Origin: a virus
Strand: one strand, 5' to 3'
Length of the DNA: 64,000 bases
Virus record (IMG/VR): IMGVR_UViG_3300046837_000353
Location: 1 to 64,000 of that record
Shown here one piece after another: positions 1 through 64,000 of the stretch. A program made the position numbers and the translations under genes. Within the stretch, counting starts at the first letter, position 1; each line of letters opens with the position of its first letter. Below the pieces are notes generated by a model. It was not told where the DNA came from. It did not search any database and was given only the letters and a program-made list of their open reading frames with translations.

Positions 1-750
1 CTAGGCAGAGGCGAGATTGCCCTTGCCGTTCTTCCGGCGACGCAGCTTACCCACGACACCCATACCAATAAGCGAGGTGCCAAAGATAATCAGCGAAGCA
101 GGTTCGGGCACCGCTTGCGTAGTGACGATTGATTGGGTACGCCCAACCAACGACGCACCAGCGATCAGCGTACCGGTGGTCCCTTCCGACAGGGAGTAGG
201 GACCGGTGCTGTCGAACACACCTGAAAAGTTCTGCGAGAACGAGTCAGGATCGACCACGGCAGCGTGCGTCAGGGTTGCAAGCAAAGTCCCCGGCAGATC
301 AGTCGGGGTGTCCGCGCCTTGCGTGTTCGCCGCATCACCAAAGAACGTCTCAGTGACGCTGGAGCCGATACCGGATTGGAACGTCCCGGCGCCACTAGCG
401 GTGAACGCCGTGACCGGACCCAAGAAGCTGGTCCCACTCACGGCAAGCTGAATCGAAACCGTACCCGTGTTATTGTTGATCACCTGAAACGAGGAGGTGT
501 TCAACGAGTTTGACGGTCCGATTACCTGAGTCTGTGCTGATCCGAGGAACTGCACACCGGCGATCGTCTGATTGGCAATTTGCAACTGACCAACTGCGTT
601 GTTGGTGTCGCAAGCTGCCTGATCTGCGCAGACGAATGAAGTACCGTTGATGTCTGCGGCGATCTGTAGTGTCGCGTTAGCCGAACCTGCCAACGCCAAC
701 CCACCCGCAAGGATGGTGCTGGCTAAGGCTAGGTTTTTGAGCTTACTCAT
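1..750 (-). CDS. PEP-CTERM sorting-domain secreted protein
   Basis: 249 aa. The N-terminus (residues 1-26) is a typical signal peptide: SKLK, a hydrophobic stretch, then ANA before the mature chain. The C-terminus carries the PEP-CTERM tripartite signal: VPEP motif (about residue 215), a hydrophobic helix, then a basic tail (LRRRKNGK). The middle is Ser/Thr/Gly/Asn-rich and looks like an extracellular beta-rich protein. Proteins with this tail are processed by exosortase in Gram-negative bacteria, so the gene implies an exosortase-bearing host. The stop codon TAG lies at the very edge, so the gene is complete. RBS TGAGGT precedes the ATG. A PEP-CTERM cargo among phage genes is unusual; it may be a host-derived moron or decoy surface protein. 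Confidence 0.88.
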   Translation of the reverse strand: MSKLKNLALASTILAGGLALAGSANATLQIAADINGTSFVCADQAACDTNNAVGQLQIANQTIAGVQFLGSAQTQVIGPSNSLNTSSFQVINNNTGTVSIQLAVSGTSFLGPVTAFTASGAGTFQSGIGSSVTETFFGDAANTQGADTPTDLPGTLLATLTHAAVVDPDSFSQNFSGVFDSTGPYSLSEGTTGTLIAGASLVGRTQSIVTTQAVPEPASLIIFGTSLIGMGVVGKLRRRKNGKGNLASA

Positions 751-861
751 ATTTACCTCACTTTGCTAGTCTAGCTAGCAGAGCATTGCAATAGCTATGC
801 CACTAGTGTCTTTGTTTGTTTTCAAGAGGTTAGGTGTTCGAAGGGGTGCAAAGTGTAAAGT

Positions 862-1071
862 TTAGGCGACACTTTCATTGTCGGATTTTACACTTTTTAG
901 TGGGTTCTTTGGGCAATTATCAAAGTGCCATCGAGTTAGTACTCCTCGATTGTTCTTATGCCCACAGTGAGGGCATTCACCCATGCCCTTTGATGTAAAG
1001 AACCTCTCGTTAAAACTAATCGATCGTTCAGGTCGTTTATGTAGTGATCTAATCTCAGACGATTTTGTCAT
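862..1071 (-). CDS. Small zinc-finger protein
   Basis: 69 aa. A CPHCG..(14)..HFDNCP block at about residues 34-54 forms a probable zinc finger. The same CPHCG...RWHFDNC pattern is familiar from phage-encoded HNH/GIY homing endonucleases, but no nuclease domain is present here, so this is a stand-alone finger or a remnant. The start codon overlaps the stop of the upstream gene (ATGA), indicating translational coupling. Confidence 0.6.
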   Translation of the reverse strand: MTKSSEIRSLHKRPERSISFNERFFTSKGMGECPHCGHKNNRGVLTRWHFDNCPKNPLKSVKSDNESVA

Positions 1072-1520
1072 TGTACTTGATCCTTTTCACGAAGCCACGT
1101 AGTAATATGTCGCTTGATGATCTTGGGATTGATATTTGGTGGTTCATCATGTGCCAAGATGAACTTGCCAACCAGCTCAACAGGGTCCGAGTCCACTGGA
1201 GGTAATCCTGTTTCAAGCCAATTCTTGACCAGTGGGAGTATATCAGGTGCAGTTATGATTAGTTCTTTGAATACATCACTAGCTGGGATCGAGTTGGATG
1301 TGGAGGATCCAACCCTTAAAGCCCCATTGTCACCGATATAGTAGTTCTTCTCCCCATCTTTTTGATAGACTGCATAACGTTGTGATCTGGTTTGCTGTTT
1401 TGTATAACCCATCACTTCAAAGCCAGCGATATACTTTTCACGAAGTGTAGTGGGATTACGATGATTAACATGGCGACGTCGGACCGTACGACGCCTAGGA
1501 GTAGTAAATTGTAAAGGCAT
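1068..1520 (-). CDS. Hypothetical phage protein with basic N-terminus
   Basis: 150 aa. The N-terminus is strongly basic (PRRRTVRRRH), followed by a globular part with no motif I recognise. Two adjacent ATGs (1523, 1520) are possible starts; the second is reported, and both overlap the upstream stop. It sits in a three-gene leftward operon (1720 to 862). A nucleic-acid contact through the basic arm is possible but is inference. Confidence 0.6.
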   Translation of the reverse strand: MPLQFTTPRRRTVRRRHVNHRNPTTLREKYIAGFEVMGYTKQQTRSQRYAVYQKDGEKNYYIGDNGALRVGSSTSNSIPASDVFKELIITAPDILPLVKNWLETGLPPVDSDPVELVGKFILAHDEPPNINPKIIKRHITTWLREKDQVQ

Positions 1521-1720
1521 CATGCTTCTCCATCTTTGAATAACCAGGACCTAACTGCGCAATCCTTGGCCTCCAATAGTTTACGAAGGCAAGTGGTCTT
1601 CTCAGGGTTGTTTGGGTATGTGTCAATACCCGCTGCAAACTCCTGAAAGCTTTTGGATACAGGTTGCAGGTGCTCAGGCAGATGTTTGTACTCGAAAAAC
1701 TGCATTAGGTAGTGAGGCAT
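1520..1720 (-). CDS. Small conserved phage protein (HLPEHLQ family)
   Basis: 66 aa. The layout EYKHLPEHLQPVSKSF then LRKLLEAKDCAVRSW is a recurrent pattern in small proteins of many unrelated tailed phages; the function is not known to me. Start ATG at 1720 is chosen because GGAGG lies just upstream. First gene of the operon running to 862; an inverted repeat at 1751-1782 separates it from the regulator gene. Confidence 0.7.
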   Translation of the reverse strand: MPHYLMQFFEYKHLPEHLQPVSKSFQEFAAGIDTYPNNPEKTTCLRKLLEAKDCAVRSWLFKDGEA

Positions 1721-1750
1721 TGCGACCTCCTGCAAGTATCAACACAGCAT

Positions 1751-1782
1751 TTAGGCCGGATTGGAAACACCATCCGGCCTAA
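1751..1782 (-). terminator. Perfect inverted repeat, likely terminator
   Basis: TTAGGCCGGAT and its exact reverse complement are separated by about 10 bases, just downstream of the stop of the leftward regulator gene. There is no clear U-run, so it may be a weak terminator, or an operator for the adjacent regulator. Confidence 0.5.
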
Positions 1783-1785
1783 ATC

Positions 1786-2109
1786 TTAGGCTACTTGTTC
1801 TAGGTCCCCTCGAACATAACGAGGGACTGGAACAGGGCTTCCCCTAGTAAATTTTGCCGTCGCAAGACGCTCAAATTTTCGTAGAAAGGTCAGGTGTTGC
1901 TCGCTTTCCTGGGTTAGGTACCGAACAATCGGCTGACGCATTCTAGCCGGTAGCTTACCGATCCAATAGGTGTCGAAGGTTCGTTTGGAATTCTCTAGGC
2001 GGTTGTAAGTCCATAGGGAGATTCCAAGTGAATCAGCAACCTCTGTTTGCGTCAGTTCAGCGTTCATGCGCGCCTCGCGCAGTACACGACCAATGTTTCT
2101 GTCCATCAT
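1786..2109 (-). CDS. XRE/Cro-type helix-turn-helix regulator
   Basis: 107 aa. Residues about 6-55 match the Cro/CI helix-turn-helix pattern: VLREARMNAELTQTEVADSL, GISLWTYNRLENSKR. The C-terminal half is basic and probably gives dimerisation or extra DNA contact. Two ATGs in tandem (2109, 2106) can serve as start. It has its own copy of the conserved phage promoter (2147-2175). A small phage repressor or Cro-like switch is the natural reading; its operator is not identified, but the hairpin just past its stop is one candidate. Confidence 0.8.
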   Translation of the reverse strand: MMDRNIGRVLREARMNAELTQTEVADSLGISLWTYNRLENSKRTFDTYWIGKLPARMRQPIVRYLTQESEQHLTFLRKFERLATAKFTRGSPVPVPRYVRGDLEQVA

Positions 2110-2146
2110 TGCACCAATCCTGTGAGGCTCACTTGCCTACGTGTTA

Positions 2147-2175
2147 TAAATAAGCATTTTTGCGTCGATTTGCAA
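2147..2175 (-). promoter_or_regulatory. Conserved phage promoter for the XRE gene
   Basis: On the minus strand TTGCAA (2175-2170), 17 bases containing GCAAAAA, then TATTTA (2152-2147) preceded by GCT. Matches the repeated cassette of this genome (see findings), though the GTCAG leader is not conserved here. Confidence 0.7.
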
Positions 2176-2333
2176 GAACAGAAAGTGCGGCAGACGATAT
2201 CGTTTCCGTGTAACGAACAACCCCTGGTTCCTACACTGGGGCTGGAAGGAGGACGGACGATATCTTGTAGGACAAGCTGGCATTACTACCAGGCTTCATC
2301 CGCTCACCCGATGGAGATCCTCCTTCACCGTAA

Positions 2334-2651
2334 CTAATGGAGCATGTGACTGGTTGGGCTGAGAGGACGCACCGCATGACCCAAACGTTTCTTTTGCACG
2401 TTCTTTGGTACCAACTTTAGTCCGTTAGTCCGTTCAACGATGTCCCTGGGCTCATTGGCCGGTACGACTCGATAGACCATATGGGCGCCCGCTGCCCGAA
2501 GACGTCCGCGCTCGTAGTGACGCTGTGACACCTGGTCCCAGTTCTTTTCGTACTCGGGCGGGTAAGGGCGCTGGGCCAGATAGTCCTGCCATCCACGTGC
2601 GCTGTACCCGTTGGGCCTAACCTTTGGTAGGTGATTCGCATTCGAGCTCAT
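2334..2651 (-). CDS. Hypothetical protein, basic
   Basis: 105 aa, rich in Arg, Lys, Tyr and Pro, with no family I recognise. Start ATG 2651 is set by AAGGAG directly upstream and by the conserved promoter at 2677-2704. It stands alone between the XRE gene and the cyclotransferase gene. Confidence 0.6.
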   Translation of the reverse strand: MSSNANHLPKVRPNGYSARGWQDYLAQRPYPPEYEKNWDQVSQRHYERGRLRAAGAHMVYRVVPANEPRDIVERTNGLKLVPKNVQKKRLGHAVRPLSPTSHMLH

Positions 2652-2676
2652 ATGGGTTCTCCTTACTGACCCCTTA

Positions 2677-2704
2677 AATATAAGCGGTTTGCGATGAATT
2701 GCAA
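2677..2704 (-). promoter_or_regulatory. Conserved phage promoter (gene 2334-2651)
   Basis: Minus strand: TTGCAA at 2704-2699, 16-base spacer with GCAAA and GCT, -10 TATATT at 2682-2677, then leader GGTCAGTAAGGAG before the start codon. Confidence 0.85.
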
Positions 2705-2908
2705 GCTTTAATTTGATCTCAGAGTGGGCAGCTTTAGCGGCATCGGCTTCAACGGGTTTCCCCTCCATCTATCCGCTTGACGACGTGCTGCCCGACGCCG
2801 GGAATTAACCCATGCCTAGGGCTTTTTTGCGGGTAGCCGTCCCGCTTCTCATCATGAGGGTTGCATCCTCACTAGCCGGGAGCTACCCCGGCTCGTCGGT
2901 AAGTCCAT

Positions 2909-3409
2909 TTAGGTGGCCATCAGTTCACGAGCAGCAGGACCGTCCTTCCGCCGCCTGCGCCGGCGCTTCAGAAAGGACGTCTGATCCTTCTCGTTCCAGG
3001 ACCGAATGAGTGCCATGTCCAGATAGTCCAGATCGAGACCAAAGTCCTCATAGCCCTGTGCGATCACGTCCAGATAGTGCTGCCCAGGAGGCTGAACACC
3101 ACCGTGGCACATCTGATACACCAGGACATCGGCAACCTTACCGGTCTTGACCATCTTGACCTTGATGTAGATCTTCTCATAGAGACCTCCACCAACGCCC
3201 TCATACATGTCAAGCTCTTTTTCACACTCCCTGGTGATCTTCCAAAGACCACCGGGGCAGCTTTCCTTGCGGTCGTACTCGATATCGGCTACACCGCGAA
3301 ACACCAGGCGTGAGTGGGTGAGATGAAACGAGCCCAGCTTCTTGGCCTTGGGGCATCTGCGCTTCATCGCCTCGACACAGAGATTGCTTCCATAGGCGAA
3401 ATACAACAT
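2909..3409 (-). CDS. Gamma-glutamylcyclotransferase/AIG2-like protein
   Basis: 166 aa. The N-terminal MLYFAYGSNL plus MKRRCP is the hallmark substrate-binding motif of the GGCT/AIG2 superfamily, followed by RLVFRG, GGLWKI and a DMYEG segment carrying the expected acidic residue. These enzymes release 5-oxoproline from gamma-glutamyl amines. The C-terminus ends in a basic run (KRRRRRRKDG) absent from typical members. Start ATG 3409 is fixed by CAAGGAGA upstream. The amidoligase gene at 4816-6030 is in the same leftward block; published genome-context work on amidoligases (Iyer and colleagues) reports GGCT-like partners, so the two may work in one peptide or gamma-glutamyl amide pathway. Confidence 0.82.
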   Translation of the reverse strand: MLYFAYGSNLCVEAMKRRCPKAKKLGSFHLTHSRLVFRGVADIEYDRKESCPGGLWKITRECEKELDMYEGVGGGLYEKIYIKVKMVKTGKVADVLVYQMCHGGVQPPGQHYLDVIAQGYEDFGLDLDYLDMALIRSWNEKDQTSFLKRRRRRRKDGPAARELMAT

Positions 3410-3436
3410 GTCGGAATCTCCTTGCTGACTCCCTAT

Positions 3437-3465
3437 ATATATAAGCGCTTTGCGATGAATTGCAA
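3437..3465 (-). promoter_or_regulatory. Conserved phage promoter (cyclotransferase gene)
   Basis: Minus strand: TTGCAA at 3465-3460, GCAAAGCGCT in the spacer, TATATATA as -10, then AGTCAGCAAGGAGA leader ahead of ATG 3409. Confidence 0.85.
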
Positions 3466-3474
3466 GCCCCCGCA

Positions 3475-3756
3475 TCAAAAGATTTCGTCCTTGAGTCTGG
3501 GGTTGAGGCGATCCACACCGGGACCCTTGTGCTTGATCCACGGACCCGGCGGGTCGCCCTGACCGTCCCAAACTAACGTAGCAAGGAACGCCTCGTGGCG
3601 GAGTTCGTAGCAATATCGACTGCTATAACCGGTCTCATCCAGACCTGTGAACAGACCAGTGGTAAAGTTCATATTCATCAGGCCGATCCACCTGCCGTCC
3701 TTGAGCTGTCGAACGTTTGTGTAGCCCTCTGATAGGAGCAGCTCTTCGGTGGTCAT
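3475..3756 (-). CDS. Hypothetical phage protein
   Basis: 93 aa, soluble. It starts MTTEELLLSEGY and has a KDGRWIGLMNMNFTTGLF segment typical of small beta-rich phage proteins; no function is assignable. The start overlaps the stop of the membrane peptide gene upstream (ATGA), so it is translationally coupled within the leftward operon 4809 to 3475. Confidence 0.65.
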   Translation of the reverse strand: MTTEELLLSEGYTNVRQLKDGRWIGLMNMNFTTGLFTGLDETGYSSRYCYELRHEAFLATLVWDGQGDPPGPWIKHKGPGVDRLNPRLKDEIF

Positions 3757-3884
3757 GATCGATCCTGAATGATGTGAATGACGATGGGTGCACGCGGCAT
3801 TGAGCCGAGTTGGTACCCCAATAGTCCACACGCTGCGATGAATGTGATTAGTATCACCGCAAGAATAACTTCAGACCAGTGCAT
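3753..3884 (-). CDS. Small single-pass membrane protein
   Basis: 43 aa. One transmembrane helix (about residues 6-28, VILAVILITFIAACGLLGYQL) with a short polar tail. The start codon lies 2 bases from the upstream stop and the end overlaps the next start. Function unknown; small inner-membrane phage peptides are often exclusion or lysis-related, which is only an analogy. Confidence 0.55.
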   Translation of the reverse strand: MHWSEVILAVILITFIAACGLLGYQLGSMPRAPIVIHIIQDRS

Positions 3885-3885
3885 G

Positions 3886-4194
3886 TTAATCCATTCGACA
3901 AACTTCGAACTCACCACCGGGCTGCACAATGGCAACCCATGAATGATTGTAGAAGCGGATCAACTCATTCCGAAGAATGGTCTCGGCTAGCAGTTTAACC
4001 GGTGGGTCGCCTGGGTACTGCAGGTCACCATTGGCCAGCATGGTGAACCCCTGGAAAGGGACCCACCCGCCACCGTGACCATAGGACCGATCGAACTGCT
4101 CCCGCGCGGGCATAGGATTGCCCTCGTTGAGAAACAGTGGGATGTATCCGAGCATCTCGATCGTTGCCTGTGGGTGCTTCATCGTCCAGATCAT
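3886..4194 (-). CDS. Conserved phage protein (AHGGGWRPF-like family)
   Basis: 102 aa. Contains QFDRSYGHGGGWVPFQGF, LQYPGDPP, LAETILRNELIRFY and a terminal EFEVCRMD, a layout I recognise from hypothetical proteins of many proteobacterial phages; no activity is known to me. GGAGA lies 5 bases upstream of ATG 4194. Confidence 0.7.
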   Translation of the reverse strand: MIWTMKHPQATIEMLGYIPLFLNEGNPMPAREQFDRSYGHGGGWVPFQGFTMLANGDLQYPGDPPVKLLAETILRNELIRFYNHSWVAIVQPGGEFEVCRMD

Positions 4195-4328
4195 CGGTTT
4201 CTCCAGTTATTAGATCCGTGCGCCGTTGCCGTGTGGTGTTGCTGCGCAGTATTTCGCCACCGTGTAAGGTGCGCCTTGGCGCACGGCTTGGCGTCGTGCA
4301 TGTGGGTCATTGGGTCATCCTGGGCCAT
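4191..4328 (-). CDS. Small overlapping ORF, His-rich
   Basis: 45 aa with several His (THMHDAK, QQHHTATAH). It fills the only gap in the operon, starts inside the end of the upstream gene and ends in an ATGA overlap with the next, which supports translation. No homology recognised. Confidence 0.4.
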   Translation of the reverse strand: MAQDDPMTHMHDAKPCAKAHLTRWRNTAQQHHTATAHGSNNWRNR

Positions 4329-4548
4329 TGCTTGACATCCGTTCTATCAGTTCATCGGCGCAGTCGAGCCAATCGGTATGCATCTCGGGGTAAGCTCCCT
4401 CTTCACCCACCTGATCCCATGGACGGCTCGTCCGCATCTCGAACATGTCGTACAAGTGTCGGGCGAGGCGCTCGCGGAACTGGCTGTTCGACAGGGCCCG
4501 ATGCCAGCCTGGATTGCGGTCGAGCCATTGTTTGATGGTGGGCTGCAT
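4315..4548 (-). CDS. Hypothetical phage protein
   Basis: 77 aa, Trp- and acidic-rich (TIKQWLDRNPGWHRALSNSQ, HTDWLDCADELIERM). AAGGAG precedes ATG 4548. Between the upstream gene's TGA and this RBS lies one of six copies of the ATGGACTTAC motif. Confidence 0.65.
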   Translation of the reverse strand: MQPTIKQWLDRNPGWHRALSNSQFRERLARHLYDMFEMRTSRPWDQVGEEGAYPEMHTDWLDCADELIERMSSNGPG

Positions 4549-4572
4549 TGTGATTACTCCTTGTAAGTCCAT

Positions 4573-4809
4573 TCAGTGCGTGGTTTCGGTTTCGTCAACC
4601 AGCAGGCCGATCCGAACGAGGTCGGCAACGAAATCTTCTGCGCTGCCGCACCGCACCCGCTTGCCCGTTTGTAGCAAGACTCTGCCTTGGGTCTCTTTCA
4701 TAAACTTGCGATCGTTATCTGATTGCGTGAAAGAAATCTTGTGCAGTTCTTTCACAATACCCTCTGGGGTCGTTGCCCCCAGAGGTTGTCCATCATTGGT
4801 CCGGTACAT
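4573..4809 (-). CDS. Conserved small phage protein
   Basis: 78 aa. MYRTNDGQPLGATTPEGIVKELH, then LQTGKRVRCGSAEDFVADL: a pattern seen repeatedly in hypothetical proteins of tailed phages. Starts 6 bases after the amidoligase stop, so it is probably cotranscribed with it. Confidence 0.7.
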   Translation of the reverse strand: MYRTNDGQPLGATTPEGIVKELHKISFTQSDNDRKFMKETQGRVLLQTGKRVRCGSAEDFVADLVRIGLLVDETETTH

Positions 4810-4815
4810 AGCTGC

Positions 4816-6030
4816 TTATCTCCTCTCGGTGATGACACGATTGAGTTGAGCTACCCGCGCCTGCAGGAAAGCCAACTCGTTCGCAGGGATATTAACCGTA
4901 TTTGCAAAATTCTGCAAGGAATCATCTCCCTCGGGCTGCAAACCTTTCACGGCCGCGTCGTAGATGCGCAAGCAAACCCGTACCCAATGCTCTGCTTTGT
5001 CGGCATCGACCGTGCCCTGGTGCTGCCTGAACTCGACCGTTGTGTGTCGCCAGAAGGCTGCGAGATTAACCTTGAGGAACCGCTCAAGTCTATTCTCCAT
5101 TTGTGCGGGATAGCTTGGCATGATGTTTAACAAGCTACCCGCATATGCCAGCGCCAGCTCGTCTATATTGGTGGCGGCTGCAATTAGAAGCGACCTGGCA
5201 CCATCTTCCACCCGCGCTTTGGTCGAGCGGCAATAACTATTGTTATTTGCACGGCGCGTCTGGGAAGTGATAGAGTCAATTGCGCCTTCATAGTGACCAT
5301 AAAGCTTGATCAGATTGCGGAAGAAGTTAACATCTCGGCCTTCTGCGCCGATATGCACGTGAAAGCCTGCCTGGCGGCGAACTGTGCAGCCCTTTTCTTC
5401 CAGAAACTTCATCATCTTACGCATCTGCTGGATGCCCTCGCTGCCTTGCAGCACTGGGGACACCACTTCAATGCCATTTCTACGATCACCAAGCGAACCG
5501 TCCTGCGTGATCTTCCACACATTAGGCCGGACGGGATCACGATAATAACCAATCACTGCTTGAAAGCCTGCGCTGATCATGTCAGCCATAAGGCTGCGTT
5601 GACCCATATTCCGGGGCATGTAGCATTCGATCTCAACGCCGAATGTGTAATCGGTGAGGTCGGCGTCAAGCGCGGTGCTGAGTGCCACAATTGCTGTGCT
5701 GGTGTGAGGCGCCCGTGGACCGCGAGGCGTCACTGTGCCTTCGGTCAACAGCACTTCCGGGAGCTGCTCCAGCAGGCTGGGCATCGGTAAGCGTTCAATC
5801 AGCCAGGTCCGATTTGTGTTTATCACCCGCTGGCGCAAGGCCAGCAAGCGAACGGCCCGCCACCGAACTGAGGTCCAATTGTTGGTCCACTGATTGGTGT
5901 TCCACTGGGACACGCCACTCAGATGATGGCGTACCTGTGTTGCGATGGTCCGATACTCATTGTGGATCTGCTCGTCCCACCAGGCCGGACCTTGGCCATT
6001 GATTGTGGGGGGTAGATTAATGCGAGGCAT
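4816..6030 (-). CDS. Amidoligase-family enzyme (COOH-NH2 ligase type)
   Basis: 404 aa. After a variable N-terminal region (1-125), the glutamine-synthetase/GCS-like core shows the family landmarks: TFGVEIECYM (about 128-137), the W-ITQDGSLGD block (about 168-178), EVVSPVLQG (about 184-192), GFHVHIGA (about 213-220) and VEFRQHQGT (about 330-338); acidic and His residues there bind Mg-ATP. Family members form amide or peptide bonds on an uncharacterised substrate. The GGCT-like gene in the same block is a known type of partner. The start is supported by CGGAGA and the conserved promoter at 6056-6085. Substrate unknown. Confidence 0.85.
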   Translation of the reverse strand: MPRINLPPTINGQGPAWWDEQIHNEYRTIATQVRHHLSGVSQWNTNQWTNNWTSVRWRAVRLLALRQRVINTNRTWLIERLPMPSLLEQLPEVLLTEGTVTPRGPRAPHTSTAIVALSTALDADLTDYTFGVEIECYMPRNMGQRSLMADMISAGFQAVIGYYRDPVRPNVWKITQDGSLGDRRNGIEVVSPVLQGSEGIQQMRKMMKFLEEKGCTVRRQAGFHVHIGAEGRDVNFFRNLIKLYGHYEGAIDSITSQTRRANNNSYCRSTKARVEDGARSLLIAAATNIDELALAYAGSLLNIMPSYPAQMENRLERFLKVNLAAFWRHTTVEFRQHQGTVDADKAEHWVRVCLRIYDAAVKGLQPEGDDSLQNFANTVNIPANELAFLQARVAQLNRVITERR

Positions 6031-6055
6031 GAGCTTGTCTCCGTTCTGACAAAGC

Positions 6056-6085
6056 TATATATAAGCTTTTTGCAGCACATTGCAA
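6056..6085 (-). promoter_or_regulatory. Conserved phage promoter (amidoligase operon)
   Basis: Minus strand: TTGCAA at 6085-6080, GCAAAAAGCT in the spacer, TATATA near 6061-6056, leader TTGTCAGAACGGAGA before ATG 6030. Confidence 0.85.
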
Positions 6086-6126
6086 GCTATCATGCAAAAT
6101 GATTTGAATTCTTTTATTGAGCGTTG

Positions 6127-6375
6127 TCAAAGGCTTACGATGGGTTTATGGACGAATTTCGGGCGACTGTACGGCACCGGAAGTGGGGGTTTCGGACCCT
6201 TCGAGTACATAGCAGTGGGATACGAATACCGCGCTCCACGAGCCTTGAGGCCGGCCTTTGTGAAACGACCCTTGAATGGACTTACGCGGCCGAAAACGTA
6301 ACGAATCACTAGGACGGTGAGGCCGATCACGTTCAGACCGACCCACACCGCCAGAACTATTCCAGCGGTTAGCAC
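6127..6375 (-). CDS. Small membrane protein with basic Pro-rich tail
   Basis: 82 aa from GTG 6375. One transmembrane helix (about residues 2-25, LTAGIVLAVWVGLNVIGLTV), then a basic, Pro/Tyr-rich cytoplasmic tail (GLKARGARYSYPTAM, GPKPPLPVPYSRPK). The start is chosen for the G-rich RBS-like stretch just upstream and because a promoter-like element at 6412-6440 points this way. Function unknown. Confidence 0.5.
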   Translation of the reverse strand: MLTAGIVLAVWVGLNVIGLTVLVIRYVFGRVSPFKGRFTKAGLKARGARYSYPTAMYSKGPKPPLPVPYSRPKFVHKPIVSL

Positions 6376-6418
6376 CCCTAACCCCCCACCCTTGAATTGA
6401 ACCCAAAAAGTAGCAGCG

Positions 6419-6491
6419 TATTGCAATGCGGTGCAATAGCTAATTTCGCAGGTCAGGTATGCAAGTTTGCATATTGCAATGCGGTGCAATA
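6419..6491. repeat. 20-bp direct repeat in a divergent promoter region
   Basis: An identical 20-base unit (TATTGCAATG followed by CGGTGCAATA) occurs at 6419-6438 and 6472-6491. Each copy supplies TTGCA boxes: the right copy provides the -35 of the rightward promoter, the left copy lies in the leftward promoter-like element. Confidence 0.85.
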
Positions 6492-6502
6492 TCGCTTACA
6501 TT
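6474..6502 (+). promoter_or_regulatory. Conserved phage promoter (gene 6527)
   Basis: TTGCAA 6474-6479, 17-base spacer with a second GCAA box, TACATT 6497-6502, leader TGAGTCAGATGGAGA before ATG 6527. Confidence 0.8.
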
Positions 6503-6526
6503 TCCTGAGTCAGATGGAGAATTTTT

Positions 6527-6724
6527 ATGAAGCTCTGGATTTTGACTTTCGCCCTTGACGACGACCACTTCGTTGGGACTTTCTCCACCGAGGAGAAGGC
6601 GCAGGCAGCATCAGCTGCCTTTTCCAAGGATGCCGAGCAGGCAACGATGTGGATATCGATTGTCCCGGTCGAACTTGATAACGACGATCTGGTCGATATT
6701 GAATTGTGCGGTACGGGCGACTAG
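6527..6724 (+). CDS. Hypothetical small acidic protein
   Basis: 65 aa, acidic, beginning MKLWILTFALDDDHFVGTF with a C-terminus rich in Asp/Glu. The pattern suggests a compact alpha/beta fold; no family recognised. GGAGA lies 6-7 bases upstream of the ATG, and the gene has its own copy of the conserved promoter. Confidence 0.6.
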   Translation: MKLWILTFALDDDHFVGTFSTEEKAQAASAAFSKDAEQATMWISIVPVELDNDDLVDIELCGTGD

Positions 6725-6726
6725 AC

Positions 6727-6909
6727 ATGAGTTACCTCGTTGGACGACTGATCAACGAATACCAGATTCACGCATTCTACTACTGCCAGACCCTGGAAGA
6801 AGCAAAGTCTGTCTGTGCAGTTGAATGGGTTGGTCAACACAATATCTGGAGCGGCAAGGATTATGATGACGATACGATATACGTCATCATAAAGCGGACT
6901 CCAAATTAA
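6727..6909 (+). CDS. Hypothetical small protein, possible relative of its neighbour
   Basis: 60 aa starting MSYLVGRLINEYQIHAFYYC. It begins 3 bases after the previous stop. Size and strand-helix-strand-like composition resemble the preceding gene, so the pair could be diverged duplicates; that is inference. Confidence 0.6.
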   Translation: MSYLVGRLINEYQIHAFYYCQTLEEAKSVCAVEWVGQHNIWSGKDYDDDTIYVIIKRTPN

Positions 6910-6968
6910 ATCTCGTCTGAATGCTTATTTCCTTTTGCAGTTTTGTGCAAAGCCTATAAGCTTGCAAT

Positions 6969-7295
6969 ATGCCCGTCAGCAAGCAAACACCGCTAACAGC
7001 TCAAGCGACTCACGAGCATAATTTTGAGCAGTCTTACGCTGACTGGGAAGCCTCGGTGTTTGATAGGGCTGCTTACTTTGCAGTGATCGAGCTGCGCTAT
7101 GGTGGGCGTGGCCAGCAAAGATACACAAAGTGGACGGTTCTCCCCTGGGCACTGCGCTATGCGCGGGAACATGTGGAGACCGGTCCCTGTGTGTATGCCG
7201 TAGTAGAGTCTGGAAGGTTTACAGTTCTCGACCGCGAAAAGTGGGATGATTGGGAAACACGTTGGCGTCGGTCTAGAGAACACATCAAAGCCTGA
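6969..7295 (+). CDS. Hypothetical protein
   Basis: 108 aa, soluble, Trp/Arg-rich C-terminus (WDDWETRWRRSREH). No family recognised. There is no clear RBS; a TTGCA..GCAAAG..TATAAG element ends only 8 bases before the ATG, so the message may be leaderless or start upstream. Confidence 0.55.
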   Translation: MPVSKQTPLTAQATHEHNFEQSYADWEASVFDRAAYFAVIELRYGGRGQQRYTKWTVLPWALRYAREHVETGPCVYAVVESGRFTVLDREKWDDWETRWRRSREHIKA

Positions 7296-7299
7296 CTGA

Positions 7300-8634
7300 A
7301 TGGAGTTATTCCCTTACCAGCGGAAGGGGGTAACTTTTCTAGAACGCAGAAAAGGTCGCGCTCTAATTGCCGACGAGATGGGACTGGGAAAGACAGTCCA
7401 AGTATTAGGTTGGTTGCAGCATCGACGGTCGTATAGACCTACAATCATAATCTGTCCTACGTCTGTCAGATTACACTGGCAATCACTTATTCGCTTAATG
7501 TTGCACGAAGAGTGTTATCTGCCTTATTCTCAAACGGCTGCGGGTATAGGGTATGAAAATCAATCTTTCATTATCATTCATTACAGTATTGTACCTTTCT
7601 GGGTTGACTGGTTAAGAGCTCTAAAACCAAAGGTTATCGTGGTGGATGAAGCTCAGGCTATAAAGACCAACAATACAAAACGCACCAACGCTGTAAAGGC
7701 TTTGGCTCGTAAAGTCCCGCATGTTATTGGCTTGACTGGTACTCCGATCGTTAATCGACCAAGCGAAGCATTCAACATTTTGCAGATAATTGATCGCAAA
7801 ACCTTTCCCAATCAACGAAAGTATGCTGAGCGATATTGTGATCGTAAGCTGACATACTGGGGTTGGGATGAGTCTGGTGCAATCAACATTCCTGAACTCC
7901 ATGAGCTCTTATCTTCGGTTATGTTGCGCAGGCGCAAGGTGGATGTATTAAAGAGTCTACCACCAAAGATACGCAGCTTCGTCCCACTTGAGTTGACCAA
8001 TCGTAAGGAATACACCGCAGCTGAAAAGGACTTTATTGGCTATGTAAGGGAAACAGAGGGTAAGGAGGCAGCGAAAAAAGCAAACAAGGCTGCGGCACTT
8101 ACAAAGGTTACTTTTCTGCGTTTGTTAGCAGCTCGAGGTAAACTAGAACAGGCAATTGATTGGATTGCTAATACAATAGAGGAACAGAAGCTAGTTGTTT
8201 TTGCAGTCCATCGTGAAATTCTTGACCCTGTTTTTAACGCATTTCGTAAAGTTGCTGTACGAGTTGATGGTAGTGTAAATGAAGCCGAGCGTGGTCGTGC
8301 TATTGATCGGTTTCAGAAGGATCCAAAGTGCAGGTTATTCGTTGGACAAACACAAGCAGCAGGTACCGGAATAACACTGACCGCAGCGAGTAATGTTGCA
8401 TTTCTGGAACTGCCGTGGACTCCGGGGGACTTGTTGCAATGTGAAGATAGGTGTCATAGGATTGGTCAGGTCAATTCAGTGACAATACATTATCTTCTAG
8501 CAGCAAACACAATAGATGAAAAGATGGCGGATCTGATAGACAGGAAGCGTAGAATTTTAGACTCCGTGCATGATGGGGAAACCTTCCCATCAATCTTAGC
8601 TGAGTTGTTAAACCATTACAATAAACGGGGGTAA
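7300..8634 (+). CDS. SNF2-family DNA helicase/translocase
   Basis: 444 aa. Compact SWI2/SNF2 ATPase: Q-motif-like FPYQRKGV (4-11), Walker A DEMGLGKT (about 25-32), motif Ia IICPTSV, DEAQ Walker B VVDEAQAIK (about 114-122), motif III LTGTPIVNRP (about 146-155), and C-terminal lobe motifs GTGITLTAASNV and RCHRIGQ (about 388-394). No accessory domain, as in phage SMARCAL1-like helicases that remodel forks or anneal DNA. It leads a three-gene rightward operon with the sigma-like and primase genes, pointing to replication start-up. A larger paralogue is at 49581-51317. Confidence 0.9.
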   Translation: MELFPYQRKGVTFLERRKGRALIADEMGLGKTVQVLGWLQHRRSYRPTIIICPTSVRLHWQSLIRLMLHEECYLPYSQTAAGIGYENQSFIIIHYSIVPFWVDWLRALKPKVIVVDEAQAIKTNNTKRTNAVKALARKVPHVIGLTGTPIVNRPSEAFNILQIIDRKTFPNQRKYAERYCDRKLTYWGWDESGAINIPELHELLSSVMLRRRKVDVLKSLPPKIRSFVPLELTNRKEYTAAEKDFIGYVRETEGKEAAKKANKAAALTKVTFLRLLAARGKLEQAIDWIANTIEEQKLVVFAVHREILDPVFNAFRKVAVRVDGSVNEAERGRAIDRFQKDPKCRLFVGQTQAAGTGITLTAASNVAFLELPWTPGDLLQCEDRCHRIGQVNSVTIHYLLAANTIDEKMADLIDRKRRILDSVHDGETFPSILAELLNHYNKRG

Positions 8635-8636
8635 CT

Positions 8637-9104
8637 ATGGAAGTAGCGATACCAACTAAGCTAGCGATTAAGTTCGCATACAGCACAGGTATTGAGGTCG
8701 GATACCTGTTTTCCGAAGCGGTGGAAGCCTATTGGAAGGCCACAATTGATCCCAAATATGACCCGCGCAAAGCATCTTTCAAGACTTACGCCACCACCTG
8801 TGTCTATCGTCATCTCTGCAGTGTGATTGCGGAGTACAAGCGTAAGTATCCTGACTATGATCAGATTAGCGAAGACATGGTTAGTCAGGAACCTAGCCCC
8901 GAGGATGTTTACTATTTCAAGGAGATAGTGAGTCAGTTACCGGATGATGGTAAGTATGTGATCCATTTGGTGTTGGAAGTGCTGGATGGTATTCCTGCTT
9001 ATCGGGCCCGTGCGGCAATTCGTAAAATGCTAAAGGGACAGTGGGCCTCTGTTCGGATTGACACAGCATTTCACTCTGTTAGCCTGATGCTGAAAGAGGC
9101 GTAG
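8637..9104 (+). CDS. Sigma-70 region 2-like protein
   Basis: 155 aa. Residues about 23-65 (LFSEAVEAYWKATIDPKYD, then ASFKTYATTCVYRHLCSVI) resemble sigma-70 region 2, where FSTYATxWI binds RNA polymerase and the -10 element. A C-terminal part could be a reduced region 4 but shows no clear helix-turn-helix. It lies 2 bases after the SNF2 gene and directly before primase. It might direct one of the phage promoter classes; alternatively it is a replication accessory with only structural resemblance. Confidence 0.6.
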   Translation: MEVAIPTKLAIKFAYSTGIEVGYLFSEAVEAYWKATIDPKYDPRKASFKTYATTCVYRHLCSVIAEYKRKYPDYDQISEDMVSQEPSPEDVYYFKEIVSQLPDDGKYVIHLVLEVLDGIPAYRARAAIRKMLKGQWASVRIDTAFHSVSLMLKEA

Positions 9105-10031
9105 TTGGACATCCTTGAAATCTACCGTAGGCATGGTGTGCACTATCAGACGGAAGGTGATAGGCATACCACGCGCGGGTGGGTCAATTGTCGCTGCCCG
9201 TTCTGCACGGGCAGCCCCGGCCTGCATTTAGGCTTTAACTTACAACACAAGTTCTTTAGATGCTGGCGCTGCGGTTGGCACAGCACCGTTGATACATTGA
9301 TTGAATTATGCCGCGTCTCATCCGAACAAGCTCGTCAACTGTACTATGAGCTTGGTGCCTCCGGTGGACCTTTTGTCCCGCGAGTGGACAAGACATCAAG
9401 GCTAATCAATCTATCTCGGTACAAGCGGCCTACAGATGTTGGCCCCTTACGTCCTTCTCACAAGCGATACTTGGCTGGTAGAGGCTTTGATCCTGAGAAG
9501 ATTGAAGCAGAATGGCATGTATGCAGCACGGGACCTTTAGCCTATCTTGACAATATCGACTACCGGTACAGGCTGTTCATTCCTATCGTGTGGAATGATA
9601 GAGAAGTGTCCTTTCAATGCAGAGATGTCACAGGCAAGTCAGACATCAAGTACCGAGCTTGCCCACTGGATCGCGAGGCTATGCACCACAAGAATATCTT
9701 GTATGGCAGGCCGGATTGCTGGGGTTCCAGGGTCGGTATAGCGGTGGAGGGTGTCACGGATGTCTGGAGGCTGGGTGCTCAAGCCTTTGCCGTGCTTGGC
9801 ATTGAGTACAAAATAGAGCAAGTGGTCCTAATCAAGAAGTTTTTTGATCGGATTGCCATTGTATTTGATGGGGATAGGCAAGCGCAGAGGCAGGCAAGAG
9901 AGCTGGGCTCTAGGCTGGATGCTATGGGAGTCGACACCTTTATTTACAAGCTTGATAAAGGCGTCGATCCCGGTAGCATGTCAGATGATGATGCGAAGCA
10001 TCTAGTTAAGACGCTTCAAACTCCGCGGTAA
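9105..10031 (+). CDS. DNA primase, CHC2 zinc finger plus TOPRIM
   Basis: 308 aa, starting at TTG 9105 immediately after the previous stop with AGAGG upstream. Zinc-binding domain: CRCPFC (about 28-33) and CWRCGWHS (about 51-58). TOPRIM: IAVEGVTDVWRLG (about 211-223) with the catalytic Glu, then IVFDGDRQAQRQA (about 250-262) with the DxD-like acid pair. Synthesises RNA primers for lagging-strand replication, presumably with the DnaB-like helicase at 19704. Lacks the helicase-binding extension of bacterial DnaG. Confidence 0.9.
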   Translation: MDILEIYRRHGVHYQTEGDRHTTRGWVNCRCPFCTGSPGLHLGFNLQHKFFRCWRCGWHSTVDTLIELCRVSSEQARQLYYELGASGGPFVPRVDKTSRLINLSRYKRPTDVGPLRPSHKRYLAGRGFDPEKIEAEWHVCSTGPLAYLDNIDYRYRLFIPIVWNDREVSFQCRDVTGKSDIKYRACPLDREAMHHKNILYGRPDCWGSRVGIAVEGVTDVWRLGAQAFAVLGIEYKIEQVVLIKKFFDRIAIVFDGDRQAQRQARELGSRLDAMGVDTFIYKLDKGVDPGSMSDDDAKHLVKTLQTPR

Positions 10032-10135
10032 GCACCTCTCGAGGCAGGGATGCAAGTCGTGCATCACGCATAAGGTCCAACTATCGTCGCTGTGAGTTGT
10101 ATTAATTCACTATACAACGTTTGTTTTGGATCCAT

Positions 10136-11404
10136 TTATGTTACTCTTAAGTTATACTTAAGAAATCTTTTGACCAAAGTTGTTGACTTTATTCTACGTC
10201 GAGTTAATGCAGAAAGCATCATCATAGTTACTCCAACTATCACTATTGAAACTTTGTCGTTCATATCTCCCACAATGAAAATTGGTTGTAGAATTAATGT
10301 CATCAAAACTCCAGTACAAAATGTAACAAGAGAATTCTGACCTAAAAGAATGACTGGCTTGGAAACAGTCCATCTTAAGAATTCACTCTCTCGACTGACA
10401 AAGCTATTAATAACAATCACCACTGCTAGAAAATTAGCTAGTCGGACTGGTGCTAGAAATTCTTTACTTTGAAATAGTCTCCATGGCAAACCACCAGGAA
10501 AGATGAGTTCATTTACCGATGGTATGCTAAAAATTGCGCATCCTATAACAATAGTCCAAGCTCCAATAGTTATCCAATTCCATTTATTAACTATATAAAT
10601 TTCTCTGTTCTTAATCGGAATAAACTCTGGAATTAGAATTCTTCTTCTATGAGTTTGAAGATGTCGAATTGATGCACCTATGACAAATAGGAATTGCCAT
10701 GACAAAGGATTTACCCAATGAGCACTGTTAAAATATGGAATATCCCACAATATAATTAAAGTCGAAAAGTAAATTGAAAAGGAAACTAGTAACGTTACCA
10801 ACACATTCTTCCTAAGAGCATATAGAATAATCGGAAGAATTGCTAGGAGCATCATATATACTGGCAAAACTCCTAGAAATGGTACCTTAAACTTAAAAGA
10901 AACTAGCGCATCGATAGCTTGCTGAAAGACAGTATCAATTGAGATATAAGGAGATGACTCACCAGAAATTACTACATACAAAAAGTAGAATAAGAAAATC
11001 AGAAAGTTGGCTATGTATAGCTTACCAACTCGTTTGTAAATTTTAGTAGCTGTTGGTCGTATTCCATAGTTATTCAACATACTTCCATAGACCAAATAAG
11101 AAATGTATCCTGAGATACAAATGAAAACCTCCGATGCATCGAAGAAAGTGAAATAGCGAAGGAGTAGCGGTGATCCATGAACATGATCATAAAAGATCAA
11201 AATGAGAGCGATTCCTCGAAAGAAATCTACTCTGGGATCACGAGAGCTAAGGTAGTCAGCCGGCATCATTACACCGGTGGTACCGCGCCGATTCTCTTCA
11301 ATCGGCAAAGTGTCGATATGACTTCCCTTCTGAAAATCAGCGCGTGGTTTTGGGAGACGGGACAATCTATGCTCCCAACGATACATCATTTCGGCGTAAT
11401 CCAT
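10136..11404 (-). CDS. OpgC-like membrane acyltransferase
   Basis: 422 aa integral membrane protein with about ten predicted helices. The opening RDPRVDFFRGIALILIFYDH and SEVFICISGYISYLVYG are diagnostic of the OpgC family, which transfers succinyl groups from the cytoplasm to periplasmic glucans. Start ATG 11404 follows AAAGGA. An 86-residue or shorter cytoplasmic N-terminal arm precedes the first helix. The gene is AT-richer than its neighbours, consistent with later acquisition. In a phage it could alter envelope glycans and so adsorption or superinfection; that role is inference. Confidence 0.85.
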   Translation of the reverse strand: MDYAEMMYRWEHRLSRLPKPRADFQKGSHIDTLPIEENRRGTTGVMMPADYLSSRDPRVDFFRGIALILIFYDHVHGSPLLLRYFTFFDASEVFICISGYISYLVYGSMLNNYGIRPTATKIYKRVGKLYIANFLIFLFYFLYVVISGESSPYISIDTVFQQAIDALVSFKFKVPFLGVLPVYMMLLAILPIILYALRKNVLVTLLVSFSIYFSTLIILWDIPYFNSAHWVNPLSWQFLFVIGASIRHLQTHRRRILIPEFIPIKNREIYIVNKWNWITIGAWTIVIGCAIFSIPSVNELIFPGGLPWRLFQSKEFLAPVRLANFLAVVIVINSFVSRESEFLRWTVSKPVILLGQNSLVTFCTGVLMTLILQPIFIVGDMNDKVSIVIVGVTMMMLSALTRRRIKSTTLVKRFLKYNLRVT

Positions 11405-11415
11405 AACAGTTCCTT

Positions 11416-12672
11416 TCATCTCATAAACCAACGACTAATCACTTGCTTCACTCCTTTCATTGGGGAACCCCACCTTTGCCTTACTTCTTTGGCTTGTTTT
11501 TGTACTGTTATCTTTAATGGTGGATTGTGTCTTTTATGTAGTTCTTCAATTACAGCAGTGATGTCTCCTAACTTTCCATCAAAACCTACCTCAAGAACAG
11601 CTAGTGACGCAATCGAATAGGCTTCAAGCAGACGTGGTACCCATTGTGTTCTCCGCTTTAGATCCATTGGAAGGATCTTTTTCCCCACATTATTTTCAAG
11701 ATTCACCCAGTTTATTGCCCGGATTTTCAGCGTTTCCATAGTTAGAAGAGCATCATTCGGATAACCAAGTATTTTAATTTCATGTATCTTATTCCAAAAC
11801 ATCTGTTTATATTCATTAATCAAGCCCATTTCAAAGGTATAGCGCATGGCTCGGTGAAGTTTTTGATTACCTCGCTGTCCATGTTCCAAGTGGGTTAGTA
11901 TGTGAAACCATGCGTCCTCAAACGGATCTCTACTGGGCTTCAGTCTAGGACGACGATACTTGGTGATGGATGAAGGTGTAACTTCCACCACTTCCTTAAC
12001 TTTGGGTAACGGTGCGGGTGGAGGCAACACAGGAGGAGTTAATAACTTAGGTGGTGCTTCCGGGTATACCTTGGGTGCACGTTTGCGCCTGGCCGCACCC
12101 GCGCGAGGTAGAGTAGATTTCTCAGGTGGAGCCTGAATTATCTCTGGTGGGATTGGTGGTACCTGCGCAGCATATGTCGCCGCTTCTGCTTCCCGACATC
12201 CGTTAATAAGTGCTGCAACCTTATCCAAATTAACCCCATTACCATTGGATTGCGGATTAGTTACAGAGACTTCGTTATTACAGGTAGGACATGTATAAGC
12301 AGGTTTTTGATTGGAAGATGGCCAATGGGATAGATAACGTTTATTCCCACAATCTACACAAGCAGTCGTATCAGGCTTAAGCCGAATAAAATCAGAACGT
12401 TGCAGACGGGGAATATTTCCCCGACTGTTTTTTCCCTGATCATCTTGACGCTCAATGAGTGGGCGGACATATGATATAAATAACCGCCATCGGGCAGTAT
12501 GCAAACCTACATCAATCGGTGAATCTCCTCTGCCATTAATCCGGGAGGATCGGCGGAGGGCTAGATGGGGTGGAATTGATTCTTCCACCCCAGCAAAGAG
12601 CCCTCCTAACCGAACCCAAGACTCTGGGTTCGCCGCTAGATTAGCGACGGTTTGTTGTCGCCAGGTTAGCAT
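11416..12672 (-). CDS. Hypothetical protein, zinc-binding with Pro-rich linker
   Basis: 418 aa. N-terminal domain with a CVDCG...CPTC zinc ribbon (about 105-135), then a proline-rich basic linker (about 165-235), then an alpha-helical C-terminal domain containing HILTHLEHGQRGNQKLHRAM. The start overlaps the end of the ParB-like gene. Zinc ribbon, basic linker and position suggest DNA binding alongside the ParB-like set; no specific family recognised. Confidence 0.55.
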   Translation of the reverse strand: MLTWRQQTVANLAANPESWVRLGGLFAGVEESIPPHLALRRSSRINGRGDSPIDVGLHTARWRLFISYVRPLIERQDDQGKNSRGNIPRLQRSDFIRLKPDTTACVDCGNKRYLSHWPSSNQKPAYTCPTCNNEVSVTNPQSNGNGVNLDKVAALINGCREAEAATYAAQVPPIPPEIIQAPPEKSTLPRAGAARRKRAPKVYPEAPPKLLTPPVLPPPAPLPKVKEVVEVTPSSITKYRRPRLKPSRDPFEDAWFHILTHLEHGQRGNQKLHRAMRYTFEMGLINEYKQMFWNKIHEIKILGYPNDALLTMETLKIRAINWVNLENNVGKKILPMDLKRRTQWVPRLLEAYSIASLAVLEVGFDGKLGDITAVIEELHKRHNPPLKITVQKQAKEVRQRWGSPMKGVKQVISRWFMR

Positions 12673-13685
12673 ATCGGCGAGGCAGCCTGTGCTAACCCTG
12701 AGGATGCGGAACCACCCTGCATCCGAATGATCCTCTCGAGTTCGGCTTGCACCTTGTTGAGATGATCCTTCAAATCCAGAATCGCATTAAGGGAATCACG
12801 GGGATTTACCAATGCGGATAGATGCAGATGCTCAACTCCCTTGCTGGCCTGCCTGCTCAATCCACGGCAACCACCAATAAACTTTGTTCCCATAGTGGAG
12901 GAGGTCTTACCAACCCGGGACTTGATGCGACGCTGCTCTTCCTCGGCCTGATCGTGATACTTCTTAACCACGGCCATCTCAGCATCCTGTCCCTTGGTCT
13001 TTACGGCATTGACATCACGAACCATATTCTCAACCGTTCTGCCCGTGACGGAGTAGTAATGGGGCAGTTCGGCCGCCTTCTGATAGACGATATCTGAGCC
13101 GATTTTATTGAGAGCAATGATTGTGTTCTGGGGTTGATTGCCATTATCGAAGTCGAACCCCAGCTTCGATGCACGCTTAATCCCCTGATACTCATTCCAA
13201 GCACTCAATGCTGTGGCGGCGGGAATGTGGAACATCTTCGCCAGCTCAGGAATGGTAGTATTGGGAAACTTTTCGTGCATCGAGAAGATATGATGCGTGA
13301 CATCTTGCCTGGTATCACGCTTGCCTTCGATACCGTTAAGCAAGCGCAGCAACAGCTCCTGACGATACTGATCAGGCTCAGTCACGATATAAGCATCATG
13401 CCAGTCGAGTTTGCAGTCCTTGGTCGCCTTAATCCGGTGCATTCCTGTACCGACAAGGTATTTGGCTTGATCGACTGCAAAGACAACAATCGCCGGAAAT
13501 GGAGCGCCCTCAAGCATGGCTAGGCCATACTCGTTGACGAGCAAATCATCAATTTTTCGCCTTAGACGAGCTGGATTTTCCTCACTCGCCTTGAGATCAA
13601 TATCGCTGAATAGCAGTTTCTCCACATAGCGAAACTTGTAGTTACCCTGCTTAAATAGGGCTTCAGTTCCTGCGTGTTTTGTCAT
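12666..13685 (-). CDS. ParB-like DNA-binding protein
   Basis: 339 aa. N-terminal ParB/Srx-like segment: NEYGLAMLEGAPFPAIVVF, then YLVGTGMHRIKA (about 81-92), where ParB family members have G-x-HR. A helix-turn-helix follows (FPNTTIPELAKMFHIPAATA, about 140-160), then a coiled C-terminus ending in a helical QAELERIIRMQ. AAAGGA precedes ATG 13685. Third of three ParB-like genes in tandem. Could act in partition, as a CTP-dependent clamp, or as a transcription factor; ParA is not seen. Confidence 0.7.
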   Translation of the reverse strand: MTKHAGTEALFKQGNYKFRYVEKLLFSDIDLKASEENPARLRRKIDDLLVNEYGLAMLEGAPFPAIVVFAVDQAKYLVGTGMHRIKATKDCKLDWHDAYIVTEPDQYRQELLLRLLNGIEGKRDTRQDVTHHIFSMHEKFPNTTIPELAKMFHIPAATALSAWNEYQGIKRASKLGFDFDNGNQPQNTIIALNKIGSDIVYQKAAELPHYYSVTGRTVENMVRDVNAVKTKGQDAEMAVVKKYHDQAEEEQRRIKSRVGKTSSTMGTKFIGGCRGLSRQASKGVEHLHLSALVNPRDSLNAILDLKDHLNKVQAELERIIRMQGGSASSGLAQAASPIC

Positions 13686-13720
13686 AATCCTTTCCTTTCA
13701 ATGTACGTCAGCAGTTAGTA

Positions 13721-13747
13721 TATATATGCTCGCGCAACACATTGCAA
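13721..13747 (-). promoter_or_regulatory. Conserved phage promoter variant (ParB-like gene)
   Basis: Minus strand: TTGCAA at 13747-13742, a GC(A)-rich spacer, TATATATA at about 13729-13720. A second TTGCAA with a GCAAAAATAGC spacer lies just upstream (13753-13775) but lacks a TATA box. Confidence 0.6.
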
Positions 13748-13775
13748 GCTATTTTTGCGACGGCTTGCAATTCAT

Positions 13776-14660
13776 TCATTCTTCCTCTATTAGTCCAGCT
13801 TCTCGTAATGCAGTTATATACGATTCGAGGTATGGAATCATTAGTTTCAACCGATTGACTAATTCGGTTGCAGATCGACCAAAATCAATCTGTTCACCAT
13901 TATCCGCCTCCCGACGTATATTATGTAAAAGTGCTTCTTGTATGGCAGTTACAAGTTTTCCAGGACTGTAATGTCGCGAATTCATAAAGTTTGAGATACT
14001 CAGTAGTCGGTCATCAATTAGTACCTTATCTCGAAGTAAGTTTGTAATTCTGGTGGGGTGTAGATGGACTCTACCATATTGTTGGGTAAAGGCTAGATGG
14101 TCCTGAATTGGTGCGTCTATTGGTGGACGTTCAACTTCACCCGGTTGTGTCCATGGTGTTAGGGTCATTGGTGGTATAACAATAGGTGTTCGCCTAACTG
14201 GTGCTTGGCGAACAGGTGTTTGTCTGGTTAATGGTGGGGTGGTAGATCTTTGGGGTCGATTTTGTCTTAATTCCTTTATTTTGGCTGTTTGTTGAGTTTT
14301 GGTCATTCCTATGAAACGGTGTTGTTCAGGAATAGGTAGATCTCGAGCGATGAACACAATTGAACCAATTGCAAATTCTTTTCGATCCATAAGCTCTATT
14401 ATTTCTGGAATACCTTTCTCAACGACAGTCACTGCTTCATATGCTGTGCTTCTATTACTAAGACCAACTCGTTTTGCTGCATCATCTGGACTTAGAAAAG
14501 CAACTCCAGTATACTGCAGTTGCTCTTGACGGTGGTCCCCACCATGCGGTCTCACAATCTTCTTGAACCAACCGGCTCGTTCACTGATCTTGTAACCGTC
14601 TCGCATTTCGTTCTCGTCTATTTCAGGTATTATGATTTCATCGATGTTTATACTTGTCAT
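13776..14660 (-). CDS. ParB-like/KorB-type HTH protein
   Basis: 294 aa. Contains a helix-turn-helix-like stretch FLSPDDAAKRVGLSNRSTAYE (about 55-75), resembling the ParB HTH rather than the catalytic-like domain, then a Pro/Thr/Arg-rich linker (about 133-175), and a helical C-terminal domain. The architecture parallels the gene at 17043 (helical domain, Pro/Thr linker, helical domain). DNA binding is likely; the exact role is not known. Confidence 0.5.
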   Translation of the reverse strand: MTSINIDEIIIPEIDENEMRDGYKISERAGWFKKIVRPHGGDHRQEQLQYTGVAFLSPDDAAKRVGLSNRSTAYEAVTVVEKGIPEIIELMDRKEFAIGSIVFIARDLPIPEQHRFIGMTKTQQTAKIKELRQNRPQRSTTPPLTRQTPVRQAPVRRTPIVIPPMTLTPWTQPGEVERPPIDAPIQDHLAFTQQYGRVHLHPTRITNLLRDKVLIDDRLLSISNFMNSRHYSPGKLVTAIQEALLHNIRREADNGEQIDFGRSATELVNRLKLMIPYLESYITALREAGLIEEE

Positions 14661-14672
14661 TGTTCTATCTCA

Positions 14673-14707
14673 TAAAAGAGGAAGGCGGACGGCTGTTGCC
14701 GCCCGCC
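14673..14707 (-). terminator. GC-rich hairpin terminator
   Basis: Stem GGCGGACGGC / GCCGCCCGCC with a short loop, followed on the minus strand by TTCCTCTTTT. Lies between the end of the 14724 gene and the next start. Confidence 0.65.
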
Positions 14708-14723
14708 CCCTTTGATCAGTTTC

Positions 14724-15713
14724 TTATTGTGCTGCTTCGGCCAGTTCTGCAGGTTCGATAAAGCGCGGGAAACGCTCATCGGTGCGCAGAAAGAGACCAT
14801 TGCGACCAATTCCCTTATCCTGTTTAAACAGATTGAATGCCTTGATCAGCAGAGCGAGACGTGGACCATACTTAAGATCCATGTCGTTCTCCTGAGTAGA
14901 CAACAACTTGTTACGCAGGTGCAGGATGGGATCATGTTCGTCAAGATTTGCTCCGGAACCCAGAGGACGGAAGAAATCCTCAAGCACATCGTTCCCGTAA
15001 AGCGTCAAGATCTTCGAAGCACTAAAGATCGCCGCCGGTTTGTTACCGATGACTTTGACTGCCGTAGGGTAGTTGGCCGAAACGTGATGTGCAGCGGCTC
15101 CCACCTCAGGATGCTGGCGACTATAATTCAGCACTTCAATATTAGTGAAGGGCCGAATGACAGGTTGCTTGTTGGTAACGACCAGTGCATTATGGTCGTA
15201 TCGCCAAGCCAGCTTAATCGCACCCGCGACCGAAGCCGCCATGCCGTTTGCACCAGCTGTGTACAAGGCATCTGCCGCGTTCCTCGGCTTAGAATCGTCA
15301 ATGAACGCAAACAGAGAGTCATGCACTGGTATATCACACACCACGTAAGTTTCGAATGTGACACCTGACATGTAGCAAGCCCATAGCCGATGCTGTGCAT
15401 CCCACACTTGGCCATCAGTTGTGATCAAAATTGCCTGACCAGTCTTGATCCACATGTCCGCAATCATGCAAGCGGCATACTTACGGATAGCTGAAAGTGA
15501 AAGCTTCCGATTTACCTTGTTACGCCGAAGGAGCTTCTCGGCGATTTCTGGTGTGATTGTGCACCAACCAGTGGTAACAGGAAGTTCGGTGGGAGGAAGT
15601 TGTGTAGCTGACCATTCATCGAACCTAGTGACCAACTCCTGAAAAGCTAGTGCACTACAAGTATCAAGGTCGATGGTGACAGCTGGACTCCAAGTGGTAT
15701 TAGGTTCTGGCAT
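14724..15713 (-). CDS. ParB-like nuclease-fold protein
   Basis: 329 aa. Residues about 55-110 carry the phage ParB-like signature: LLRRNKVNRKLSLSAIRKYA, MWIKTGQAILI, VWDAQHRLWACYMSG (D-x-QHRL motif), TYVVCDIP. This version of the fold is common in phage proteins of unknown role. The rest is helical. Start ATG 15713 follows GAAAGGGT. Two promoter-like elements lie upstream (15740-15810). First of three ParB-like genes read away from the strand switch. Confidence 0.75.
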   Translation of the reverse strand: MPEPNTTWSPAVTIDLDTCSALAFQELVTRFDEWSATQLPPTELPVTTGWCTITPEIAEKLLRRNKVNRKLSLSAIRKYAACMIADMWIKTGQAILITTDGQVWDAQHRLWACYMSGVTFETYVVCDIPVHDSLFAFIDDSKPRNAADALYTAGANGMAASVAGAIKLAWRYDHNALVVTNKQPVIRPFTNIEVLNYSRQHPEVGAAAHHVSANYPTAVKVIGNKPAAIFSASKILTLYGNDVLEDFFRPLGSGANLDEHDPILHLRNKLLSTQENDMDLKYGPRLALLIKAFNLFKQDKGIGRNGLFLRTDERFPRFIEPAELAEAAQ

Positions 15714-15739
15714 TTTTACCCTTTCTTCTGTGCGGACGA

Positions 15740-15810
15740 CAAATTGTCTGTTGCACGCGCTTAATGTAGCGGAGTTCAAATTCGATTGCAAGATAAAAAT
15801 TTTGCGTGTA
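15740..15810 (-). promoter_or_regulatory. Two tandem promoter-like elements, leftward
   Basis: Minus strand TTGCAA, 17 bases, TACATT just upstream of the ParB-like gene; further up TTGCAG, a spacer with CGCAAAA, and TATCTT. Both resemble the genome's conserved promoter without the GTCAG leader. Confidence 0.5.
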
Positions 15811-15872
15811 CTGCAATTGCAGATTATTGCATAACAGCTATGCAAAAACGCTTCAATCAACGCATTTTCTGC

Positions 15873-15901
15873 TTGCAATGAATTGCAAAATATGCTAGGC
15901 T
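15873..15901 (+). promoter_or_regulatory. Promoter-like element, rightward
   Basis: TTGCAA 15873-15878, 17 bases containing TTGCAAAATATGC, then TAGGCT 15896-15901. The second GCAAAA box fits the family; the -10 is poor. Confidence 0.5.
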
Positions 15902-15910
15902 CATAATGCA

Positions 15911-16033
15911 GCAGGTTGCTGCGACCGTGTGCACAACGGGGTTCAATAACAGGGCAATCGCTCTGCCAACTATCTGGGTAGGAATGGCGAACCAGCAGCG
16001 ACTTGTTGTACTATCTTTGGAAAGGACAGCATC
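15911..16033 (+). ncRNA. Structured leader or small RNA candidate
   Basis: Directly downstream of a promoter, complementary segments nest: GTTGCTGC (15915-15922) with GCAGCGAC (15995-16002), CCGT/ACGG hairpin inside, GGTTC with GAACC, and GGCA/TGCC innermost. It resembles a multi-helix RNA domain ending about 30 bases before the start of the 16034 gene. One strand has weak tRNA-like segments (AGTTGGCAGAGC in reverse) but no cloverleaf forms. Could be a riboswitch or replication RNA. Confidence 0.35.
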
Positions 16034-16204
16034 GTGGTATCAGCAAAAACATTACAAGAGATTGCAAAGGTCATCTTAAGGCATGTTACACCTGAAGTGG
16101 CTGATGCGATATGCCAAGACCTGATGAAGGTTCAGGGAAACAAGAGTTATACAGATACAGTTCATCATCTGGGAATTCTGCTTCAAAGGATCACCCTAAT
16201 CTAG
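16034..16204 (+). CDS. Small hypothetical protein
   Basis: 56 aa from GTG 16034, preceded by GGAAAGGA. All-helical composition (LQEIAKVILRHVTPEVADAI, LMKVQGNKSY). Followed by a strong hairpin terminator. It is the sole gene between the structured leader and the origin-like region, so it may be a small replication or copy regulator; inference only. Confidence 0.5.
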   Translation: MVSAKTLQEIAKVILRHVTPEVADAICQDLMKVQGNKSYTDTVHHLGILLQRITLI

Positions 16205-16210
16205 CCTTGA

Positions 16211-16260
16211 ATTGAGTCTTGATTTCAGGCCTTTCTAAGTCAAGACTCAATTAGCCTTTT
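16211..16260 (+). terminator. Rho-independent terminator
   Basis: Perfect 12-base stem ATTGAGTCTTGA / TCAAGACTCAAT with a 17-base loop, followed by TAGCCTTTT. Confidence 0.75.
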
Positions 16261-16372
16261 CACTAATTCATAAAGTGATAAATAACTAAATTAACCTTTA
16301 GGTTAATGATGCGCGCGACCGTGCGTGCGCAGGCGTGCGTCATGCGCGCATATATACGCGTACGCGCGCAAG
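16258..16372. other. AT-rich tract beside alternating Pu-Py DNA; candidate origin
   Basis: 16258-16308 is very AT-rich and holds the palindrome TTAACC-TTTA-GGTTAA. It abuts 16309-16371, a GC-rich run of almost strictly alternating purine and pyrimidine with CGCG/TGCG/TATA steps, able to adopt Z-DNA or melt. This lies at the divergent strand switch between the ParB-like genes and the replication operon. No coding ORF crosses 16205-16537 convincingly. Confidence 0.4.
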
Positions 16373-16418
16373 ACGATGTAAGAGTCAAGAAATTTTTGGT
16401 GCTGGCTCAAATCAGGTA

Positions 16419-16471
16419 TTGCTTTTCGTCGCAAGATCAGTTATATATATCTTTGGAGGTGTAGTACCTCC
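16419..16471 (+). promoter_or_regulatory. Promoter plus leader hairpin for the replication block
   Basis: TTGCTT 16419-16424, 17-base spacer with GCAAGA, TATATA 16442-16447, then hairpin GGAGGT-GTAGT-ACCTCC at 16455-16471. The hairpin could mask an RBS-like GGAGG or stabilise the transcript. Confidence 0.55.
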
Positions 16472-16537
16472 CAGGCCGGTTTTGATGCGTTCCGGCAACC
16501 CATCAATAAACGCACGCGGGCCAGGAGGCCCTATTAA

Positions 16538-16990
16538 ATGCCTGATGGTAACTTCAAACCACCCGCTCCACCCCTTCCAGCGACTATTGCTGATTGGGAT
16601 GCAGCACGAGTCAATCGCAATTTGCCGAGGAGTCTCAATGATATTGTTGAAGAGATTCATCGTCGGCTAGTTGTCGATGATTCAGAGACTGGTCGTGATT
16701 ATCGTAAGTATCTGTTTGCTATTTGGCCAAGCGAAGCGATCGAAGGTGCGATCGTTTATGACGACGCCAAGGCAGCGATGATCATCCAGCAATTTGCGCA
16801 GGATGTTGGCATTGAAATTCCTGCGAGTAGCAACAAGATCGACCCGATCGTAAAGTCGCTGCACGTAACGCTAAGTCGTTATGAGCAGTCGAGAAAGCAA
16901 CGTCGGGATGTGGTCCAAGGCATTCCTGTTACTCGTCGTCGTGGTCGTCCGCGTCGTAATCAGACCGACGATAACAACAACAACGAGTAG
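16538..16990 (+). CDS. Hypothetical protein with basic RGRP tail
   Basis: 150 aa. Pro-rich start, helical centre, and a C-terminal basic stretch TRRRGRPRRNQ (about 131-141) that resembles an AT-hook (RGRP core), then an acidic Asn-rich end. CCAGGAGG precedes the ATG. First gene of the rightward replication block and next to the AT-rich candidate origin, so AT-tract binding is a reasonable guess. No homologous family recognised. Confidence 0.6.
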   Translation: MPDGNFKPPAPPLPATIADWDAARVNRNLPRSLNDIVEEIHRRLVVDDSETGRDYRKYLFAIWPSEAIEGAIVYDDAKAAMIIQQFAQDVGIEIPASSNKIDPIVKSLHVTLSRYEQSRKQRRDVVQGIPVTRRRGRPRRNQTDDNNNNE

Positions 16991-17042
16991 GTATCTTGGG
17001 TGAGGGGGATCAGCCCCCCTCACTTTTTATAAGGATGTAACA

Positions 17043-18137
17043 ATGCCTGAGGATAATGTCTTTCCAATGCCAACACCGTTAGATCGACTAGCTGCCTTAA
17101 TCCCACGAGATCTTGAGCGGCAGAAACTTGGCCGTCAAGAATGGATTGAAGGGTCATTCAATCTTTGTATCCACCTCGCTGAAGCTAAGGCACTTCATCC
17201 AGCGACTGTTGAATTCAGTCAGTGGTGTACTGATAACGGTTTTGGTGAGACCGTTATTAGTTCTGATAAAAGAGCCGCCGCTATTAAAATGGGTCAGCAA
17301 CCTGAGGCTTTACGTGTAGCATTAGAAATAACAAAACGTAGTTCGTTAGAAACAATCTACGATAACGACTTTAGAAGCTCGACTTCGGAACGTTCCGAAG
17401 TCGATAGCCGCGCGGATAGCTCAAACGAACCAACACCAACACCAACACCAACACCAACACCAACACCAACACCAACACCAACACCAACACCAACACCAAC
17501 TAATACAACTACATCAAGACCAACACCAACACCAACTAATACAACTACATCAAGACCAAGAACGGAGAGACCAGTGCAAGAGCCACCTCGTGATAGGGTA
17601 GACGAGGTTCTTCGTCGACTGGATGCAGGAGAACCAGTCACTAGGGTTGTAATTGCTGAAGTGTTTAATTGTGGTGAAACCGCAGCATCAAATGCAATCC
17701 TTGTAGCGCAAGTGGAACGTCGGATTAGACAGGAACCCACTCCAGTTGCTGTTACTGAGATGCCGGAGAATATGCGACAACGTTACGAAGCCGCAGTTCG
17801 AAAGGCAAGGCGGGAGTTGAAAGTAGAAATCACTGCTGAAGTAAGAGCAGAAGTTCATGCTAATTACGATGTAATGATTTCGGGTGTGAGGAGACGACTT
17901 GAGCGGGCAGATCGACTTATTGCGCGTGATCGTGGTCTTATGCTTCGTCAGGATTATCGAAAACTTCTCGCTGCCTTGCATGTGGATCATAATACGTATG
18001 AACATGCGCGCGAGATGTTTGAACTAGTAAAACGGCTAGAAGATGTTCTGGTAAAACCAGATGATCCACCTAGCCTAACTTTACCAACCAGTGCTGCGGG
18101 TCTTGCCGAATGGGCTAGACAACATAGAAGCAACTAG
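17043..18137 (+). CDS. Hypothetical DNA-binding-like protein with (TP)n repeat
   Basis: 364 aa. N-terminal helical domain (1-105), a Thr-Pro dipeptide repeat about 24 residues long plus two copies of a TNTTTSRP block (about 130-176), then a C-terminal helical domain with an HTH-like segment PVTRVVIAEVFNCGETAAS (about 198-216) and a long coiled region. The TP linker is encoded by a CCAACA microsatellite. Domain order resembles the 13776 ParB-like gene, hinting that it is a distant fourth member of that set. GGATG RBS region upstream; terminator downstream. Confidence 0.55.
   Translation: MPEDNVFPMPTPLDRLAALIPRDLERQKLGRQEWIEGSFNLCIHLAEAKALHPATVEFSQWCTDNGFGETVISSDKRAAAIKMGQQPEALRVALEITKRSSLETIYDNDFRSSTSERSEVDSRADSSNEPTPTPTPTPTPTPTPTPTPTPTPTNTTTSRPTPTPTNTTTSRPRTERPVQEPPRDRVDEVLRRLDAGEPVTRVVIAEVFNCGETAASNAILVAQVERRIRQEPTPVAVTEMPENMRQRYEAAVRKARRELKVEITAEVRAEVHANYDVMISGVRRRLERADRLIARDRGLMLRQDYRKLLAALHVDHNTYEHAREMFELVKRLEDVLVKPDDPPSLTLPTSAAGLAEWARQHRSN
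17430..17558 (+). repeat. CCAACA hexanucleotide microsatellite
   Basis: About twelve tandem CCAACA units (17430-17500), followed by a roughly 33-base unit repeated twice (ACTAATACAACTACATCAAG core). Being in multiples of three, slippage would alter linker length without changing frame. Confidence 0.95.
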
Positions 18138-18144
18138 CGAATGT

Positions 18145-18200
18145 AAGCCTTTAATTCTTAAAGGCTAAAAAGGCCCCGCCTTCGGGCGGGGCTTTTTTAT
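18145..18200 (+). terminator. Rho-independent terminator (double hairpin)
   Basis: AGCCTTT/AAAGGCT hairpin followed by a strong GGCCCCGCC-TTCG-GGCGGGGC stem and TTTTTT. Confidence 0.92.
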
Positions 18201-18230
18201 GTCTGATTTAATAATTCTAGATTGAATAGC

Positions 18231-18240
18231 CGTATATTAG
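18231..18240 (+). promoter_or_regulatory. CGTATATTA element, second promoter class candidate
   Basis: One of four intergenic CGTATAATA-like boxes on the plus strand (others 22457, 35817, 44091), each 20-40 bases before an RBS and start; no standard -35 is visible. Confidence 0.4.
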
Positions 18241-18259
18241 CTAGGCGGAGGGAAGCCTA

Positions 18260-19039
18260 GTGATCGTTAAGCATGTCGAAATTAAACCAAAACAAGTAAT
18301 CAGGAAATTTGAGTTTGAGCGGACTGAACGCTTTGTTCGGAATGCTGATAAGTGGTATCGTATTGTAGCTGAAATGCTGGCTGAGATTAGACTTGATCGC
18401 GCGCATATGCGGACCAGTGATCAACAGATTGTCAATTGGGTTAAGCAGATTAAGAGGTTTTCAAAGCAGTTAGCTGGTGGGGAACCTCCTATAGTCAGAC
18501 TCTACACTCTGATTAAGTGGTACAAAGATCATTATGACGATGATGAGTACATCCCTAGGGTTGAGTCTGCTACATCATTAGTCAGCAAGTTTGAGAGGCT
18601 TGAAGCTGCGATGATTCGTAGGGTCAAGTTAAAGACGGCTAACGGACATGATTTGTCAATCAAACAGGTGTTGCAGCAGAACGGTATTACACATCCTCGC
18701 ATTGTTGATACAATCGAGAGGGATCTAGTTATTCCAGCCCGAAGGCTTCATCTGTCAGATATGACTAATGATGCGGTATTGACCGATAAGATTGTTGGAC
18801 TGTATAACGAGATCCAGAATGAACGAGCAACGGTAAGACTCTCCCCTGCCGTTAAGCTGAACATTGGTGGCCCATTGGAAGTTATGCGCAGGTATATTAG
18901 TTGGCTAGCTGAAAAGGATTGGGATGCCAGTAGTAGAGTATTGAAATCAGACAGTCCAGCCTTTAACCAGTTTAGGCGGGATTTTCGTAATATGGAGGGT
19001 AATGACCCAGTAAACGGTAAGGAAAGGGTCTATGAATGA
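18260..19039 (+). CDS. Hypothetical protein, basic helical
   Basis: 259 aa from GTG 18260 with GGAGGGA upstream. Lys/Arg-rich, predicted all alpha (WVKQIKRFSKQL, VMRRYISWLAEKDW). No motif recognised. It follows a terminator and a CGTATATTA box and heads an operon to the DnaB-like helicase gene, so a helicase loader or initiator role is conceivable but unsupported by motifs. Its end (KERVYE) is copied at the end of the next gene. Confidence 0.6.
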   Translation: MIVKHVEIKPKQVIRKFEFERTERFVRNADKWYRIVAEMLAEIRLDRAHMRTSDQQIVNWVKQIKRFSKQLAGGEPPIVRLYTLIKWYKDHYDDDEYIPRVESATSLVSKFERLEAAMIRRVKLKTANGHDLSIKQVLQQNGITHPRIVDTIERDLVIPARRLHLSDMTNDAVLTDKIVGLYNEIQNERATVRLSPAVKLNIGGPLEVMRRYISWLAEKDWDASSRVLKSDSPAFNQFRRDFRNMEGNDPVNGKERVYE

Positions 19040-19272
19040 GGAAGAAGATTATGTCACCTAGTCGTGGGTTTTACAAGAGAGAAGACCGGGTATTCTGTCG
19101 ATGTGAATTGTGTCGCTTGCGTTTCGGTCGCTTGCTTTACCGAAGAAACTCTAGTGGTCCGGCTTTGGGTATGGGTCGAGACGGTTGGAGTGAGTACAAA
19201 CATGCCTATCCTGTATCAAGATGGGGTGGGCATCGAACTCGCTTTCCTCCCAAGGAAAGGGTTTATGAATGA
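19036..19272 (+). CDS. Small Arg/Cys-containing protein
   Basis: 78 aa, very basic, with CRCELCRLRFGR (about 22-33), a possible half zinc knuckle. The start overlaps the previous stop (ATGA) and the last six residues, PKERVYE-like, repeat the previous gene's end because the nucleotide module carrying the next RBS is duplicated. A second frame (19064-19354) also stays open; this frame is preferred because of the tight overlaps at both ends. Confidence 0.5.
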   Translation: MRKKIMSPSRGFYKREDRVFCRCELCRLRFGRLLYRRNSSGPALGMGRDGWSEYKHAYPVSRWGGHRTRFPPKERVYE

Positions 19273-19463
19273 GTTATCCTGTTGCTTATGCTTTTATCTT
19301 TTACTTTGTAATGGGTGGTTTCTTTGCAAGTGGTGTTTACCGGGGAATGCGTAAGAACCCTCGCTATACTAGACGTGTGATTGTGTGGGTCACCGTTGTT
19401 ATGGTTGTCTTTATTTGGCCTTATGGTATCTACCTTTTGTTGAAGGAAAGCGGGTATGTCTGA
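19269..19463 (+). CDS. Small two-helix membrane protein
   Basis: 64 aa with two hydrophobic helices (about 4-24 and 36-57) joined by a basic loop (RGMRKNPRYTRR). ATGA overlap with the gene upstream. No function assignable. Confidence 0.6.
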   Translation: MSYPVAYAFIFYFVMGGFFASGVYRGMRKNPRYTRRVIVWVTVVMVVFIWPYGIYLLLKESGYV

Positions 19464-19481
19464 AAGTAGGTGGGGCGACCG

Positions 19482-19703
19482 ATGACTGAGCTGATCGGCA
19501 GCTCGACATATTCCGGCGACGCTTGCCCGTCCTGCGGCTATCGCTACGGCCATGTTGAGCAAGACCACAAACCGGTGATTACGGTCTACTACTCTGATCG
19601 TGCCGACCTCGCCATCGTCGGGTTTCGCTGCCCGCAATGTAACTACGAGTACATGCCCAAGAGATGTTGTCCTGAAACAATTGTAAGGCGGAAGGATAAT
19701 TAG
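19482..19703 (+). CDS. Small zinc-ribbon protein
   Basis: 73 aa. CPSCG (about 15-19) and CPQC (about 50-53) form a zinc ribbon. ATG 19482 follows GGTGGGG; GTG 19470 is a possible alternative. GC-richer than its neighbours. Ends immediately before the helicase gene. Confidence 0.6.
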   Translation: MTELIGSSTYSGDACPSCGYRYGHVEQDHKPVITVYYSDRADLAIVGFRCPQCNYEYMPKRCCPETIVRRKDN

Positions 19704-21302
19704 ATGTCTGAATTTATTGAGCGTAGGATAGTAACCGGACTGATCGTAAGCAATGAATTTGCTCGAAAGATAGTCGCCTATTGGCGAGATGACTTGCTGG
19801 TCGCACCGGAATTACAGAAACTGGCTCGTTGGTGTGTAGACTTTTATGAGCAATACCACAAGGTACCCGATCGTGATATTGAAATGATCTTTTTTGATCA
19901 CCTGCGCTCCAATCGGATATCGAAACCAGAAGGTGAGTTGATTGAACAGATTCTGACTCGTATCAGCGATGATTACGAGCGTGGTGATCAATACAATGCA
20001 GGGTATCTGTTTGACCGAGCAGTCGCCTATTTCCGCTCCAGGGAACAGGAAAACCTAAAGGAACAACTGGAAGATCTGACAGATAGGGGAGAAGTAGAGA
20101 GGGCAGATGATCTGCTTAGGTCCTACACTCCAACCAGTTACATTACTTCACTTGGGTTGGAAGTTGGTAGTGAAGAAGGTTACCGAGCAATTGAAGAAGC
20201 CTTTTCAATTGTCTCTCAACCTGTAGTAAAGTATCCCGGTGCCTTTGGTCGGATGGTCAATCCACATATGATTAGGGGTGGATTTGTTGCATTCTTGGCA
20301 CCAGAAAAGCGTGGTAAGACTTGGTTGATGATGGATATTGCGTTTAGGGGATTACGACAAAAGGCAAATGTGGCATTCTTTCAAGCGGGTGACTTAACCC
20401 AGTCTCAGATGCTGCGCAGAACTTGTATTTATATGTCGCGGAGATCAGATCAGGAAGAGTATTGTAAATCTTACTATCGTCCGGTGGGGGATTGTGTAAA
20501 GAATCAATTCAATACTTGTCATAGATCGGATCGTAATTGTAACTTTGGTATTCACGATGAAGAGATAGATTCCTTTGATGAAGATCCTCGCGAGTTTGAG
20601 AATTATGATAAACTGAGCGACTTGGCAAAACGTAATTCTAAGTATCAACCTTGTGACAGTGCGACCTGTAATGAAAGGAGGGGAACTGTATGGTTGAAAA
20701 AGGAGCCTGCGCGTCAACCTTTAACGGCAAAACTTGCGGTAGAGTCTGCCCGTGGGTTCTTTGATAGGTATAAACGTCGATTCAAAGTAATGACTGTTCC
20801 CTCGGATTCGCTTAGTGCTGATGATCTGCGCGGAGCATTGGATGAATGGGAGCACAAGGATGATTTTGTCCCTGACATTATTGTGGTGGATTATGCAGAC
20901 CTGATGACGGCAAGAGTAGCTGAGTTCCGTCACAGGATAGATGCTGTCTGGAAGGGCTTGCGCGCGATCAGTCAGGAGAGACACTCTCTGGTGGTCACAG
21001 CAACTCAAGCGGATGCGAGAAGTTATGCCCAGAACACGTTAAATCTGTCTAACTTCTCAGAGGACAAGCGTAAGTACGCCCACGTTACGGCAATGTATGG
21101 GCTGAATCAAGACCCTAAGGGTCGCGAAAAGATGCTGGGTATTATGCGCATCAACGAACTAGTCGTTCGGGAGGGCATCTTTAATGCCAATAATGACGTG
21201 ATTATCTTACAGGATTTGCGGTCAGGGCGACCGTTTCTTGAGTCCTACGATAAGCTGAGCCATCACATGAGAGGACCCGCCGAAGCGGGTCCTGATTGTT
21301 AG
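19704..21302 (+). CDS. DnaB/KaiC-like replicative helicase
   Basis: 532 aa. N-terminal helical domain (1-150) like DnaB, then a RecA-type ATPase: Walker A APEKRGKTWL (about 198-207), Walker B IIVVDYADLM (about 391-400), QADA sensor region (about 432). Between Walker A and B is a Cys-rich insertion (about 242-325: CVKNQFNTCHRSDRNCNF and CDSATCNERRG), unusual for DnaB and probably metal-binding. Unwinds the fork with the primase at 9105. Final codons overlap a GC-rich hairpin. Confidence 0.82.
   Translation: MSEFIERRIVTGLIVSNEFARKIVAYWRDDLLVAPELQKLARWCVDFYEQYHKVPDRDIEMIFFDHLRSNRISKPEGELIEQILTRISDDYERGDQYNAGYLFDRAVAYFRSREQENLKEQLEDLTDRGEVERADDLLRSYTPTSYITSLGLEVGSEEGYRAIEEAFSIVSQPVVKYPGAFGRMVNPHMIRGGFVAFLAPEKRGKTWLMMDIAFRGLRQKANVAFFQAGDLTQSQMLRRTCIYMSRRSDQEEYCKSYYRPVGDCVKNQFNTCHRSDRNCNFGIHDEEIDSFDEDPREFENYDKLSDLAKRNSKYQPCDSATCNERRGTVWLKKEPARQPLTAKLAVESARGFFDRYKRRFKVMTVPSDSLSADDLRGALDEWEHKDDFVPDIIVVDYADLMTARVAEFRHRIDAVWKGLRAISQERHSLVVTATQADARSYAQNTLNLSNFSEDKRKYAHVTAMYGLNQDPKGREKMLGIMRINELVVREGIFNANNDVIILQDLRSGRPFLESYDKLSHHMRGPAEAGPDC
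21271..21296. terminator. Bidirectional hairpin between convergent genes
   Basis: AGGACCCGC-CGAA-GCGGGTCCT at 21272-21292, inside the 3' end of the helicase gene and just before the end of the convergent leftward gene. U-runs are poor on both sides. Confidence 0.55.
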
Positions 21303-21309
21303 CGTTTCT

Positions 21310-21624
21310 TTAGTGGATCGTATTGAGATCGACACCCTTACGATCAAGCCAACCAACAATATCTTGGCAAGCTCTGAGTGCACGATCAAGTGTCTTGAGG
21401 CTGTACACTTCACCGTTGCTCTTCCTGATCTCCTCTTGAAGATCCCCGAGATTGATGTCGCGATTTAGTAGATAGTGCGGCATAATCTTGGCATAGCGAC
21501 CATCGGGTTCCTTGGGCAGCTTCGGTTCTGGTTCCTTAACCAGTCCGAGACGCTGTTCAAGGATTTTAAGACGTGACTCAATCGATACCATCATGAGGAG
21601 GTCTTTTTCGTCTTTTTTGAGCAT
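21310..21624 (-). CDS. Hypothetical protein
   Basis: 104 aa from ATG 21624 (GGAAA upstream). Charged, helical N-terminus (MLKKDEKDLLMMVSIESRLK), Pro/Glu linker, then a helical domain (LKTLDRALRACQDIVGWLD). A roughly 90-base leader separates it from its conserved promoter, unusually long for that promoter family. The only leftward gene inside the rightward core block. Confidence 0.6.
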   Translation of the reverse strand: MLKKDEKDLLMMVSIESRLKILEQRLGLVKEPEPKLPKEPDGRYAKIMPHYLLNRDINLGDLQEEIRKSNGEVYSLKTLDRALRACQDIVGWLDRKGVDLNTIH

Positions 21625-21719
21625 AGCATTTCCATAGGTTTGGGTGATCCAATGAGCGGAAAATTCCCGCCCGGCTGGGTTAAGTGTCGTATGTGAATTC
21701 CCATCCTCATGATAAGGTA

Positions 21720-21747
21720 CATATAAGCATTTTGCGGCACATTGCAA
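21720..21747 (-). promoter_or_regulatory. Conserved phage promoter (gene 21310)
   Basis: Minus strand: TTGCAA 21747-21742, spacer with GCAAAATGCT, TATATG 21725-21720. No GTCAG..GGAGA leader follows. Confidence 0.75.
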
Positions 21748-21864
21748 TAGCTGGTGTGGTAAAAAAATTGCTCAAAGTAGCAATTTTGTGCTTGTCATGC
21801 GCGACAGCATCAGCTATTATCCGCTGTGTTCGCAAATTCGCAACACAGGATAGAGGAGCAAAAA

Positions 21865-22386
21865 GTGGTAACCAGAGCGCAATTGGTTGACGCGGCCAAC
21901 GAGCTCAACACGGTTCTTTCGCTCGATCCAAAGATTGATCTGAAGATGGCCGTCATTGAGCTTACAGCCAGCGTCCATGAGGCAGGTGAACTGCTGCGAC
22001 CGGGAGACGATGTCTCTCCGGAAACACAGGCCATCGTTGATGCGTTGAAAGCCGGTACCGAACCGGCCGAGGCGGAACAGGAGCCCGAGCCCGAGGTCGA
22101 AGAGGAGGGTGAGGTTGTCACCAAGCCTCGTCGTACTCGTGGTGACACGGCCGCACCCGCAACTACGCCAACTCGGCGTGGTGGTGGGTTCCGCTATGAA
22201 GGCAGTGGTGCTCAGAAGATGGACCTGGCGCTGATGCGCGGTGGGCCCATTAGCGATCTGGCCGAAGAGGCTGGTGTCAAGAAGGGAATGCTGCGCGCCC
22301 ATGCAAAGTTTCGGGCGAAGAGCGGCAAGTGGTCGATGAGCGAGGATGGTGAATACATCCAGTTGACCAAGCTCGACGCTGCATAG
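21865..22386 (+). CDS. Hypothetical protein with acidic/basic linker
   Basis: 173 aa from GTG 21865, with GAGGAG six bases upstream. N-terminal helical domain, a Glu/Pro-rich acidic stretch (EAEQEPEPEVEEEGE), a basic TKPRRTRG segment, and a C-terminal small domain (ISDLAEEAGVKKGMLRAH) that looks like a DNA-binding helix-turn-helix. A nucleoid-like or regulatory DNA-binding role is plausible. Its own terminator follows. Confidence 0.6.
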   Translation: MVTRAQLVDAANELNTVLSLDPKIDLKMAVIELTASVHEAGELLRPGDDVSPETQAIVDALKAGTEPAEAEQEPEPEVEEEGEVVTKPRRTRGDTAAPATTPTRRGGGFRYEGSGAQKMDLALMRGGPISDLAEEAGVKKGMLRAHAKFRAKSGKWSMSEDGEYIQLTKLDAA

Positions 22387-22404
22387 CCCAATGTTGCTGA
22401 AATA

Positions 22405-22440
22405 GGGTGGGCGAAAATTTATTTTTCGCCTGCCCTTTTT
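22405..22440 (+). terminator. Rho-independent terminator
   Basis: GGGTGGGCGAAAA and TTTTCGCCTGCCC form a long stem followed by TTTTT. Confidence 0.9.
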
Positions 22441-22456
22441 CATGTGTTCGAATTCG

Positions 22457-22465
22457 CGTATAATA
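22457..22465 (+). promoter_or_regulatory. CGTATAATA element before folE operon
   Basis: Perfect TATAAT at 22459-22464 without a recognisable -35; follows a terminator and precedes the FolE gene by 28 bases. Confidence 0.5.
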
Positions 22466-22492
22466 ATTTGATGCCTATTTTTGGGGGAAGCA

Positions 22493-23062
22493 ATGGTTGA
22501 TTGGTTAAAGGTCAGACAAGGAGTCATTGATATTCTGGATGGTTTGGGATTGGATGCTAGAGATCCAAACTTTTTCGATACACCGGATCGGGTTGTGCGG
22601 GCTTATCAAGAGATCTTTGCAGGTCTAGATGAACGGAATACCGTTGAAGAGATGCTTAAAAGTGTGTTCCCCTGTGAACACCAACAGATGATTTTAGTTA
22701 AACATGTTGAAGTGTTTAGTATGTGTCCTCATCATCTTCTTCCAGTCCGTTATGATATTACGGCTGGGTACTTACCTGGTCCGGGGATTCGAGCAAAGGT
22801 CTTGGGCCTGTCAAAATTGGCTAGGATCACAAAGCTTCTAGCTGCCCGACCTGTTCTTCAGGAGCAAGTGGTTAACGATATCGCCAATACTCTAATGCGT
22901 ATACCTGAATGTCGTGGGGCTGGCTGCATTGCTACTGGTGAACACTATTGTATGCGTATGCGTGGAGTCAATCAGAGTGGCTCAATTGTTGTTACCAGCG
23001 CCTTGCGTGGTGAGTTCTTATCTGATTCAATGGTCCGTGAAGAATTCATGGACTTTAGATAG
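22493..23062 (+). CDS. folE: GTP cyclohydrolase I
   Basis: 189 aa; ATG 22493 preceded by GGGGGAAG. Converts GTP to 7,8-dihydroneopterin triphosphate, the first step to folate, biopterin and 7-deazaguanines. Seen: DTPDRVVRAYQEIF, the zinc/active-site SMCPHHLLPV (about 76-85), GLSKLARI (about 104-111), QEQVVNDIA and the GEHYCMRMRGV block (about 147-157). Length matches short phage/bacterial FolE. With QueD (44400), QueE (45093), QueC (25767) and a DpdA-like gene it supplies preQ0-type bases for DNA. Heads the apparent modification operon. Confidence 0.95.
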   Translation: MVDWLKVRQGVIDILDGLGLDARDPNFFDTPDRVVRAYQEIFAGLDERNTVEEMLKSVFPCEHQQMILVKHVEVFSMCPHHLLPVRYDITAGYLPGPGIRAKVLGLSKLARITKLLAARPVLQEQVVNDIANTLMRIPECRGAGCIATGEHYCMRMRGVNQSGSIVVTSALRGEFLSDSMVREEFMDFR

Positions 23063-23071
23063 GAGAAGTAG

Positions 23072-23731
23072 ATGGGTATCGCTGTTGTTACTGGAGCATC
23101 TTCTGGTATTGGTAAGGCAATCTATGATCACTTTAATACAAGCGACCGGTTTGATAGTGTTGTTGGTATAGCTAAGAACGGTCCGGATCTTGAATATGAC
23201 TTGTCGAGTGAGAAGGATATTCAAGAGATTGTGGATGACCTGCGCACCGCAGGTGACATTTCTTGTCTTGTAAATTGTGCGGGAATTTTGAAGCTTGAAG
23301 AGGTTGGAAATGAAGGTCAGATATTTGACGTTAACTTTTGGGCGCCATACTACCTGACTAATGCACTAAAGCATGAGTTGATTGCTGCACGTGGTTGTGT
23401 TATCAATATTGCCTCAGTTAGTGGGATGATTGCCGAGCCTGAGATTCCGATCTATGCCGCATCTAAGGCCGCGCTGATTTCACTGACCAAGAGTCTCGCT
23501 ATTAGGTTCTCACCCTTTTTTGTTAGGGTGAATTGCATTAGTCCTGGATTTGTTAAGACGAATCTGATTCCGGGTGATACACCAATTGAACTTCTCAACG
23601 CAATCCCCTTAGGGTTTGAAGCAGAACCCGCAATGCTCCTTCCAGTCGTCGATATGATACTTGATTGTCCTTACGTTACTGGTGCAAACTTTGTAGTTGA
23701 CGGCGGGGGTTCTTGTAGAGCTGCAATGTAA
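23072..23731 (+). CDS. Short-chain dehydrogenase/reductase
   Basis: 219 aa classical SDR, NAD(P)-binding. TGASSGIG (about 7-14) is the dinucleotide motif, NCAG (about 68-71), catalytic Ser in the ASVSG block (about 112), YAASK (about 127-131) the Tyr-x-x-x-Lys pair, and a C-terminal GANFVVDGGG. Nine bases after FolE. It may reduce a pterin or an oxidised side-chain or sugar intermediate of the DNA modification; FabG-like generic activity cannot be excluded. Confidence 0.88.
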   Translation: MGIAVVTGASSGIGKAIYDHFNTSDRFDSVVGIAKNGPDLEYDLSSEKDIQEIVDDLRTAGDISCLVNCAGILKLEEVGNEGQIFDVNFWAPYYLTNALKHELIAARGCVINIASVSGMIAEPEIPIYAASKAALISLTKSLAIRFSPFFVRVNCISPGFVKTNLIPGDTPIELLNAIPLGFEAEPAMLLPVVDMILDCPYVTGANFVVDGGGSCRAAM

Positions 23732-23764
23732 TGTGAGACACGGTGCCACGTAAGGGAAGGTAAG

Positions 23765-24835
23765 ATGTCTGAATTACACACACCACGGTACTCCTGCATA
23801 TTCCAGTCGAGAATGTGCCCACGTTCTTGTTCCTATTGTCTGAGCAAAGACGTTAGAGGAGATGGGACTTTTCTGTCACCGGAGCAATGGGCAGATGCAT
23901 TACACATTCTGGAGTATCATGGTGTCCAGTTCCACTTGTTTATCGGTAATGAACTGTTTTCCTATTCCGATCCTGTTGGCTTTGTCAAGGCAATCAAACC
24001 CTTCTATGGGAGGTATGGTATCTATTCGACATTCCCACCAGGATGGACTGAAAAATATTTTGATGACTGTATTAACGCTGGTCTGTATAACATCTCTGGT
24101 GGTGTGGACGTCCTTCCCGGGTTACATAAGACAGGTGACGTCCACATTGATCGCAAGGCTCAAGCGGTGCTTAGTTGGTTGGAGTATGCGCTGATGCGCG
24201 GTGTACCGGACGTGCAAGCGCAAATTACTATTCATCGACACAATTACGATAAGCTCTATCCATTGCTTGACTTGTGTACAGAAAAGGGGATGTGGGTTGG
24301 GTGTTCTCTAGTAGAAGCATCTGCGGATGGACTACACGATTTTTACGGTACTGCTGATACAATGACTGAATGGTTAATACCAGCAGATGAACGTAACAAG
24401 TTTAGCGATGAGATGTACAAGTTAGCGGATGAGGTTGCCACCGGCAGGTGGAAGATGCAGTTACCACCAACATACTTTCGTGAACTAGCAGATCGTGAAG
24501 TGAGGCGTGATCCTTGGCATTGCAGTTTGCCTATGCTGATCTCAATTGAAGAGGATGGTTCTCTGCGCGGGTGCGGGTATAGGGGACCACTATCAGAAAA
24601 ATATTCGATATTCGACCTTCGTGAGGGCGGAAAGTTGCCCATGTCTGAGTATATAAGGTTGCAGAGGGAAAAGACCAGTCAGTGCCCTGGTTGTGGAGTT
24701 GGTGGCGGGGCTTGGTCGTTCTGGTGGATGGCTGAGTATTGGTTAAAGGGTGATGTGGCAATGGGAGACAGAATCTTCCAGACACATGCACCGGGGCATC
24801 TCTTTGAAGCGACGGTGAGACAGGATGAGCAATAA
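23765..24835 (+). CDS. Radical SAM enzyme, SPASM-like C-terminus
   Basis: 356 aa. CPRSCSYC (about 18-25) gives the CxxxCxxC cluster that cleaves S-adenosylmethionine. TIM-barrel features follow (GVQFHLFIGNEL, GLYNISGGVD). A C-terminal Cys set, CSLPM (about 255), GCGYRG (about 271) and CPGCGVGG (about 302), suggests an auxiliary Fe-S site like SPASM/Twitch proteins. It is distinct from the QueE gene at 45093. Located between SDR and methyltransferase genes in the 7-deazaguanine block, so it probably builds or rearranges the base side chain; no characterised homologue is recognised. Confidence 0.85.
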   Translation: MSELHTPRYSCIFQSRMCPRSCSYCLSKDVRGDGTFLSPEQWADALHILEYHGVQFHLFIGNELFSYSDPVGFVKAIKPFYGRYGIYSTFPPGWTEKYFDDCINAGLYNISGGVDVLPGLHKTGDVHIDRKAQAVLSWLEYALMRGVPDVQAQITIHRHNYDKLYPLLDLCTEKGMWVGCSLVEASADGLHDFYGTADTMTEWLIPADERNKFSDEMYKLADEVATGRWKMQLPPTYFRELADREVRRDPWHCSLPMLISIEEDGSLRGCGYRGPLSEKYSIFDLREGGKLPMSEYIRLQREKTSQCPGCGVGGGAWSFWWMAEYWLKGDVAMGDRIFQTHAPGHLFEATVRQDEQ

Positions 24836-25082
24836 GCCAACAGTTGCTGAAGTGATGATAAAATTTCTTGTTGAAGAAAAGATTGCCAATCCTCATTCGA
24901 CATCTAAGAATGCCTCGGATGAAGAAGCGATAGCAATTTACGATAATTGTGTGGCATTTGTTGAGCGTTATTACCCTGATGTTACTACAGAAGAACTCCG
25001 CAAGGCTTTTCGTAAAGTACACAAGACTCCAGCGTCGAAGATGTGGGCTATAGCGAATAAGTACAAGGGTGGTACTGCATGA
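24825..25082 (+). CDS. Small hypothetical protein
   Basis: 85 aa, acidic, helical; overlaps the radical SAM gene at its start and the methyltransferase gene at its end (ATGA), so tightly coupled to both. Could be a partner subunit; no motif recognised. Confidence 0.65.
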   Translation: MSNKPTVAEVMIKFLVEEKIANPHSTSKNASDEEAIAIYDNCVAFVERYYPDVTTEELRKAFRKVHKTPASKMWAIANKYKGGTA

Positions 25083-25756
25083 AGTCCTATTCAAAGAAGA
25101 CAATCAAGCGATTTAACCTAACCATTGAAGGTGATGAATTTAATGATGCTGAACAGAATAAATCACTCTATGATGATCACGTGAGTGGATATGATGAGTT
25201 GACTAAGTTGTTAGACATCAATGATACAACCTATGTCTATCGTAAGGTACTCAATGTTGGTGCAGGTTCGGGTTCTCCGTTAAAGTTTCCCCATCCAGTT
25301 GATATGTACTATCTTGAGCCCAATCCAGATCGGGTTGAAGAGATTGATGTCGATCGTGATGATAACATAATCTCTGGTTGGTGTGAGAACATCGAGACTG
25401 AACTAAAGTTTGATATGATTATCTGTTGGGGAACATTGTGCTTTGTACGTTCTATACCAGAAACCCTAATTCAGTTTAATGATCGTTTGTTTAAAGAAGG
25501 TATGTTGGTACTAGATGTAGTTAAATCAACATCATTCCCACTATGCCAGACTGCTGATCCTGATAGTTTTATTAGAAATGTGAGTTTGTATGGGTTTGAA
25601 TTACAACATCGTATCCCCTTTGATCATTTGGGACACAATCGTGAGGGGATTCGCTTTAAGAAGGTTCGCGACTTTGACCCTAGGTATCTGCGGATGCCTC
25701 AGGCTAAGGATGGCTTGAGGAACTTCATCCCTGAGAGAGACTGGTTTCTATCTTAG
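25079..25756 (+). CDS. Class I SAM-dependent methyltransferase-like protein
   Basis: 225 aa. KVLNVGAGSGS (about 56-66) is a motif I glycine loop, YYLEPNPD (about 78-85) the acidic ribose-binding strand, FDMIICWGTLCFV (about 112-124) the motif IV region, and LFKEGMLVLDVV a following strand, as in small-molecule methyltransferases of the UbiE type. Not a DPPY/NPPY-type DNA methylase. Position suggests methylation of a modified-base or sugar intermediate, or a capping step; substrate unknown. Confidence 0.78.
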   Translation: MKSYSKKTIKRFNLTIEGDEFNDAEQNKSLYDDHVSGYDELTKLLDINDTTYVYRKVLNVGAGSGSPLKFPHPVDMYYLEPNPDRVEEIDVDRDDNIISGWCENIETELKFDMIICWGTLCFVRSIPETLIQFNDRLFKEGMLVLDVVKSTSFPLCQTADPDSFIRNVSLYGFELQHRIPFDHLGHNREGIRFKKVRDFDPRYLRMPQAKDGLRNFIPERDWFLS

Positions 25757-25766
25757 AGGAGATAAC

Positions 25767-26321
25767 ATGACACCTGGTCTAGTCGTTCTTACCAGCGGTG
25801 GTTTTGATAGTGCATTATTGTTACACATGGCAAAGCGGATGAACTATAATCCAATCGCCCTATTGATTGATTATGGTCAGAAACACGTTCGGGAATTGGA
25901 TGCTGCTGTTAAGTTGTGCGATGATCTCCAGGTTTCCTTTAAGCGGATGAAGGTTGATCTTGCTCAAGCAGTTGACTCTGGGTTGACTGGTACTTTGCAG
26001 GGTGGTAAGTATGAGGGACTGCATGAGATGCACGTCCCTGGACGCAACACTATCTTTGTTGGTCTAGCTCTGTCACTGGCAGAAGCTGTCGGTGCAACAA
26101 AGATTTGGTATGGAGCGAATTTTGAGGACCGGATAAATGAGTTTGCGGACTGCAAACAAGACTGGGTCCTCGAGATGAACAAGTCTCTAAAGATCGCGGG
26201 AAGCTACCCAGTGGAGTTGGAAGCCCCTTTGCTTGGGATGCGCAAGGACACTATTGTGCGCATGGGTAAGCTGTACCACGATATTAAGGAAGAGGAGGTT
26301 CACAGTGGGTATGCCGTCTAA
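25767..26321 (+). CDS. queC: QueC-like PP-loop enzyme lacking the zinc module
   Basis: 184 aa. PP-loop LTSGGFDSALLL (about 8-19) binds ATP; IDYGQKHVRELDAA (about 35-48), the PGRNTIF block (about 92-98) and GANFEDR (about 115-121) match QueC, which turns 7-carboxy-7-deazaguanine into the amide ADG and then the nitrile preQ0. Typical QueC is near 220 aa and ends in a four-Cys zinc site; here the chain stops at HSGYAV and no Cys cluster exists in any frame downstream, so the loss is real and not a frameshift. AGAGGAG precedes the ATG. It may stop at ADG or pair with another protein. Confidence 0.9.
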   Translation: MTPGLVVLTSGGFDSALLLHMAKRMNYNPIALLIDYGQKHVRELDAAVKLCDDLQVSFKRMKVDLAQAVDSGLTGTLQGGKYEGLHEMHVPGRNTIFVGLALSLAEAVGATKIWYGANFEDRINEFADCKQDWVLEMNKSLKIAGSYPVELEAPLLGMRKDTIVRMGKLYHDIKEEEVHSGYAV

Positions 26322-27132
26322 TAATGATAAGAAGATTCTTCACTGGAGATCCACGGCAAACGGAGGTGATCCTTCTTCTCCTACACAACCGGATTTGCCT
26401 GATGGGTTTATCACTATAAGGGAGGCTGTTAGTCTTACAGGTTTTTCTAAAACAACTATTCGTAAAACAAAAGTGACCCATCGACAAGAATGGCGTAGGA
26501 TAGATGGGAGGGTATTTGTACGCAAAGACTTTATCTTGGAATATTGTGCGGTTAGAGCTAGGCTTAGGGCTAGACCTGAACCCAGGAGGCGGAAAAAGAA
26601 GTACCCTAATCGTGTACCTGCTCGTTTTTTACTGCCTCTTAAACCAGGTGAATGGTTTATTAGGACTGAAGTTGAGAGGAGAAAGGGAACAGAAGGTGTA
26701 TACCTTCACTTTGTCTCTGGTGATGATCTTTCCGATCTGAATATCTACTCGTTTGATTGTATGTATAACGCGCTTAAAGCTGGTGGGTATTCTGAACTTA
26801 AAGGTTTACCAGAATGGACTGCAGTGACGGTTCCTAAGAATCGTAATATTCCGCAGTTAGAATTTGAACACAAGTATACAAAGAGGGAACAGGGTTTAGG
26901 TCATGTATGCCGAATTGGTACAACGGATGGTGCAGCTATTCCTTCCTGGATGAAGGCTCCTGGTTTGATGAAAGGTAAAATGGAGAGGGAATCGTTTGTA
27001 GGAAAGACTATTCTGCGAATTACGGCTACTCAAATGATCGAGATGGAGGGTTTTACACCTGGAGAGTTTGTGGACGAACGTATAAAAGAAGAAGGAAAAG
27101 CTTACTGGGGTCCTCTTTGGGATTTAACTTGA
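26305..27132 (+). CDS. HTH-containing hypothetical protein
   Basis: 275 aa from GTG 26305 (AGAGGAGG six bases upstream; ATG 26311 is the alternative). Overlaps the end of QueC. Residues about 27-60 (FITIREAVSLTGFSKTTIRK plus a wing) resemble a MerR/excisionase winged helix. A basic stretch (RARPEPRRRKKKYP) follows, then a domain I do not recognise. A sequence-specific DNA-binding protein is likely. Its insertion between QueC and DpdA genes may mean an unrelated moron. Confidence 0.55.
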   Translation: MGMPSNNDKKILHWRSTANGGDPSSPTQPDLPDGFITIREAVSLTGFSKTTIRKTKVTHRQEWRRIDGRVFVRKDFILEYCAVRARLRARPEPRRRKKKYPNRVPARFLLPLKPGEWFIRTEVERRKGTEGVYLHFVSGDDLSDLNIYSFDCMYNALKAGGYSELKGLPEWTAVTVPKNRNIPQLEFEHKYTKREQGLGHVCRIGTTDGAAIPSWMKAPGLMKGKMERESFVGKTILRITATQMIEMEGFTPGEFVDERIKEEGKAYWGPLWDLT

Positions 27133-27142
27133 GGGAATGAAA

Positions 27143-27523
27143 ATGGAAGAGCAGATCGCACACACTATGCTGATGAATAAGCACTATAGCCCGATGGTTG
27201 TCAGGAAGACCTCAACATGGGGCTTCCCAGTGTTTGTTGCTTTGATCACCGATGACGACTTGGCGGATCTGGATCAGGTTATTCTAAAGTTTATGCTGGA
27301 TGCAAAGGCAGTCAACGGGTGGTCAGATAATATTCAAAAGATGCGCAACCTGGCGGGAGCAATGGTTGAGATGCTCAATAATAGGTATCCGAAGGTTGAA
27401 GGATCAGCTGTGATAATTTATTCAGACAAATGCTTCATCTCTAGTTTGCATGGCGATCTGATGACACATCTTAGTTGTAAAGTTGAACTTTTCGAGCTTC
27501 TCAATATGAGTACTGGAGTTTAG
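27143..27523 (+). CDS. Hypothetical protein
   Basis: 126 aa; ATG 27143 preferred for its seven-base spacing to GAGGG. Mixed alpha/beta composition (WGFPVFVALITDDDLADLDQ; AVIIYSDKCFISSLHGDL). No family recognised. Confidence 0.6.
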   Translation: MEEQIAHTMLMNKHYSPMVVRKTSTWGFPVFVALITDDDLADLDQVILKFMLDAKAVNGWSDNIQKMRNLAGAMVEMLNNRYPKVEGSAVIIYSDKCFISSLHGDLMTHLSCKVELFELLNMSTGV

Positions 27524-27525
27524 TT

Positions 27526-27675
27526 ATGTCTCGTCCACGTGGGTATAAACATACTGAGGCTACCCGAAAGAAGCTTAGTGAAGGAACTAAATTACGTTAT
27601 GAGGCTGGGATATTGATGGGGTTTCGTGCTAAACCGTTGTCTGAGGAGGCACACGTTATGCTCAATTCCGTGTGA
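27526..27675 (+). CDS. NUMOD3-like short ORF
   Basis: 49 aa. GYKHTEATRKKLSEGTK (6-22) matches the NUMOD3 helix-loop motif (KHSEETRKKIS) found as DNA-contact modules in HNH/GIY-YIG homing endonucleases. No nuclease is attached, so it is either a remnant of a homing endonuclease or a small DNA-binding peptide. It overlaps the next gene by 4 bases. Confidence 0.5.
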   Translation: MSRPRGYKHTEATRKKLSEGTKLRYEAGILMGFRAKPLSEEAHVMLNSV

Positions 27676-28124
27676 CAAAAGATGAGAAGTCATCTAAGGA
27701 ATTAGCCATCTATGTCAACCATGCAGTGGATGGACACGTTTGCGCTGACTGTTCTATGTTTGATCCACCTGCCTCTTGCAATGCAGTGGCTGGTCCAATT
27801 AGTCCAGCGGGTCATTGCAGTTTCTGGACGGCCAAAGAAAACAATCTAAGAATAAGCAGTTTCCAAGGCTTACCCGTATTTATTGAGACATCTAAAGGTG
27901 AAAGACGTAGACAAGATTGGCCTATTATGCCAGCACACTATGGATTTATTACTATGACTAACTCACCAGAAAAGAATGATGGATTAGACGTCTTTATTGG
28001 AGACAATAAAGCCTGTCGTCACTGTTGGATTATTGACCAAATCCATCCAGATACAGAGGAGTTTGTCAATGACTTCCGAGATTCGTGGTCTTGTAACTTG
28101 CGAAATTCAAGAGATGCTCCATGA
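27672..28124 (+). CDS. HiPIP-like Cys motif plus InPase-like domain protein
   Basis: 150 aa from GTG 27672. N-terminal CADCSMFDPPASC and GHCSFW (about 21-52) resemble a high-potential iron-sulfur Cys pattern; residues about 65-135 (GLPVFIETSKGERRR, MPAHYGFITMT, DGLDVFIGDNK, HCWIIDQIHPDT) resemble the inorganic-pyrophosphatase-like domain found in phage head-associated and toxin-like proteins. The chain is shorter than usual. Its presence in the DNA-modification block is odd; it could hydrolyse pyrophosphate released by nucleotide chemistry, or be a stray virion-gene fragment. Confidence 0.6.
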   Translation: MTKDEKSSKELAIYVNHAVDGHVCADCSMFDPPASCNAVAGPISPAGHCSFWTAKENNLRISSFQGLPVFIETSKGERRRQDWPIMPAHYGFITMTNSPEKNDGLDVFIGDNKACRHCWIIDQIHPDTEEFVNDFRDSWSCNLRNSRDAP

Positions 28125-28582
28125 CGATAGCGATATGGGCTCCCCATGCAGATGACGAGATAATTGGTTGCTACCATGTACTTATGTCTAAAGAAAAGGT
28201 ACAAGTATACTATGGGGGGATTGTTGAAGATGGCTGCAAGAGAGCCTCTAGACTATTCGGTTTCGAATTTTACCATCTCAGCAATCTCGCTCGTCCTTGG
28301 GATGTCGTCTATGCTCCTGATCCTAATGTGGATATGCATCCGGAGCATCGCCGATTAGGCCAGATGGCCCATCAAATGTTTAGGGCGGGCAAGATAAGGC
28401 GAGTAATTCACTATTGTACAACGATGCAGGCGCCGTATATATTTGAAGTACCAGATCCCGAGGCAAAGCGGAATGCGTTGAATCAATGCTATCCTGAAAA
28501 GGGAGATTTATGGCGATACGAATGGAAATATGTATTATTTGAAGGATACTGGGAGGTATTAAGATTGGATCATAGAAAATGA
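28121..28582 (+). CDS. PIG-L/LmbE family deacetylase
   Basis: 153 aa. WAPHADDEIIG (6-16) is the zinc-binding P-H-x-D-D-E signature, and NVDMHPEHRRLG (about 68-79) the second His site; both are needed for N-acetyl-sugar deacetylation. The chain is shorter than most PIG-L enzymes (near 220 aa). ATGA overlaps join it to the gene before and to the glycosyltransferase after, so a GlcNAc-type sugar added or supplied by that enzyme could be deacetylated here, giving a free amine. Confidence 0.85.
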   Translation: MTIAIWAPHADDEIIGCYHVLMSKEKVQVYYGGIVEDGCKRASRLFGFEFYHLSNLARPWDVVYAPDPNVDMHPEHRRLGQMAHQMFRAGKIRRVIHYCTTMQAPYIFEVPDPEAKRNALNQCYPEKGDLWRYEWKYVLFEGYWEVLRLDHRK

Positions 28583-29526
28583 GACTGATAGTTGTACCCC
28601 AATATCCTGCGCAGCTACGATATCAATCCTGGTGGTTGACACGACTTGAAGATTACTATCTGTACTTTGATAAGGTACTTATCCTCCACCCACCGCAGTT
28701 TACCAATCAAGCTCATTTAAGTGGTGAATTTGCCCCGGCAATGGCGGCAATTGATTATGAGGTTAGACAGATCAGTTTGTATAATCAGTTAGTAATTGAT
28801 GAAGAGGATGATATATTACTTCTTTGTGATATTAGCTTTCCTGGACTATTCTCATCTGTTTTATTTCATAAGCGTCCTAAGAAATGCTTTGCCATTTGCC
28901 ACGCAACATCGCTTAATAGGTATGATTACTTTGCTGCGGTGCGTCCCGGGAAGTGGAGAGTGGAAACAGGGACTAGCAAGATATTTGATAAGATTTTTGT
29001 GGCAAGTGAGTATCATAAGGAGCGGTTAGGCTGGAAGAACACGGTGGTGATCAAGTTTCCGTTACCAAAGATTGATGAATTAGTGGAAAAGCGGTTGAGT
29101 AAGGAGCAACAACATCACCATAGTAGATCGTTTATTAGTGTGGCCCGGAAAGGGGTGCAAAAGATTGATTTAGAATTGGAGAGGTTTTTTGAATGGAGTG
29201 AGAGGACTAGTATACACAGGTTTTATCAAACTAAAGGTAAGACTTGGACTGATTACTATGGATTTGTTGAGGCTGGGCGGTTTATGATTATTACTTCCCG
29301 CGAAGAGACTTATGGCTATCAAGTCATAGACGCGTTATCAGTAGGCACTATTCCACTTGCTCCAAGAGCATTGTCCTACCCTGAATTGTTACCAGATGAA
29401 AATTTATACGAACCCGGAAGGGCTACTGATCTGATAGATACGTATAAAAGGTATGGAGATAAGCCCGCGCCTCCTTTGTGGGAAGACAAGTTCTTTGAGT
29501 TCACAGCAACTGAGATGAAAAGATGA
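28579..29526 (+). CDS. Glycosyltransferase, GT-B fold
   Basis: 315 aa. C-terminal nucleotide-sugar half shows TSREETYGYQVIDALSVG (about 237-254), the E-x7-E-like region of GT4/GT1 enzymes, then TIPLAPRALSYPELLPDENL, as in retaining glycosyltransferases. The N-terminal Rossmann half is less typical and begins RLIVVPQYP. ATGA overlap with the deacetylase upstream and the DpdA-like gene downstream. Probably glycosylates modified DNA or a 7-deazaguanine precursor; surface-polysaccharide modification is the main alternative. Confidence 0.75.
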   Translation: MRLIVVPQYPAQLRYQSWWLTRLEDYYLYFDKVLILHPPQFTNQAHLSGEFAPAMAAIDYEVRQISLYNQLVIDEEDDILLLCDISFPGLFSSVLFHKRPKKCFAICHATSLNRYDYFAAVRPGKWRVETGTSKIFDKIFVASEYHKERLGWKNTVVIKFPLPKIDELVEKRLSKEQQHHHSRSFISVARKGVQKIDLELERFFEWSERTSIHRFYQTKGKTWTDYYGFVEAGRFMIITSREETYGYQVIDALSVGTIPLAPRALSYPELLPDENLYEPGRATDLIDTYKRYGDKPAPPLWEDKFFEFTATEMKR

Positions 29527-30611
29527 AAAACTATGTGGTAATGTTGGATAGCGGTGCCTGGACTGCCCATACCAAGGGTATGACGATTAACTTGGATAAG
29601 TATGCAGAATTTGTTCATCAGAATAAACATCTGTTTGGTGGTGGTGTGTTCAATTTGGACTTCATAGATCCACCGGTCTCTGCTGCATACCAGACTGAAT
29701 CAGCTGAAAAGAGCTATAAGAACTGGATTGAGCTGCGCAAGCTTGGGATTGATACCATACCTGTTCACCATATTGGCGATGATGACGAGTCATACCTAAA
29801 GAAGTATTTAGAGCAGACTGATTATATTGGAATTGGTGCAATTGCCAAACTAAACGCTGAAGCTCGAATTTACGGACTTGATTATATCTGGAAAGAATAT
29901 CTGTCAAATAAGGATGGTACGCCCAGGTATAGATGTCATGGTCTTGGTTTGACTGATATCAAGATCACGCTGCGCTATCCTTGGTTCTCTGTGGATAGTA
30001 CTCGTGCGATTATGCTGGCTGCACATGGTGGTATCTTGCTGCCTAAACTTGATGGTGACAAGTTCTCCTACAGAGAGATATACCAGGTTGCGGTGAGTAA
30101 TCAAGGTCGTAGTCATTATCGGGGTAAGGGTGATAGTTTTTATGGCATGTCAAAGCTCATCCAGGGTCAGATAAAGCACTATTGTACTTCGTTAGGTTAT
30201 GAGTTGGATGATTCTATTGCGGGACGTACACTTAATCCCCTGATGAAGAGTCGAAAGAAGGTAGATGGTAAGTGGACGTCAGATTTTGCTTCACGTCAAT
30301 TGGGGTTCCCTGAAGAAGCTGCGCTTGCTGATGCTCCTTTAGTAAGTAACAATGTAGATGAGAAGAACTTGTCGGCAAGCTGGGTTCCCAGGTTTATCTT
30401 TAATCTATATGTGTCGGATCAGTTTATCAAGTATTGGCGCACACAAGGTAAAACGATCAGGATCTATAATGTAGTTGGTGGAGGCAATGTGTTCGACACG
30501 TTTGTTGTTGGATCACAGAGTGTCCCAGCTAATAGATGCTTGGTCAGTTATGCTAGGCTTTCCGGTTCCTTTCTTGATCGGTTAAAAGAGGTTGTCAATG
30601 GACATCACTAG
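29523..30611 (+). CDS. dpdA: DpdA-like DNA-guanine transglycosylase
   Basis: 362 aa. LDSGAWTAHTKG (8-19) carries the substrate-binding Asp-Ser-Gly-Ala of the phage DpdA/TGT superfamily, with NLDFID (about 46-51), PVHHIGDDDESYL (about 80-92), YIGIGAIAKL (about 99-108) and YPWFSVDST (about 159-167) carrying a second Asp, as in TGT-like barrels. These enzymes exchange guanine in DNA for preQ0-type bases. No zinc-binding tRNA-TGT motif is evident, consistent with the phage type. Overlaps the glycosyltransferase gene by 4 bases and the sliding clamp gene by 14, linking modification to replication. Confidence 0.85.
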   Translation: MKNYVVMLDSGAWTAHTKGMTINLDKYAEFVHQNKHLFGGGVFNLDFIDPPVSAAYQTESAEKSYKNWIELRKLGIDTIPVHHIGDDDESYLKKYLEQTDYIGIGAIAKLNAEARIYGLDYIWKEYLSNKDGTPRYRCHGLGLTDIKITLRYPWFSVDSTRAIMLAAHGGILLPKLDGDKFSYREIYQVAVSNQGRSHYRGKGDSFYGMSKLIQGQIKHYCTSLGYELDDSIAGRTLNPLMKSRKKVDGKWTSDFASRQLGFPEEAALADAPLVSNNVDEKNLSASWVPRFIFNLYVSDQFIKYWRTQGKTIRIYNVVGGGNVFDTFVVGSQSVPANRCLVSYARLSGSFLDRLKEVVNGHH

Positions 30612-31614
30612 AGAAGCATTAACAAAGGCAATTGGTTTAGTTGTACCAGGTATTGCGAGGAAGGAAGTCTTTGATCAGGCTAATAAACTAGCCTTTGATC
30701 AAGGTAATCTGATATCTTACAATGATCAAGTTTCGATCTTTCACCCGCTTGAAGGAAGCGAAGAACTTTCCGGTGCTCTTGATGGTCGTCGCTTGTACGA
30801 CCTTCTGAACAAGACTGATTCTAGTAATGTTAAGATGATCCAAAAGGGTAACAATATTGAAGTAAGTGTTGGAAGGACCACGGTCAGTCTAATCACAGCA
30901 CCGGTGGCTTTACCCTTTGCTGAGATCGACTGGACTGGTGAGGATCAGATTTTACCGAATGATTTTAAGAAGGGGCTAAAGTTGGTTGCTAGTACCTGTG
31001 CGCGCGACATGAGTAGGCCCGTTTTGACCTGCGTTTATATGGCGGGTGAGTATCTGACTGGGTCAGATGGGTATCGCGTAGCCCAGTTTAGGATTGAAGG
31101 GGCGGATCTTCCATCTATTCTGTTACCCGTTACTGCTGCTGAATTGTTAGAGGATGAGGATTACGTTATCAAGACTGTTGCCGTTGGAGAGAAAGGTGAG
31201 TGGGTTAGGTTTGCTACAGAAGACAATACTGTGATTTGTGCGCGTACGTCATCTGGTACTTACCCGGATCTCTCTGCCACATTGTCTACAGAGGGAGAGG
31301 ATATTACTCTACCAAAGAGGTTAACCGAAACACTGGAGCGCGCGCAGATCTTTTCCAAGCGGGATCACAGGATTGACGAAGAGGTTAGAATCACTTTAAG
31401 TGGGACTCAAATTGTTGTTGGGGCTAGTTGTGATGGTGGAACGTTTAAGGAGATTGTGAGGGCAAGTCAAGAAGTCAGTGGTGAGTTTATGTTTAATATA
31501 CATCCTGAGTTCTTGTCGAGAGCTTTAACCGAAGAGAATGCAAACTGTGTCCTAAATACTTCGAAGATTAAGTTTACCGGACCGCAATGGGAACATGTGG
31601 TAGCACTTCGATGA
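30598..31614 (+). CDS. dnaN: DNA polymerase sliding clamp (beta type)
   Basis: 338 aa; ATG 30598 with AGAGG upstream. Three-domain beta-clamp pattern; GSDGYRVAQFRI (about 158-169) matches the DnaN T-D-G-H-R-L-A signature, and a C-terminal segment resembles the clamp's last strand but lacks the usual P-M-R end. Provides processivity to the family A polymerase and is loaded by the 34851 protein. Confidence 0.85.
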   Translation: MDITREALTKAIGLVVPGIARKEVFDQANKLAFDQGNLISYNDQVSIFHPLEGSEELSGALDGRRLYDLLNKTDSSNVKMIQKGNNIEVSVGRTTVSLITAPVALPFAEIDWTGEDQILPNDFKKGLKLVASTCARDMSRPVLTCVYMAGEYLTGSDGYRVAQFRIEGADLPSILLPVTAAELLEDEDYVIKTVAVGEKGEWVRFATEDNTVICARTSSGTYPDLSATLSTEGEDITLPKRLTETLERAQIFSKRDHRIDEEVRITLSGTQIVVGASCDGGTFKEIVRASQEVSGEFMFNIHPEFLSRALTEENANCVLNTSKIKFTGPQWEHVVALR

Positions 31615-31799
31615 AGAAAGCTCAAGGTAATGATTTAGTTGAGGTCTCCGGCGAAGTTCGCAGTGAAACGGAGAAAGCCTATAGGTTTTATGACGGGAAA
31701 GAATACGTTTGGCTGCCTAAATCTCTGTGTGAGTGGGATAAAGGTGCTAAGGAAATGACAATGCCCGAATGGCTTGCGCAGGACAAAGGACTCATCTAA
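31611..31799 (+). CDS. Small hypothetical protein
   Basis: 62 aa; ATGA overlap with the clamp gene and TAATG overlap with the next. Contains KAYRFYDGKEYVWLPKSLCE, a pattern common in small phage proteins next to replication genes. Function unknown. Confidence 0.7.
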   Translation: MKKAQGNDLVEVSGEVRSETEKAYRFYDGKEYVWLPKSLCEWDKGAKEMTMPEWLAQDKGLI

Positions 31800-32059
31800 T
31801 GCGTATACACATCTATGAAGAAGAACTAGGTGAAGGTGTCGAACTTATCCGCAAGGATAACGTTAATGGTAACGAGACTTTTTATGGTCTTCGTATATGG
31901 CTTAAATCACCAAAAGAGATACTTGAGCATTCTACACCAGAAGATGACGATCGTAATGCCGTAACTTTTTGGTGCCGCTCAAAGGATGACCTGTTTGGGA
32001 TGCTGGTTTCCATGTCAGATGCACTTGGTTGTTCGAGAATCACAAGGCTCGACGGGTGA
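31799..32059 (+). CDS. Small hypothetical protein
   Basis: 86 aa, acidic (MRIHIYEEELGEGVELI). Starts at the TAATG overlap. Beta-rich composition; no family recognised. Confidence 0.65.
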   Translation: MRIHIYEEELGEGVELIRKDNVNGNETFYGLRIWLKSPKEILEHSTPEDDDRNAVTFWCRSKDDLFGMLVSMSDALGCSRITRLDG

Positions 32060-32062
32060 TAA

Positions 32063-33298
32063 ATGCCAATACCGAGGTTATTCGGGGATAATGAACCTCC
32101 AGCTAAAGGTGGGCTGGGTAAACCTCTGTCATGTGTATCTTGTGGTCTGTATAATGGACCAATCAACCCAAAGATGCCTCCCTTCGGGGATTTCAAGAAA
32201 CAGATTATGGTTATTGGTGAAGGACCCGGTGAACAAGAGGATCGAAAAGGTAGACCATTCCAGGGACCAACCGGTAATGCTATCAAAGAAGCATTGAGTG
32301 ATCTTGGTATTGATCTATTTCGTGATTGTATAAATTTGAATGCAGTTAATTGTCGACCACCTAGTAATAGAGCACCATCTGTCCACGAGATTGCGTGTTG
32401 TAGAGCGCGGATAGTGTCCCCCGCTATAGCTGCGCATAGTCCTCGATTAATGCTGCTACTGGGCGGGAGCGCCGTTACTAGTGTCCTTGGAAGTGTGCTA
32501 CCGGAAGCGCAGGACTCGAGCATTGGAAAGTGGCGTGGTTTTCACATCCCTCTACCGGAATTAGGTGCCTGGATTTGCCCAACGTATCATCCCAGTTATG
32601 TTTCCAGGTCCAGTGATAGGCCTGAAGTAGAGACAGTTTGGAAGAATGATTTGAAACAAGCTATTGACTTGCTAAATGTATCTGTACCCAGAGTAGAGAT
32701 TTTACGTAATAGGATTGTTCTTCTTCATGGTGAAGAAGAGATTCTTAGAGCATTGAATAGGGTAAAAGTACGAAAAGGTCTGTTCTCATTTGATTATGAG
32801 ACTGTAGGATTAAGTGCAAAGTTACACAGTATAGTTTGTGCGTCTTTTTGTCAGTCACCTGAGCGTGCGTATGCGTTTATGTTTACTGATGCTTCCGAGG
32901 CTGTTCGTCAAGCTTGGCGGGATATTCTAGTAAACGAAGATATTGGTAAGATCTCACATAATCTATCATTTGAATATGAGTGGAGCCGCTTCCATTTTGA
33001 TATTGATGAGATAAATTGGGCTTGGGATAGTATGCTTGCAGCACATGTTATTGATAATCGTACGGGTATTTGTGGGTTAAAGTTTCAATCTTTTATCAAT
33101 TTTGGTGTTGTAGGGTATGAGAATTTAATCGATCCCTATTTAAAGTCTGTAACACCGCGAGATCCCACTGCGCCAAACCGTATACTAGAGTTTATAGAGA
33201 GGCATGGTGAAGATGAATGCCTAATCTATTGCGGGATTGACTCCCTTCTCGCCTATAGGTTAACCATGAAGCAAATGAAAGAGATTGAAGATGGCTGA
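32063..33298 (+). CDS. UDG-superfamily domain fused to 3'-5' exonuclease
   Basis: 411 aa. Residues about 1-190: uracil-DNA glycosylase superfamily (family 4/5 type): VIGEGPGEQEDRKGRPFQGP (about 50-69), PTYHPSYV (about 178-185), plus an N-terminal CVSC; the other two Cys of a 4Fe-4S site are not clearly placed. Residues about 235-405: DnaQ/PolA-like exonuclease with FSFDYETVGL (Exo I), ISHNLSFEYEW (Exo II) and YCGIDSLLAYRL (Exo III). The polymerase itself is encoded separately at 33475. Likely proofreading subunit, with the UDG-like part scanning for uracil or recruiting the enzyme. Confidence 0.85.
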   Translation: MPIPRLFGDNEPPAKGGLGKPLSCVSCGLYNGPINPKMPPFGDFKKQIMVIGEGPGEQEDRKGRPFQGPTGNAIKEALSDLGIDLFRDCINLNAVNCRPPSNRAPSVHEIACCRARIVSPAIAAHSPRLMLLLGGSAVTSVLGSVLPEAQDSSIGKWRGFHIPLPELGAWICPTYHPSYVSRSSDRPEVETVWKNDLKQAIDLLNVSVPRVEILRNRIVLLHGEEEILRALNRVKVRKGLFSFDYETVGLSAKLHSIVCASFCQSPERAYAFMFTDASEAVRQAWRDILVNEDIGKISHNLSFEYEWSRFHFDIDEINWAWDSMLAAHVIDNRTGICGLKFQSFINFGVVGYENLIDPYLKSVTPRDPTAPNRILEFIERHGEDECLIYCGIDSLLAYRLTMKQMKEIEDG

Positions 33299-33497
33299 TG
33301 TTCACTTTGATTTTGGTATTTGGAATCAAAAGGCAGGTTGGATAGGAAAGTGCCCTAAACATGGTCCTCAGCAGAGTGGTCTTTCTATTTCCCTCCCACC
33401 CCTAATTAGAAATTATTGTGGTGAATGTTTAATTGAATTGTTAGATCAGTTTTGTCATCCTCTGGAGTACGTCAATGAAAATGATGGAAGCCTATAA
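33291..33497 (+). CDS. Small zinc-finger protein within the polymerase locus
   Basis: 68 aa. CPKHG (about 19-23) and CGEC (about 44-47) suggest a zinc knuckle. Overlaps the exonuclease gene end and the polymerase gene start, so all three are coupled. May bridge the split polymerase parts; inference. Confidence 0.6.
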   Translation: MADVHFDFGIWNQKAGWIGKCPKHGPQQSGLSISLPPLIRNYCGECLIELLDQFCHPLEYVNENDGSL

Positions 33498-34854
33498 GCT
33501 GCTCCAACGAGGGGCTGAAGCTCTTACCCTTGTAGAGGAAGCGGGGATTTGTATTGATCTTGTTTATGTTAGGGAGAAACTGGCTTGGGTTGAGCAAAAG
33601 TTAAAGCAGTCAGAATTACGACTAAAGAGCAGTGAGTTAGGCATTGCTTGGCTTGGTCGCTATGGTGATGCAATGAAGATTCAAAGTGTCCCTCAATTGA
33701 GACACATCCTTTATCAGGATATGCGAGCTAAACCATTCAAGATGTCTGAGGGTGGTGAAGAGAGTACAAACGAGGAATCCCTTCGACAGACTAATGTTGA
33801 TGGTGTTGTCCATTTGTTGCGGATGCGGAGGCTGAAAAAGGCTAAAGATGTTTTGAAAGTGTTGATTAGATCTACAGTCAATGGCAAGATCCACCCATCT
33901 TTTCTGTTGCATACAGTATCAACGTATAGATCGTCTAGTGCTGATCCCAACCTGCAGAATATACCAGCCCGAGATAAAGAAATTATGGACATCTGTAGAA
34001 GGGCGTTTCTTCCCAGCCCTGGTCATATTTTGATGGAGATTGACTTTTCAGGTATTGAAGTCGGTATTGCAGCAACTTATCACAAAGATCCTGTAATGAT
34101 TAAGTACTTACAGGATGAGACAAGTGATATGCACGGGGATATGGCAGGTGAGATTTTCTTGCTGCCCAAATTGAATACCCCTCTCAAAGAGATGGAAGGT
34201 GGGTATACATTAAGGCAGTCAGCAAAGAACGGGTTTGTCTTCCCGCAATTCTACGGTGACTATTACGAGCCCTGCGCGCTTAATGTCGCTTGTTCCTGGT
34301 GCAAGCTACCAAAGGATGGAATGTGGAAGCCTAATCACGGTGTTGTATTTAATGGTAAACCCATAGGGGAACATTTGATATCTAAAGACATTGATTCGTT
34401 TAGTGTATTTGTTGATCACATGGAACGGGTACAAAACAACTTTTGGGGCAAGCGTTTCAAAGTATATAATGCTTGGAGAAAGACTTGGCATTCTAAGTAC
34501 CAAAAGACCGGTGAATTTGAAATGAAGACCGGGTTTAGGGTCTCCGGTGTTATGGAAAAGAATCAAGTAATCAATTTCCCTGTACAAGGGGCCGCATTCC
34601 ATTGTTTGTTATGGTCTTTGATTGAAATGGTAAAGCAGTTAAAGGGTTGGCAGAGTAAGGTGGTTGGTGAGATACACGACAGTATGCTGATAGATGCACA
34701 TCCAGACGAGATCTCTGATATTATTCTAATGGCGCAGCAAATCTGCACGGTCGATCTACCAAACCACTGGTCTTGGATAGATATACCTATGCGTATCGAA
34801 GTTGCTGCCTCAGAAATAGATGGTAACTGGGCTGAAATGAAAGGTGCAGCATGA
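33475..34854 (+). CDS. Family A DNA polymerase, polymerase domain only
   Basis: 459 aa. Motif A HILMEIDFSGIEVGIAATY (about 183-201) with the metal Asp, a motif B region (about 240-262, LRQSAKNGFVFPQFYGDYY, with K/Y of the O helix), and motif C GEIHDSMLIDAHPDE (about 399-413) with the His-Asp. SSADPNLQNIPAR (about 153-165) is the usual pre-motif A block. No exonuclease domain, which sits in the 32063 protein. Together they make a split Pol I-type replicase. Confidence 0.93.
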   Translation: MKMMEAYKLLQRGAEALTLVEEAGICIDLVYVREKLAWVEQKLKQSELRLKSSELGIAWLGRYGDAMKIQSVPQLRHILYQDMRAKPFKMSEGGEESTNEESLRQTNVDGVVHLLRMRRLKKAKDVLKVLIRSTVNGKIHPSFLLHTVSTYRSSSADPNLQNIPARDKEIMDICRRAFLPSPGHILMEIDFSGIEVGIAATYHKDPVMIKYLQDETSDMHGDMAGEIFLLPKLNTPLKEMEGGYTLRQSAKNGFVFPQFYGDYYEPCALNVACSWCKLPKDGMWKPNHGVVFNGKPIGEHLISKDIDSFSVFVDHMERVQNNFWGKRFKVYNAWRKTWHSKYQKTGEFEMKTGFRVSGVMEKNQVINFPVQGAAFHCLLWSLIEMVKQLKGWQSKVVGEIHDSMLIDAHPDEISDIILMAQQICTVDLPNHWSWIDIPMRIEVAASEIDGNWAEMKGAA

Positions 34855-35810
34855 GTTTATATCAAAAATATCGTCCCCATTCTTTTGCTGAGATGGTCGG
34901 TAATGAAACGCTTGTATCTAATCTTAAAGGGTTGTTGGCTCTTGATGATCCTCCACATGCTTTTCTATTTCACGGACCCACTGGGTGTGGAAAAACGACA
35001 CTGGGGAGGATAGTCGCAACCGAGTTAGGTTGTCATGAACAAGACTTTAAGGAAATAGACACTGCTGACTTTCGTGGTATTGATACTGCTCGTACTATTA
35101 GGCATAACGCACACTATAAGGCATTGGGTGGCACCAGACGTGCCTGGCTTATTGATGAGGCACATAAGCTGACTAATGATGCGCAAAATGCTTTGTTAAA
35201 GGGTCTGGAAGATCCACCAGATCATTGTTTTTATGTGCTTGCTACTACTGATCCTGATAAGCTTCTTGATACAATAAAGGGTAGATGCTCTGTTCACACG
35301 GTCAGTCCATTGACTATACCGAATATGGTCAGGTTAATGGTTAAGGTATGCGCCCGTGAGCATGTATCTTTACCAAAGAATGTACTAAGTGCTGTAGCGC
35401 TTAAGGCTTCACTTGGGTTTGACGCTGACAAAGTTGATATTGATAAAGCCGAGATATGTTATCCCAGACACGCTCTTCAGCTTTTAGAAAAAGTCGTTGC
35501 GGCGGGTCCAGATGATTATATTAAGGTAATTGAAGCGTCCGACAATATAGCTAAGAATGCAGACAGGTTGGTGACATCGTTGCTTCAAAAACATCGTTGG
35601 CGTCAAGTTAGTTCGATTCTATCGATAATTCCTGAAGATGATGTTGAAATAACCCGTAGGCGTGTAATTGGTTATGCTCGTCAGGTTCTGTTGAATGGAG
35701 ATGGGAATGACGTTGCTGCTGAAATAATTCATCATTTTTCAGCACCATTCTTTGATAGTGGACCTCCTGGTCTAGCATTGGCATGTTATATGGTAATCAA
35801 AAGTGGGTGA
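34851..35810 (+). CDS. Clamp loader ATPase (DnaX/RFC-like)
   Basis: 319 aa AAA+ protein. YQKYRPHSFAEMVG (3-16) opens like DnaX; Walker A HGPTGCGKTT (about 41-50); Walker B WLIDEAHKL (about 100-108); sensor 1 ATTD; KGRC (about 143-146) is the SRC arginine-finger site. Loads the clamp at 30598. ATGA overlap with the polymerase gene. No separate delta-like subunit was seen in the window. Confidence 0.92.
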   Translation: MSLYQKYRPHSFAEMVGNETLVSNLKGLLALDDPPHAFLFHGPTGCGKTTLGRIVATELGCHEQDFKEIDTADFRGIDTARTIRHNAHYKALGGTRRAWLIDEAHKLTNDAQNALLKGLEDPPDHCFYVLATTDPDKLLDTIKGRCSVHTVSPLTIPNMVRLMVKVCAREHVSLPKNVLSAVALKASLGFDADKVDIDKAEICYPRHALQLLEKVVAAGPDDYIKVIEASDNIAKNADRLVTSLLQKHRWRQVSSILSIIPEDDVEITRRRVIGYARQVLLNGDGNDVAAEIIHHFSAPFFDSGPPGLALACYMVIKSG

Positions 35811-35816
35811 CGTAAT

Positions 35817-35825
35817 CGTATAATA
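35817..35825 (+). promoter_or_regulatory. CGTATAATA element
   Basis: Perfect TATAAT in the short gap before the 35842 gene, followed by TAGGAG RBS; member of the second promoter class candidate. Confidence 0.45.
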
Positions 35826-35841
35826 TAGTAGGAGATGTCAA

Positions 35842-36309
35842 GTGTCCTATGAGCAAGACATTGAGATTGATGAATCCGCTCTAGATGTAGAATGGGTAGA
35901 TCATTCACGTAGGATGCTTGTGTACACAACCAATGCAGCTGAGGCACATCGCGATATGGATTTGGCAAAGGCGCAAGTTGACTATGTTAAAGCCCGACTT
36001 GATAAAGAAGTAAGAGAAGATCCCAGGGCGTTTGGTCTTGGAGATCGTATAACAGAGGGAGCAATTTCTTCTGTAATTACTATCAATGATGAATATGATG
36101 CAATTAATCGAGACTATATTGAAAAGAAGTATCAATATGAGGTGGCCACTGGAGTTGTTAAGTCGTTTGAGCATCGCAAAAGTGCCTTGGAAAATTTAGT
36201 GAGGCTGCATGGGCAAAGTTACTTTGCAGGACCCTCGGTTCCGCATAATTTATCCGAAGAGAGGCAAAAGCGAATTAATCGATCTATTAGACTACAGAGG
36301 AGAAATTGA
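35842..36309 (+). CDS. Conserved phage recombination/replication-associated protein
   Basis: 155 aa from GTG 35842. Helical, charged, with a coiled-coil-like centre; the C-terminal RKSALENLVRLHGQSYFAGP is a recurring signature of small proteins adjacent to phage SSB, RecA and clamp genes. A recombination-mediator role of the UvsY sort has been suggested for such neighbours in other phages by position only; I cannot show it here. Confidence 0.6.
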   Translation: MSYEQDIEIDESALDVEWVDHSRRMLVYTTNAAEAHRDMDLAKAQVDYVKARLDKEVREDPRAFGLGDRITEGAISSVITINDEYDAINRDYIEKKYQYEVATGVVKSFEHRKSALENLVRLHGQSYFAGPSVPHNLSEERQKRINRSIRLQRRN

Positions 36310-36495
36310 TTGGAATTTGCAATCGCAATCGTGGTTGTGGGTTTAGCCGCCTTGCCTTTCTATGTTTTTGTATTGGCTAAGTGCGCAGCATCGGGTTGGG
36401 CCGCTGGGACGATATCTTATCTGTCCTATACACGGAGGAAACAATCTAATGGCAAAGAGTCGCTTCACGAGTTTCAAGGACAAGATTGTCTTTAA
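36310..36495 (+). CDS. Small single-pass membrane protein
   Basis: 61 aa from TTG 36310, preceded by GGAGAAA. One transmembrane helix (about 3-26, FAIAIVVVGLAALPFYVFVL). Its last 47 bases overlap the SSB gene start in another frame. Confidence 0.5.
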   Translation: MEFAIAIVVVGLAALPFYVFVLAKCAASGWAAGTISYLSYTRRKQSNGKESLHEFQGQDCL

Positions 36496-37600
36496 CGCTA
36501 CTCAACAGCGTAACAAGGCAGCAAATTACGGTCATTTATCCATCCCGCGAGGATTTACGGTCTTCAAGGAAGAGCCCGGTTCCCGCATTTCTATTGATAT
36601 TATGTCTTATGTTGTCACAGACCCCAACCATCCAGATAAGGATGAGACAACGGGTAGTGCTGAAAAGGGTGGTCTTTGGTACCGTCGCCCTTACAAGTTG
36701 CATCGTAATGTTGGTGCTGATAAGTCATCGGTTGTCTGCCCCACAAGTATTGGGAAGAAGTGTCCGATTTGCGAGTATCGGTCAAAACTTCTTTCTGATG
36801 GTGTGGATTGGAAAGATGATGCAGTAAAGAACGCCCGTCCCAGTTCGCGGTCACTTTATTTGATTATTCCCAAGGATAACAAGAAGTTTGAAGAGAAACC
36901 GCATCTTTGGGATATATCGGACTTTCTGTTCCAGGCTAAGTTGAATAATGAGATTGAGGAAAACCCTGATGAGCTTGGGGATTTTCCGCATCCTGCTAAT
37001 GGGTTGACGTTAAAGATCCGATTCTCTGAAGAGAAGCTTGGTGGGAACACGTTTGCGGAAACCTCGCGCATTGATTTTGAACAGCGTGGGTATGCTTACG
37101 ATGATGCCACTATTGATGCACTGCCCTCACTTGACGAGGTCGTTACAATTAAGGATTACAAGGAAATCCAAAAGATGTTCCTTGAGGGTGGGGATGATGA
37201 TGAACCAGAGGAAGAGAAACCAGTTATTCAGGTTACTCGTATCTCTGCGCGAACCGCACCCGCGCGAACTACACCAATAAGAACTGTTGTTGTACCTATA
37301 GAGGAAGAGACCGAAGAGGAACCAGAGGAGGAGCCCGAAGAGCCCGAAGAGGAGACACGTACGCCTTCTGTTTACCGTAGGCCTACACCGGTAGCGAAAC
37401 CTGCAGAAAAGCCCGCAGCAAAGCCTCTAACACGTGGAGCGCCTCCGCCTGCTGCTCGTCCTGCTAAGGTAGCGGCCCCAGCTGAAGCTGGTACTTGTCC
37501 CCACGGATTTGTATTTGGTGAGGAATGCGATAAGCACGATCAGTGCGAAGATTGTCCAGTTTGGACTGATTGCTACAATGCGAGTGGAAAAGCAGCATAA
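36449..37600 (+). CDS. T4 gp32-like single-stranded DNA-binding protein
   Basis: 383 aa; ATG 36449 with ACGGAGGAA upstream. N-terminal OB-fold with a zinc site CPTSIGKKCPIC (about 100-111), resembling gp32-type SSBs. A long acidic Pro/Glu linker (about 240-330) leads to a C-terminal Cys/His cluster (CPHGFVFGEECDKHDQCEDC), an extra zinc-binding tail not usual in gp32. Coats ssDNA at the fork and recruits recombination proteins; next to RecA. Confidence 0.8.
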   Translation: MAKSRFTSFKDKIVFNATQQRNKAANYGHLSIPRGFTVFKEEPGSRISIDIMSYVVTDPNHPDKDETTGSAEKGGLWYRRPYKLHRNVGADKSSVVCPTSIGKKCPICEYRSKLLSDGVDWKDDAVKNARPSSRSLYLIIPKDNKKFEEKPHLWDISDFLFQAKLNNEIEENPDELGDFPHPANGLTLKIRFSEEKLGGNTFAETSRIDFEQRGYAYDDATIDALPSLDEVVTIKDYKEIQKMFLEGGDDDEPEEEKPVIQVTRISARTAPARTTPIRTVVVPIEEETEEEPEEEPEEPEEETRTPSVYRRPTPVAKPAEKPAAKPLTRGAPPPAARPAKVAAPAEAGTCPHGFVFGEECDKHDQCEDCPVWTDCYNASGKAA

Positions 37601-38640
37601 TGACAGCATCACCTGATCTTGCACAACAAGTAGAGGCTAGGTTAAAGAAGCCTCTTGTAAGGCGTTCCCCCTTAGCAGGTACTGAGCACGTTATCTCCAC
37701 AGGATCTACTTTGCTTGATATGGCAATCTCCGGTGGTCGCTTTAAAGAAGGCGGCCTACCGGGTGGGATCCTGGTTGAGATCTTTGGTCCTTCCAGTTGT
37801 GGCAAGACTGTGATGTTGTGTGAACTTGCGGGCGCTGTGCAACGCAAGGGTGGTAGGGTAATGTTTCGTGATCCGGAGGCTAGACTAAATGCGCAGTTCG
37901 CTAAGTTGTTTGGGTTTAAGGTTGAAGATTGCGACTACAAGCAACCTGATACGGTGCCTGAATTATTTGAGCCAGTCAGAAGTTGGAATCCTGAGTCCGA
38001 GAATGGCACGATTAATGGTGTCTTTGCGGACTCGCTTGCAGCGCTATCAACTAAGATGGAAATGGAGGATGCAGATAAATACGGGATGCGTAGAGCAAAA
38101 GAATTTAGTGAAGAATGCCGGAAAACGTGTCGAATCCTGACCCAGCGCAATCTATTGATGGTTTGTTCTAATCAGGTTAGGCAAAATATTGATACAAACC
38201 CCTTTGCCGAAAAGTATACCAGTCCCGGTGGCGTCTCCATTGGCTTTTATTCAAGTCTGAGGTTGCGTTGTCATACACCAAAAAAGATTGGGATTGAAAA
38301 AGATATTGGCAAGAGTAAGTTTAAGCGGGTTGTAGGTGTTGAAACTTCAGTTGAAGTGTATAAGAGCAGCCTGGATGTTCCATTCCGTACAGCACCATTG
38401 TATATCATGTACGACTTTGGCATAGACGACATCCGCGCTAATTTAATCTACAATAAGTCGATAGTGGGCTCCCAAACGTATAATATTGGTGAAAGAAGGT
38501 TGCATACTGGTCTTGATAAATCTATTAGAATAGTCGAAGAAGAGGGACTTGAACCAGAATTAAAGAAAGAGACTATTCAATTATGGCACGAAGTTGAAGA
38601 GAAGTTTAAGATAAATCGCAAACCAAAGAGGCGAGAGTGA
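37600..38640 (+). CDS. RecA/UvsX-like recombinase
   Basis: 346 aa; TAATG overlap with the SSB gene. Walker A FGPSSCGKTVML (about 60-71), RDPEARLN acidic loop, Walker B GVFADSLAAL (about 135-144), and loop NQVRQNID (about 191-198) for DNA. Promotes strand exchange in phage repair and recombination-dependent replication. Longer glycine/serine L2 loop region than UvsX. Confidence 0.9.
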   Translation: MTASPDLAQQVEARLKKPLVRRSPLAGTEHVISTGSTLLDMAISGGRFKEGGLPGGILVEIFGPSSCGKTVMLCELAGAVQRKGGRVMFRDPEARLNAQFAKLFGFKVEDCDYKQPDTVPELFEPVRSWNPESENGTINGVFADSLAALSTKMEMEDADKYGMRRAKEFSEECRKTCRILTQRNLLMVCSNQVRQNIDTNPFAEKYTSPGGVSIGFYSSLRLRCHTPKKIGIEKDIGKSKFKRVVGVETSVEVYKSSLDVPFRTAPLYIMYDFGIDDIRANLIYNKSIVGSQTYNIGERRLHTGLDKSIRIVEEEGLEPELKKETIQLWHEVEEKFKINRKPKRRE

Positions 38641-38813
38641 GTGACCAAGGTAGAACAACCAGATATATTTACGCGGCAGGGTCCCTGGTTGAAGCTGACT
38701 TAGGGTCCAGATATAATTACTTGTATTTCTTTATTGGAGTTTTGATCGTGGCAGCAATAGGAGGTGGATTGTATGTAGGAACTTACGTAGTGTCTGCGTG
38801 TTTTTCGAAGTGA
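38637..38813 (+). CDS. Small single-pass membrane protein
   Basis: 58 aa from GTG 38637 overlapping the RecA stop. One transmembrane helix (about 29-52, LYFFIGVLIVAAIGGGLYVG). Unknown function. Confidence 0.5.
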   Translation: MSDQGRTTRYIYAAGSLVEADLGSRYNYLYFFIGVLIVAAIGGGLYVGTYVVSACFSK

Positions 38814-38824
38814 AGGAGGAATAG

Positions 38825-39256
38825 ATGGAGAAGCGTCGTCTAGATGATCTGTGGGCCTATGACAAGTTCAGTCGTGCAGTAAAGGAAGAGCACGGCCTTG
38901 ATCCTAGGAGCCACATTCGTTACCTTGAAGACCGTCGCGGTTGTTGCGTTGTTCTCGTCGTAAAGAAAAGCTCTTATAGCTGGGCTATCGACGAGGGCAA
39001 TTTCAATTGGCTAGTCAACCTGCAGCGTCGCAATCGTGTAGACCAGACTTATGTTGCTCTGGTTGAGGATTGGGATAATGGAGAGATCATCAACTATGAC
39101 ACTGCGTTGAATGTTGACAGTCGCCTTCGCAATGTCCCACCCAATAACGGTGATGACGGAGGCACTTATTGGTGGGTGGACGAGAATTTCACCCCCAGCG
39201 GTGGTACCGGTGGTGTGCTGAGTAGGGGTCGCACCCTCACGAAGTCGCCGTTCTAA
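38825..39256 (+). CDS. Hypothetical protein
   Basis: 143 aa; GGAGGAATAG precedes the ATG. Mixed alpha/beta (CCVVLVVKKSSYSWAIDEG), Gly-rich C-terminus. Ends one base before the nuclease gene start. No family recognised. Confidence 0.65.
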   Translation: MEKRRLDDLWAYDKFSRAVKEEHGLDPRSHIRYLEDRRGCCVVLVVKKSSYSWAIDEGNFNWLVNLQRRNRVDQTYVALVEDWDNGEIINYDTALNVDSRLRNVPPNNGDDGGTYWWVDENFTPSGGTGGVLSRGRTLTKSPF

Positions 39257-39775
39257 ATGAAGGCAGGTTCCGGTAAAGGTAAAGGGGCAGCTTTCGAGCG
39301 TGAAGTCTCTCGAAGGCTGTCCCTTTGGTTATCGGAGGGTAAGCGAGATGATCTCTTGTGGCGCAGTGCTATGAGTGGTGGTCTCGCTACCTTACAATAT
39401 AGAAAAGACAAGATAAATTTAACACAATCTGGAGATCTGAGTGCGGTAGGGGAAGGTGCGTACGAATTCTGTGAAAAGACCTTTGTTGAATGTAAGCACT
39501 ATCAGGATTTGCAGATAGGCCGTTCCATTGTAAATAAGACAGGTGGGTTGATTACCTTCTGGAAGATAGTGGTTAGGGAGGCTCGTAAGTATGATAAACG
39601 ACCTCTGTTGATTGCAAAGCAGAATAGGTATCCCACTATTGTAGTCACTGATACAAGGCATCCTCGTCTCTGGTTAAACCCTATTGTAACAGTGGACCAC
39701 TGGGAAGTGCCTGCCTTCGTATATAATTTTGACAGTGTTACAAGTGTACGTAGACCGCTTAGGAGAGGTAATTGA
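39257..39775 (+). CDS. PD-(D/E)XK nuclease, Holliday-resolvase-like
   Basis: 172 aa. KGAAFEREVSRRLSLW (9-24) is the helix with the conserved Glu; SGDLSAV (about 58-64) supplies the Asp; FVECKHYQDL (about 76-85) the E-x-K. Fits archaeal-Hjc/phage resolvase-type PD-(D/E)XK enzymes that process branched DNA, as expected beside RecA and SbcCD. A restriction-like role is less likely. Confidence 0.78.
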   Translation: MKAGSGKGKGAAFEREVSRRLSLWLSEGKRDDLLWRSAMSGGLATLQYRKDKINLTQSGDLSAVGEGAYEFCEKTFVECKHYQDLQIGRSIVNKTGGLITFWKIVVREARKYDKRPLLIAKQNRYPTIVVTDTRHPRLWLNPIVTVDHWEVPAFVYNFDSVTSVRRPLRRGN

Positions 39776-39776
39776 A

Positions 39777-39974
39777 ATGGATATTAACTTGAAGAATGCT
39801 TATACAAAACTTATCAATAAGCATTATTCAGCGGTTCAAACCGACACGCTTCTAGGTAATTGCGCAGATGATGATAAGTTTCTTAGACTTGAAAGAACTG
39901 CCAAACAATTCTGGGCAGACTATCACGAAGCTGAAAAAGAATTTCTCGCATTGTTGGAAGGAAAGGGTAATTGA
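39777..39974 (+). CDS. Small hypothetical protein
   Basis: 65 aa, helical (AYTKLINKHYSAVQTD). The RBS-start module (GGTAATTGAAATGGA) is duplicated before the next gene. Function unknown. Confidence 0.6.
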   Translation: MDINLKNAYTKLINKHYSAVQTDTLLGNCADDDKFLRLERTAKQFWADYHEAEKEFLALLEGKGN

Positions 39975-39975
39975 A

Positions 39976-40254
39976 ATGGACGACGAAAAGAAAGTAATGA
40001 TTCCAGTCATTCAATTTGGTGGGATGCGCCCGCCGCGTATCCGTGGCCCCGGTGAGGAGCTAAGCCGCCGCATGGGTGAAGGCTTTTCAGAGGCAATGGG
40101 TGATGAGGCGATTCGGGCTGACTTGGTGCTGGAAGTATTGGCCGTTTGGGTCACCGCACTGATTAAGGTACATCCGTCATGCCAGGAATATCTGGAAGGG
40201 TTCTTTATGGAGACGCTGGCGAATAGTTTATCCGAAGGTAATTCTATTCAATAG
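39976..40254 (+). CDS. Small hypothetical protein
   Basis: 92 aa. Pro/Arg-rich start (GGMRPPRIRGPGEELSRRMG), then an alpha-helical part. GC-richer than its neighbours. Function unknown. Confidence 0.6.
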   Translation: MDDEKKVMIPVIQFGGMRPPRIRGPGEELSRRMGEGFSEAMGDEAIRADLVLEVLAVWVTALIKVHPSCQEYLEGFFMETLANSLSEGNSIQ

Positions 40255-40263
40255 AGTAGGTGG

Positions 40264-40500
40264 ATGATGACTGATCTAAGTGGATTCACGTTATTTAAGA
40301 CAGGTGGGCGTTGGCAATTGTCAACTCGGCAGGAAGGACGTGATGGTTGGGATGTCCGATTCATAGGTAATGAGCTTGCACAGGATATTTTTGAGAAGAT
40401 CGCTACTGGTGTAGAACTTCCACCGGTTGTACATAGGAAAGTATTAGCATTATCACCGGATCCTATTGTAGCTAAGCCTAAGTTTGTTCGGGGAAACTAA
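40264..40500 (+). CDS. Small hypothetical protein
   Basis: 78 aa, LSGFTLFKTGGRWQLSTRQ start typical of small phage beta-domain proteins. ATG 40267 is an alternative start. Overlaps the SbcD gene start by one base. Confidence 0.6.
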   Translation: MMTDLSGFTLFKTGGRWQLSTRQEGRDGWDVRFIGNELAQDIFEKIATGVELPPVVHRKVLALSPDPIVAKPKFVRGN

Positions 40501-41471
40501 TGTACCTGCTCTTTACCGACACCCATTGGGATGACAATCCTGTTAATGAATACCGGTGGCAGATCTTTGATAAAATCGAAGAGATTAAGACTCAATACCC
40601 GATTACCCACACGTTTAATCTCGGCGATGCGGTTGATCGTAAGGATAGGTTTACTGGTGCTTTTGTCAATCGTCTGTTTGAGCATCTTAAACAAGTGGCA
40701 CCCATAACAATACTTCGTGGTAATCATGATACCACGCTTCGTCCTCCTAATTATTTTGATTTTATGTCTGAGGAGTTTCTCAGATCCAAGATCAACTATG
40801 TGGCAAAACCAGTCCCGTTCAATGATGGATTACTATTGTTACCATTCTCTGCAAAGCCAAAAGAAGATTGGAAGGGACTCAATTTTAGGGACTACAAAGC
40901 TGTATTTATGCACGCTACAGTCACCGGTGCTATCATTGAAAACGGGCAAGTAATGGAGAACCGAGGGTTCCCAATGATACCCGGTGATGTAAAGTTTTAT
41001 AGTGGTGACGTCCATGTACCACAAGACGTTCGCAATATTACTTATGTTGGTTGTCCTTACCCTATTAAGTTTGGTGATAGGTTTCCCTGCCGTATATTAC
41101 TTCTTGATGAAGATACTTTTCTCATAATGGAAGAGATCAAACTAACCCCTCCACGTAAGCTCATGGTTGATATTAGGGATATTGAAGGGTTAGAAAAGAT
41201 AAGAGTAAGGCAAGGTGATCAAGTAAAGATACGATTTTCCTGCAATCCTGCTGATATAGATTCCTTTGGACAGACCGAAGCTGCAATCTTGCGGTGGGCA
41301 AAAGAGCGTGGGGTAACGATCGCCGGTACAGAAGTGATCGTAAGCTCCACGTATAATAGGGATGTAGACACCAATCAGACACCTGAAATGATACTTAGGC
41401 GGTTTGCCGAACATGAAGGATTGACTGATGATATGCTTGGGGTTGGATTGATTATGTTGAAGGAGATGTAG
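40500..41471 (+). CDS. SbcD/Mre11-like exonuclease subunit
   Basis: 323 aa metallophosphoesterase: DTHWDD (6-11), LGDAVDRKD (about 41-49), RGNHDTT (about 75-81), MHATVTG (about 139) and SGDVHVPQ (about 166-173), the five metal-binding blocks. Equivalent of T4 gp47; works with the SbcC-like ATPase at 42302 on DNA ends. C-terminal capping domain present. Confidence 0.9.
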   Translation: MYLLFTDTHWDDNPVNEYRWQIFDKIEEIKTQYPITHTFNLGDAVDRKDRFTGAFVNRLFEHLKQVAPITILRGNHDTTLRPPNYFDFMSEEFLRSKINYVAKPVPFNDGLLLLPFSAKPKEDWKGLNFRDYKAVFMHATVTGAIIENGQVMENRGFPMIPGDVKFYSGDVHVPQDVRNITYVGCPYPIKFGDRFPCRILLLDEDTFLIMEEIKLTPPRKLMVDIRDIEGLEKIRVRQGDQVKIRFSCNPADIDSFGQTEAAILRWAKERGVTIAGTEVIVSSTYNRDVDTNQTPEMILRRFAEHEGLTDDMLGVGLIMLKEM

Positions 41472-41705
41472 ATGTTAAAGGGGATCGCTGAAGAAAAGGA
41501 CGGTCGCAAAGTTGTACTGATTGGCCTGTCACGTAAAAATCTAGAAATACTTATGGCTGAAATGTTAGATACTCACATCAGGGTATCTGGCAAGGAAATG
41601 GGCATCCCCATGGATATACTCATTTTCTCTGGTGAGACCGAAGAAGTAATGTCGCTTATGATGACTCAGAAAAATACCAAGATGTATCTACATTCGGATG
41701 AGTAA
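41472..41705 (+). CDS. Small hypothetical protein
   Basis: 77 aa, Met-rich (EEVMSLMMTQKNTKMYL). Sits between the two SbcCD subunit genes. Function unknown. Confidence 0.6.
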   Translation: MLKGIAEEKDGRKVVLIGLSRKNLEILMAEMLDTHIRVSGKEMGIPMDILIFSGETEEVMSLMMTQKNTKMYLHSDE

Positions 41706-41937
41706 GCAACGATGGGGAAATTACGGTATTAGATGGGAAAAGGGCTTCTGGGTAGTTCATATCATCTGGATGTATTATGGTGGTGATCGTCATTGGTGTT
41801 CCAGTAGTCGTATGTTAAAGCGCAGATCCAAATCATTGCCTCGATTGTTAGAGAAGATGTCTAATGCTGAAGCGGTGATGCTGTTTCCTACTGCGGAGAA
41901 ATGTAATGTCATCGTTCAAACCGACTCTTTGCATTGA
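41698..41937 (+). CDS. Small hypothetical protein
   Basis: 79 aa, Trp/basic-rich (MSKQRWGNYGIRWEKGFWVV). Overlaps both neighbours by 8 and 32 bases. Function unknown. Confidence 0.55.
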   Translation: MSKQRWGNYGIRWEKGFWVVHIIWMYYGGDRHWCSSSRMLKRRSKSLPRLLEKMSNAEAVMLFPTAEKCNVIVQTDSLH

Positions 41938-42301
41938 TTTTGATGGTGTGATCCATCATTACTCTAGAGGTTGGCAGGATGGGGCTATCTATGATGATGC
42001 TGTCCCTGGATTCTTTGAATGGTTAAAAATAACGCAGAAGCACTTTCGGATCGTTATCTATTCTTCTCGATCGGATACACCTGAAGGTATTGAATTAATG
42101 AAAGATTGGCTAACTAAACAATACGCTGTATGGCTTCGTGGAACCGGGAATGTAGGGGTCATTGAGGAGATTGAGTTTTCTAATGTTAAGCCACCCGCTT
42201 GGTTGACTATTGATGATCGAGCAATTCACTTTAAGGGTGATTGGTCTGCACCGGAACTTAGTGTTGATGCTATGCTTAACTTTAAACCATGGAATGGCTA
42301 G
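41906..42301 (+). CDS. HAD-like hydrolase
   Basis: 131 aa. CIDFDGVIHHY (about 9-19) carries the nucleophile Asp and second Asp of the HAD fold; YSSRSD (about 51-56) motif II and TIDDRAI (about 106-112) motif IV. Compact, without a clear cap domain, like phage phosphatases acting on small phosphates or nucleotides. Possibly a nucleotide 5'-phosphatase in the modification or dNTP pathway; substrate unknown. Confidence 0.75.
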   Translation: MSSFKPTLCIDFDGVIHHYSRGWQDGAIYDDAVPGFFEWLKITQKHFRIVIYSSRSDTPEGIELMKDWLTKQYAVWLRGTGNVGVIEEIEFSNVKPPAWLTIDDRAIHFKGDWSAPELSVDAMLNFKPWNG

Positions 42302-44086
42302 ATGAAACGGGTCGATTTAATACGAGTTGACCTGTCAAACTTTCGTTCCTTTGTGCGGGCTACTAGTATTGAGTTTAGTCCTAGTGCTGGGCTGAAGCTT
42401 ATTAGTGGCAGCAATGAAATGGAACCTGCACTGGGGGCAAATGGTGCGGGCAAGTCTACTGTATGGGATGCGGTATGTTGGTGTGTATCTGATAGATCGA
42501 TCAAGGGGCTTAGGACATCTGAGTTAGTTAGTTATGGTAAGGATAAGACTCAAGTAACAACGTATTGGGATATTGAAGGTATAATAGTTAGAGTGGACCG
42601 CACGGGTCCACCCAGTCATGTCTTTATTGATGGTGATCCAGCCACCACAGAAGATGTTGAGCGTCTATTAGGATTGTCTCGGTCTAGATTTCTCAACTCA
42701 GTGATCTTTGGGCAAGCTGTACCCCTGTTTATAGACCTACCCGTACCGGCACGTGGAGACCTGCTGGACGAGGTCTTAGATCTCGAGCTATGGATGCAGG
42801 CCGCAGATAAAGCTAGTGTACAGCACCGGAGCAAGGCTGCAGAGCTGGTGGAACTACAGAATACCATTGCAAGGGTCACTGGCCGCATAGAAGGTCTCCC
42901 AGATGTCGATAGACTAGCTGAAATGGAGGGTAACTGGGAGGATGAAAGAAAGGCTAGAGTACGTCAGTTAAAGACCAGGCTTAAGATTGTACAGGGTGAA
43001 TTGAGAACATTAGGCATTCCAACTGAGGATGTAGTTGTAGATGTTGCAGCTCGAAAGAAGGAGTACGAAGCTCAGCGGTATAGGCTGCACGCATACGAAA
43101 GGGAAAGTGGAAAGCTTAGGGCAAAGTGGGATAGGTTTGTTGAGGAGATGACATTTATTGAAGAGAATAGTGCATGTCCCGTCTGCGGGCAGGATATTGG
43201 GAAGGAGTACGCTGAAATCCATGGTCAACACCTGAAGGAAGGGTGCGAGAAGGCATTTGAAGAGCTTGAGGCCCAGAAATCGCTGATAGAACGTGCTGCA
43301 AATCGACTAAAAGCCTTAGAATCGGCTTGGACGGCCGCCATGCAAGCAGAATCTGCAGCCAAGCAAGCATTTGCAGTGATAAAGGCTAACGTGGTAGCAA
43401 AAACCAGGGAGGTAAAAGGCCTTCAGGAACAGGTAGACCAAGCTAATGCTGAAGTAAATCCCTATACAGAACAGAAGATCAAGGCTTTACATGATAAGGA
43501 TCTTCTTGAAGCTGAATTACTATTTAAGCGAGATGAGGAAAAAGCACAGGTATCCCATCTTGCAAAACTTAACTATTGGCGGCAGGGGTTTAGAAAGGTT
43601 CGCTTGTTCTGTCTTGAAAACGTATTACAAGAGTTAACAGTAGAAACAAGGAATTCTCTGTTAGCATTGGGATTGATTGGTTGGAAGATTGCCTTTAAAA
43701 CAGCAACAGAGACCAAGTCTGGATCAGTAAAGTTAGGTGTGCAGGTGGATGTTCACCCACCAAATGCTACACATGGTAGGTTTAGTAAGTTTGATGTCTT
43801 AAGTGGTGGTGAAGGGCAGCGGGCAAGACTGGCGGGTAGTTTGGGTCTTGCCAGTCTGGTGCAAAGATGGGCAGGAGTCCACTATAACTTTGAAGTGTGG
43901 GATGAACCGACCGCGTGGTTGTCCTCTGAGGGTGTTGAGAATTTGTTGGATTGTTTGTCTTACAGGGCAGATTCACAACAAAAGAGTGTTTGGTTGTGTG
44001 ATCATAGAGCATTGATGCATAGTTCCTTTGCAGAGACTTATTCAGTCGTAAAAAATAATTTAGGAAGCCACTGGGAAAGGGTTTAG
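42302..44086 (+). CDS. SbcC/Rad50-like ATPase
   Basis: 594 aa. N-terminal Walker A GANGAGKST (about 46-54), coiled-coil arms with a zinc hook CPVCG (about 293-297), C-terminal signature LSGGEGQRARLAGSLGLA (about 501-518) and D-loop region WDEPTAWLS (about 534-542). Equivalent of T4 gp46; tethers and processes DNA ends with the 40500 nuclease. The arms are short compared with bacterial SbcC. Confidence 0.92.
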   Translation: MKRVDLIRVDLSNFRSFVRATSIEFSPSAGLKLISGSNEMEPALGANGAGKSTVWDAVCWCVSDRSIKGLRTSELVSYGKDKTQVTTYWDIEGIIVRVDRTGPPSHVFIDGDPATTEDVERLLGLSRSRFLNSVIFGQAVPLFIDLPVPARGDLLDEVLDLELWMQAADKASVQHRSKAAELVELQNTIARVTGRIEGLPDVDRLAEMEGNWEDERKARVRQLKTRLKIVQGELRTLGIPTEDVVVDVAARKKEYEAQRYRLHAYERESGKLRAKWDRFVEEMTFIEENSACPVCGQDIGKEYAEIHGQHLKEGCEKAFEELEAQKSLIERAANRLKALESAWTAAMQAESAAKQAFAVIKANVVAKTREVKGLQEQVDQANAEVNPYTEQKIKALHDKDLLEAELLFKRDEEKAQVSHLAKLNYWRQGFRKVRLFCLENVLQELTVETRNSLLALGLIGWKIAFKTATETKSGSVKLGVQVDVHPPNATHGRFSKFDVLSGGEGQRARLAGSLGLASLVQRWAGVHYNFEVWDEPTAWLSSEGVENLLDCLSYRADSQQKSVWLCDHRALMHSSFAETYSVVKNNLGSHWERV

Positions 44087-44090
44087 TTAT

Positions 44091-44100
44091 CGTATAAAAT
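44091..44100 (+). promoter_or_regulatory. CGTATAAAAT element
   Basis: Fourth member of the CGTATAATA-like set; lies in the gap before the Zn-finger/QueD/QueE genes. Confidence 0.4.
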
Positions 44101-44124
44101 AAGTATTCAGCTGTGGGGATAGCT

Positions 44125-44400
44125 ATGGTATGGATCCCTCCTCAAGATATTAACCTCTCTCCACCTCCTGAAGATGGTGAAGAATTAAAGAAGACATTGA
44201 TGCGTCGTCGGGAGATACGTGGCACAGGTGTATGTGCCATGTGTGAGAATTCGGTATTTGGTCGTGATTTAACACTTGATAATGATGATGGTATTTGTGA
44301 GCTCGGGGATTTTGAAGGGGGAGATATTTTGTGTTTTTGGTGCTTTGAGGATTACGTATTTGGTGACCCTAATGACTTTACACCTGGAGGACATGCGTGA
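44125..44400 (+). CDS. Small zinc-finger protein
   Basis: 91 aa; GGGGA precedes ATG 44125. CAMCENS (about 37-43) and CFWCFED (about 73-79) form a paired-Cys zinc site. Overlaps QueD by one base (TGATG). Function unknown. Confidence 0.6.
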   Translation: MVWIPPQDINLSPPPEDGEELKKTLMRRREIRGTGVCAMCENSVFGRDLTLDNDDGICELGDFEGGDILCFWCFEDYVFGDPNDFTPGGHA

Positions 44401-44852
44401 TGTATCAGGTAGTCAAGCGCTACGGTCATGAAGAAGGTTGGTCTTGTACATTCCGGCAACATCGAGCAACTCACTCTCATTGCCGGTTTATACATGGTTA
44501 CCCACTAGCATTTGAAATCACTTTTGAATGCGAATTTCTTGATGCTCGTAACTGGTGTATAGACTTTGGTGGACTGAAGCCACTAAAGGCTTGGCTCCAG
44601 TCAATGTTTGATCACAAGATGCTTGTTGCGGAAGATGATCCGCAGATTGAGTTCTTTAAGCTAATCGCAGACGGTGGTAATGCCATTGCCGACATTGTTA
44701 TTGTACCCGATGTTGGATGTGAAAAGTTTGCTGAAATGGCCTATTATGAAGCGGATCGAATACTTGGGGAGATTGGAGAGAAGCCTAGGGTTAAATTGAG
44801 GTCTGTGCGAGTGTCTGAGCATGGAGGCAATAGTGCCATCTTCTCAGGATGA
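44400..44852 (+). CDS. queD: QueD, 6-carboxytetrahydropterin synthase
   Basis: 150 aa (GTG 44397 also possible). THSHCRFIHGYPLAFEITFE (about 23-42) matches the PTPS/QueD zinc and substrate block C-x3-HGH, here with Tyr in place of the third His (HGY). CIDFGGLKPLKAWL (about 52-65) and FDHKMLV (about 70-76) give the catalytic Asp/His region, with a C-terminal Glu (SEHGG) near residue 143. Makes the substrate of QueE. It precedes QueE with one small gene between. Confidence 0.83.
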   Translation: MYQVVKRYGHEEGWSCTFRQHRATHSHCRFIHGYPLAFEITFECEFLDARNWCIDFGGLKPLKAWLQSMFDHKMLVAEDDPQIEFFKLIADGGNAIADIVIVPDVGCEKFAEMAYYEADRILGEIGEKPRVKLRSVRVSEHGGNSAIFSG

Positions 44853-45093
44853 TTTTTTTGAGTTTCGGCCGAGAGGTGTCTTAGCTCATCGAGGTGATCG
44901 ATTGGAGCAGCTTCGCGAATTACGGCAAGCTGGTGCACCTCGTTTTATGGTGCGACATAATCAATTAAGTCTGTGGGCATACAGACAAGCGTTAAAGAAC
45001 CCTGCATACTTTTGCAAGGATGTAACCATTCCTGGTCTGCAAGAGAATTTCGTTAAGTTTGTTATGATACACTATACAGCGGGACGAACATAA
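44821..45093 (+). CDS. Small hypothetical protein
   Basis: 90 aa, Arg/Gln-rich helical (GDRLEQLRELRQAGAPRF). Overlaps QueD by 32 bases and QueE by one, so it is coupled to both. Function unknown. Confidence 0.6.
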   Translation: MEAIVPSSQDDFFEFRPRGVLAHRGDRLEQLRELRQAGAPRFMVRHNQLSLWAYRQALKNPAYFCKDVTIPGLQENFVKFVMIHYTAGRT

Positions 45094-45797
45094 TGCCCGA
45101 TACGATCCTCATAGCGGAATTGTTTGGTCCTGTTCTGCAAGGGGAGGGTGCACTAGCGGGAAAGGCTAGTCACTTTATTCGCACTAGTGGTTGCAGTTAC
45201 CGTTGCACTTGGTGTGACTCTATGCACGCTGTTGACCCAGATCAGATTCAAGCAAATTCTAGAAAGATGCCTATTGAAGATATTCTTAGAGAGGTAGAGG
45301 AACTACCAAAGGTTCCCTGGGTTACATTATCTGGTGGTGATCCGGTTGCTTGGGATTTGACTCATTTATGTCTTGAATTAAAGATGATGGGTTACAAGGT
45401 TGCTGTTGAAACGCAAGGTGCATTGTGGAATGACTGGCTTGAATTTTCTACCTTTGTAACCTGTTCCCCCAAACCACCCAGTAGTGGGATGGTGGATAGG
45501 CTGGACATTGCAATCTTACAAAAGTATTCAGTTAGGTTTCATGACAATATGGTGTTCAAGATAGTTGCTTTTGATGATGAAGATCTTGACTTTGTTCAAC
45601 GTATACATCGCGCCTTCCCAATGATTCCGATGTACATCACGGCTGGTACTCCGGCAGGTGAAGTGTTTGTCCGCAGGAACATTATCGAAGGGTTCCGCAA
45701 GATATCTGAATCTGTATTAAAACGTCCTCAGTTATTTGATGTGACGGTGGGTATACAACAACATGCCCTAATGTATGGGCGGGAGTTGGGGAGATAG
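45093..45797 (+). CDS. queE: QueE, 7-carboxy-7-deazaguanine synthase
   Basis: 234 aa radical SAM enzyme. GPVLQGEGALAG (12-23) substrate block, CSYRCTWCDS (about 33-42) the 4Fe-4S CxxxCxxC, VTLSGGDPVAW (about 76-86) the SAM-binding GGDP variant of GGEP, VETQGAL (about 108-114), CSPKPPSSG (about 128-136). Forms 7-carboxy-7-deazaguanine from the QueD product, which QueC (25767) then amidates. Length is typical. Confidence 0.95.
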   Translation: MPDTILIAELFGPVLQGEGALAGKASHFIRTSGCSYRCTWCDSMHAVDPDQIQANSRKMPIEDILREVEELPKVPWVTLSGGDPVAWDLTHLCLELKMMGYKVAVETQGALWNDWLEFSTFVTCSPKPPSSGMVDRLDIAILQKYSVRFHDNMVFKIVAFDDEDLDFVQRIHRAFPMIPMYITAGTPAGEVFVRRNIIEGFRKISESVLKRPQLFDVTVGIQQHALMYGRELGR

Positions 45798-45962
45798 ATG
45801 GAAGAGATTCGCTTTACCGAGTGTCCGGAATGCGGTAAAGAGGTAAAGTATCTGTGGGATGGAGGAGTCATCCCAACGGAACAATACGTTTTGATTGTCG
45901 ATTCGATATATCATACCAAGTGCTGGGAGAAGTTAGTTGACGAGCACCCGACAGAAGGTTAA
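45798..45962 (+). CDS. Small zinc-ribbon-like protein
   Basis: 54 aa beginning immediately after QueE. CPECGKEVKY (9-18) and HTKC (about 41-44) suggest a zinc site. The end overlaps the phosphoribosyltransferase gene by 26 bases. Confidence 0.6.
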   Translation: MEEIRFTECPECGKEVKYLWDGGVIPTEQYVLIVDSIYHTKCWEKLVDEHPTEG

Positions 45963-46356
45963 TCTATTCTGGTCTGATATTGATCACGCGAGTAATCGTT
46001 TGATTAAGAAGATGCGAGAGGATTCAATTGTAAAGCCTACAAGTATAATCATGCCGGTATATCGTGGTGGATTAGTTCCTGGTTCAATGCTTGCCTATGA
46101 GTTTGATATTAAGGAGTTGATATGTATTGATCCAAAGATTAGTTATGTTATGTCTCATTACTCTGATTTGATAGTTGTTGATGACGTTTATGACACGGGT
46201 TCGACTTTTGCAAAATTGCAAAACTTCTACCCACACGCTACTTACGTCGCATTGTTCTCCAAGATTCCTTACGGTTGTCATTACTATGGTAAGCTGGTGG
46301 ATCCAGATGATTGGTTGGTGTTCCCTTGGGCAAAGAATGATGAAGTAAACAGATGA
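45937..46356 (+). CDS. Purine phosphoribosyltransferase-like protein
   Basis: 139 aa from TTG 45937 with GGGAG eight bases upstream. IMPVYRGGLVPGSMLAYEF (about 38-56) and DLIVVDDVYDTGST (about 75-88), the PRPP-binding loop, place it with xanthine/guanine-type PRTases such as Gpt. DpdA-type base exchange releases free guanine, so this enzyme could recycle it to GMP; general purine salvage is the simpler alternative. Confidence 0.8.
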   Translation: MTSTRQKVNLFWSDIDHASNRLIKKMREDSIVKPTSIIMPVYRGGLVPGSMLAYEFDIKELICIDPKISYVMSHYSDLIVVDDVYDTGSTFAKLQNFYPHATYVALFSKIPYGCHYYGKLVDPDDWLVFPWAKNDEVNR

Positions 46357-46556
46357 ACCGTTACGAAGACCCAAAAGATCCATTCAATAGTGACTTCTAT
46401 TGGACGGGTAAAGCATGTATTGAAAAGGGTTGTGAAAAGCCTGCTGGAACGTATTGGTCTCGGCTTTGGTGCTTTGATCACAATGTTAAAAGAATGCGTC
46501 GGATAGATAAGTCTCTTGAACCATTTCGGCATGTGTTAGATGAGAAATCCTCCTAA
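46353..46556 (+). CDS. Small Cys-containing protein
   Basis: 67 aa with CIEKGCEKPAG and WCFDH, a likely zinc-binding pattern. ATGA overlap with the PRTase gene. Function unknown. Confidence 0.6.
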   Translation: MNRYEDPKDPFNSDFYWTGKACIEKGCEKPAGTYWSRLWCFDHNVKRMRRIDKSLEPFRHVLDEKSS

Positions 46557-46737
46557 ACCCATCCGGGTGTTCTTTAGTCCATTGTCTCGTCGCTTTTACG
46601 CGACTCGAGCATACCGTGAAGAAGAAAATGGTCTAATCATTGTCACCGGGGAGAAGTTTGATGTAACTAATGACATCGCTGGGTTGATTGAACAGCATAA
46701 CGTCACATTCAAGATACGAGAAGAGGTGGAGGAATAG
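46540..46737 (+). CDS. Small hypothetical protein
   Basis: 65 aa, beta-rich (PIRVFFSPLSRRFYATRAYR; GLIIVTGEKFDVTNDIA). Coupled to neighbours by overlap and abutment. Function unknown. Confidence 0.6.
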   Translation: MRNPPKPIRVFFSPLSRRFYATRAYREEENGLIIVTGEKFDVTNDIAGLIEQHNVTFKIREEVEE

Positions 46738-47079
46738 ATGGCGTTCATTCTTGAAATTCAAATGGATAACGTAAAGCATCATCTGGTGATGCCGGATATG
46801 GACACGGCCAAATGCTGGCTTGCTAAGCTTGAACCCCATGTTGGTGTCCGCTTTAAGAATCGTGAGACCGAACAAATGCGGATACCGTCAGTGGAGGGCG
46901 AGGCCGTTATCTCTTTGGAGCACATCATCAGTGCGCGGGCGATCGACGGGAAGATCTATCAAGACGCAGTTTCGGAAGAGAGAATCGCCGAGCGCACCGA
47001 GTTCGCCAATATATTCCGTAAGGTTGACTCTGAAATCTGGGAGAAGATCTTAGAACGACTAGAGTCTAAAAAGGAGTAA
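46738..47079 (+). CDS. Hypothetical protein
   Basis: 113 aa, charged, helical C-terminus (WEKILERLESKKE). GGAGGAA RBS lies upstream. Directly precedes the ribonucleotide reductase gene; role unknown. Confidence 0.65.
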   Translation: MAFILEIQMDNVKHHLVMPDMDTAKCWLAKLEPHVGVRFKNRETEQMRIPSVEGEAVISLEHIISARAIDGKIYQDAVSEERIAERTEFANIFRKVDSEIWEKILERLESKKE

Positions 47080-47083
47080 ACCA

Positions 47084-48832
47084 ATGGGTCCACAAACTGA
47101 ATCTGCTGATCGTCTTCATGCAATGAAGTATCGATCACCCGGTGAAGACTTTCGTGAGTCAATGAATCGAGTGGCCTTTGGTCTAAAGGACTCGGATAAC
47201 CACTATCATCAGTTTAGAGAGGTTATCCTAGACCAGCGTTTCCTCACCGGTGGCAGGATTCAGTCCGCTGTGGGCTCCTCCAAGCACGTTACTGCTCATA
47301 ACTGTTACGTGTCAGGGACTATAGCTGACTCCTATGTTGAAGGACCGGGCTCTATTATGCACCGGGCGCATGAAGCGGCAGCAACGATGCGCATGGGAGG
47401 TGGGATTGGCTACGACTTTTCAACTCTACGTCCAAGAGGAGAATTGGTTGCTAAGTTGCAATCTCAGTCTTCTGGACCTGTCTCCTTTATGCACATTTAT
47501 GACGCTGTATGTCTTGCCACTGCGTCCTCCGGGCACCGGAGAGGCGCTCAAATGGGAATCCTACGGATCGATCATCCCGACATCGAAGAATTCATTCATG
47601 CTAAAAATAATCGTGATAAGTTGGTGGGATTCAATATTAGCGTGGCAGTAACTGATGAGTTTATGGAAGCGGTAGCAAAGGGTAGTGAGTTTGCGCTGCG
47701 CTGGGGTGGTAAAGTTTATCGGTACGTGGATGCGCAGGAACTGTGGGAAAACCTGATGCGGTCTACCTGGGATTGGGGTGAGCCCGGTGTAGTCTTTATC
47801 GATACAATCAACCGCATGAACAACCTGTACTACTGCGAGATCATTGCTGCCACTAATCCTTGTAGTGAACAACCCTTGCCACCCTTTGGTGCTTGTCTGC
47901 TTGGATCGTTCAACCTTGTCAAGTATCTGTCTCGGCAGCCACTAAGGTTGATGAACTCACTTGATACTCTCCCGTCACCATGGTCATTTGATTCTGATAG
48001 GTTAAGGGCGGATGTCCCACCTGTGGTTAGGGCACTGGATAATGTTGTTGATAAGACTCGTTATCCCTTGGCAGAGCAACGTGGGGAGGCTATCACCAAG
48101 CGCAGGATGGGGATTGGGATTACAGGACTTGCCAATGCTGGTGAGGCACTGGGGTTCCCCTATGGGTCTGAAGCGTTTTGCTACTTTGAATCTGCTGTCT
48201 TGGAGACTATTGAAGAGGCAGCTTACTTGGCAAGTGCGGATCTTGCTGAGGAAAAGGGTGCATTCCCATTGTTTGATGCGGAGCGTTATCTTGAAGGTGA
48301 GCACGTTAAGCGTCTATCGGAAGAAGTTCAGTATGCCATCAGAAAGAAGGGAATCCGCAATTCGCATCTGACCTCTATTGCACCCACAGGCACAATCTCG
48401 CTTTGCGCTGACAATGTAAGCTCTGCCCTGGAGCCTGTATTTGCCTATCGGCAAGAGCGTCCGATCAATACACCCACCGGTGCAATGATCGACGTGCTTG
48501 ATGACTATGGGGCTAAGTTCTTGCAGGTGAGGGGAAAGCTGGCTGCAGATGTTACCGCAGATGAGCATCTCAAAGTCCTGTTGGCGGCACAACCACACTT
48601 AGACTCTGCTGCTTCCAAGACAGTGAATATGGATGGTCGAAAGATGCCTTGGGCGGACTTTAAGGCGATCTATCAAACAGTGTGGGAGAATGGTGGTAAG
48701 GGCTGCGCCACATTTAACAGCGCTGGTAAGCGGGGCAGCCTGCTTAGTGATGCAGAGCGCGAGGACCCACCGGTATACGAAGGGGATTCGTGCGAGGTGG
48801 ACCCACTAACTGGAAGGCGTAGTTGTGAGTAA
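47084..48832 (+). CDS. nrdJ: Class II (B12-dependent) ribonucleotide reductase
   Basis: 582 aa. MRMGGGIGYDFS (about 104-115), TNPCSEQPLPPFGACLLGSFNL region with the active-site Cys/Glu (about 260-281), IAPTGTISL (about 430-438), and a C-terminal redox pair CEVDPLTGRRSC (about 570-581). No subunit B gene or ATP-cone is present, as expected for adenosylcobalamin-dependent NrdJ. Converts ribonucleotides to deoxyribonucleotides independent of oxygen; requires host cobalamin. Single polypeptide, no intein or intron seen. Confidence 0.93.
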   Translation: MGPQTESADRLHAMKYRSPGEDFRESMNRVAFGLKDSDNHYHQFREVILDQRFLTGGRIQSAVGSSKHVTAHNCYVSGTIADSYVEGPGSIMHRAHEAAATMRMGGGIGYDFSTLRPRGELVAKLQSQSSGPVSFMHIYDAVCLATASSGHRRGAQMGILRIDHPDIEEFIHAKNNRDKLVGFNISVAVTDEFMEAVAKGSEFALRWGGKVYRYVDAQELWENLMRSTWDWGEPGVVFIDTINRMNNLYYCEIIAATNPCSEQPLPPFGACLLGSFNLVKYLSRQPLRLMNSLDTLPSPWSFDSDRLRADVPPVVRALDNVVDKTRYPLAEQRGEAITKRRMGIGITGLANAGEALGFPYGSEAFCYFESAVLETIEEAAYLASADLAEEKGAFPLFDAERYLEGEHVKRLSEEVQYAIRKKGIRNSHLTSIAPTGTISLCADNVSSALEPVFAYRQERPINTPTGAMIDVLDDYGAKFLQVRGKLAADVTADEHLKVLLAAQPHLDSAASKTVNMDGRKMPWADFKAIYQTVWENGGKGCATFNSAGKRGSLLSDAEREDPPVYEGDSCEVDPLTGRRSCE

Positions 48833-49118
48833 CCGATCCAATCGCAACCGAACGGCGCGCGCGGAGCGGATCGTCGACGTTGTGCTCGCCGAATTTGGGC
48901 AAGCGGTGATCCGCAAAATATCGATGCGCGACGCGATGGTGGCAGCATGTGCCGCCGCTTTGATCGATAGGGAGGGCCATCAAACGCCCTGCTTGTCGGC
49001 GCTCGCCAGCGGCGACGCGTGCCAGCCAGACGAGACGTTAAAGCGTTGCGCGATCTGCGGCTTTGTCGTCGATACGAAATTCGCCGCTGAAAAGCCGACT
49101 GTGAGGATGCGGCCATGA
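48825..49118 (+). CDS. Hypothetical protein, GC-rich gene
   Basis: 97 aa from GTG 48825, overlapping the reductase end. CAICG near residue 74 could bind metal with nearby Cys. Base composition is clearly GC-richer than the preceding 30 kb, marking a shift toward right-arm-like DNA and perhaps recent acquisition. Confidence 0.55.
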   Translation: MSNRSNRNRTARAERIVDVVLAEFGQAVIRKISMRDAMVAACAAALIDREGHQTPCLSALASGDACQPDETLKRCAICGFVVDTKFAAEKPTVRMRP

Positions 49119-49348
49119 CCAGCACGGTTGTTCATGCGAACGATTTGGATCGGGCACGCGCCTTGCTCGCCAACGACCCTGATGAAATGGATGAGGAGTG
49201 GCTCGCGGAGATTATCGCTGTCGTCCGAGCCGAGGCAGTCGCGGCTGAGCGCGAGCGCATCGCCCGCCGGGTCGTCCTCGTCACTCATCACTTCTTGAAC
49301 TCCTTAGCTAAATCTGGACCGCCAAACCTACCAAGTGGTGAGAAGTAG
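49115..49348 (+). CDS. Hypothetical helical protein
   Basis: 77 aa, Ala/Glu/Arg-rich helix (LAEIIAVVRAEAVAAERERIA). ATGA overlap with the previous gene. Its last 61 bases overlap a convergent gene, so the true end or one of the two genes is uncertain. Confidence 0.5.
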   Translation: MTSTVVHANDLDRARALLANDPDEMDEEWLAEIIAVVRAEAVAAERERIARRVVLVTHHFLNSLAKSGPPNLPSGEK

Positions 49349-49566
49349 CAGTTAGGATCGGCTAAGTCCTTCTGGTATTGTTCACCAAGGACATCTTCCA
49401 TTTCCATGATACGCTTGAGGCATAGCTCAGCGTATCTTCGTCTACTAATGATATTTCTAACGATGTTGCGCAGGTGGGTTAAGTCCAGATCGCCAACAGC
49501 AATCCTCTTGCCGTCTTTCGTAACCCAGTATTCTTCCTGAGCATCTTTTTGAGCTTTGGTTGTCAT
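49288..49566 (-). CDS. Hypothetical phage protein
   Basis: 92 aa. EEYWVTKDGKRIAVGDLDLTHL followed by a helical stretch (ICRNIISRRRYAEL-like) is a pattern seen in small phage proteins. It is last in the leftward operon from the SNF2 helicase; an ATGGACTTAC motif lies between the two. Confidence 0.65.
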   Translation of the reverse strand: MTTKAQKDAQEEYWVTKDGKRIAVGDLDLTHLRNIVRNIISRRRYAELCLKRIMEMEDVLGEQYQKDLADPNCYFSPLGRFGGPDLAKEFKK

Positions 49567-49580
49567 TCTGGTAAGTCCAT

Positions 49581-51317
49581 TCAGAACGGAATTCCGTCAT
49601 CGAGCTTGCGCTGGTAGACAATCTCGGTTGCCTTTCTCACGCCTTCACTATTTTCCCTGGGGTTGATTGCCACCTGCGCAAGCGCAGCATGAGAGTTGAT
49701 CTGAGGGGTGCGCGCGTCCAAAGCCCGCTCGATCACTTCCTGCTTCTCGACGATGGTGTGGGCCATGATAGAATCGACCGATCCATCGAACACCAGGTGC
49801 TGCACCAGGACCGAACCTTGCTGACCGATACGGTGCAGACGATCTTCGCATTGGCTGATCGTACCAGGCACCCAATCCAGCTCGGCAAAGATCACCAGCT
49901 GAGCGGCGGTCAGTGTAAGCCCAAGACCGGCGGCATGGATTGAACCAATAAACAGGTGGCAATTCGGGTCGTGTTGGAACTTGTCGACCTGCTGCGACCG
50001 CGCATTAGGTGGCGTCTCGCCGGTGACCACTGCTGCGGTGGGGAACTCTGCTTGCAGAGCATGGCCCACATCGTGATGATGAACGAACACCACAACTTTG
50101 TCCTCGGCCTCAAGGCATTCCTTGAGATGCTCGATGACGTTCGGAATCTTGGCGACCGCTGTATCGTGTCGAACTTGCGACATCTCTTCGAAGGCGATCT
50201 TGTTCGCACCATGCAGCTTCCGGATGGAGGCATTATACCCATCCTTGTCGCCCTGCGCGCGTGCCTCCCGCGCGGCTTCTTCTGCGGCCTCTATGGTATC
50301 ACGATAGCGTTTGTACACCGAGAGCTCAGCCGCAATGGCCGTCCCTGAGTGGGTGCTGGGCGGGAGGATAATGACCTGCCTGCGCTTTGCTGGCATTTCG
50401 GTCATAACTTCTGACTTCAACCGGCGCACCATAAACTTGCTGCGCAGGCGCTGCTGAAGTTCACCCAGATTTGAGGCACCATTAAAGTCCCAACCATACC
50501 CATTGTGATGGGCTTCGGTATAGCGCTTCATGAATGTGAAGAAGTGCCGGCCCAGACCCTGAGGATCGAGCGCATGGACCAAAGTCCACAGTTCCTTTGG
50601 CCGGTTTACGATCGGAGTACCGGTCATAAAGATTTTACGCTTGGCGCTAATTGGCTTGACGACCTTGGCCGGGTCTTTGTCTTCGTGACCGAGCAAGATC
50701 CTCGTCCGCTGGGCGTTTTCATTCTTGACCATGTGGCACTCGTCGACAATGAGCAGGTCCCACTTACGAGCGTCAATTGCTGCGCGGTGCTTGATCAGAA
50801 TGTCGTAATTGATGATTACGATATTGCCGGTCGGGAAAGTCCCATTGGCAATTTCGATTGAGAACTTGCGGACCAGCCACTTGTTCATCTCCCGCGCCCA
50901 GTTCACCTTGAGCGAGGCGGGGCAGACCACAAGGACTGTCTGGATCGAAGTGTCTAGGTTGATCACCCCGATTGCCTCGATCGTCTTGCCCAAGCCCATT
51001 TCGTCCCCGATGAGGGTGGCAGGCTTGCTGGCGGCATAGGCAATGCCGGCAAGCTGATAGGGCAGATAGGCAAGCCCGTTAGGTACGGGAACCTGGGCGG
51101 TGGCACCCGTGGCATAGCTGCTGGCGATGGCTGTGTTTGCCTGGTCCGCAGCGCTCGAATCGAGCTTGGCCGCGACCAGTACGTCCTCGGTCCACCACAG
51201 TTTCGTGGTCGGATCCCAGTGAAAGCCGGCGGCCTTAACTACGTCCTTGGTCGCCCAATCGAACGCAAACCGCGCGATCCACCGGGCACCGGATTTCTCA
51301 ACTTTGATAGGGTTCAC
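49581..51317 (-). CDS. SNF2-family helicase, SMARCAL1-like
   Basis: 578 aa from GTG 51317. N-terminal HARP-like segment (ARFAFDWATKDVVKAAGFHWD, about 15-35), then SNF2 ATPase: GDEMGLGKT (about 104-112), VVCPASL, LLIVDECHMVKN (about 185-196), MTGTPIVNRP (about 226-235), and C-terminal ASLGLTLTA-like and CEDRLHRIGQQG motifs (about 506-517). Such phage enzymes anneal or remodel forks. Paralogue of the 7300 gene but with the extra N-terminal domain. Promoter at 51344-51372. Confidence 0.9.
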   Translation of the reverse strand: MNPIKVEKSGARWIARFAFDWATKDVVKAAGFHWDPTTKLWWTEDVLVAAKLDSSAADQANTAIASSYATGATAQVPVPNGLAYLPYQLAGIAYAASKPATLIGDEMGLGKTIEAIGVINLDTSIQTVLVVCPASLKVNWAREMNKWLVRKFSIEIANGTFPTGNIVIINYDILIKHRAAIDARKWDLLIVDECHMVKNENAQRTRILLGHEDKDPAKVVKPISAKRKIFMTGTPIVNRPKELWTLVHALDPQGLGRHFFTFMKRYTEAHHNGYGWDFNGASNLGELQQRLRSKFMVRRLKSEVMTEMPAKRRQVIILPPSTHSGTAIAAELSVYKRYRDTIEAAEEAAREARAQGDKDGYNASIRKLHGANKIAFEEMSQVRHDTAVAKIPNVIEHLKECLEAEDKVVVFVHHHDVGHALQAEFPTAAVVTGETPPNARSQQVDKFQHDPNCHLFIGSIHAAGLGLTLTAAQLVIFAELDWVPGTISQCEDRLHRIGQQGSVLVQHLVFDGSVDSIMAHTIVEKQEVIERALDARTPQINSHAALAQVAINPRENSEGVRKATEIVYQRKLDDGIPF

Positions 51318-51343
51318 TGTGCATCTCCGTTCTGACAGCTATA

Positions 51344-51372
51344 CATATAAGCGCTCTTGCGCTCGATTGCAA
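51344..51372 (-). promoter_or_regulatory. Conserved phage promoter (SNF2 helicase)
   Basis: Minus strand: TTGCAA 51372-51367, 17-base spacer, TATATG 51349-51344, leader GCTGTCAGAACGGAGA before GTG 51317. Confidence 0.88.
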
Positions 51373-51409
51373 GCTTGAAATGCACAGCACCTCAAATCAT
51401 TGTATGGAC

Positions 51410-51616
51410 TTACTGGGTCTGTAAACGGATAAGCCGTTGGAGATGCCGATTCAAGATGTCGATGCGGTGGCCGAAGTTGATCATCTCGTCAGTCAAACCT
51501 TTCAGGCTGATGTTGAGTCGACTGAGGCTGATGGTTACAAACTCTTGCTCTTGGCGCACTATGCCGATGTCTGCTTGTATGGAGCTGAAGAGTCGAAAGA
51601 TTTCTTCATCGGTCAT
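51410..51616 (-). CDS. Small coiled-coil-like protein
   Basis: 68 aa from ATG 51616, helical with heptad-like hydrophobics (IFRLFSSIQADIGIVRQ; FGHRIDILNRHLQRLIRLQ). Unknown function. Ends just before the SNF2 promoter. Confidence 0.55.
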   Translation of the reverse strand: MTDEEIFRLFSSIQADIGIVRQEQEFVTISLSRLNISLKGLTDEMINFGHRIDILNRHLQRLIRLQTQ

Positions 51617-51620
51617 AATC

Positions 51621-51884
51621 TCACCTATTAACAAGGCCGCACATGCCGTGCCTTGTTTCTGGTTTGTCCTTGTGCTGTTGCCAGCCGATCCACTGCCACG
51701 CCATGCAGCGGGAGGCGATGCAGAGACACCACTGATCGGGTTCCCCATCCATTTTTCGATTGGCAGTAAATGGTTGTTCTCCCACATCGAGATCATTTGC
51801 CTTGGCACGCGCGAACGGGCACCACTTGGTTCGAGCTTCCTCTTCCTCCATCCCTCCGATATCGACTTCGTCAAAGATGCTCAT
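51621..51884 (-). CDS. Cys-rich conserved phage protein
   Basis: 87 aa. KWCPFARAKAND, WCLCIASRCMAWQW and HGMCG give four to five Cys arranged as a zinc or Fe-S site; the CP[FM]-x-C-x3-RCMAW layout recurs in small phage proteins. ATGA overlap with the gene upstream. Confidence 0.7.
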   Translation of the reverse strand: MSIFDEVDIGGMEEEEARTKWCPFARAKANDLDVGEQPFTANRKMDGEPDQWCLCIASRCMAWQWIGWQQHKDKPETRHGMCGLVNR

Positions 51885-52234
51885 TTGTCAATCTCCTCAT
51901 CCCACTCGAGAGCTCGTGCATCCCAGTGGGCATTCTCCGCATCTATGTCACCAGCCCACTGACGCTCGGCCTCTGCCAGAAGTGCCACCTGCGCAAAGCT
52001 CCGCACTAGACCATGTGGTGGCTTGGGCATGTCGGTTCGAGTCCAGGTCAGATCCTCATCGTAGTCGATGTAGCAGCTCGGATCACCGACGTCACCACAT
52101 AGTGGACATTCAGGACAAATGCACTCATCAAGACGCTGACCACAAACGTTGCAGGGACCGTCATCCGTCTGGTTATACGGTGCATTAGGGTCGTTTGCTG
52201 CACCGGGTGGGTAGGACCAACCAAAGATACCCAT
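51881..52234 (-). CDS. Cys-rich zinc-ribbon phage protein
   Basis: 117 aa. FGWSYPPGAAND start and CNVCGQ, CICPECPLCG, CYID (about 28-56) form one or two zinc ribbons; the opening recurs in phage proteins of unknown role. C-terminal helix is acidic. Confidence 0.7.
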   Translation of the reverse strand: MGIFGWSYPPGAANDPNAPYNQTDDGPCNVCGQRLDECICPECPLCGDVGDPSCYIDYDEDLTWTRTDMPKPPHGLVRSFAQVALLAEAERQWAGDIDAENAHWDARALEWDEEIDK

Positions 52235-52235
52235 T

Positions 52236-52490
52236 TTAGTTTATCCTTCTCTTGATGATTTCGTCTCTGACATAACGTGCTTGTTTGAACTCGTCGGCGA
52301 AGATTTTCCACATTGTGAATTCAAAGAATTCTATTTCTTGTTTGGTGAATTTCCTGCTCAATCCAAGCATTGTGCCGGCAGTTATCATTAGTAATGCTGC
52401 ACCTTCTTCGGATCCCCCGGCAAGGTTAAAGTCTGTAACGAATTTTGTCACCTTTTTTTGGTTTTCTCTTACGTCTTTGGAGATAGCCAT
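52236..52490 (-). CDS. Hypothetical helical protein
   Basis: 84 aa, basic and helical (VRENQKKVTKFVTDFNLAGG). One-base overlap with the upstream gene. Function unknown. Confidence 0.6.
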   Translation of the reverse strand: MAISKDVRENQKKVTKFVTDFNLAGGSEEGAALLMITAGTMLGLSRKFTKQEIEFFEFTMWKIFADEFKQARYVRDEIIKRRIN

Positions 52491-53014
52491 CAGGCGTTTC
52501 CTCCAATGGGTAAGATGTTATCGATAAGCTGACCAGCAAAGGCCATGTCATCCGAGGTTGTTTCGGGTATCAGCTGACTGATCTTACCCTTCCAGTCCCG
52601 CTTAATCTCGAAGATTCGAGACTTGGTGTTGGTCCCATCGGTTGCCAGTGCAATAACCACTTCCCGTCTCTCGGGATGTAAGCTTGGGCGTGTTGTCTTT
52701 GTTAGATCAACGCCGGGTCCGTAAGATGGGGACACCCAGGCTTCGGATAGGTTGGAGAGCATAACGGCGTGCATCCCCTTGGCTGCCTCTCTGAGGGCTG
52801 CAAGCATGATCTGTTTTTCCGTGTCATTCTCCCACGGGCAACTGATGATGGACAGTTCATCCCGTGGGGAAACGAGAACAAATACAGGTACGAGCTGTTT
52901 TATACGCTCCACCAATAGCATATGGTGAGCCTGCTTTTCAGCAAGCTCAAGTAAGACGTCAAGTGACATGGCCTTTTCGGCTTTGAATGTCGAGATCGTG
53001 TGTGATTTACTCAT
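52490..53014 (-). CDS. Hypothetical protein
   Basis: 174 aa; ATG 53014 preferred over 53020 on RBS spacing. Helical N-terminal half (LDVLLELAEKQAHHMLLVER), C-terminal half with mixed strands. No family recognised. Overlaps the upstream gene by 8 bases. Confidence 0.6.
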   Translation of the reverse strand: MSKSHTISTFKAEKAMSLDVLLELAEKQAHHMLLVERIKQLVPVFVLVSPRDELSIISCPWENDTEKQIMLAALREAAKGMHAVMLSNLSEAWVSPSYGPGVDLTKTTRPSLHPERREVVIALATDGTNTKSRIFEIKRDWKGKISQLIPETTSDDMAFAGQLIDNILPIGGNA

Positions 53015-53453
53015 CGTCATTTTCCGTCCCAACCATCTCGGCATGGTACTCGGCGAAGTGTTGCTGTTGCGCTTCATCGGCAGCAACGAAGACACTTAGC
53101 GGCAAGTCCGGGTAGTCCTGCTCTGCCAACACGCGTTCGATATAAGCCGGGTATTCAGCGTTAGTTATCGGTTCACGAAACCAATCCGGTGCACAGAAGA
53201 AGCCCGGTCCCGGCATGTTACGAGCCTTAGCGGTTATTAGCGCGTTGAGCTTGGGCTTGCCCAAGTCTTCGCATACCCAACCGACAATAGCTAACGGTCT
53301 GCCTTGACTACGGCGCCAGATACCGGTGACAGCTTCGGCATCGATGTAGTGATAGTCCTCGGCTCTCGTACGGCGACTCATATGCAGGACAGTACGTGAT
53401 ACGTAATAGAGCTGGCGTGCCTCCTTGGCGTACTTTAGGCGTGGTCTAGGCAT
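53007..53453 (-). CDS. Hypothetical protein
   Basis: 148 aa. N-terminal basic region (MPRPRLKYAKEARQLYYVSR) and a DYHYIDAEAVTGIWRR segment; acidic C-terminus. No family recognised. Confidence 0.6.
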   Translation of the reverse strand: MPRPRLKYAKEARQLYYVSRTVLHMSRRTRAEDYHYIDAEAVTGIWRRSQGRPLAIVGWVCEDLGKPKLNALITAKARNMPGPGFFCAPDWFREPITNAEYPAYIERVLAEQDYPDLPLSVFVAADEAQQQHFAEYHAEMVGTENDDE

Positions 53454-53455
53454 AA

Positions 53456-53563
53456 CTACGATCCTCTCTTACGATTACGCGGACGGCGCTGATAGCGCTT
53501 ACCGCTTGGCCTAACCTTAGGCCGGATAGCCCGCACGACGCGGGCAATGGGGTTGCGTTTCAT
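53456..53563 (-). CDS. Very basic 35-residue peptide
   Basis: 35 aa, nearly half Arg/Lys (MKRNPIARVV, then RPKVRPSGKRYQRRPRN). Fits exactly between two operon genes with short gaps, favouring real translation. Resembles protamine-like or ribosomal-protein-like nucleic-acid binders; function unknown. Confidence 0.45.
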   Translation of the reverse strand: MKRNPIARVVRAIRPKVRPSGKRYQRRPRNRKRGS

Positions 53564-53570
53564 GTGGCAC

Positions 53571-53846
53571 CTAGTCGTTAAAGATCACAATGTCGGTCCG
53601 CCGAGCTTCCGGATGGGCTTTAACGTCCACCGGCTCCGGCATGTAATACCAGGCCAGAACATCGCCATCCCGGTCGGTGTCCTCGTGGTGCAGCCTGTAC
53701 CGCACCACCGTACCGGTCTTGTCGGACTTTAAGGCGATCACCGGGCTCAGTGGGTGGCGCAACTGCAGAGTGGAAATCTCCTGTGAGAAAGACCCGCCAC
53801 GATAGCTGAAATCGCTGGTGCTGAGGTTCATCATCCGGGTAAGCAT
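53571..53846 (-). CDS. Hypothetical protein
   Basis: 91 aa; ATG 53846 follows AAGGAGA. Beta-rich (VIALKSDKTGTVVRYRLHHE; TDRDGDVLAWYYMPEP). First gene of the leftward operon 53846 to 51410, with its own conserved promoter. Confidence 0.65.
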   Translation of the reverse strand: MLTRMMNLSTSDFSYRGGSFSQEISTLQLRHPLSPVIALKSDKTGTVVRYRLHHEDTDRDGDVLAWYYMPEPVDVKAHPEARRTDIVIFND

Positions 53847-53870
53847 TCGAAATCTCCTTACTGACAAGCT

Positions 53871-53898
53871 ATAATAGCGCTTTTGCAGCGATTTGCAA
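53871..53898 (-). promoter_or_regulatory. Conserved phage promoter (operon 53846-51410)
   Basis: Minus strand: TTGCAA 53898-53893, GCAAAAGCGC spacer, TATTAT 53876-53871, leader TTGTCAGTAAGGAGA. Confidence 0.85.
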
Positions 53899-53973
53899 GC
53901 TCAAATTAGAGCTTCCTGTTTCGCTTGATCAATCGGGCTATCGATAGCCTTCCCACAATTTGCACATGCCCCC

Positions 53974-53998
53974 GGAAGGGTGGAAATTCCACCCTTCC
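53974..53998 (-). terminator. Inverted repeat after the 54053 gene
   Basis: GGAAGGGTGGAA and its reverse complement form an almost loopless 12-base stem; no U-run. Possible terminator or processing site. Confidence 0.4.
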
Positions 53999-54052
53999 AG
54001 TTCGGGTTTTGATCTCCTTTGAAGGATCGTCTTTTACTATAATCCCGTGGCA

Positions 54053-54487
54053 TTACAACCCCATAATTGCCCGACATTCAGGCCCGAGGCCTGAATCCAC
54101 ACTCTCAGGAACGGTGAGCTTCCTGCCGCATCGACCGCAATTTCCGGAGTGTCGGATCTCCATTTGGGGAGGCATCCGCTCCTCGACGATCCGGTTCCAG
54201 AAGAACTCGAACGCCTTGACCGGGATGCTGTCCGGAGTGTACTTCGACTTGCCCGTGAGCTTGAACATCTTCTGGCAACCCGCCAGGACACCCATGTACC
54301 GGTAGTCGGAGTAGTTGTCCGGGCCGACGAGCAGGCCCACGAACCACATCTCCTTCGGGGCCCCGTCGTCGTCCTTGGCCTGGCTGACCTTGAACGTGTA
54401 CCGCGCGCCCGTCTTCTCACTGGTGAGGGTCAGGGTGGCATTACCGGCGAGGGTGTAGGCTTTGACATCGGCTGCATTCGAAAACAT
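54053..54487 (-). CDS. DUF6011-like zinc protein
   Basis: 144 aa from ATG 54487. C-terminal NCGRCGRKLTVPESVDSGLG then PEC (about 118-141) matches the Cys-x2-Cys...Gly-x-G-P-x-C motif of DUF6011-type phage/bacterial domains. N-terminal half is beta-rich (YTFKVSQAKD; WFVGLLVGPDNYSDYRYMG). Start set by GGAGA seven bases upstream. Confidence 0.75.
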   Translation of the reverse strand: MFSNAADVKAYTLAGNATLTLTSEKTGARYTFKVSQAKDDDGAPKEMWFVGLLVGPDNYSDYRYMGVLAGCQKMFKLTGKSKYTPDSIPVKAFEFFWNRIVEERMPPQMEIRHSGNCGRCGRKLTVPESVDSGLGPECRAIMGL

Positions 54488-54512
54488 TTTGATCTCCATT
54501 TCTGACTCTCTA

Positions 54513-54540
54513 AATATAAGCGCTTTGCGCTGAATTGCAA
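54513..54540 (-). promoter_or_regulatory. Conserved phage promoter (gene 54053)
   Basis: Minus strand: TTGCAA 54540-54535, spacer with GCAAAGCGCT, TATATT 54518-54513, leader GAGTCAGAAATGGAGA. Confidence 0.88.
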
Positions 54541-54658
54541 TAGCCCGTGCGAAAATAATTGAAAAAGATTCTCATCGGCTTCGTATGGACTTACCGGTGC
54601 CTGCTCAGGCGGACGGGGGTAGCGCTTTTGCTACCCCCTTAGCTAATTAGCTAATTGG

Positions 54659-54907
54659 CTAATGGAGCGTAGGATGATAAATCGGGTCCTCAAAGCGCAG
54701 CGCAAGCGCTAGGTCCAAGGGCTCTTCGATATAATATTCGGCGCGCTCAATGGCGAATTCCCAATCGGTTTGACCGTTTTTTGTGGCTTCGGATACGGCC
54801 GTCCGTTTCACGTCCGCAGCAAACACAGCGCAAAATTCGTCGTCAATGTCAAGATCGATTGCGTCAACATTTGCGTCGATAAAGGCGAGGAAATCGATTT
54901 CGGTCAT
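54659..54907 (-). CDS. Small acidic hypothetical protein
   Basis: 82 aa, strongly acidic (FIDANVDAIDLDIDDEF), which could mimic DNA, as in several phage anti-restriction proteins; that is only a composition argument. AGGAG upstream and own conserved promoter. Confidence 0.6.
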   Translation of the reverse strand: MTEIDFLAFIDANVDAIDLDIDDEFCAVFAADVKRTAVSEATKNGQTDWEFAIERAEYYIEEPLDLALALRFEDPIYHPTLH

Positions 54908-54933
54908 TTTGTGCACTCCTGTCTGACCGCTTA

Positions 54934-54961
54934 CATATAAGCATTTTGCGGTGGAATGCAA
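54934..54961 (-). promoter_or_regulatory. Conserved phage promoter (gene 54659)
   Basis: Minus strand: TTGCAT 54961-54956, spacer with GCAAAATGCT, TATATG 54939-54934, leader GGTCAGACAGGAG. Confidence 0.85.
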
Positions 54962-55123
54962 TACCTCAAGCTGAAATAGCTAATTTCTTTTACGCAAGCT
55001 AAATCAAGGTGTTACATCGTAGAAATCGATCTCTCATACAGCTCGTATGCAGCCGAAAGTGGGTGTCCGTGGCGCATAGTAGCGGAAATCGAACACCGCA
55101 CTAGAGGTGCCTTGAGGCCGTTT

Positions 55124-55777
55124 CTAGAAGCTCAGGTGGTTTGTCGCCACCCGGCACTTGTGCTGACCCTTGACATTCGATGTCGCGCTGCCGCACGGCA
55201 TGAGCTTCGAATCTGGGTCCTTGAAAACCAACCCTTCGACCGGGGGCTTGCCTGGCATGTTTCGGATGGAGTCAAACCATTCGGTGAACGAATGCAGGTG
55301 GCTGTGGGCTAGCCAAACTCCAGGGCAGATGACGGTGTGTGTATGATGGATCTCCCGCTGGCTATGGTCATGTCCGTCACAAAGCCATTTTAGCAATCTC
55401 ATCCGATCTCGATAGGTGACGCCGACCAGATAATTGCCGTTTTCAACCAGCAAATCGTGGAGGTAGATCGTGTCCCGAACGCCGACACCCTTGGAGTGCA
55501 GTAGTTCGCCAACGAACACATACCACCCTGTGCCTGGAAATAGGCGCTTCTGAAAAGCATTCCACCGGTCACCGGGTTGCCAGATGAGCTTGTTGGCAGG
55601 ACCTGCGCGGCCCATGGCGAAGTTTGACTGATCGGGGCGAACGTACAGGGTCGTACACGTTCCATTCATCTTTGCTTGGCCCAACCACCCGCTTGCCTCG
55701 TAGTTGTGTAGAGTTGAGGGTGCCCCGGCCGTAGTTGGCCGGGGCGGATAAAGGTAGCGGTACATTGGGTAGTGCAT
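55124..55777 (-). CDS. ATP-dependent ligase/nucleotidyltransferase-like protein
   Basis: 217 aa; ATG 55777 after AGGAAA. GQAKMNGTCTTLYVR (about 34-48) fits motif I K-x-(D/N)-G of DNA/RNA ligases with the adenylated Lys; YVFVGELLHS (about 87-96) motif III; EGLVFKDPDSK (about 195-205) motif IV. A minimal ligase without OB-fold, like phage RNA ligases or repair ligases. Asn for Asp in KxDG is noted. Confidence 0.72.
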   Translation of the reverse strand: MHYPMYRYLYPPRPTTAGAPSTLHNYEASGWLGQAKMNGTCTTLYVRPDQSNFAMGRAGPANKLIWQPGDRWNAFQKRLFPGTGWYVFVGELLHSKGVGVRDTIYLHDLLVENGNYLVGVTYRDRMRLLKWLCDGHDHSQREIHHTHTVICPGVWLAHSHLHSFTEWFDSIRNMPGKPPVEGLVFKDPDSKLMPCGSATSNVKGQHKCRVATNHLSF

Positions 55778-55800
55778 GACAATATTTCCTAGCTTAGGAT

Positions 55801-56400
55801 TTAGAAGAATTCCGCCCAATAGGGATTATCACCCTTATTCAGTCTGTATTCGCAACGAATGCCATGAGGCACCCGAAGCGAGCAGTTATTCTTCACCCAG
55901 GAATCACTGGCGTAACTCCACTTTACGGCGATAAACCACATTGCACCGAGAATTTGGTCGGGAGGAACCTTGCATGTTGCAATCGGATCGGGGTCTGTCA
56001 GCCGGCCGTTAGGAAGGATTAATCCCATCAAGCATTGAAAAGGACGCCCTTGAGTTAGTCTATTCATGCTGTCCCGAACGGGATAGGGATCGTTGCCGGA
56101 CAATTCGTTGCAGCGCATCTGGATTCGATTAGTTGGGTATAAATAATTTCCCATTTGAATAGCGTTTCCGTCCCCGGCATATTTGTTAGCGAGATTACAA
56201 ACAACCTGGTCGGGGTCTGGCATCGAATACTCGGATTGGGGTACTGGATCCACTTTCTGGACGTTGGGTTGTAGTATTGATCTGCACTTTGCAATGAAGT
56301 CGGCTGGCCAACCATCACAGCCCCCTTGCTCGGTGGCGTAAGCAGGTAGGGCAAAAGCCGACATAATGGCGATCCCGGCTAATAGTTGTAACTTTTTCAT
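55801..56400 (-). CDS. Secreted Cys-rich protein
   Basis: 199 aa. Signal peptide MKKLQLLAGIAIMSAFALP..AYA (cleavage near residue 22). Mature chain has seven to eight Cys, probably disulfide-bonded in the periplasm. No family recognised; a periplasmic phage protein may act in lysis, exclusion or envelope modification. Confidence 0.7.
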   Translation of the reverse strand: MKKLQLLAGIAIMSAFALPAYATEQGGCDGWPADFIAKCRSILQPNVQKVDPVPQSEYSMPDPDQVVCNLANKYAGDGNAIQMGNYLYPTNRIQMRCNELSGNDPYPVRDSMNRLTQGRPFQCLMGLILPNGRLTDPDPIATCKVPPDQILGAMWFIAVKWSYASDSWVKNNCSLRVPHGIRCEYRLNKGDNPYWAEFF

Positions 56401-56423
56401 CGTAGTTTCCTTTCTAACTTTGA

Positions 56424-57164
56424 CTAGATGGCCTTGAGGGAACCGGTGAGCATCTTCTTGACCTGTGCCTTGGCGTCACCTGGGGTCAGCAGCGGCTTGA
56501 CGATTTCCCAAGCCTTCCCGATGTCCTTGAACGCGGGGGTGAGGCTGACTCGGGCGATGAGACCGAACACCGTTTCGACCTGCTCGACCGGGAGGCGGAA
56601 CACCGCATCGGTCGCGCTGTCACTGACCACCATTTTGCTGCTGGCAGGAACCGAGATCACGAAATCCTCCGGGATCCCTTTGACTCCGCTCAAAGCTTTG
56701 TCGATCTTCTTGAGCAGGTCCTCGTTGCTGGCGTAGATCGGATTGATCTGCAAGCTGGCCGGGATCGATTCCAGAATCTCCGCAAAGCCCGGGACCGCCG
56801 TGATGTTGCCATCGGTGTCGTGAACCACATCACCGACCATTTCGGCGAGAAGCTCAACCTCGTCGGTGCTGAGCGGGCTTGCGGTGCTGCGCTTGGTGAT
56901 GGCAACACGGCCAGTGGCCTCGCCCTCAACCAGGGAGAGGTGGTCCGGCTTGCTGTGACGCTCGATTCCGGTCTCGATGAGCTGCTCGATCGCGCTCGAC
57001 TTCAGCGCCTCCTTTTTCAGGTCGAGCAGGCCCTTGATCGCCTTCATGCAGGCGTCAAGAGCTGCCACCTCGGCCAGACCCTCGATCGTGGTCGTGGACT
57101 TTGGCGGCGCCTTGCCCTTAACGGCCACCGGCAAAACGGCTACTTTTTTGGCATTTGCAAACAT
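56424..57164 (-). CDS. Hypothetical protein
   Basis: 246 aa from ATG 57164. Starts MFANAKKVAVLPVAVKGKA, resembling the beginning of the 54053 protein (MFSNAADVKAY), then a largely helical protein. No enzymatic motif recognised. Conserved promoter and GGAGA leader upstream; abundance-type expression suggested by the promoter. Confidence 0.65.
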   Translation of the reverse strand: MFANAKKVAVLPVAVKGKAPPKSTTTIEGLAEVAALDACMKAIKGLLDLKKEALKSSAIEQLIETGIERHSKPDHLSLVEGEATGRVAITKRSTASPLSTDEVELLAEMVGDVVHDTDGNITAVPGFAEILESIPASLQINPIYASNEDLLKKIDKALSGVKGIPEDFVISVPASSKMVVSDSATDAVFRLPVEQVETVFGLIARVSLTPAFKDIGKAWEIVKPLLTPGDAKAQVKKMLTGSLKAI

Positions 57165-57189
57165 TTTCGTCTCCATTTCTGACTCTGTA

Positions 57190-57217
57190 AATATAAGCAT
57201 TTTGCGGGGAATTGCAA
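57190..57217 (-). promoter_or_regulatory. Conserved phage promoter (gene 56424)
   Basis: Minus strand: TTGCAA 57217-57212, spacer with GCAAAATGCT, TATATT 57195-57190, leader GAGTCAGAAATGGAGA. Confidence 0.88.
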
Positions 57218-57294
57218 GCCCTGTTTTCAAAAGATTTGATGCAGGAGTACCCACGCGAATGGGCTTAACGGGATGAGGCAGATTATGAGTTTGG

Positions 57295-57390
57295 TCATGG
57301 ATCGTACTCGTCATTTCCTATTTCTGGATAGATCTCATCATTTTCGATGTCATTCCAGACGTCTCTTATGAACTTCAGCAATCTTCTCAT
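57295..57390 (-). CDS. Short acidic ORF
   Basis: 31 aa (MRRLLKFIRDVWNDIEND start, acidic end), with AGGATAA upstream. A 23-residue hydrophobic ORF overlaps its stop (57227-57298). Translation of either is uncertain. Confidence 0.35.
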   Translation of the reverse strand: MRRLLKFIRDVWNDIENDEIYPEIGNDEYDP

Positions 57391-57404
57391 TGAATTATCC
57401 TGGT

Positions 57405-57713
57405 TTAGTCAGCCGCTAACGGATAGTTGAGCTCACAAAGGTGATCATGATAATCCTCACCAAGATGTGAGCGGGCATCCTTCCGTGAGTCAGCAGCTTC
57501 AAGGCAGTTGAAGCAATTGACTTCACGTGGAGTGCGTCGATAGCCAGGCTGGTTGTTAGGGTAGTGCATTCCGCAAAGCGTAGCGGTCTCCCCACCACAG
57601 GTCTGATAAAGATATGCGTGATTACGGTCGCCCGAATAGAAGGTGACACTGAGCGGCGGCACGTATCTAGGGTAGTTATCGTTGGCTGCGAAAGCATAGA
57701 TAACGGTGGACAC
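57405..57713 (-). CDS. Hypothetical Cys/His-containing protein
   Basis: 102 aa from GTG 57713, GGAGA upstream. Cys and His are spread through the chain (QTCGGETATLCGMHYP; NCFNCLEA), suggesting a metal site. Follows a terminator, so it probably has a separate promoter not identified. Confidence 0.6.
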   Translation of the reverse strand: MSTVIYAFAANDNYPRYVPPLSVTFYSGDRNHAYLYQTCGGETATLCGMHYPNNQPGYRRTPREVNCFNCLEAADSRKDARSHLGEDYHDHLCELNYPLAAD

Positions 57714-57729
57714 GACAGTCTCCGATCGA

Positions 57730-57756
57730 GAAAAAGCCCCGCCCGAAGGCGGGGCT
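57730..57756 (-). terminator. Rho-independent terminator
   Basis: Minus strand GCCCCGCC-TTCG-GGCGGGGC followed by TTTTT; directly after the SWIM gene. Confidence 0.93.
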
Positions 57757-57769
57757 TGTGTTTGAGGGG

Positions 57770-57997
57770 TTAGGCTGCGACGCCCATAGCGCGGAGGTGC
57801 TTGCAGGGCTTTTTCTGGTGCGCGGGGCCCTTCTGGTAGATGTGACCCGGGCAAGAGCACTGCCAGTTGTCCGAGCCACGACGCTGCGCGATCGTGTAGG
57901 TCCGGCCGCTGGTGCTGGTTAGCGCGAAGCGGGAAACCCACTGGTCGCTGGCCGGGAGGGACTGCAGGTTTTTGACGGTTGAGCTGAGATTTGACAT
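57770..57997 (-). CDS. SWIM zinc-finger protein
   Basis: 75 aa; ATG 57997 after GGAGACCGA. CSCPGH (about 48-53) and CKH (about 65-67) make the SWIM C-x-C-x(n)-C-x-H zinc finger, found in DNA- and protein-binding modules. Monocistronic, with conserved promoter and terminator. Confidence 0.78.
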   Translation of the reverse strand: MSNLSSTVKNLQSLPASDQWVSRFALTSTSGRTYTIAQRRGSDNWQCSCPGHIYQKGPAHQKKPCKHLRAMGVAA

Positions 57998-58021
57998 TTC
58001 GGTCTCCATTCTGACTCTATA

Positions 58022-58049
58022 CATATAAGCGCTTTGCAGCTCATTGCAA
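58022..58049 (-). promoter_or_regulatory. Conserved phage promoter (SWIM gene)
   Basis: Minus strand: TTGCAA 58049-58044, spacer with GCAAAGCGCT, TATATG 58027-58022, leader GAGTCAGAATGGAGA. Confidence 0.88.
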
Positions 58050-58080
58050 TACCCTGAGCGAAAAAAGGTATCAAAAAGAC

Positions 58081-58117
58081 AAAAAAATGCCCCCGGACTT
58101 TCGGGGCACTTTTTCCT
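58081..58117 (-). terminator. Rho-independent terminator
   Basis: Minus strand TGCCCCGA-AAG-TCCGGGGGCA stem followed by TTTTTTT, after the operon ending at 58153. Confidence 0.9.
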
Positions 58118-58152
58118 GCGTTTTAGAGCGGGTTATATGATTTTTTGCATGA

Positions 58153-58431
58153 TCAATCATTCCTTGGATGTGGGTAAGAGCATCGGGTAGGGTCTTTTTC
58201 AACGCACGGGTTTGCCCCGTCCTTGCACTTCCAGCAGGCGCTGTCACGAAACCGGCCTTTGGGCAGTGTGCTGGTATCGACTTTTGTCACTCCGTCTTCT
58301 GATGATACCTCGAACACAGTGGCGCTATTCTTCGGATCACGTTGAATCTCTTGGGCAGCTAGTGCAGCGGAGATAGGTCCTGCTGCTGTTAACTCGACCT
58401 CCCAAGATACGATGTAAGTTTTCTTTGTCAC
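58153..58431 (-). CDS. Hypothetical protein with C-terminal Cys motif
   Basis: 92 aa from GTG 58431 (ATG 58446 possible, but AAAGGAG then falls inside the ORF). Beta-rich N-terminus (KKTYIVSWEVELTAAGPISA), C-terminal CWKCKDGANPC and CSYPHP, likely zinc-binding. Confidence 0.6.
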   Translation of the reverse strand: MTKKTYIVSWEVELTAAGPISAALAAQEIQRDPKNSATVFEVSSEDGVTKVDTSTLPKGRFRDSACWKCKDGANPCVEKDPTRCSYPHPRND

Positions 58432-58442
58432 AAGCACTCCTT

Positions 58443-58883
58443 TCATGATGCGAATGTTCCATCAGGCCAGATGATAAACACTGGTTTCTTAGCAATTCGG
58501 GCCATCCGGATAGTCATCCAGGTACCGGAACGTTGTTCTTCTTTGAACATTTTGGGTGCTGCCACTAGTAAGTCTGTCTCGGACACTATCATCCGGTTTC
58601 GATCACGGTAATCCAGAGCTGGGAAGATTCGAATGGGACTATTTGGGGACTCTTTCCAGGCTCTCTTTTTGGGATCTTCCGGTGGATGAAGGACTAGGGA
58701 AAGGCTAAGACTGAAGGCAATGTCGTGTGCTTGGGCATCAGCCCCGATGCAGTCACCGTGATGAAACTCCGCGTTGTCATAACCAAGGGTGGCACCTAGC
58801 AGGAAGCCACGGAGGGCATCGTGCTGCGACAGCGACATGCCTAGTTGAGTGCCGGTAAATCCGATCTTTATCAAAGGGATCAT
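58443..58883 (-). CDS. SLOG-superfamily protein
   Basis: 146 aa. IGFTGTQLGMS (about 7-17) and FHHGDCIGADAQAHDIAF (about 41-58) match the Rossmann-like SLOG fold (DprA/LOG relatives) that binds nucleotides; SETDLLVAAP (about 97-106) is the next strand. SLOG proteins sense or process nucleotide signals in defence systems or process nucleotides such as cytokinin precursors; here perhaps a counter-defence nucleotide-binding protein. Confidence 0.75.
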   Translation of the reverse strand: MIPLIKIGFTGTQLGMSLSQHDALRGFLLGATLGYDNAEFHHGDCIGADAQAHDIAFSLSLSLVLHPPEDPKKRAWKESPNSPIRIFPALDYRDRNRMIVSETDLLVAAPKMFKEEQRSGTWMTIRMARIAKKPVFIIWPDGTFAS

Positions 58884-59002
58884 GGGCCCACCAGATATCC
58901 GATTAGGGCGAGGAGGCCGAACACGATAAAGATGCGGCCCAGATTGCGCAGCACGGCCATGATAAAGAAGGCCAGTAGGATGCCTCCAGCGATGACTAGC
59001 AT
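58880..59002 (-). CDS. Small membrane protein
   Basis: 40 aa, almost wholly hydrophobic (MLVIAGGILLAFFIMAVLRN then a second helix). ATGA overlap with the SLOG gene. Function unknown. Confidence 0.5.
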   Translation of the reverse strand: MLVIAGGILLAFFIMAVLRNLGRIFIVFGLLALIGYLVGP

Positions 59003-59244
59003 GACGTCGCCTTCCGCAGTACATCAGCTACCTTTTTGATGTAGCCCGCCTTGGCGTAGTTGCTGCATTGGATATGCGTGGCGATTTCGGCCCGCAGTTC
59101 CTCAAGGACAGCTTGCCGCTGCCCCTGTTGCCACTGCGTGATCAACGCCATCCCCTCCTCCTCGGAATGGTAAGCCCAAGGCAACGTCTTCATCCGTTCC
59201 AGGGCCTCGGCTTCGGTTTTCGGGTTCAGAATAAGTGTGGTCAT
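58996..59244 (-). CDS. Hypothetical protein
   Basis: 82 aa, helical, charged (EAEALERMKTLPWAYHSEEE). Start set by GGAGA and conserved leader. First gene of the 59244 to 58153 operon. Confidence 0.65.
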   Translation of the reverse strand: MTTLILNPKTEAEALERMKTLPWAYHSEEEGMALITQWQQGQRQAVLEELRAEIATHIQCSNYAKAGYIKKVADVLRKATSC

Positions 59245-59270
59245 TTTGGCTCTCCGTTCTGACATCCATA

Positions 59271-59299
59271 CATATAAGCGCTTTTGCGGCGATTTGCAA
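59271..59299 (-). promoter_or_regulatory. Conserved phage promoter (operon 59244-58153)
   Basis: Minus strand: TTGCAA 59299-59294, 17-base spacer with GCAAAAGCGC, TATATG 59276-59271, leader TGTCAGAACGGAGA. Confidence 0.88.
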
Positions 59300-59424
59300 G
59301 CACAAAGTCAAAGGAAACGGCGACCCTATAAGCCGCCGTCTCCCCCGCACCTCCAAGAGGTTGCGGTTACCGGGTGGTCCCACCCTGCCCGGAGCAGGTC
59401 GTCAGAAGGAGATTTGGCTGGGAC

Positions 59425-59664
59425 CTAGCCAACTCTGTGTAACTCCGTGATAAACTTTACAAATCCTGTATAGTCCCCACGTTTCATCTGTTTAACCACT
59501 TCCATAGCTCGTTCCTTCGTGAGGAGTCGAGCTGCGGTCTCGGGCGATAGTTGCGCATCGTACCAGTATCGAGCATCGCCTTGATCTGCTTCGTGTGTAC
59601 CTAGGAATTTGAGAGCCTTATTGAACTCCCGCCACCAGAGGTGGAATGTAGGTTCGGTCATCAT
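59425..59664 (-). CDS. Hypothetical protein
   Basis: 79 aa, helical (WWREFNKALKFLGTHEADQG; ARLLTKERAMEVVKQMKRGD). Overlaps the upstream stop (ATGATG). Function unknown. Confidence 0.65.
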   Translation of the reverse strand: MMTEPTFHLWWREFNKALKFLGTHEADQGDARYWYDAQLSPETAARLLTKERAMEVVKQMKRGDYTGFVKFITELHRVG

Positions 59665-59990
59665 TTGATTCCCGTGATCAGATCAAAGATGGCATCGAAA
59701 TTCTTGTGGTACAACGCCTGCTCGACTGCATGGTGGGCAACCGAACGTGCTTCGGCGTTCCGCGCGCGCACCGCCGAGTTGTATTGGACCAGTGCACCCG
59801 GTGACGTAAAGCCCAGTGCCTTGCAGGCGACCATATCGAACGCCTCCTTGGCGGTGGCACCGATCTCGCAATGCTGCCCGATTCGGGCTACAAAGCCCTT
59901 GGGGCAGTTGTTCACGAAACCGACCTTTTTACGGCCCTCCGTGATGTTCCAGCAGGAGGCGCTAATTTGGGCGAGTCTGTACGTGGTCAT
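59661..59990 (-). CDS. Hypothetical protein
   Basis: 109 aa; GGAGACGAAA before ATG 59990. N-terminal beta part (YRLAQISASCWNITEGRKKV) and helical C-terminal part. No family recognised. Confidence 0.65.
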   Translation of the reverse strand: MTTYRLAQISASCWNITEGRKKVGFVNNCPKGFVARIGQHCEIGATAKEAFDMVACKALGFTSPGALVQYNSAVRARNAEARSVAHHAVEQALYHKNFDAIFDLITGIK

Positions 59991-60014
59991 TTTCGTCTCC
60001 GTTCTGACAGCTTA

Positions 60015-60042
60015 TATATAAGCGCTTTGCGCTACAATGCAA
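60015..60042 (-). promoter_or_regulatory. Conserved phage promoter (gene 59661)
   Basis: Minus strand: TTGCAT 60042-60037, spacer with GCAAAGCGCT, TATATA 60020-60015, leader GCTGTCAGAACGGAGA. It overlaps the 3' end of the upstream gene. Confidence 0.88.
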
Positions 60043-60244
60043 GCTTTAATTTTGCCTCACCGGAAATTTCTAGCCATCCATTCTCATCAGAGATGAGGAT
60101 TGGAGTCCCATCAAACTTTAGGGAGCGGAAAATATTGGTGCCACATTCCGGGCAGTATGTCGGCAAACGTGGGTTGACCCAACAGAGTAGCTGGCCGCAG
60201 CACGGTGTCTGGATCAGCCTAAAGTGGATTCGTTCTCTGGTCAT
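60032..60244 (-). CDS. Small zinc-ribbon protein
   Basis: 70 aa. PCCGQLLCW (about 14-22) and YCPECG (about 30-35) form a zinc ribbon. ATGA overlap with the upstream gene. Confidence 0.65.
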   Translation of the reverse strand: MTRERIHFRLIQTPCCGQLLCWVNPRLPTYCPECGTNIFRSLKFDGTPILISDENGWLEISGEAKLKLAL

Positions 60245-60516
60245 TGTGGATCACCAATACGACCACTAGGCTTACGTACGTTCTCATCGATCAGCCAGTC
60301 GTCTTCTTCCATCCAAGCCATGAGGTCAGCACATAGGCGGTTCCAGCCTCTCTCAACCTTCGGCGGGATGTTCAAGTCGGGAATGCTGATCTCGGCACCT
60401 AGCTGATTGGCGCATTCGGCCACCCTGCGCAAGCTTAGTCGTAGGGTGGCGAGTTGCTCTTCAGGTGTTTGCATTTGTTCCGTTCCCTGGTCATTGTGGT
60501 CTTCGGGTACGTTCAT
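60241..60516 (-). CDS. Hypothetical helical protein
   Basis: 91 aa; ATGA overlap with the 60513 gene. Acidic helical protein (RVAECANQLGAEISIPDLNI; WMEEDDWLIDENV). Function unknown. Confidence 0.65.
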   Translation of the reverse strand: MNVPEDHNDQGTEQMQTPEEQLATLRLSLRRVAECANQLGAEISIPDLNIPPKVERGWNRLCADLMAWMEEDDWLIDENVRKPSGRIGDPQ

Positions 60517-61505
60517 TGTCTTACTTTGATGTGTCTGCTAATTGTTTCGCCTTGGCCCCGCATATACGGCTCGACAATCCAGTGCTTGTTTCCTCGTCTA
60601 GCCAAGTACCTGCTGACCATGTGGATTCGCGGTGACTTGCGGGTGAACCCTAATGGTGTACGGATTTGCTGCGCGCGCTCGGCAGCGTTAAGATGAATGG
60701 TTACCCGGGTATGGTCTAGTCTGGGGACTTCATGCCGCTTGACGCGGGCTTTGTTCAGCTTGGATTGATCTACTGGTGTATAGTGAACGATGGGTCGACT
60801 GGCAGTTAGTAGCATCATGATCGCCCAGACCGTAATGTATTCACCATAAACATCGGCGTAGGCTGCTTCTCTTTGATGTGGATTTCTGTTGAGAAACATC
60901 TCACCCCATCTATTAGGTGAATGCTCCGCTGTTTCCCAAATCTGGAATAGAGCTTCCTTTTGGATTGGGTTGTCCGTCCATAGCCTGGCTAGGTTAGCTA
61001 TTGACAATCCTAACGTGTTTTCGATCGGTTGTTTGATTCGTTGGTCTAGGTTAAAGTAAGCTGAAATTGGGGCAATGTTGGCCGGGTTTAGATCCTTTGA
61101 GATTTGTAACCCGTCCATTATTGGGCTTTCCCATGCCCAGGTCACTTGTCCCTTTCGACCACCTTTTTCACATTCAAGGAAAAACCCAACACGTACTGGT
61201 ATGGGTCTGCCGGGTTCGTTAATCACGGCATCTGGGAACCTACGACGTAGGTTCTCACGACCGCTTTCTTCCCATTCCACCCACATCTTTGTATAAGGTA
61301 TGTGACAATGAGCCATTGCCTCCAACAGGACTTTGGGGCGGCCAAAGGTTAGTTCGGTCGCGGTGTGAATGGCATTGGTATCAAGCAGAAATCTCGGTGC
61401 CCCCTTTAGTTTATCTTCCATAGCACCAAAGATGGCAATGATGGGATTGAATGGTCTTGTCTTGGCAAGACCAGCCATCTCCACTATGTTGTCCATCAGG
61501 TACAT
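60513..61505 (-). CDS. Conserved phage protein, GHWR-like C-terminus
   Basis: 330 aa from ATG 61505. N-terminal helical region, then a C-terminal HMVSRYLARRGNKHWIVEPY then RGQGE, resembling the H-x-R-GHWR...W-V-x-x-H-x-RGD tail of a widespread hypothetical phage protein. Overlaps the ART-like gene upstream by 10 bases; the two may be a functional pair. Confidence 0.6.
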   Translation of the reverse strand: MYLMDNIVEMAGLAKTRPFNPIIAIFGAMEDKLKGAPRFLLDTNAIHTATELTFGRPKVLLEAMAHCHIPYTKMWVEWEESGRENLRRRFPDAVINEPGRPIPVRVGFFLECEKGGRKGQVTWAWESPIMDGLQISKDLNPANIAPISAYFNLDQRIKQPIENTLGLSIANLARLWTDNPIQKEALFQIWETAEHSPNRWGEMFLNRNPHQREAAYADVYGEYITVWAIMMLLTASRPIVHYTPVDQSKLNKARVKRHEVPRLDHTRVTIHLNAAERAQQIRTPLGFTRKSPRIHMVSRYLARRGNKHWIVEPYMRGQGETISRHIKVRQ

Positions 61506-62197
61506 TTGATGATTTCCCACCCTTCGATTGTTGGGAGTAGTGGATCTTCCCAGCGAAGTTGCGGATTTTCCTGCATCAGTCGATTGATCTCTTCGACGGG
61601 TGTAAACTCACCATCAAACAGTTTGCGGGTCAAGATATGATATTGATGACCCATGACCATCTGGTTTATGATCACGATTGTGGGATCCCAGACGTACATA
61701 AGTTTTATGTTTGGATGATGCGGCCACAACACCGCTCTAGTAATTGCGGATGGTGGGATTGTGCCCCTATGGGCGCAGGTACCTAGATGTTGTAGAGATG
61801 CCTCCCACCATGTGGTGTCTGTACCGTCCTTATTCTGGGTAGGCCAGTTGAAAGTGAATTGCTGCTTCCGGTAGTGTATAGTCCGTTCTTTCATCGAGCC
61901 GGGTACCGGGTTATCGATCTTTCGGCTTCCCTGTTCTAGAAAGTCCTCATCGGGGTAGAGGTTAAGTGGGAATAGCTTGTCGGTGTCGATTTCAATAACG
62001 GCGCAGAGAGGCTCTTTGCCTTTGGAAGCGTTGAACGCGAAATATGGGGCGTAGCTGTTCGTCAGGTACACACACTTTGGGTTGCTGTTGACCGTATACT
62101 TCCAGTTGTTGACTCCTTTCGCACCCCTTGGGTGTATTCCTATCTTTAGAATGTTGTTAAGCCAGGCACCGTTAGTGCCGTGATAGAGTTTTACCAT
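61496..62197 (-). CDS. ADP-ribosyltransferase/Tpt1-like fold protein
   Basis: 233 aa. LYHGTNGAWLNNILKIGIHP (4-23) and CVYLTNSYAPYFAF (about 42-55), then LCAVIEIDTDKL, resemble the H-Y/T..(Y/S)..E arrangement of NAD-binding ART folds (DarT, RNA 2'-phosphotransferase). Family-level placement is tentative. An ART could modify host or phage nucleic acid or proteins; phages use such enzymes against the host. Confidence 0.5.
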   Translation of the reverse strand: MVKLYHGTNGAWLNNILKIGIHPRGAKGVNNWKYTVNSNPKCVYLTNSYAPYFAFNASKGKEPLCAVIEIDTDKLFPLNLYPDEDFLEQGSRKIDNPVPGSMKERTIHYRKQQFTFNWPTQNKDGTDTTWWEASLQHLGTCAHRGTIPPSAITRAVLWPHHPNIKLMYVWDPTIVIINQMVMGHQYHILTRKLFDGEFTPVEEINRLMQENPQLRWEDPLLPTIEGWEIIKCT

Positions 62198-62200
62198 CTC

Positions 62201-62401
62201 TCAGTTTCCATATTGTTTGATGATTAGGTGAGCTGTCTCTATTAGCTCAGCTATAGGAACCTTTATGACAGACTGTGTCACTCCAGTCGCTTTGTCAAGC
62301 ATAGTGACATAGACTGAAGTAACACCACGTTGGCCTACACCAACGTCAACAATCTCAATGATGTGACTTTCCCCCTTCATTCGGATGATTTGATCAGCCA
62401 T
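62201..62401 (-). CDS. Small hypothetical protein
   Basis: 66 aa; MADQIIRMKGESHIIEIVDV start, beta-rich. Overlaps the upstream gene's stop. Function unknown. Confidence 0.6.
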   Translation of the reverse strand: MADQIIRMKGESHIIEIVDVGVGQRGVTSVYVTMLDKATGVTQSVIKVPIAELIETAHLIIKQYGN

Positions 62402-62588
62402 TATGCACCCCCGCACGAGCGACACGTTCGATCTGGTCGACTGTCAGCCCTGAGATTTCGGATAGGGCCTGCACTGCCCGTTCTATCTTTACGGCACCCC
62501 ACATGTCCCTCGGTTTGGTGTCTCTCAACCAGACGAGGAAGGAGCAGAGGTCGGTAAGTGCTTTGATCTGATTTGATGTGATTTCCAT
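62394..62588 (-). CDS. Small helical protein
   Basis: 64 aa; ATG 62588 with GGATCGGGAA upstream. Helical (IKALTDLCSFLVWLRDTKPR). First gene of the operon 62588 to 60032, with conserved promoter. Confidence 0.6.
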   Translation of the reverse strand: MEITSNQIKALTDLCSFLVWLRDTKPRDMWGAVKIERAVQALSEISGLTVDQIERVARAGVHNG

Positions 62589-62635
62589 TTCCCGATCCTG
62601 TGCTGCCGGATCACCCGGCGTCTGGTTACTATCAT

Positions 62636-62665
62636 CATATATAAGCGCTTTGCAACGAATTGCAA
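62636..62665 (-). promoter_or_regulatory. Conserved phage promoter (operon 62588-60032)
   Basis: Minus strand: TTGCAA 62665-62660, spacer with GCAAAGCGCT, TATATATG -10. The GTCAG leader is missing. Confidence 0.85.
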
Positions 62666-62699
62666 GCACAAAATGATCTAAAAAATCCGACACGGGGAC

Positions 62700-62727
62700 T
62701 TGCAATGTGCCGCAAAATGCTTATATG
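62700..62727 (+). promoter_or_regulatory. Conserved phage promoter (gene 62752)
   Basis: TTGCAA 62700-62705, spacer with GCAAAATGCT, TATATG 62722-62727, leader GAGTCAGAATGGAGA. Back to back with the leftward promoter, -35 boxes 34 bases apart. Confidence 0.9.
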
Positions 62728-62751
62728 TATGGAGTCAGAATGGAGACCGAT

Positions 62752-63009
62752 ATGACCAAGTTCGTGAGAGATCAATTTAGCTACTGGGGTGGGTATCTGA
62801 CCTACGGGCCGGAACGCCTTTTTATCGCCCGCTTCAAGTACGCCTCGACCTCCAGCAAGCCCCGGTGGATCACGTTCATGTGCAAGAATTTCACCGTGGA
62901 AGAGTGGCAGGCTGCGCGCGCTCAGGACAAGGCGCCGCTCGACATCATGCGCTCGAAGGGTTTCGAGCTCACTCATATCCTCAAGTGGCGTCGTGAGGGT
63001 GTGATCTAG
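62752..63009 (+). CDS. Hypothetical protein
   Basis: 85 aa from ATG 62752, GGAGACCGAT upstream. Basic, aromatic-rich (MTKFVRDQFSYWGGYLTYGP). Starts the rightward terminal block. No family recognised. Confidence 0.65.
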   Translation: MTKFVRDQFSYWGGYLTYGPERLFIARFKYASTSSKPRWITFMCKNFTVEEWQAARAQDKAPLDIMRSKGFELTHILKWRREGVI

Positions 63010-63022
63010 AAAGGAGTGGAAA

Positions 63023-63361
63023 ATGCCGTATATCACAATCACCGTTAAACCGTACGATACCCTGGCCACCGCGGCCAGGGATTGCCACGGCAAGACGCCC
63101 AGCCTCAAAGTGCTGCAAAAGGCGGTTGGTGGGTACATCGAAACCGTGCCGCACCTGACCAGCATCGAGCTCGATGGCAAGCGGGTGCGCTGCACCGCCT
63201 ACGCCAACGAGGAGGGCCGATTGCACGATCTGCCCCGTAACCACCACATGAGTAACCTCTGGAAGCGGGAGTTGCTGCGCCAGTCACCGAACGCCGAATT
63301 CCGCTACGAACCCGAGCTTTACGGGCCAGTGGTCTTCGTTGTCAAGGCCTCGGTCAAGTAG
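63023..63361 (+). CDS. DUF3846-like protein
   Basis: 112 aa. VGGYIETV (about 35-42), then YANEEGRLHDLPRN (about 60-73) match the G-Y-I-E ... N-E-E-G-x-L-x-x-L-x-x-N pattern of DUF3846-type phage/plasmid proteins; function unknown. AAAGGAG precedes the ATG; two terminators follow. Confidence 0.78.
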   Translation: MPYITITVKPYDTLATAARDCHGKTPSLKVLQKAVGGYIETVPHLTSIELDGKRVRCTAYANEEGRLHDLPRNHHMSNLWKRELLRQSPNAEFRYEPELYGPVVFVVKASVK

Positions 63362-63377
63362 GTTTTCGAGCGCTGGG

Positions 63378-63403
63378 AAAAGCGGGCTTTGCGCCCGCTT
63401 TTT
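63378..63403 (+). terminator. Rho-independent terminator
   Basis: AAAAGCGGGC-TTTG-GCCCGC-TTTTT hairpin after the 63023 gene. Confidence 0.93.
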
Positions 63404-63446
63404 CAGCTCGGGGGTATTGCAATCGGCATTAGCAGCGTAGCGCAAG

Positions 63447-63477
63447 AAAAGGCCCCGTTTAGGCGGGGCTTTTTTTG
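63447..63477 (+). terminator. Second Rho-independent terminator
   Basis: GGCCCCG-TTTA-GGCGGGGC-like stem (AGGCCCC/GGGGCTT) and TTTTTTT, 45 bases after the first. Confidence 0.9.
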
Positions 63478-63506
63478 TAAAGTTTGTGTACTACCAAATT
63501 TTTTGC

Positions 63507-63535
63507 TTGCAATCGTTAGCTTTGAATAGCATACT
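63507..63535 (+). promoter_or_regulatory. Weak promoter-like element before nusG-like gene
   Basis: TTGCAA 63507-63512, 17-base spacer, CATACT 63530-63535; -10 and second box are degenerate. The only intergenic candidate between the terminators and the gene. Confidence 0.35.
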
Positions 63536-63639
63536 ACCAACGCTCATCCAAGAAACTAATAACATGTTTAACTACCAACGCTCTAATCATAGGGCTGCGG
63601 TAGCTCTCTGTGCTTGCGGGAGTGGGGAATGGAGAGCAG

Positions 63640-64000
63640 ATGGCATGGGCTTGCTTTCAAACTTATGGTGCTCAGGAACGTAAAGCTGTCGAGAACCTGA
63701 CTCGACAGGGTCTAGACGCGTTTTGCCCGTTCTACACCAAACCCGTACTTCCATCTATCCGAGCACGAGGTCCTAAGGACGCTCCGTTATTTCCCTGTTA
63801 CGGTTTTGTCTATCTTGAAGATAAGACGCAGTGGGGAATCCCCGGAAATACATACGGGGTCATTCGGCTTTTAACAGGAAACAAGTTAGATCCAAGACCT
63901 TTATGGGTGGCTACCACCTATATCGAGACAATTTATGAGATTCAAGCAAAGTTTGGTGGGAATGTCTTACCGGTTGATACGATAGTCAGAGTAAAAACTA
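63640..64000 (+). CDS. NusG/RfaH-like transcription elongation factor, 3' truncated by window
   Basis: At least 120 aa, running off the edge. MAWACFQTYGAQERKAVENL (1-20), RQGLDAFCPF (about 22-31), PLFPCYGFVYLED (about 47-59) and YGVIRLL (about 68-74) match the NGN domain: aromatic W-x-x-x-Q-T start, the long helix, and the P-L-F-P-G-Y-x-F-V strand (here Cys for Gly). Specialised NusG paralogues bind RNA polymerase and suppress termination, which fits its position after two terminators at the start of a rightward block that may hold virion genes. GGAGAG lies upstream. KOW domain not visible. Confidence 0.85.
   Translation, partial: MAWACFQTYGAQERKAVENLTRQGLDAFCPFYTKPVLPSIRARGPKDAPLFPCYGFVYLEDKTQWGIPGNTYGVIRLLTGNKLDPRPLWVATTYIETIYEIQAKFGGNVLPVDTIVRVKT

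Follow-up and report, generated by a model that had tools for sequence, protein, structure and literature searches.

A glutamine synthetase-fold amidoligase, a recurrent small protein and a gamma-glutamylcyclotransferase as a possible three-component module of tailed phages

Amidoligase and gamma-glutamylcyclotransferase (GGCT) genes recur together in tailed phages, and in the phage studied here and half of the sampled relatives a third gene lies directly behind the ligase gene and encodes a small folded protein that is probably the working partner of the ligase. The three products may constitute a module in which a ligase of glutamine synthetase (GS) fold works with a small subunit or adaptor, and in which the GGCT reverses the reaction or recycles its products, a reading whose chances are put slightly below even. 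It is built on the identities of the genes, their intact catalytic motifs, the fold of the ligase, the linkage of the three genes and a common promoter-like motif (Table 1).

The window, that is the whole stretch of DNA that was analysed, consists of bases 1-64000 of a 74,010-base IMG/VR virus record. The last 10 kb of this record contain genes for a portal protein (PF06381, E 2e-75) and a terminase, and it therefore derives from a tailed phage, in agreement with the initial annotation, which had placed the genes in a phage. A near-identity search against phage records yielded no match. The same phage also encodes an OpgC-type acyltransferase, another surface modifier, and carries 7-deazaguanine genes; a connection between the latter and the module was considered, and nothing was found to support it.

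Table 1. Coordinates of the features discussed, as positions in the window
Feature	Position	Strand	Basis or remark
GGCT, 166 aa, human-GGCT type	2909..3409	-	profiles, alignment, start codon
Promoter-like motif before GGCT	3439..3465	-	
Four small ORFs (85, 102, 42, 93 aa), between small protein and GGCT	3475..4572	-	
Small partner protein, 78 aa, conserved 65-residue domain	4573..4809	-	no described family
Amidoligase, PF12224 Amidoligase_2, 404 aa	4816..6030	-	profile match, fold, conserved residues
Promoter-like motif before amidoligase	6059..6085	-	

The initial annotation had recognised a GGCT/AIG2-like protein, with its gene ending at 2909, and this assignment stands. The protein matches both PF13772 (E 2.8e-12) and PF06094 (E 2.7e-7) above their cut-offs, and it is closest to human GGCT (C7orf24; E 1.3e-18). 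In the alignment with the human enzyme the catalytic residues E98 and Y105 correspond to E70 and Y77 of the phage protein, the YGSN sequence is kept, and the LDxxEG motif in which the catalytic glutamate sits is present; the C-terminal tail is rich in arginine and lysine. The mechanically called reading frame covers 2909-3613 and opens with a TTG codon (3613), whereas the true start is assigned from the sequence to the ATG at 3409, which follows AAGGAG and aligns with the starts of relatives, so that the coding sequence was corrected to 2909-3409. The release of 5-oxoproline from gamma-glutamyl substrates is a plausible prediction for this enzyme.

The amidoligase, likewise named in the initial annotation, is confirmed by its match to PF12224 (E 3.4e-33, 116 bits; cut-off 22), by its fold and by its intact active-site motifs. 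The catalytic domain comprises about residues 127-366 and follows an N-terminal extension of 126 aa; pLDDT exceeds 90 across most of residues 127-290 and 320-400 and is poor for the first 126 residues. The GhExE motif is the metal/ATP signature of the amidoligase superfamily. Here it reads G131-V-E133-I-E135 and is kept in 36/36 divergent homologues, in which G131, E133 and E135 are invariant, as are W172, D177, E188, H224, H226, R259, N322, E333, R335 and H337. A fold search of the PDB with Foldseek placed YbdK, a gamma-glutamyl:cysteine ligase, and glutamine synthetases on top (E from 9e-5), with TM-scores of about 0.35 to the top folds in a comparison that included the low-confidence extension. 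The modelled enzyme has the glutamine synthetase/GCS2 fold, and ATP-dependent amide-bond formation is predicted for it. Loss of active-site residues, which the initial annotation had regarded as grounds for abandoning its reading, was found in neither the amidoligase nor the GGCT.

Recurrent pairing of the two enzymes, for which the initial annotation had proposed a search of phage genomes, was found. GGCT is present in 61 of 80 viral amidoligase loci, always downstream and on the same strand, and amidoligase in 64 of 80 viral GGCT loci, versus none of 80 control loci found via phage ribonucleotide reductase (RNR), in which neither gene was detected; among loci from bacterial genome contigs the pair occurs in 47 of 80. 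Each survey set holds the best 80 matches of pattern scans seeded with this family, and percentages describe that sample; many of the surveyed contigs are fragments, so missing genes are overcounted and presence counts are lower bounds. When the sets were collapsed at 60% identity, GGCT lay at most 3 kb from 88 of 126 non-redundant amidoligases, and among non-redundant loci found by the amidoligase alone it was present in 40 of 52 viral and 11 of 31 genomic ones. The GGCTs that accompany these ligases belong to two different subtypes. All counts were obtained with profiles built in this analysis, as a PF06094 search over near-identical records missed known GGCT.

The small protein is linked to the ligase more closely than to the GGCT. 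Its gene starts 6 bp past the amidoligase stop codon, and homologues are found at the same place in divergent loci, where stop and start codons often overlap. An iterated profile recovered the protein immediately behind the ligase in 58 of the 116 non-redundant loci that could be assessed (51/126 in the pilot count, before correction for ORF overlap), with its stop codon mostly 221-316 nt past that of the ligase. It was detected in none of the 80 control loci and in none of 43 whole control records, two of which contain an amidoligase. When three small proteins alone served as queries, 34 loci were retrieved, all of them close relatives of only three query lineages. Every one (34/34) carries an amidoligase and 31 carry a GGCT; in the other three, the contig ends at the ligase or close to it. 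Two gene orders, ligase-small protein-GGCT and GGCT-ligase-small protein, are encountered among these loci. In a marine phage group, the ligase, small protein and GGCT genes overlap end to end (3165-4010, 4001-4234 and 4234-4704 in locus L361).

Since the small protein is present without GGCT in 18 loci, mainly those of one clade of Bacteroidota-type phages in the tree, it is tied to the ligase. It cannot be required by all ligases, because half of the sampled amidoligases, including those of Heliusvirales-type gut phages, have no recognisable counterpart. Its presence is scattered over many clades, with at least 21 changes on uncorrected calls and a quick tree with weak inner branches, and this distribution is consistent with an old association that was lost or diverged many times. 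Small ORFs located 3′ of GGCT in Heliusvirales phages were considered as a partner family and rejected, as they are zinc ribbons.

Within the window the amidoligase and GGCT genes are not adjacent; they are separated by about 1.4 kb containing several small ORFs, and each has its own copy of a 27-bp motif, TTGCAATN5GCAAANNGCTTATAT. The four intervening ORFs were discarded as members of the module, each occurring in at most one other locus and there at other positions. Eleven copies of the motif are present in the window (nine exact, two with one mismatch) versus 0 expected from shuffled sequences. Most copies are followed by an ATG with a Shine-Dalgarno sequence about 25-30 nt downstream, and the stretch 3′ of the motif is also alike among the copies (AGTCAG..GGAG). 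The motif resembles a σ70-type promoter (TTGCAA, 16-17 nt, TATATA), and the inverted repeat TTGC-N8-GCAA within it could be an operator. The terminase-portal stretch (L020) contains no copy. For the near-identical 93-kb relative, L023 contains one copy, and none occurs anywhere in L021, L022 or L024. The initial annotation had put both enzymes under the same early-type promoter; the sharing of a motif is upheld by these counts, whereas the early timing is presumed.

The pair of enzymes was known before. As early as 2008, Iyer, Burroughs and Aravind described the ligase family beside an Aig2-family cyclotransferase in firmicutes (PMC2588565), and both genes have since been annotated in LUZ24-like phages (PMC3890496), Arthrobacter cluster AL phages (PMC5513430), Clostridium clostridioforme prophages (PMC11318856) and a Planctomycetes phage (eLife 2024, PMC10945688). 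The published work examined reports neither an activity nor a substrate for a phage amidoligase or GGCT. The proposal of the initial annotation, that one enzyme writes and the other erases a gamma-glutamyl or amide linkage, is plausible and has been published as genomic context; its notion of a pair was incomplete in that the small protein had been overlooked.

In the three-component module proposed here, the amidoligase would couple a carboxylate to an amine at the expense of ATP, the likeliest carboxylate being the gamma-carboxyl of glutamate or of a glutamyl peptide and the amine belonging to a protein or a small molecule. The 78-aa protein, made right after the ligase, would serve as its subunit or substrate adaptor. 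GGCT would free the amine of its gamma-glutamyl group, which leaves as 5-oxoproline, so that the mark would be reversible or by-products would be recycled, and the phage would gain in host take-over, in protection or in the exclusion of other phages. We infer how the phage benefits, that the small protein forms a complex with the ligase and which chemistry takes place on a real substrate. There is a precedent for chemistry of this kind: in butirosin biosynthesis, a ligase adds a gamma-glutamyl protecting group that the AIG2-type BtrG takes off. As a counterpoint, the GGCT of the phage could act on an unrelated gamma-glutamyl compound.

An alternative that is unlikely yet credible is a metabolic cassette, in which ligase and GGCT would build and break gamma-glutamyl peptides or glutathione-like compounds in the service of amino acid, nitrogen or redox metabolism during infection. 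It is well established that the substrates of human GGCT are gamma-glutamyl amino acids. Such a cassette has been proposed for the amidoligase, GATase, glutathione synthase and GGCT of the Planctomycetes phage (eLife 2024, PMC10945688), and synthesis of peptides or secondary metabolites was the preferred reading in the 2008 context paper (PMC2588565). However, the growth effect described for the Planctomycetes phage is due to the whole phage and not to these genes, a glutathione-synthase-like gene was not noticed in the phage studied here, and a dedicated small partner protein would be unusual in a plain metabolic ligase.

Modification of the cell surface or of peptidoglycan peptides, by which superinfecting phages would be excluded, was proposed for the amidoligase/GATase clusters of phiEco32-like phages and has been repeated in later phage papers; the OpgC-type acyltransferase of the present phage speaks for it, yet we consider it doubtful here. 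The LUZ24-like, phiEco32-like and Zobellviridae clusters (UFV-P2, Vibrio phage 1.293.O) are similar to the window in that amidoligase and GGCT lie in one block, but they additionally encode a GATase, a second COOH-NH2 ligase and an ATP-grasp enzyme. Neither PF13522 (GATase_6) nor PF14395 (the second ligase) was found in the phage or in two long relatives, whereas both were found in the Vibrio phage, and the same search detects the GATase_6 copies of Vibrio and Arthrobacter phages; the ATP-grasp profile PF14243 was negative here and likewise in the Vibrio phage, which has an ATP-grasp protein. In addition, no evident signal peptide is present in any of the proteins, and the D-Glu of peptidoglycan is known to be without the free alpha-amino group that GGCT needs.

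Other known loci are similar in having an amidoligase beside a GGCT, namely those of Arthrobacter cluster AL phages, Geobacillus GR1, Bacillus 031MP002 and Heliusvirales gut phages. The first three differ from the window in their GGCT subtype. The Heliusvirales and Arthrobacter phages have no recognisable small protein, and Bacillus 031MP002 and Geobacillus GR1 have at most a remote one (E 0.005 and 0.02, respectively).

The initial annotation had also suggested counter-defence, whereby the pair would inactivate a host defence molecule or shield against it. The early-type position and the arrangement of the genes in a block under a shared motif would suit such a role, but none of the three proteins has a PADLOC match and the neighbourhood names no target, and we regard it as quite unlikely.

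The model of the small protein is confident (pLDDT 91) and contains two short strands, three helices and one strand. The protein of the window has no match in Pfam, NCBIfam, PHROGs or the PDB; among 19 family members a single one reaches E 3e-4 in PHROGs, and no solved PDB structure was matched in fold below E 2.6. Phage proteins without names share its fold (TM 0.8), and for one fold match, from Staphylococcus phage 6ec, the annotation of the first 50 kb includes no amidoligase. Conserved positions of the 65-residue domain are D/G1-G2, F/Y/W31-M32, A36, R38, G44, R48, F55, D58-L59 and G63. The C-terminus is variable, with 17 different end residues among 91 unique sequences; no Glu/Gln or Gly-Gly is conserved at this end, and neither a Lys nor a Glu is invariant, features that argue against a tag like Pup or ubiquitin. 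The family appears to be undescribed as a recurrent partner of amidoligases. Iyer et al. reportedly expanded the amidoligase and Aig2/GGCT neighbourhoods in 2009, and that work may bear on this point.

Pupylation (PafA/Pup/Dop) is similar in that the gene for a small protein lies close to that for a GS-fold ligase, PafA belongs to the same superfamily and Dop is a weak fold match, but it is very improbable that the small protein is itself what the ligase conjugates, a tag or acceptor comparable to Pup in the PafA reaction, to be removed by GGCT or another enzyme, because it is well folded and not disordered, its C-terminus varies and lacks the Glu/Gln of Pup, it has no invariant Lys or Glu, and the eraser here would be GGCT and not Dop.

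The three-component module, with the small protein as subunit or adaptor, bears on an older argument. The neighbourhoods described in 2008 hold the same GS-like carboxylate-amine ligase family (the second type described there) with an Aig2-type cyclotransferase as neighbour, but no small conserved ORF was said to accompany this family (PMC2588565), and the case made at that time against protein conjugation rested on this absence. Of the loci sampled here, about half contradict this statement, the window among them. As a conserved and folded protein directly follows the ligase in phages of several bacterial phyla, the 2008 argument is weakened. Assays of the ligase on its own, past or future, may fail for want of the small protein, and the idea is testable because ligase and small protein also occur in prophages whose hosts, such as Porphyromonas, are culturable. 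There is a slim prospect that tailed phages possess a new type of reversible protein modification, in which a GS-fold ligase would put a mark, either glutamyl or peptide, on host or phage proteins, its dedicated small partner would choose the substrate or carry it, and GGCT would be the eraser.

Four sampled amidoligase loci (L032, L037, L114 and L115) belong to a sub-clade that lacks the small partner. Downstream of the amidoligase, between it and GGCT, they encode a protein of roughly 70-90 aa that resembles helix-turn-helix proteins. At another locus (L004), two GGCT domains are arranged in tandem within a single ORF. The promoter-like motif found upstream of both genes in the window is built on an inverted repeat, TTGC-N8-GCAA, and is followed by a conserved leader, AGTCAG..GGAG.

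Features of the phage record and of one sampled locus
Feature	Location	Strand	Details
ORF with signal peptide and PEP-CTERM-like signal	window 1-750	-	
Promoter-like motif	window 2678 to 62726	ten -, one +	11 sites
OpgC-type acyltransferase	window 10136-11431	-	PF10129, E 3e-62
Probable 7-deazaguanine gene set	window 22481-30611 and 45093-45797	+	
Candidate DpdA	window 29523-30611		near 7-deazaguanine genes
Portal (PF06381) and topoisomerase fusion ORF	L020:4627-7371 (record ~68627-71371, outside window)		914 aa
Tandem GGCT ORF	L004:1371-2609		412 aa, directly after amidoligase

Beyond the window, in the stretch L020, the portal protein carries a C-terminal fusion to a topoisomerase domain of type IB (PF01028, E 9e-21).

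The probable 7-deazaguanine gene set includes GTP cyclohydrolase I, QueC and a radical SAM protein resembling QueE; nearby are another radical SAM protein, a methyltransferase, a weak PIG-L match and the candidate DpdA, an ORF without a Pfam match. Together these genes probably specify 7-deazaguanine DNA modification with additional tailoring functions.

The ORF with a signal peptide ends in a PEP-CTERM-like sorting signal (VPEPASLIIFGTSLIGMGVVGKLRRRK), which is unusual for a phage. The gene of the OpgC-type acyltransferase lies in a region of low GC content, and the enzyme could alter glucans on the host surface.

Follow-up and report, generated by a model that had tools for sequence, protein, structure and literature searches.

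The glycosyltransferase (GT) and PIG-L-type deacetylase genes found in the viral DNA studied here constitute a recurrent module tied to the 7-deazaguanine pathway. On balance, we favour a model in which some guanines of the phage DNA are replaced by a 7-deazaguanine that bears an amino sugar. The conserved companion set of the pathway (GT, sugar deacetylase, an atypical QueC and an unnamed protein) probably adds this amino sugar.

Organization of the cassette

The window, i.e. the whole stretch of DNA that was analysed, comprises positions 1-64,000 of IMG/VR record IMGVR_UViG_3300046837_000353, and all its cassette genes lie on the plus strand. Seven other IMG/VR contigs carry the same DNA at 99.96-100% identity: five contain the 22-31 kb cassette in full and two begin only at its end. 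Its presence in these near-identical contigs rules out an assembly accident. Megablast of the block against phage records gave no match. The FolE, SDR, radical SAM, methyltransferase, QueC, PIG-L, GT, DpdA-like, QueD and QueE genes listed in the initial annotation were all located as claimed on the plus strand, and this gene set and its linkage uphold the DpdA-type 7-deazaguanine DNA-modification pathway with linked extra enzymes that it had proposed.

FolE (22493..23062; PF01227, E 2.8e-51), the GTP cyclohydrolase I of the first step to 7-deazaguanine, starts at the ATG at 22493 within the open reading frame 22481-23062. QueD (44397..44852, earlier given a start at 44400) matches PF01242 (E 2e-15) and, under the cut-off, TIGR03367 (E 3e-8), and QueE (45093..45797) matches PF04055 (E 1e-9) and TIGR03365 (E 7e-57, 192.6 bits for a cut-off of 206.1), so that both are above the Pfam and below the NCBIfam cut-offs. 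The base-exchange enzyme DpdA, of the phage 9g type, is encoded at 29523..30611. Its residues 6-180 match phrog_887, 'queuine tRNA-ribosyltransferase' (E 1e-33), and DSGA, H139 and SVDS are unchanged across six aligned DpdA sequences. By tblastn, matches to DpdA were found in 187 of 50,697 phage records, including phage 9g (E 2e-18); the protein had no match in Pfam, and its profile retrieved no solved TGT from the PDB. Lying 3' of QueE on the plus strand is a phosphoribosyltransferase-like gene (45937..46356; PF00156, E 2e-4, below cut-off); a similar gene adjoins QueE in the contig of locus L019, in Paride and in BUCT-ZZ01. Our guess is that it might salvage the guanine freed by DpdA.

The QueC-family gene (25767..26321; PF06508, E 2e-35) encodes a variant that ends in SGYAV. 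The canonical signature, as described in the available text of PMC13329287, consists of SGGxDS, YxQxHxxE, VPxRN, YPDC and the zinc site C(x)8CxxCxxC. The window protein retains the first three as SGGFDS, YGQKHVRE and VPGRN, has FADC in place of YPDC and lacks the cysteine zinc motif. Among 27 unique QueC matches, 19 are without the zinc site and have an [ST]GY tail, six fit the zinc pattern and two fit neither. The zinc-less group mostly keeps the first three motifs and mostly has FPDC for YPDC; judging from the sequences, SGY near its end may stand for the WSCY region of canonical QueC. The module thus brings to light a QueC subclass without zinc. Zinc-type QueC accompanies the same module in five loci (L019, L082, L105, L115 and L120), and in PhiXhv-15 a zinc-type Gat-QueC is found together with PIG-L and GT. 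When whole records were searched, QueC exceeded the family cut-off in only 5 of the 20 GT-bearing ones, and X1 had one sub-cut-off match. A PADLOC scan of eight cassette proteins for partner genes of Qat or type IV CBASS defence returned QueC as its one match. PreQ0, assumed initially as the intermediate, is a candidate only, given the missing zinc site, the FADC substitution and the scarcity of QueC above the cut-off in GT-bearing records.

Between QueC and PIG-L lies the gene of an unnamed conserved family (27137..27523; 128 residues), with 23 invariant columns in 20 sequences. At the cut-offs used, it had no match in Pfam, PHROGs or PADLOC and a single chance-level NCBIfam row (E 0.07); its profile had no match in the PDB. 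The PIG-L-type N-deacetylase (28121..28582) scores 20.3 bits against PF02585 (E 8e-4; gathering cut-off 28.2), unlike the PhiXhv-15 protein, which exceeds this cut-off (31.2 bits). Its metal site, PHxDDE and HxxH, is present; PHxDD and HxxH are unchanged in 12 of 12 aligned relatives and the final glutamate of PHxDDE in 11. The PIG-L profile retrieved no chain from the PDB.

The GT gene (28579..29526) overlaps the PIG-L and DpdA genes by 4 nt each. The protein was recognized by its homologues in unrelated 7-deazaguanine phages and by its predicted fold; it had no match in Pfam and weak glycosyltransferase matches in PHROGs (E 0.002). Two of three GT relatives scanned match PF00534; the PhiXhv-15 GT does not. 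The predicted model (pLDDT 79.4) has a GT-B fold and, among viral proteins, is closest to the ACP17 GT. In Foldseek, 11 of the first 16 PDB rows were named BshA or MshA, with TM-scores of 0.38-0.61, and VIA-align left many GT4 enzymes tied within Z 1; for both reasons, kinship to BshA cannot fix the sugar. By its model, the GT may resemble BshA and MshA, which use UDP-GlcNAc in partnership with PIG-L deacetylases.

Three accessory enzymes follow FolE. The SDR oxidoreductase (23072..23731; PF00106, E 6e-29), aligned with its relatives in L019 and L020, adjoins the radical SAM gene (23765..24835; PF04055, E 2e-8), and the two are neighbours in 11 of 12 unique pairs. In the radical SAM enzyme, CxxxCxxC and four C-terminal cysteines (253, 270, 307 and 310) are unchanged in three aligned sequences. 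Its profile weakly matches SkfB and MoaA and its predicted model is poor (pLDDT 57.8); it may act much as AprD4/AprD3 do in sugar deoxygenation. A scan with this enzyme gave 12 loci, five of them near copies of the window, and GT and PIG-L occur in 11; in the exception, L063, radical SAM, QueC and DpdA are present and GT and PIG-L absent. The SAM-dependent methyltransferase (25079..25756; PF13489, E 2e-6) was found in 6 of the 70 GT clusters defined below. Neither it nor the radical SAM enzyme had a phage match by tblastn at E 0.01.

Recurrence of the GT and PIG-L genes

With PIG-L as the sole query, IMG/VR yielded 77 loci. A GT gene lies downstream on the same strand in 75 of them, the exceptions being L071 and L139, and at least one of FolE, QueD, QueE, QueC and DpdA occurs in the flanks of 62, with none within the flanks of the other 15. 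Conversely, when GT or DpdA served to collect loci, 16 of the 20 obtained contained PIG-L. The 110 loci pooled, three of which are without GT (L063, L071 and L139), include several overlapping stretches of one contig and were hence clustered: the 107 loci with GT, 100 of which lie on IMG/VR contigs, gave 70 clusters at 90% identity. A classical 7-deazaguanine marker accompanies GT in 59 of these clusters, PIG-L in 64 (a figure inflated by PIG-L-based gathering) and the 27137 family (about 125 residues) in 27. These phmmer tallies used E < 1e-5 for locus and cluster counts and 1e-3 for the 20-locus annotation, with seeds taken from the same loci. Flanks extended to about 12 kb at most, less at contig ends, and a gene lying farther off counted as absent; L026, for example, is among 15 'rest' clusters, though its contig has QueC and the 27137 family. 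FolE is present in 17 of the 20 GT-bearing records by profile search, versus 392 of 50,697 phage records by tblastn with one FolE query. GT adjoins DpdA1 in 18 of 25 unique pairs, and the gene order in the window lineage is zinc-less QueC, unnamed family, PIG-L, GT, DpdA. The co-occurrence survey suggested by the initial annotation thus shows that GT and PIG-L recur with 7-deazaguanine genes in other viruses, and the sugar decoration raised there is better grounded by these counts.

In other lineages, GT is paired with a T-fold-like protein (phrog_17812, function unknown; no match in Pfam), sometimes fused to PIG-L and often accompanied by a PP-loop enzyme. Within the flanks, none of the 28 clusters of the QueC/27137 type has a PP-loop gene and none of the 27 T-fold clusters has QueC; the flanks of the latter gave no SDR match. 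L016 is one of several loci in which PIG-L and a phrog_17812 domain form a single protein, and this domain also occurs in these clusters. From an HxH motif in the QueD alignment, the T-fold-like protein may be a QueD-like T-fold, and we take the CDG decarboxylase DpdL as a candidate identity. The T-fold-like protein was found in 21 phage records, five beyond the GT-bearing ones.

Cultured phages also have diverged GT relatives within their 7-deazaguanine clusters; the examples are Xanthomonas X1 and PhiXhv-15, Acidovorax ACP17, where GT is found among QueD, FolE, DpdA2 and QueE, and Pseudomonas Paride. X1, which also has PIG-L, carries a presumed DpdA2, so named in the record annotation, its PHROG being of unknown function. 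PIG-L was not seen in the stretches examined of Paride, ACP17, Phosso and BUCT-ZZ01. DpdA profiles found no match in 6 of the 20 GT records (G006, G007, G010, PhiXhv-15, Paride and Phosso). A Paride gene that overlaps GT has a weak alignment to DpdA2 (E 0.0028, probability 11%); the candidates from Phosso and L023 gave none. The words 'deazaguanine' and 'queu' occur 0 times in the Paride paper (PMC10761892). The module is widespread in viral metagenomes and present in cultured phages, and is thus open to testing now.

Proposed pathway and alternatives

We infer substrates, order of steps, sugar and role from the gene families as follows. FolE, QueD and QueE would produce 7-carboxy-7-deazaguanine (CDG), whose carboxyl the zinc-less QueC would activate with ATP to give an amide or a nitrile; DpdA would exchange the base into DNA. 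With a host UDP-sugar as donor, GT would attach an N-acetylhexosamine, whose acetyl PIG-L would strip to leave a free amine, a two-step logic like that of BshA/BshB and MshA/MshB. In the window lineage, SDR, radical SAM and methyltransferase may further alter sugar or base. The product would block restriction enzymes. Counting against this model are the lack in preQ0 of a hydroxyl to glycosylate, the 15 PIG-L loci without a marker in their flanks, L071 and L139 without GT, L063, the weak PIG-L score, the absence of PDB matches to the PIG-L profile and of solved TGTs among those to the DpdA profile, the ties among GT4 enzymes, the four phages in whose examined stretches PIG-L was not seen and the GT records without a DpdA match. 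There is a precedent in huimycin, with GlcNAc on a preQ0-derived core and a neighbouring GT gene proposed to attach it, according to the part of PMC7439116 available.

Alternatively, an amide ligase activity could reside in the zinc-less QueC (in other lineages, in the PP-loop enzyme), which would join the CDG carboxyl to a free amine that GT and PIG-L made on a small sugar compound, the conjugate being inserted by DpdA. For QatC and Cap9, two members of the QueC family, attachment of CDG to protein amines has been proposed or reported (PMC13329287, available text), and both the motifs kept by the variant, with its SGY tail, and the mutual exclusion of PP-loop and QueC by cluster type are in line with such a ligase. 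We nevertheless hold it to be rather unlikely, as zinc-type QueC or Gat-QueC accompanies the same module in the loci named above and in PhiXhv-15, and GT is left without a known acceptor. Just as doubtful is the extension in which the zinc-less QueC and PP-loop lineages would be two independent CDG-to-amine ligases making a 7-deazaguanine sugar amide, and hence a DNA base of a new chemical class; further dedicated parts would be the T-fold-like protein and two families without a name, one of about 125 and one of about 140 residues.

A DNA with plain preQ0 or ADG, next to GT and PIG-L genes that have a different function, for example in making a surface glycan or a small sugar compound of thiol-like type, and are nearby through chance synteny, appears still less probable. 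Jumbo cyanophages bear GT clusters thought to make surface glycans (PMC7824862, in the part available), and the window PIG-L and GT score weakly on their own; yet GT accompanies 7-deazaguanine genes in very diverged viruses (the 59 clusters above), and the phrog_17812 domain of these same clusters occurs in fusion with PIG-L. Very improbable, finally, is a product outside DNA, either a pterin bearing a sugar or a free glycoside of 7-deazaguanine, comparable to biopterin glucoside or huimycin. FolE, a PTPS-fold gene and SDR are all in the genome, the GT model aligns to tetrahydrobiopterin glucosyltransferase with a Z of 19.4-19.9, level with other enzymes, and huimycin itself carries GlcNAc on a preQ0 derivative (PMC7439116, available part). 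Against this stand QueE, the DpdA-type gene, the GT-DpdA1 adjacency and the lack of SDR matches in the flanks of the T-fold clusters. If the preferred amino-sugar base is correct, base replacement and glycosylation, two known DNA armours, are united in one base.

Comparison with known systems

BshA/BshB of bacillithiol and MshA/MshB of mycothiol are GT and PIG-L deacetylase partners acting on malate and inositol phosphate. They share with the module the pairing, in sequence, of a GT-B GT and a PIG-L deacetylase and differ in having no known DNA link. The alpha- and beta-glucosyltransferases of T4 place sugar on hydroxymethylcytosine in DNA, a similar sugar armour on a modified base that is not 7-deazaguanine. 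Cui 2023 reportedly described four further phage 7-deazaguanines inserted by DpdA (methyl-, formyl-, carboxy- or unsubstituted): these are likewise elaborated bases, and differ in being reportedly sugar-free. We found no report of a sugar-bearing 7-deazaguanine in DNA among the titles and abstract openings listed in a literature search that covered subscription papers and preprints thinly, so that an earlier prediction is possible. The module also points to conserved families of unknown function and is a possible source of enzymes for placing chemical handles in DNA.

The phage 7-deazaguanine systems of Hutinet 2019 (PMC6884629; DpdA with preQ0, G+, ADG and preQ1) have FolE, QueD, QueE, a QueC-like protein and 9g-type DpdA in common with the window, which adds GT, PIG-L, the unnamed family, SDR, radical SAM and methyltransferase and has a QueC without zinc site; the text of that paper contains no word starting with 'glycos'. 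The deazaguanine system of PA5oct (Iyer 2021, PMC7824862) has no GT or deacetylase named as part of it in the portion available. The huimycin cluster (PMC7439116) makes a free antibiotic and its gene table, as far as available, is without DpdA or PIG-L, but it shares with our cassette the preQ0 genes, a GT and a methyltransferase, and places GlcNAc on a 7-deazaguanine core.

Gene block, DpdA and QueC

The window corresponds to bases 1-64000 of a 74,010-base IMG/VR virus contig, and its DNA recurs in seven other contigs at 99.96-100% identity, five of which cover the whole cassette. Family searches recovered every gene named in the initial annotation, all on the + strand. FolE, SDR, radical SAM, methyltransferase, QueC, an unnamed gene, the PIG-L type N-deacetylase, the GT-B glycosyltransferase (GT) and DpdA follow one another in this order at 22.5-30.6 kb, while QueD and QueE (44.4-45.8 kb) lie beyond the replication genes for clamp, DNA polymerase A, clamp loader and RecA. 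PIG-L (28121-28582) and GT (28579-29526) overlap by 4 nt, as do GT and DpdA (29523-30611).

The DpdA matches phrog_887 (E 1e-33), and its tblastn relatives include phage 9g, Vid5 and Rhizobium phages, with 27-36% identity among the 30 matches listed of 187. The SVDS motif is invariant in the alignment; neither Pfam nor a PDB profile search gave a match. The window QueC is a PF06508 member and carries the motifs listed in PMC13329287, except that FADC replaces YPDC. It lacks the zinc site and ends in SGYAV. Among 27 unique QueC matches in related loci, 19 likewise combine the loss of the zinc site with a [ST]GY tail, six show the zinc pattern and two neither, indicating a lineage trait and ruling out a frameshift as the cause.

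Also between QueC and PIG-L, the gene at 26311-27132 weakly matches an excisionase/regulator family (phrog_66, E 0.002), and a short ORF at about 27526-27675 bears, by eye, what we take to be a likeness to the NUMOD3 motif; together they are perhaps a decayed homing-endonuclease insert. Elsewhere, 32063-33298 (+) encodes uracil-DNA-glycosylase and 3'-5' exonuclease domains in one protein, similar by eye to 9879-11105 of the related locus L016. An amidoligase-like gene (4816-6030, -; phrog_2443, E 3e-36) lies far from the block, and 12666-13685 (-) is a ParB-like partition gene (phrog_1033, E 6e-7).

Linkage of GT and PIG-L to 7-deazaguanine genes

In a small blastp set, the window GT resembled those of L016 and of Xanthomonas phages X1 and PhiXhv-15 (E 5e-17 to 4e-10). 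PIG-L, FolE, QueE and one DpdA lie near the GT in L016 and X1; PhiXhv-15 has PIG-L and a glutamine amidotransferase-QueC fusion (Gat-QueC) annotated as fructose-6-phosphate aminotransferase. By tblastn, the L016 GT matched 16 phage records (E 1e-3) and the window GT four more (E 0.01). Six of these 20 were examined, one per lineage (X1, PhiXhv-15, Paride, ACP17, Phosso, BUCT-ZZ01): all carry FolE, and the last four have QueE close to GT. Upstream of Gat-QueC, PIG-L and GT, PhiXhv-15 carries an acetyltransferase-like gene with look-alikes and a gene annotated leucyl/phenylalanyl-tRNA--protein transferase; an aminoacylated sugar is a possible product. In Pseudomonas phage Paride, a 540-aa gene overlapping GT (8379-10001 of its locus) aligns weakly with DpdA2, the second DpdA type (E 0.0028), and is possibly a divergent DpdA.

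A set of 20 GT-bearing records, including likely near copies (L027/L030, with identical scores) and G001, a near copy of the window, contained FolE in 17, the QueD family in 17 and QueC above cut-off in five. DpdA1, the phage 9g type, was found in eight and DpdA2 in six; the profile search found neither in six. A single FolE query matched 392 of 50,697 phage records, a rate obtained by a search of different sensitivity from that behind 17/20.

An independent PIG-L scan yielded 77 loci, 62 with a classical 7-deazaguanine marker. GT was present in 75, always downstream on the same strand, and within 700 nt in 53 of them. A radical SAM scan gave 12 loci, of which five nearly duplicate the window; GT and PIG-L accompany the enzyme in 11 of the 12. 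In locus L063, a radical SAM relative adjoins QueC (a 721-aa ORF) and DpdA1, and GT/PIG-L matches are absent; the radical SAM enzyme may thus act on the base, not the sugar. Scanning genome contigs returned a single locus, a complete block with a sliding clamp on a contig (11.9 kb) from a Halanaerobiales MAG (L143), perhaps a phage contig binned with its host.

Two types of GT cluster

We typed 70 GT clusters from their flanks only. Those with QueC or the 27137 family (the unnamed 128-aa protein, 27137-27523, +), which we call A-type and to which the Halanaerobiales block belongs, numbered 28, with PIG-L in 27, radical SAM in 16, SDR in 10, methyltransferase in six and a T-fold gene in none of these flanks. 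The T-fold type accounted for 27, with PIG-L in 22 and a PP-loop enzyme in 17; QueC, the 27137 family, SDR and radical SAM each occurred in none of their flanks. Fifteen fitted neither type. Several contigs encode PIG-L fused to the T-fold-like domain. The putative T-fold assignment comes from reading one alignment, and a Pfam search with this protein gave no match. Across 20 aligned sequences of the 27137 family, 23 columns are invariant, and the family profile matched nothing in the PDB.

GT fold and proposed pathway

The GT model (pLDDT 79.4) retrieved a capsule synthase as top Foldseek row against the PDB, followed mostly by BshA and MshA, which take up 11 of rows 1-16 (E from 1e-7 to 4e-6, TM 0.38-0.61, 10-14% identity). 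In VIA-align, several GT4 enzymes, tetrahydrobiopterin glucosyltransferase among them, tied at Z scores of about 20. In a viral structure library the ACP17 GT ranked best (E 3e-14; rank 3, E 3e-7).

Homology and linkage show predicted 7-deazaguanine synthesis, DpdA, a GT-B enzyme and a PIG-L-like protein with an intact metal site to be present together. The GT would use a GlcNAc-type donor, PIG-L would deacetylate the product to an amino sugar, and SDR, radical SAM and methyltransferase would remodel it further; the modified base would end up in DNA and serve against restriction. The initial annotation had proposed such an elaborated base: its synthesis, DpdA and linked GT/PIG-L (75/77 loci) are supported and extend to other phages, while the sugar, the placement in DNA and the remodelling are what we infer. 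Alternatively, the QueC variant could be a ligase coupling 7-carboxy-7-deazaguanine (CDG) to the amine of a sugar compound. We consider this unlikely but viable, because PMC13329287 presents QatC and Cap9 as QueC scaffolds able, by proposal or report, to ligate CDG to amines.

For the glycosylation pathway, huimycin offers a precedent (PMC7439116): this compound is a preQ0-derived base decorated with GlcNAc, and the GT credited with the transfer is a proposed assignment.
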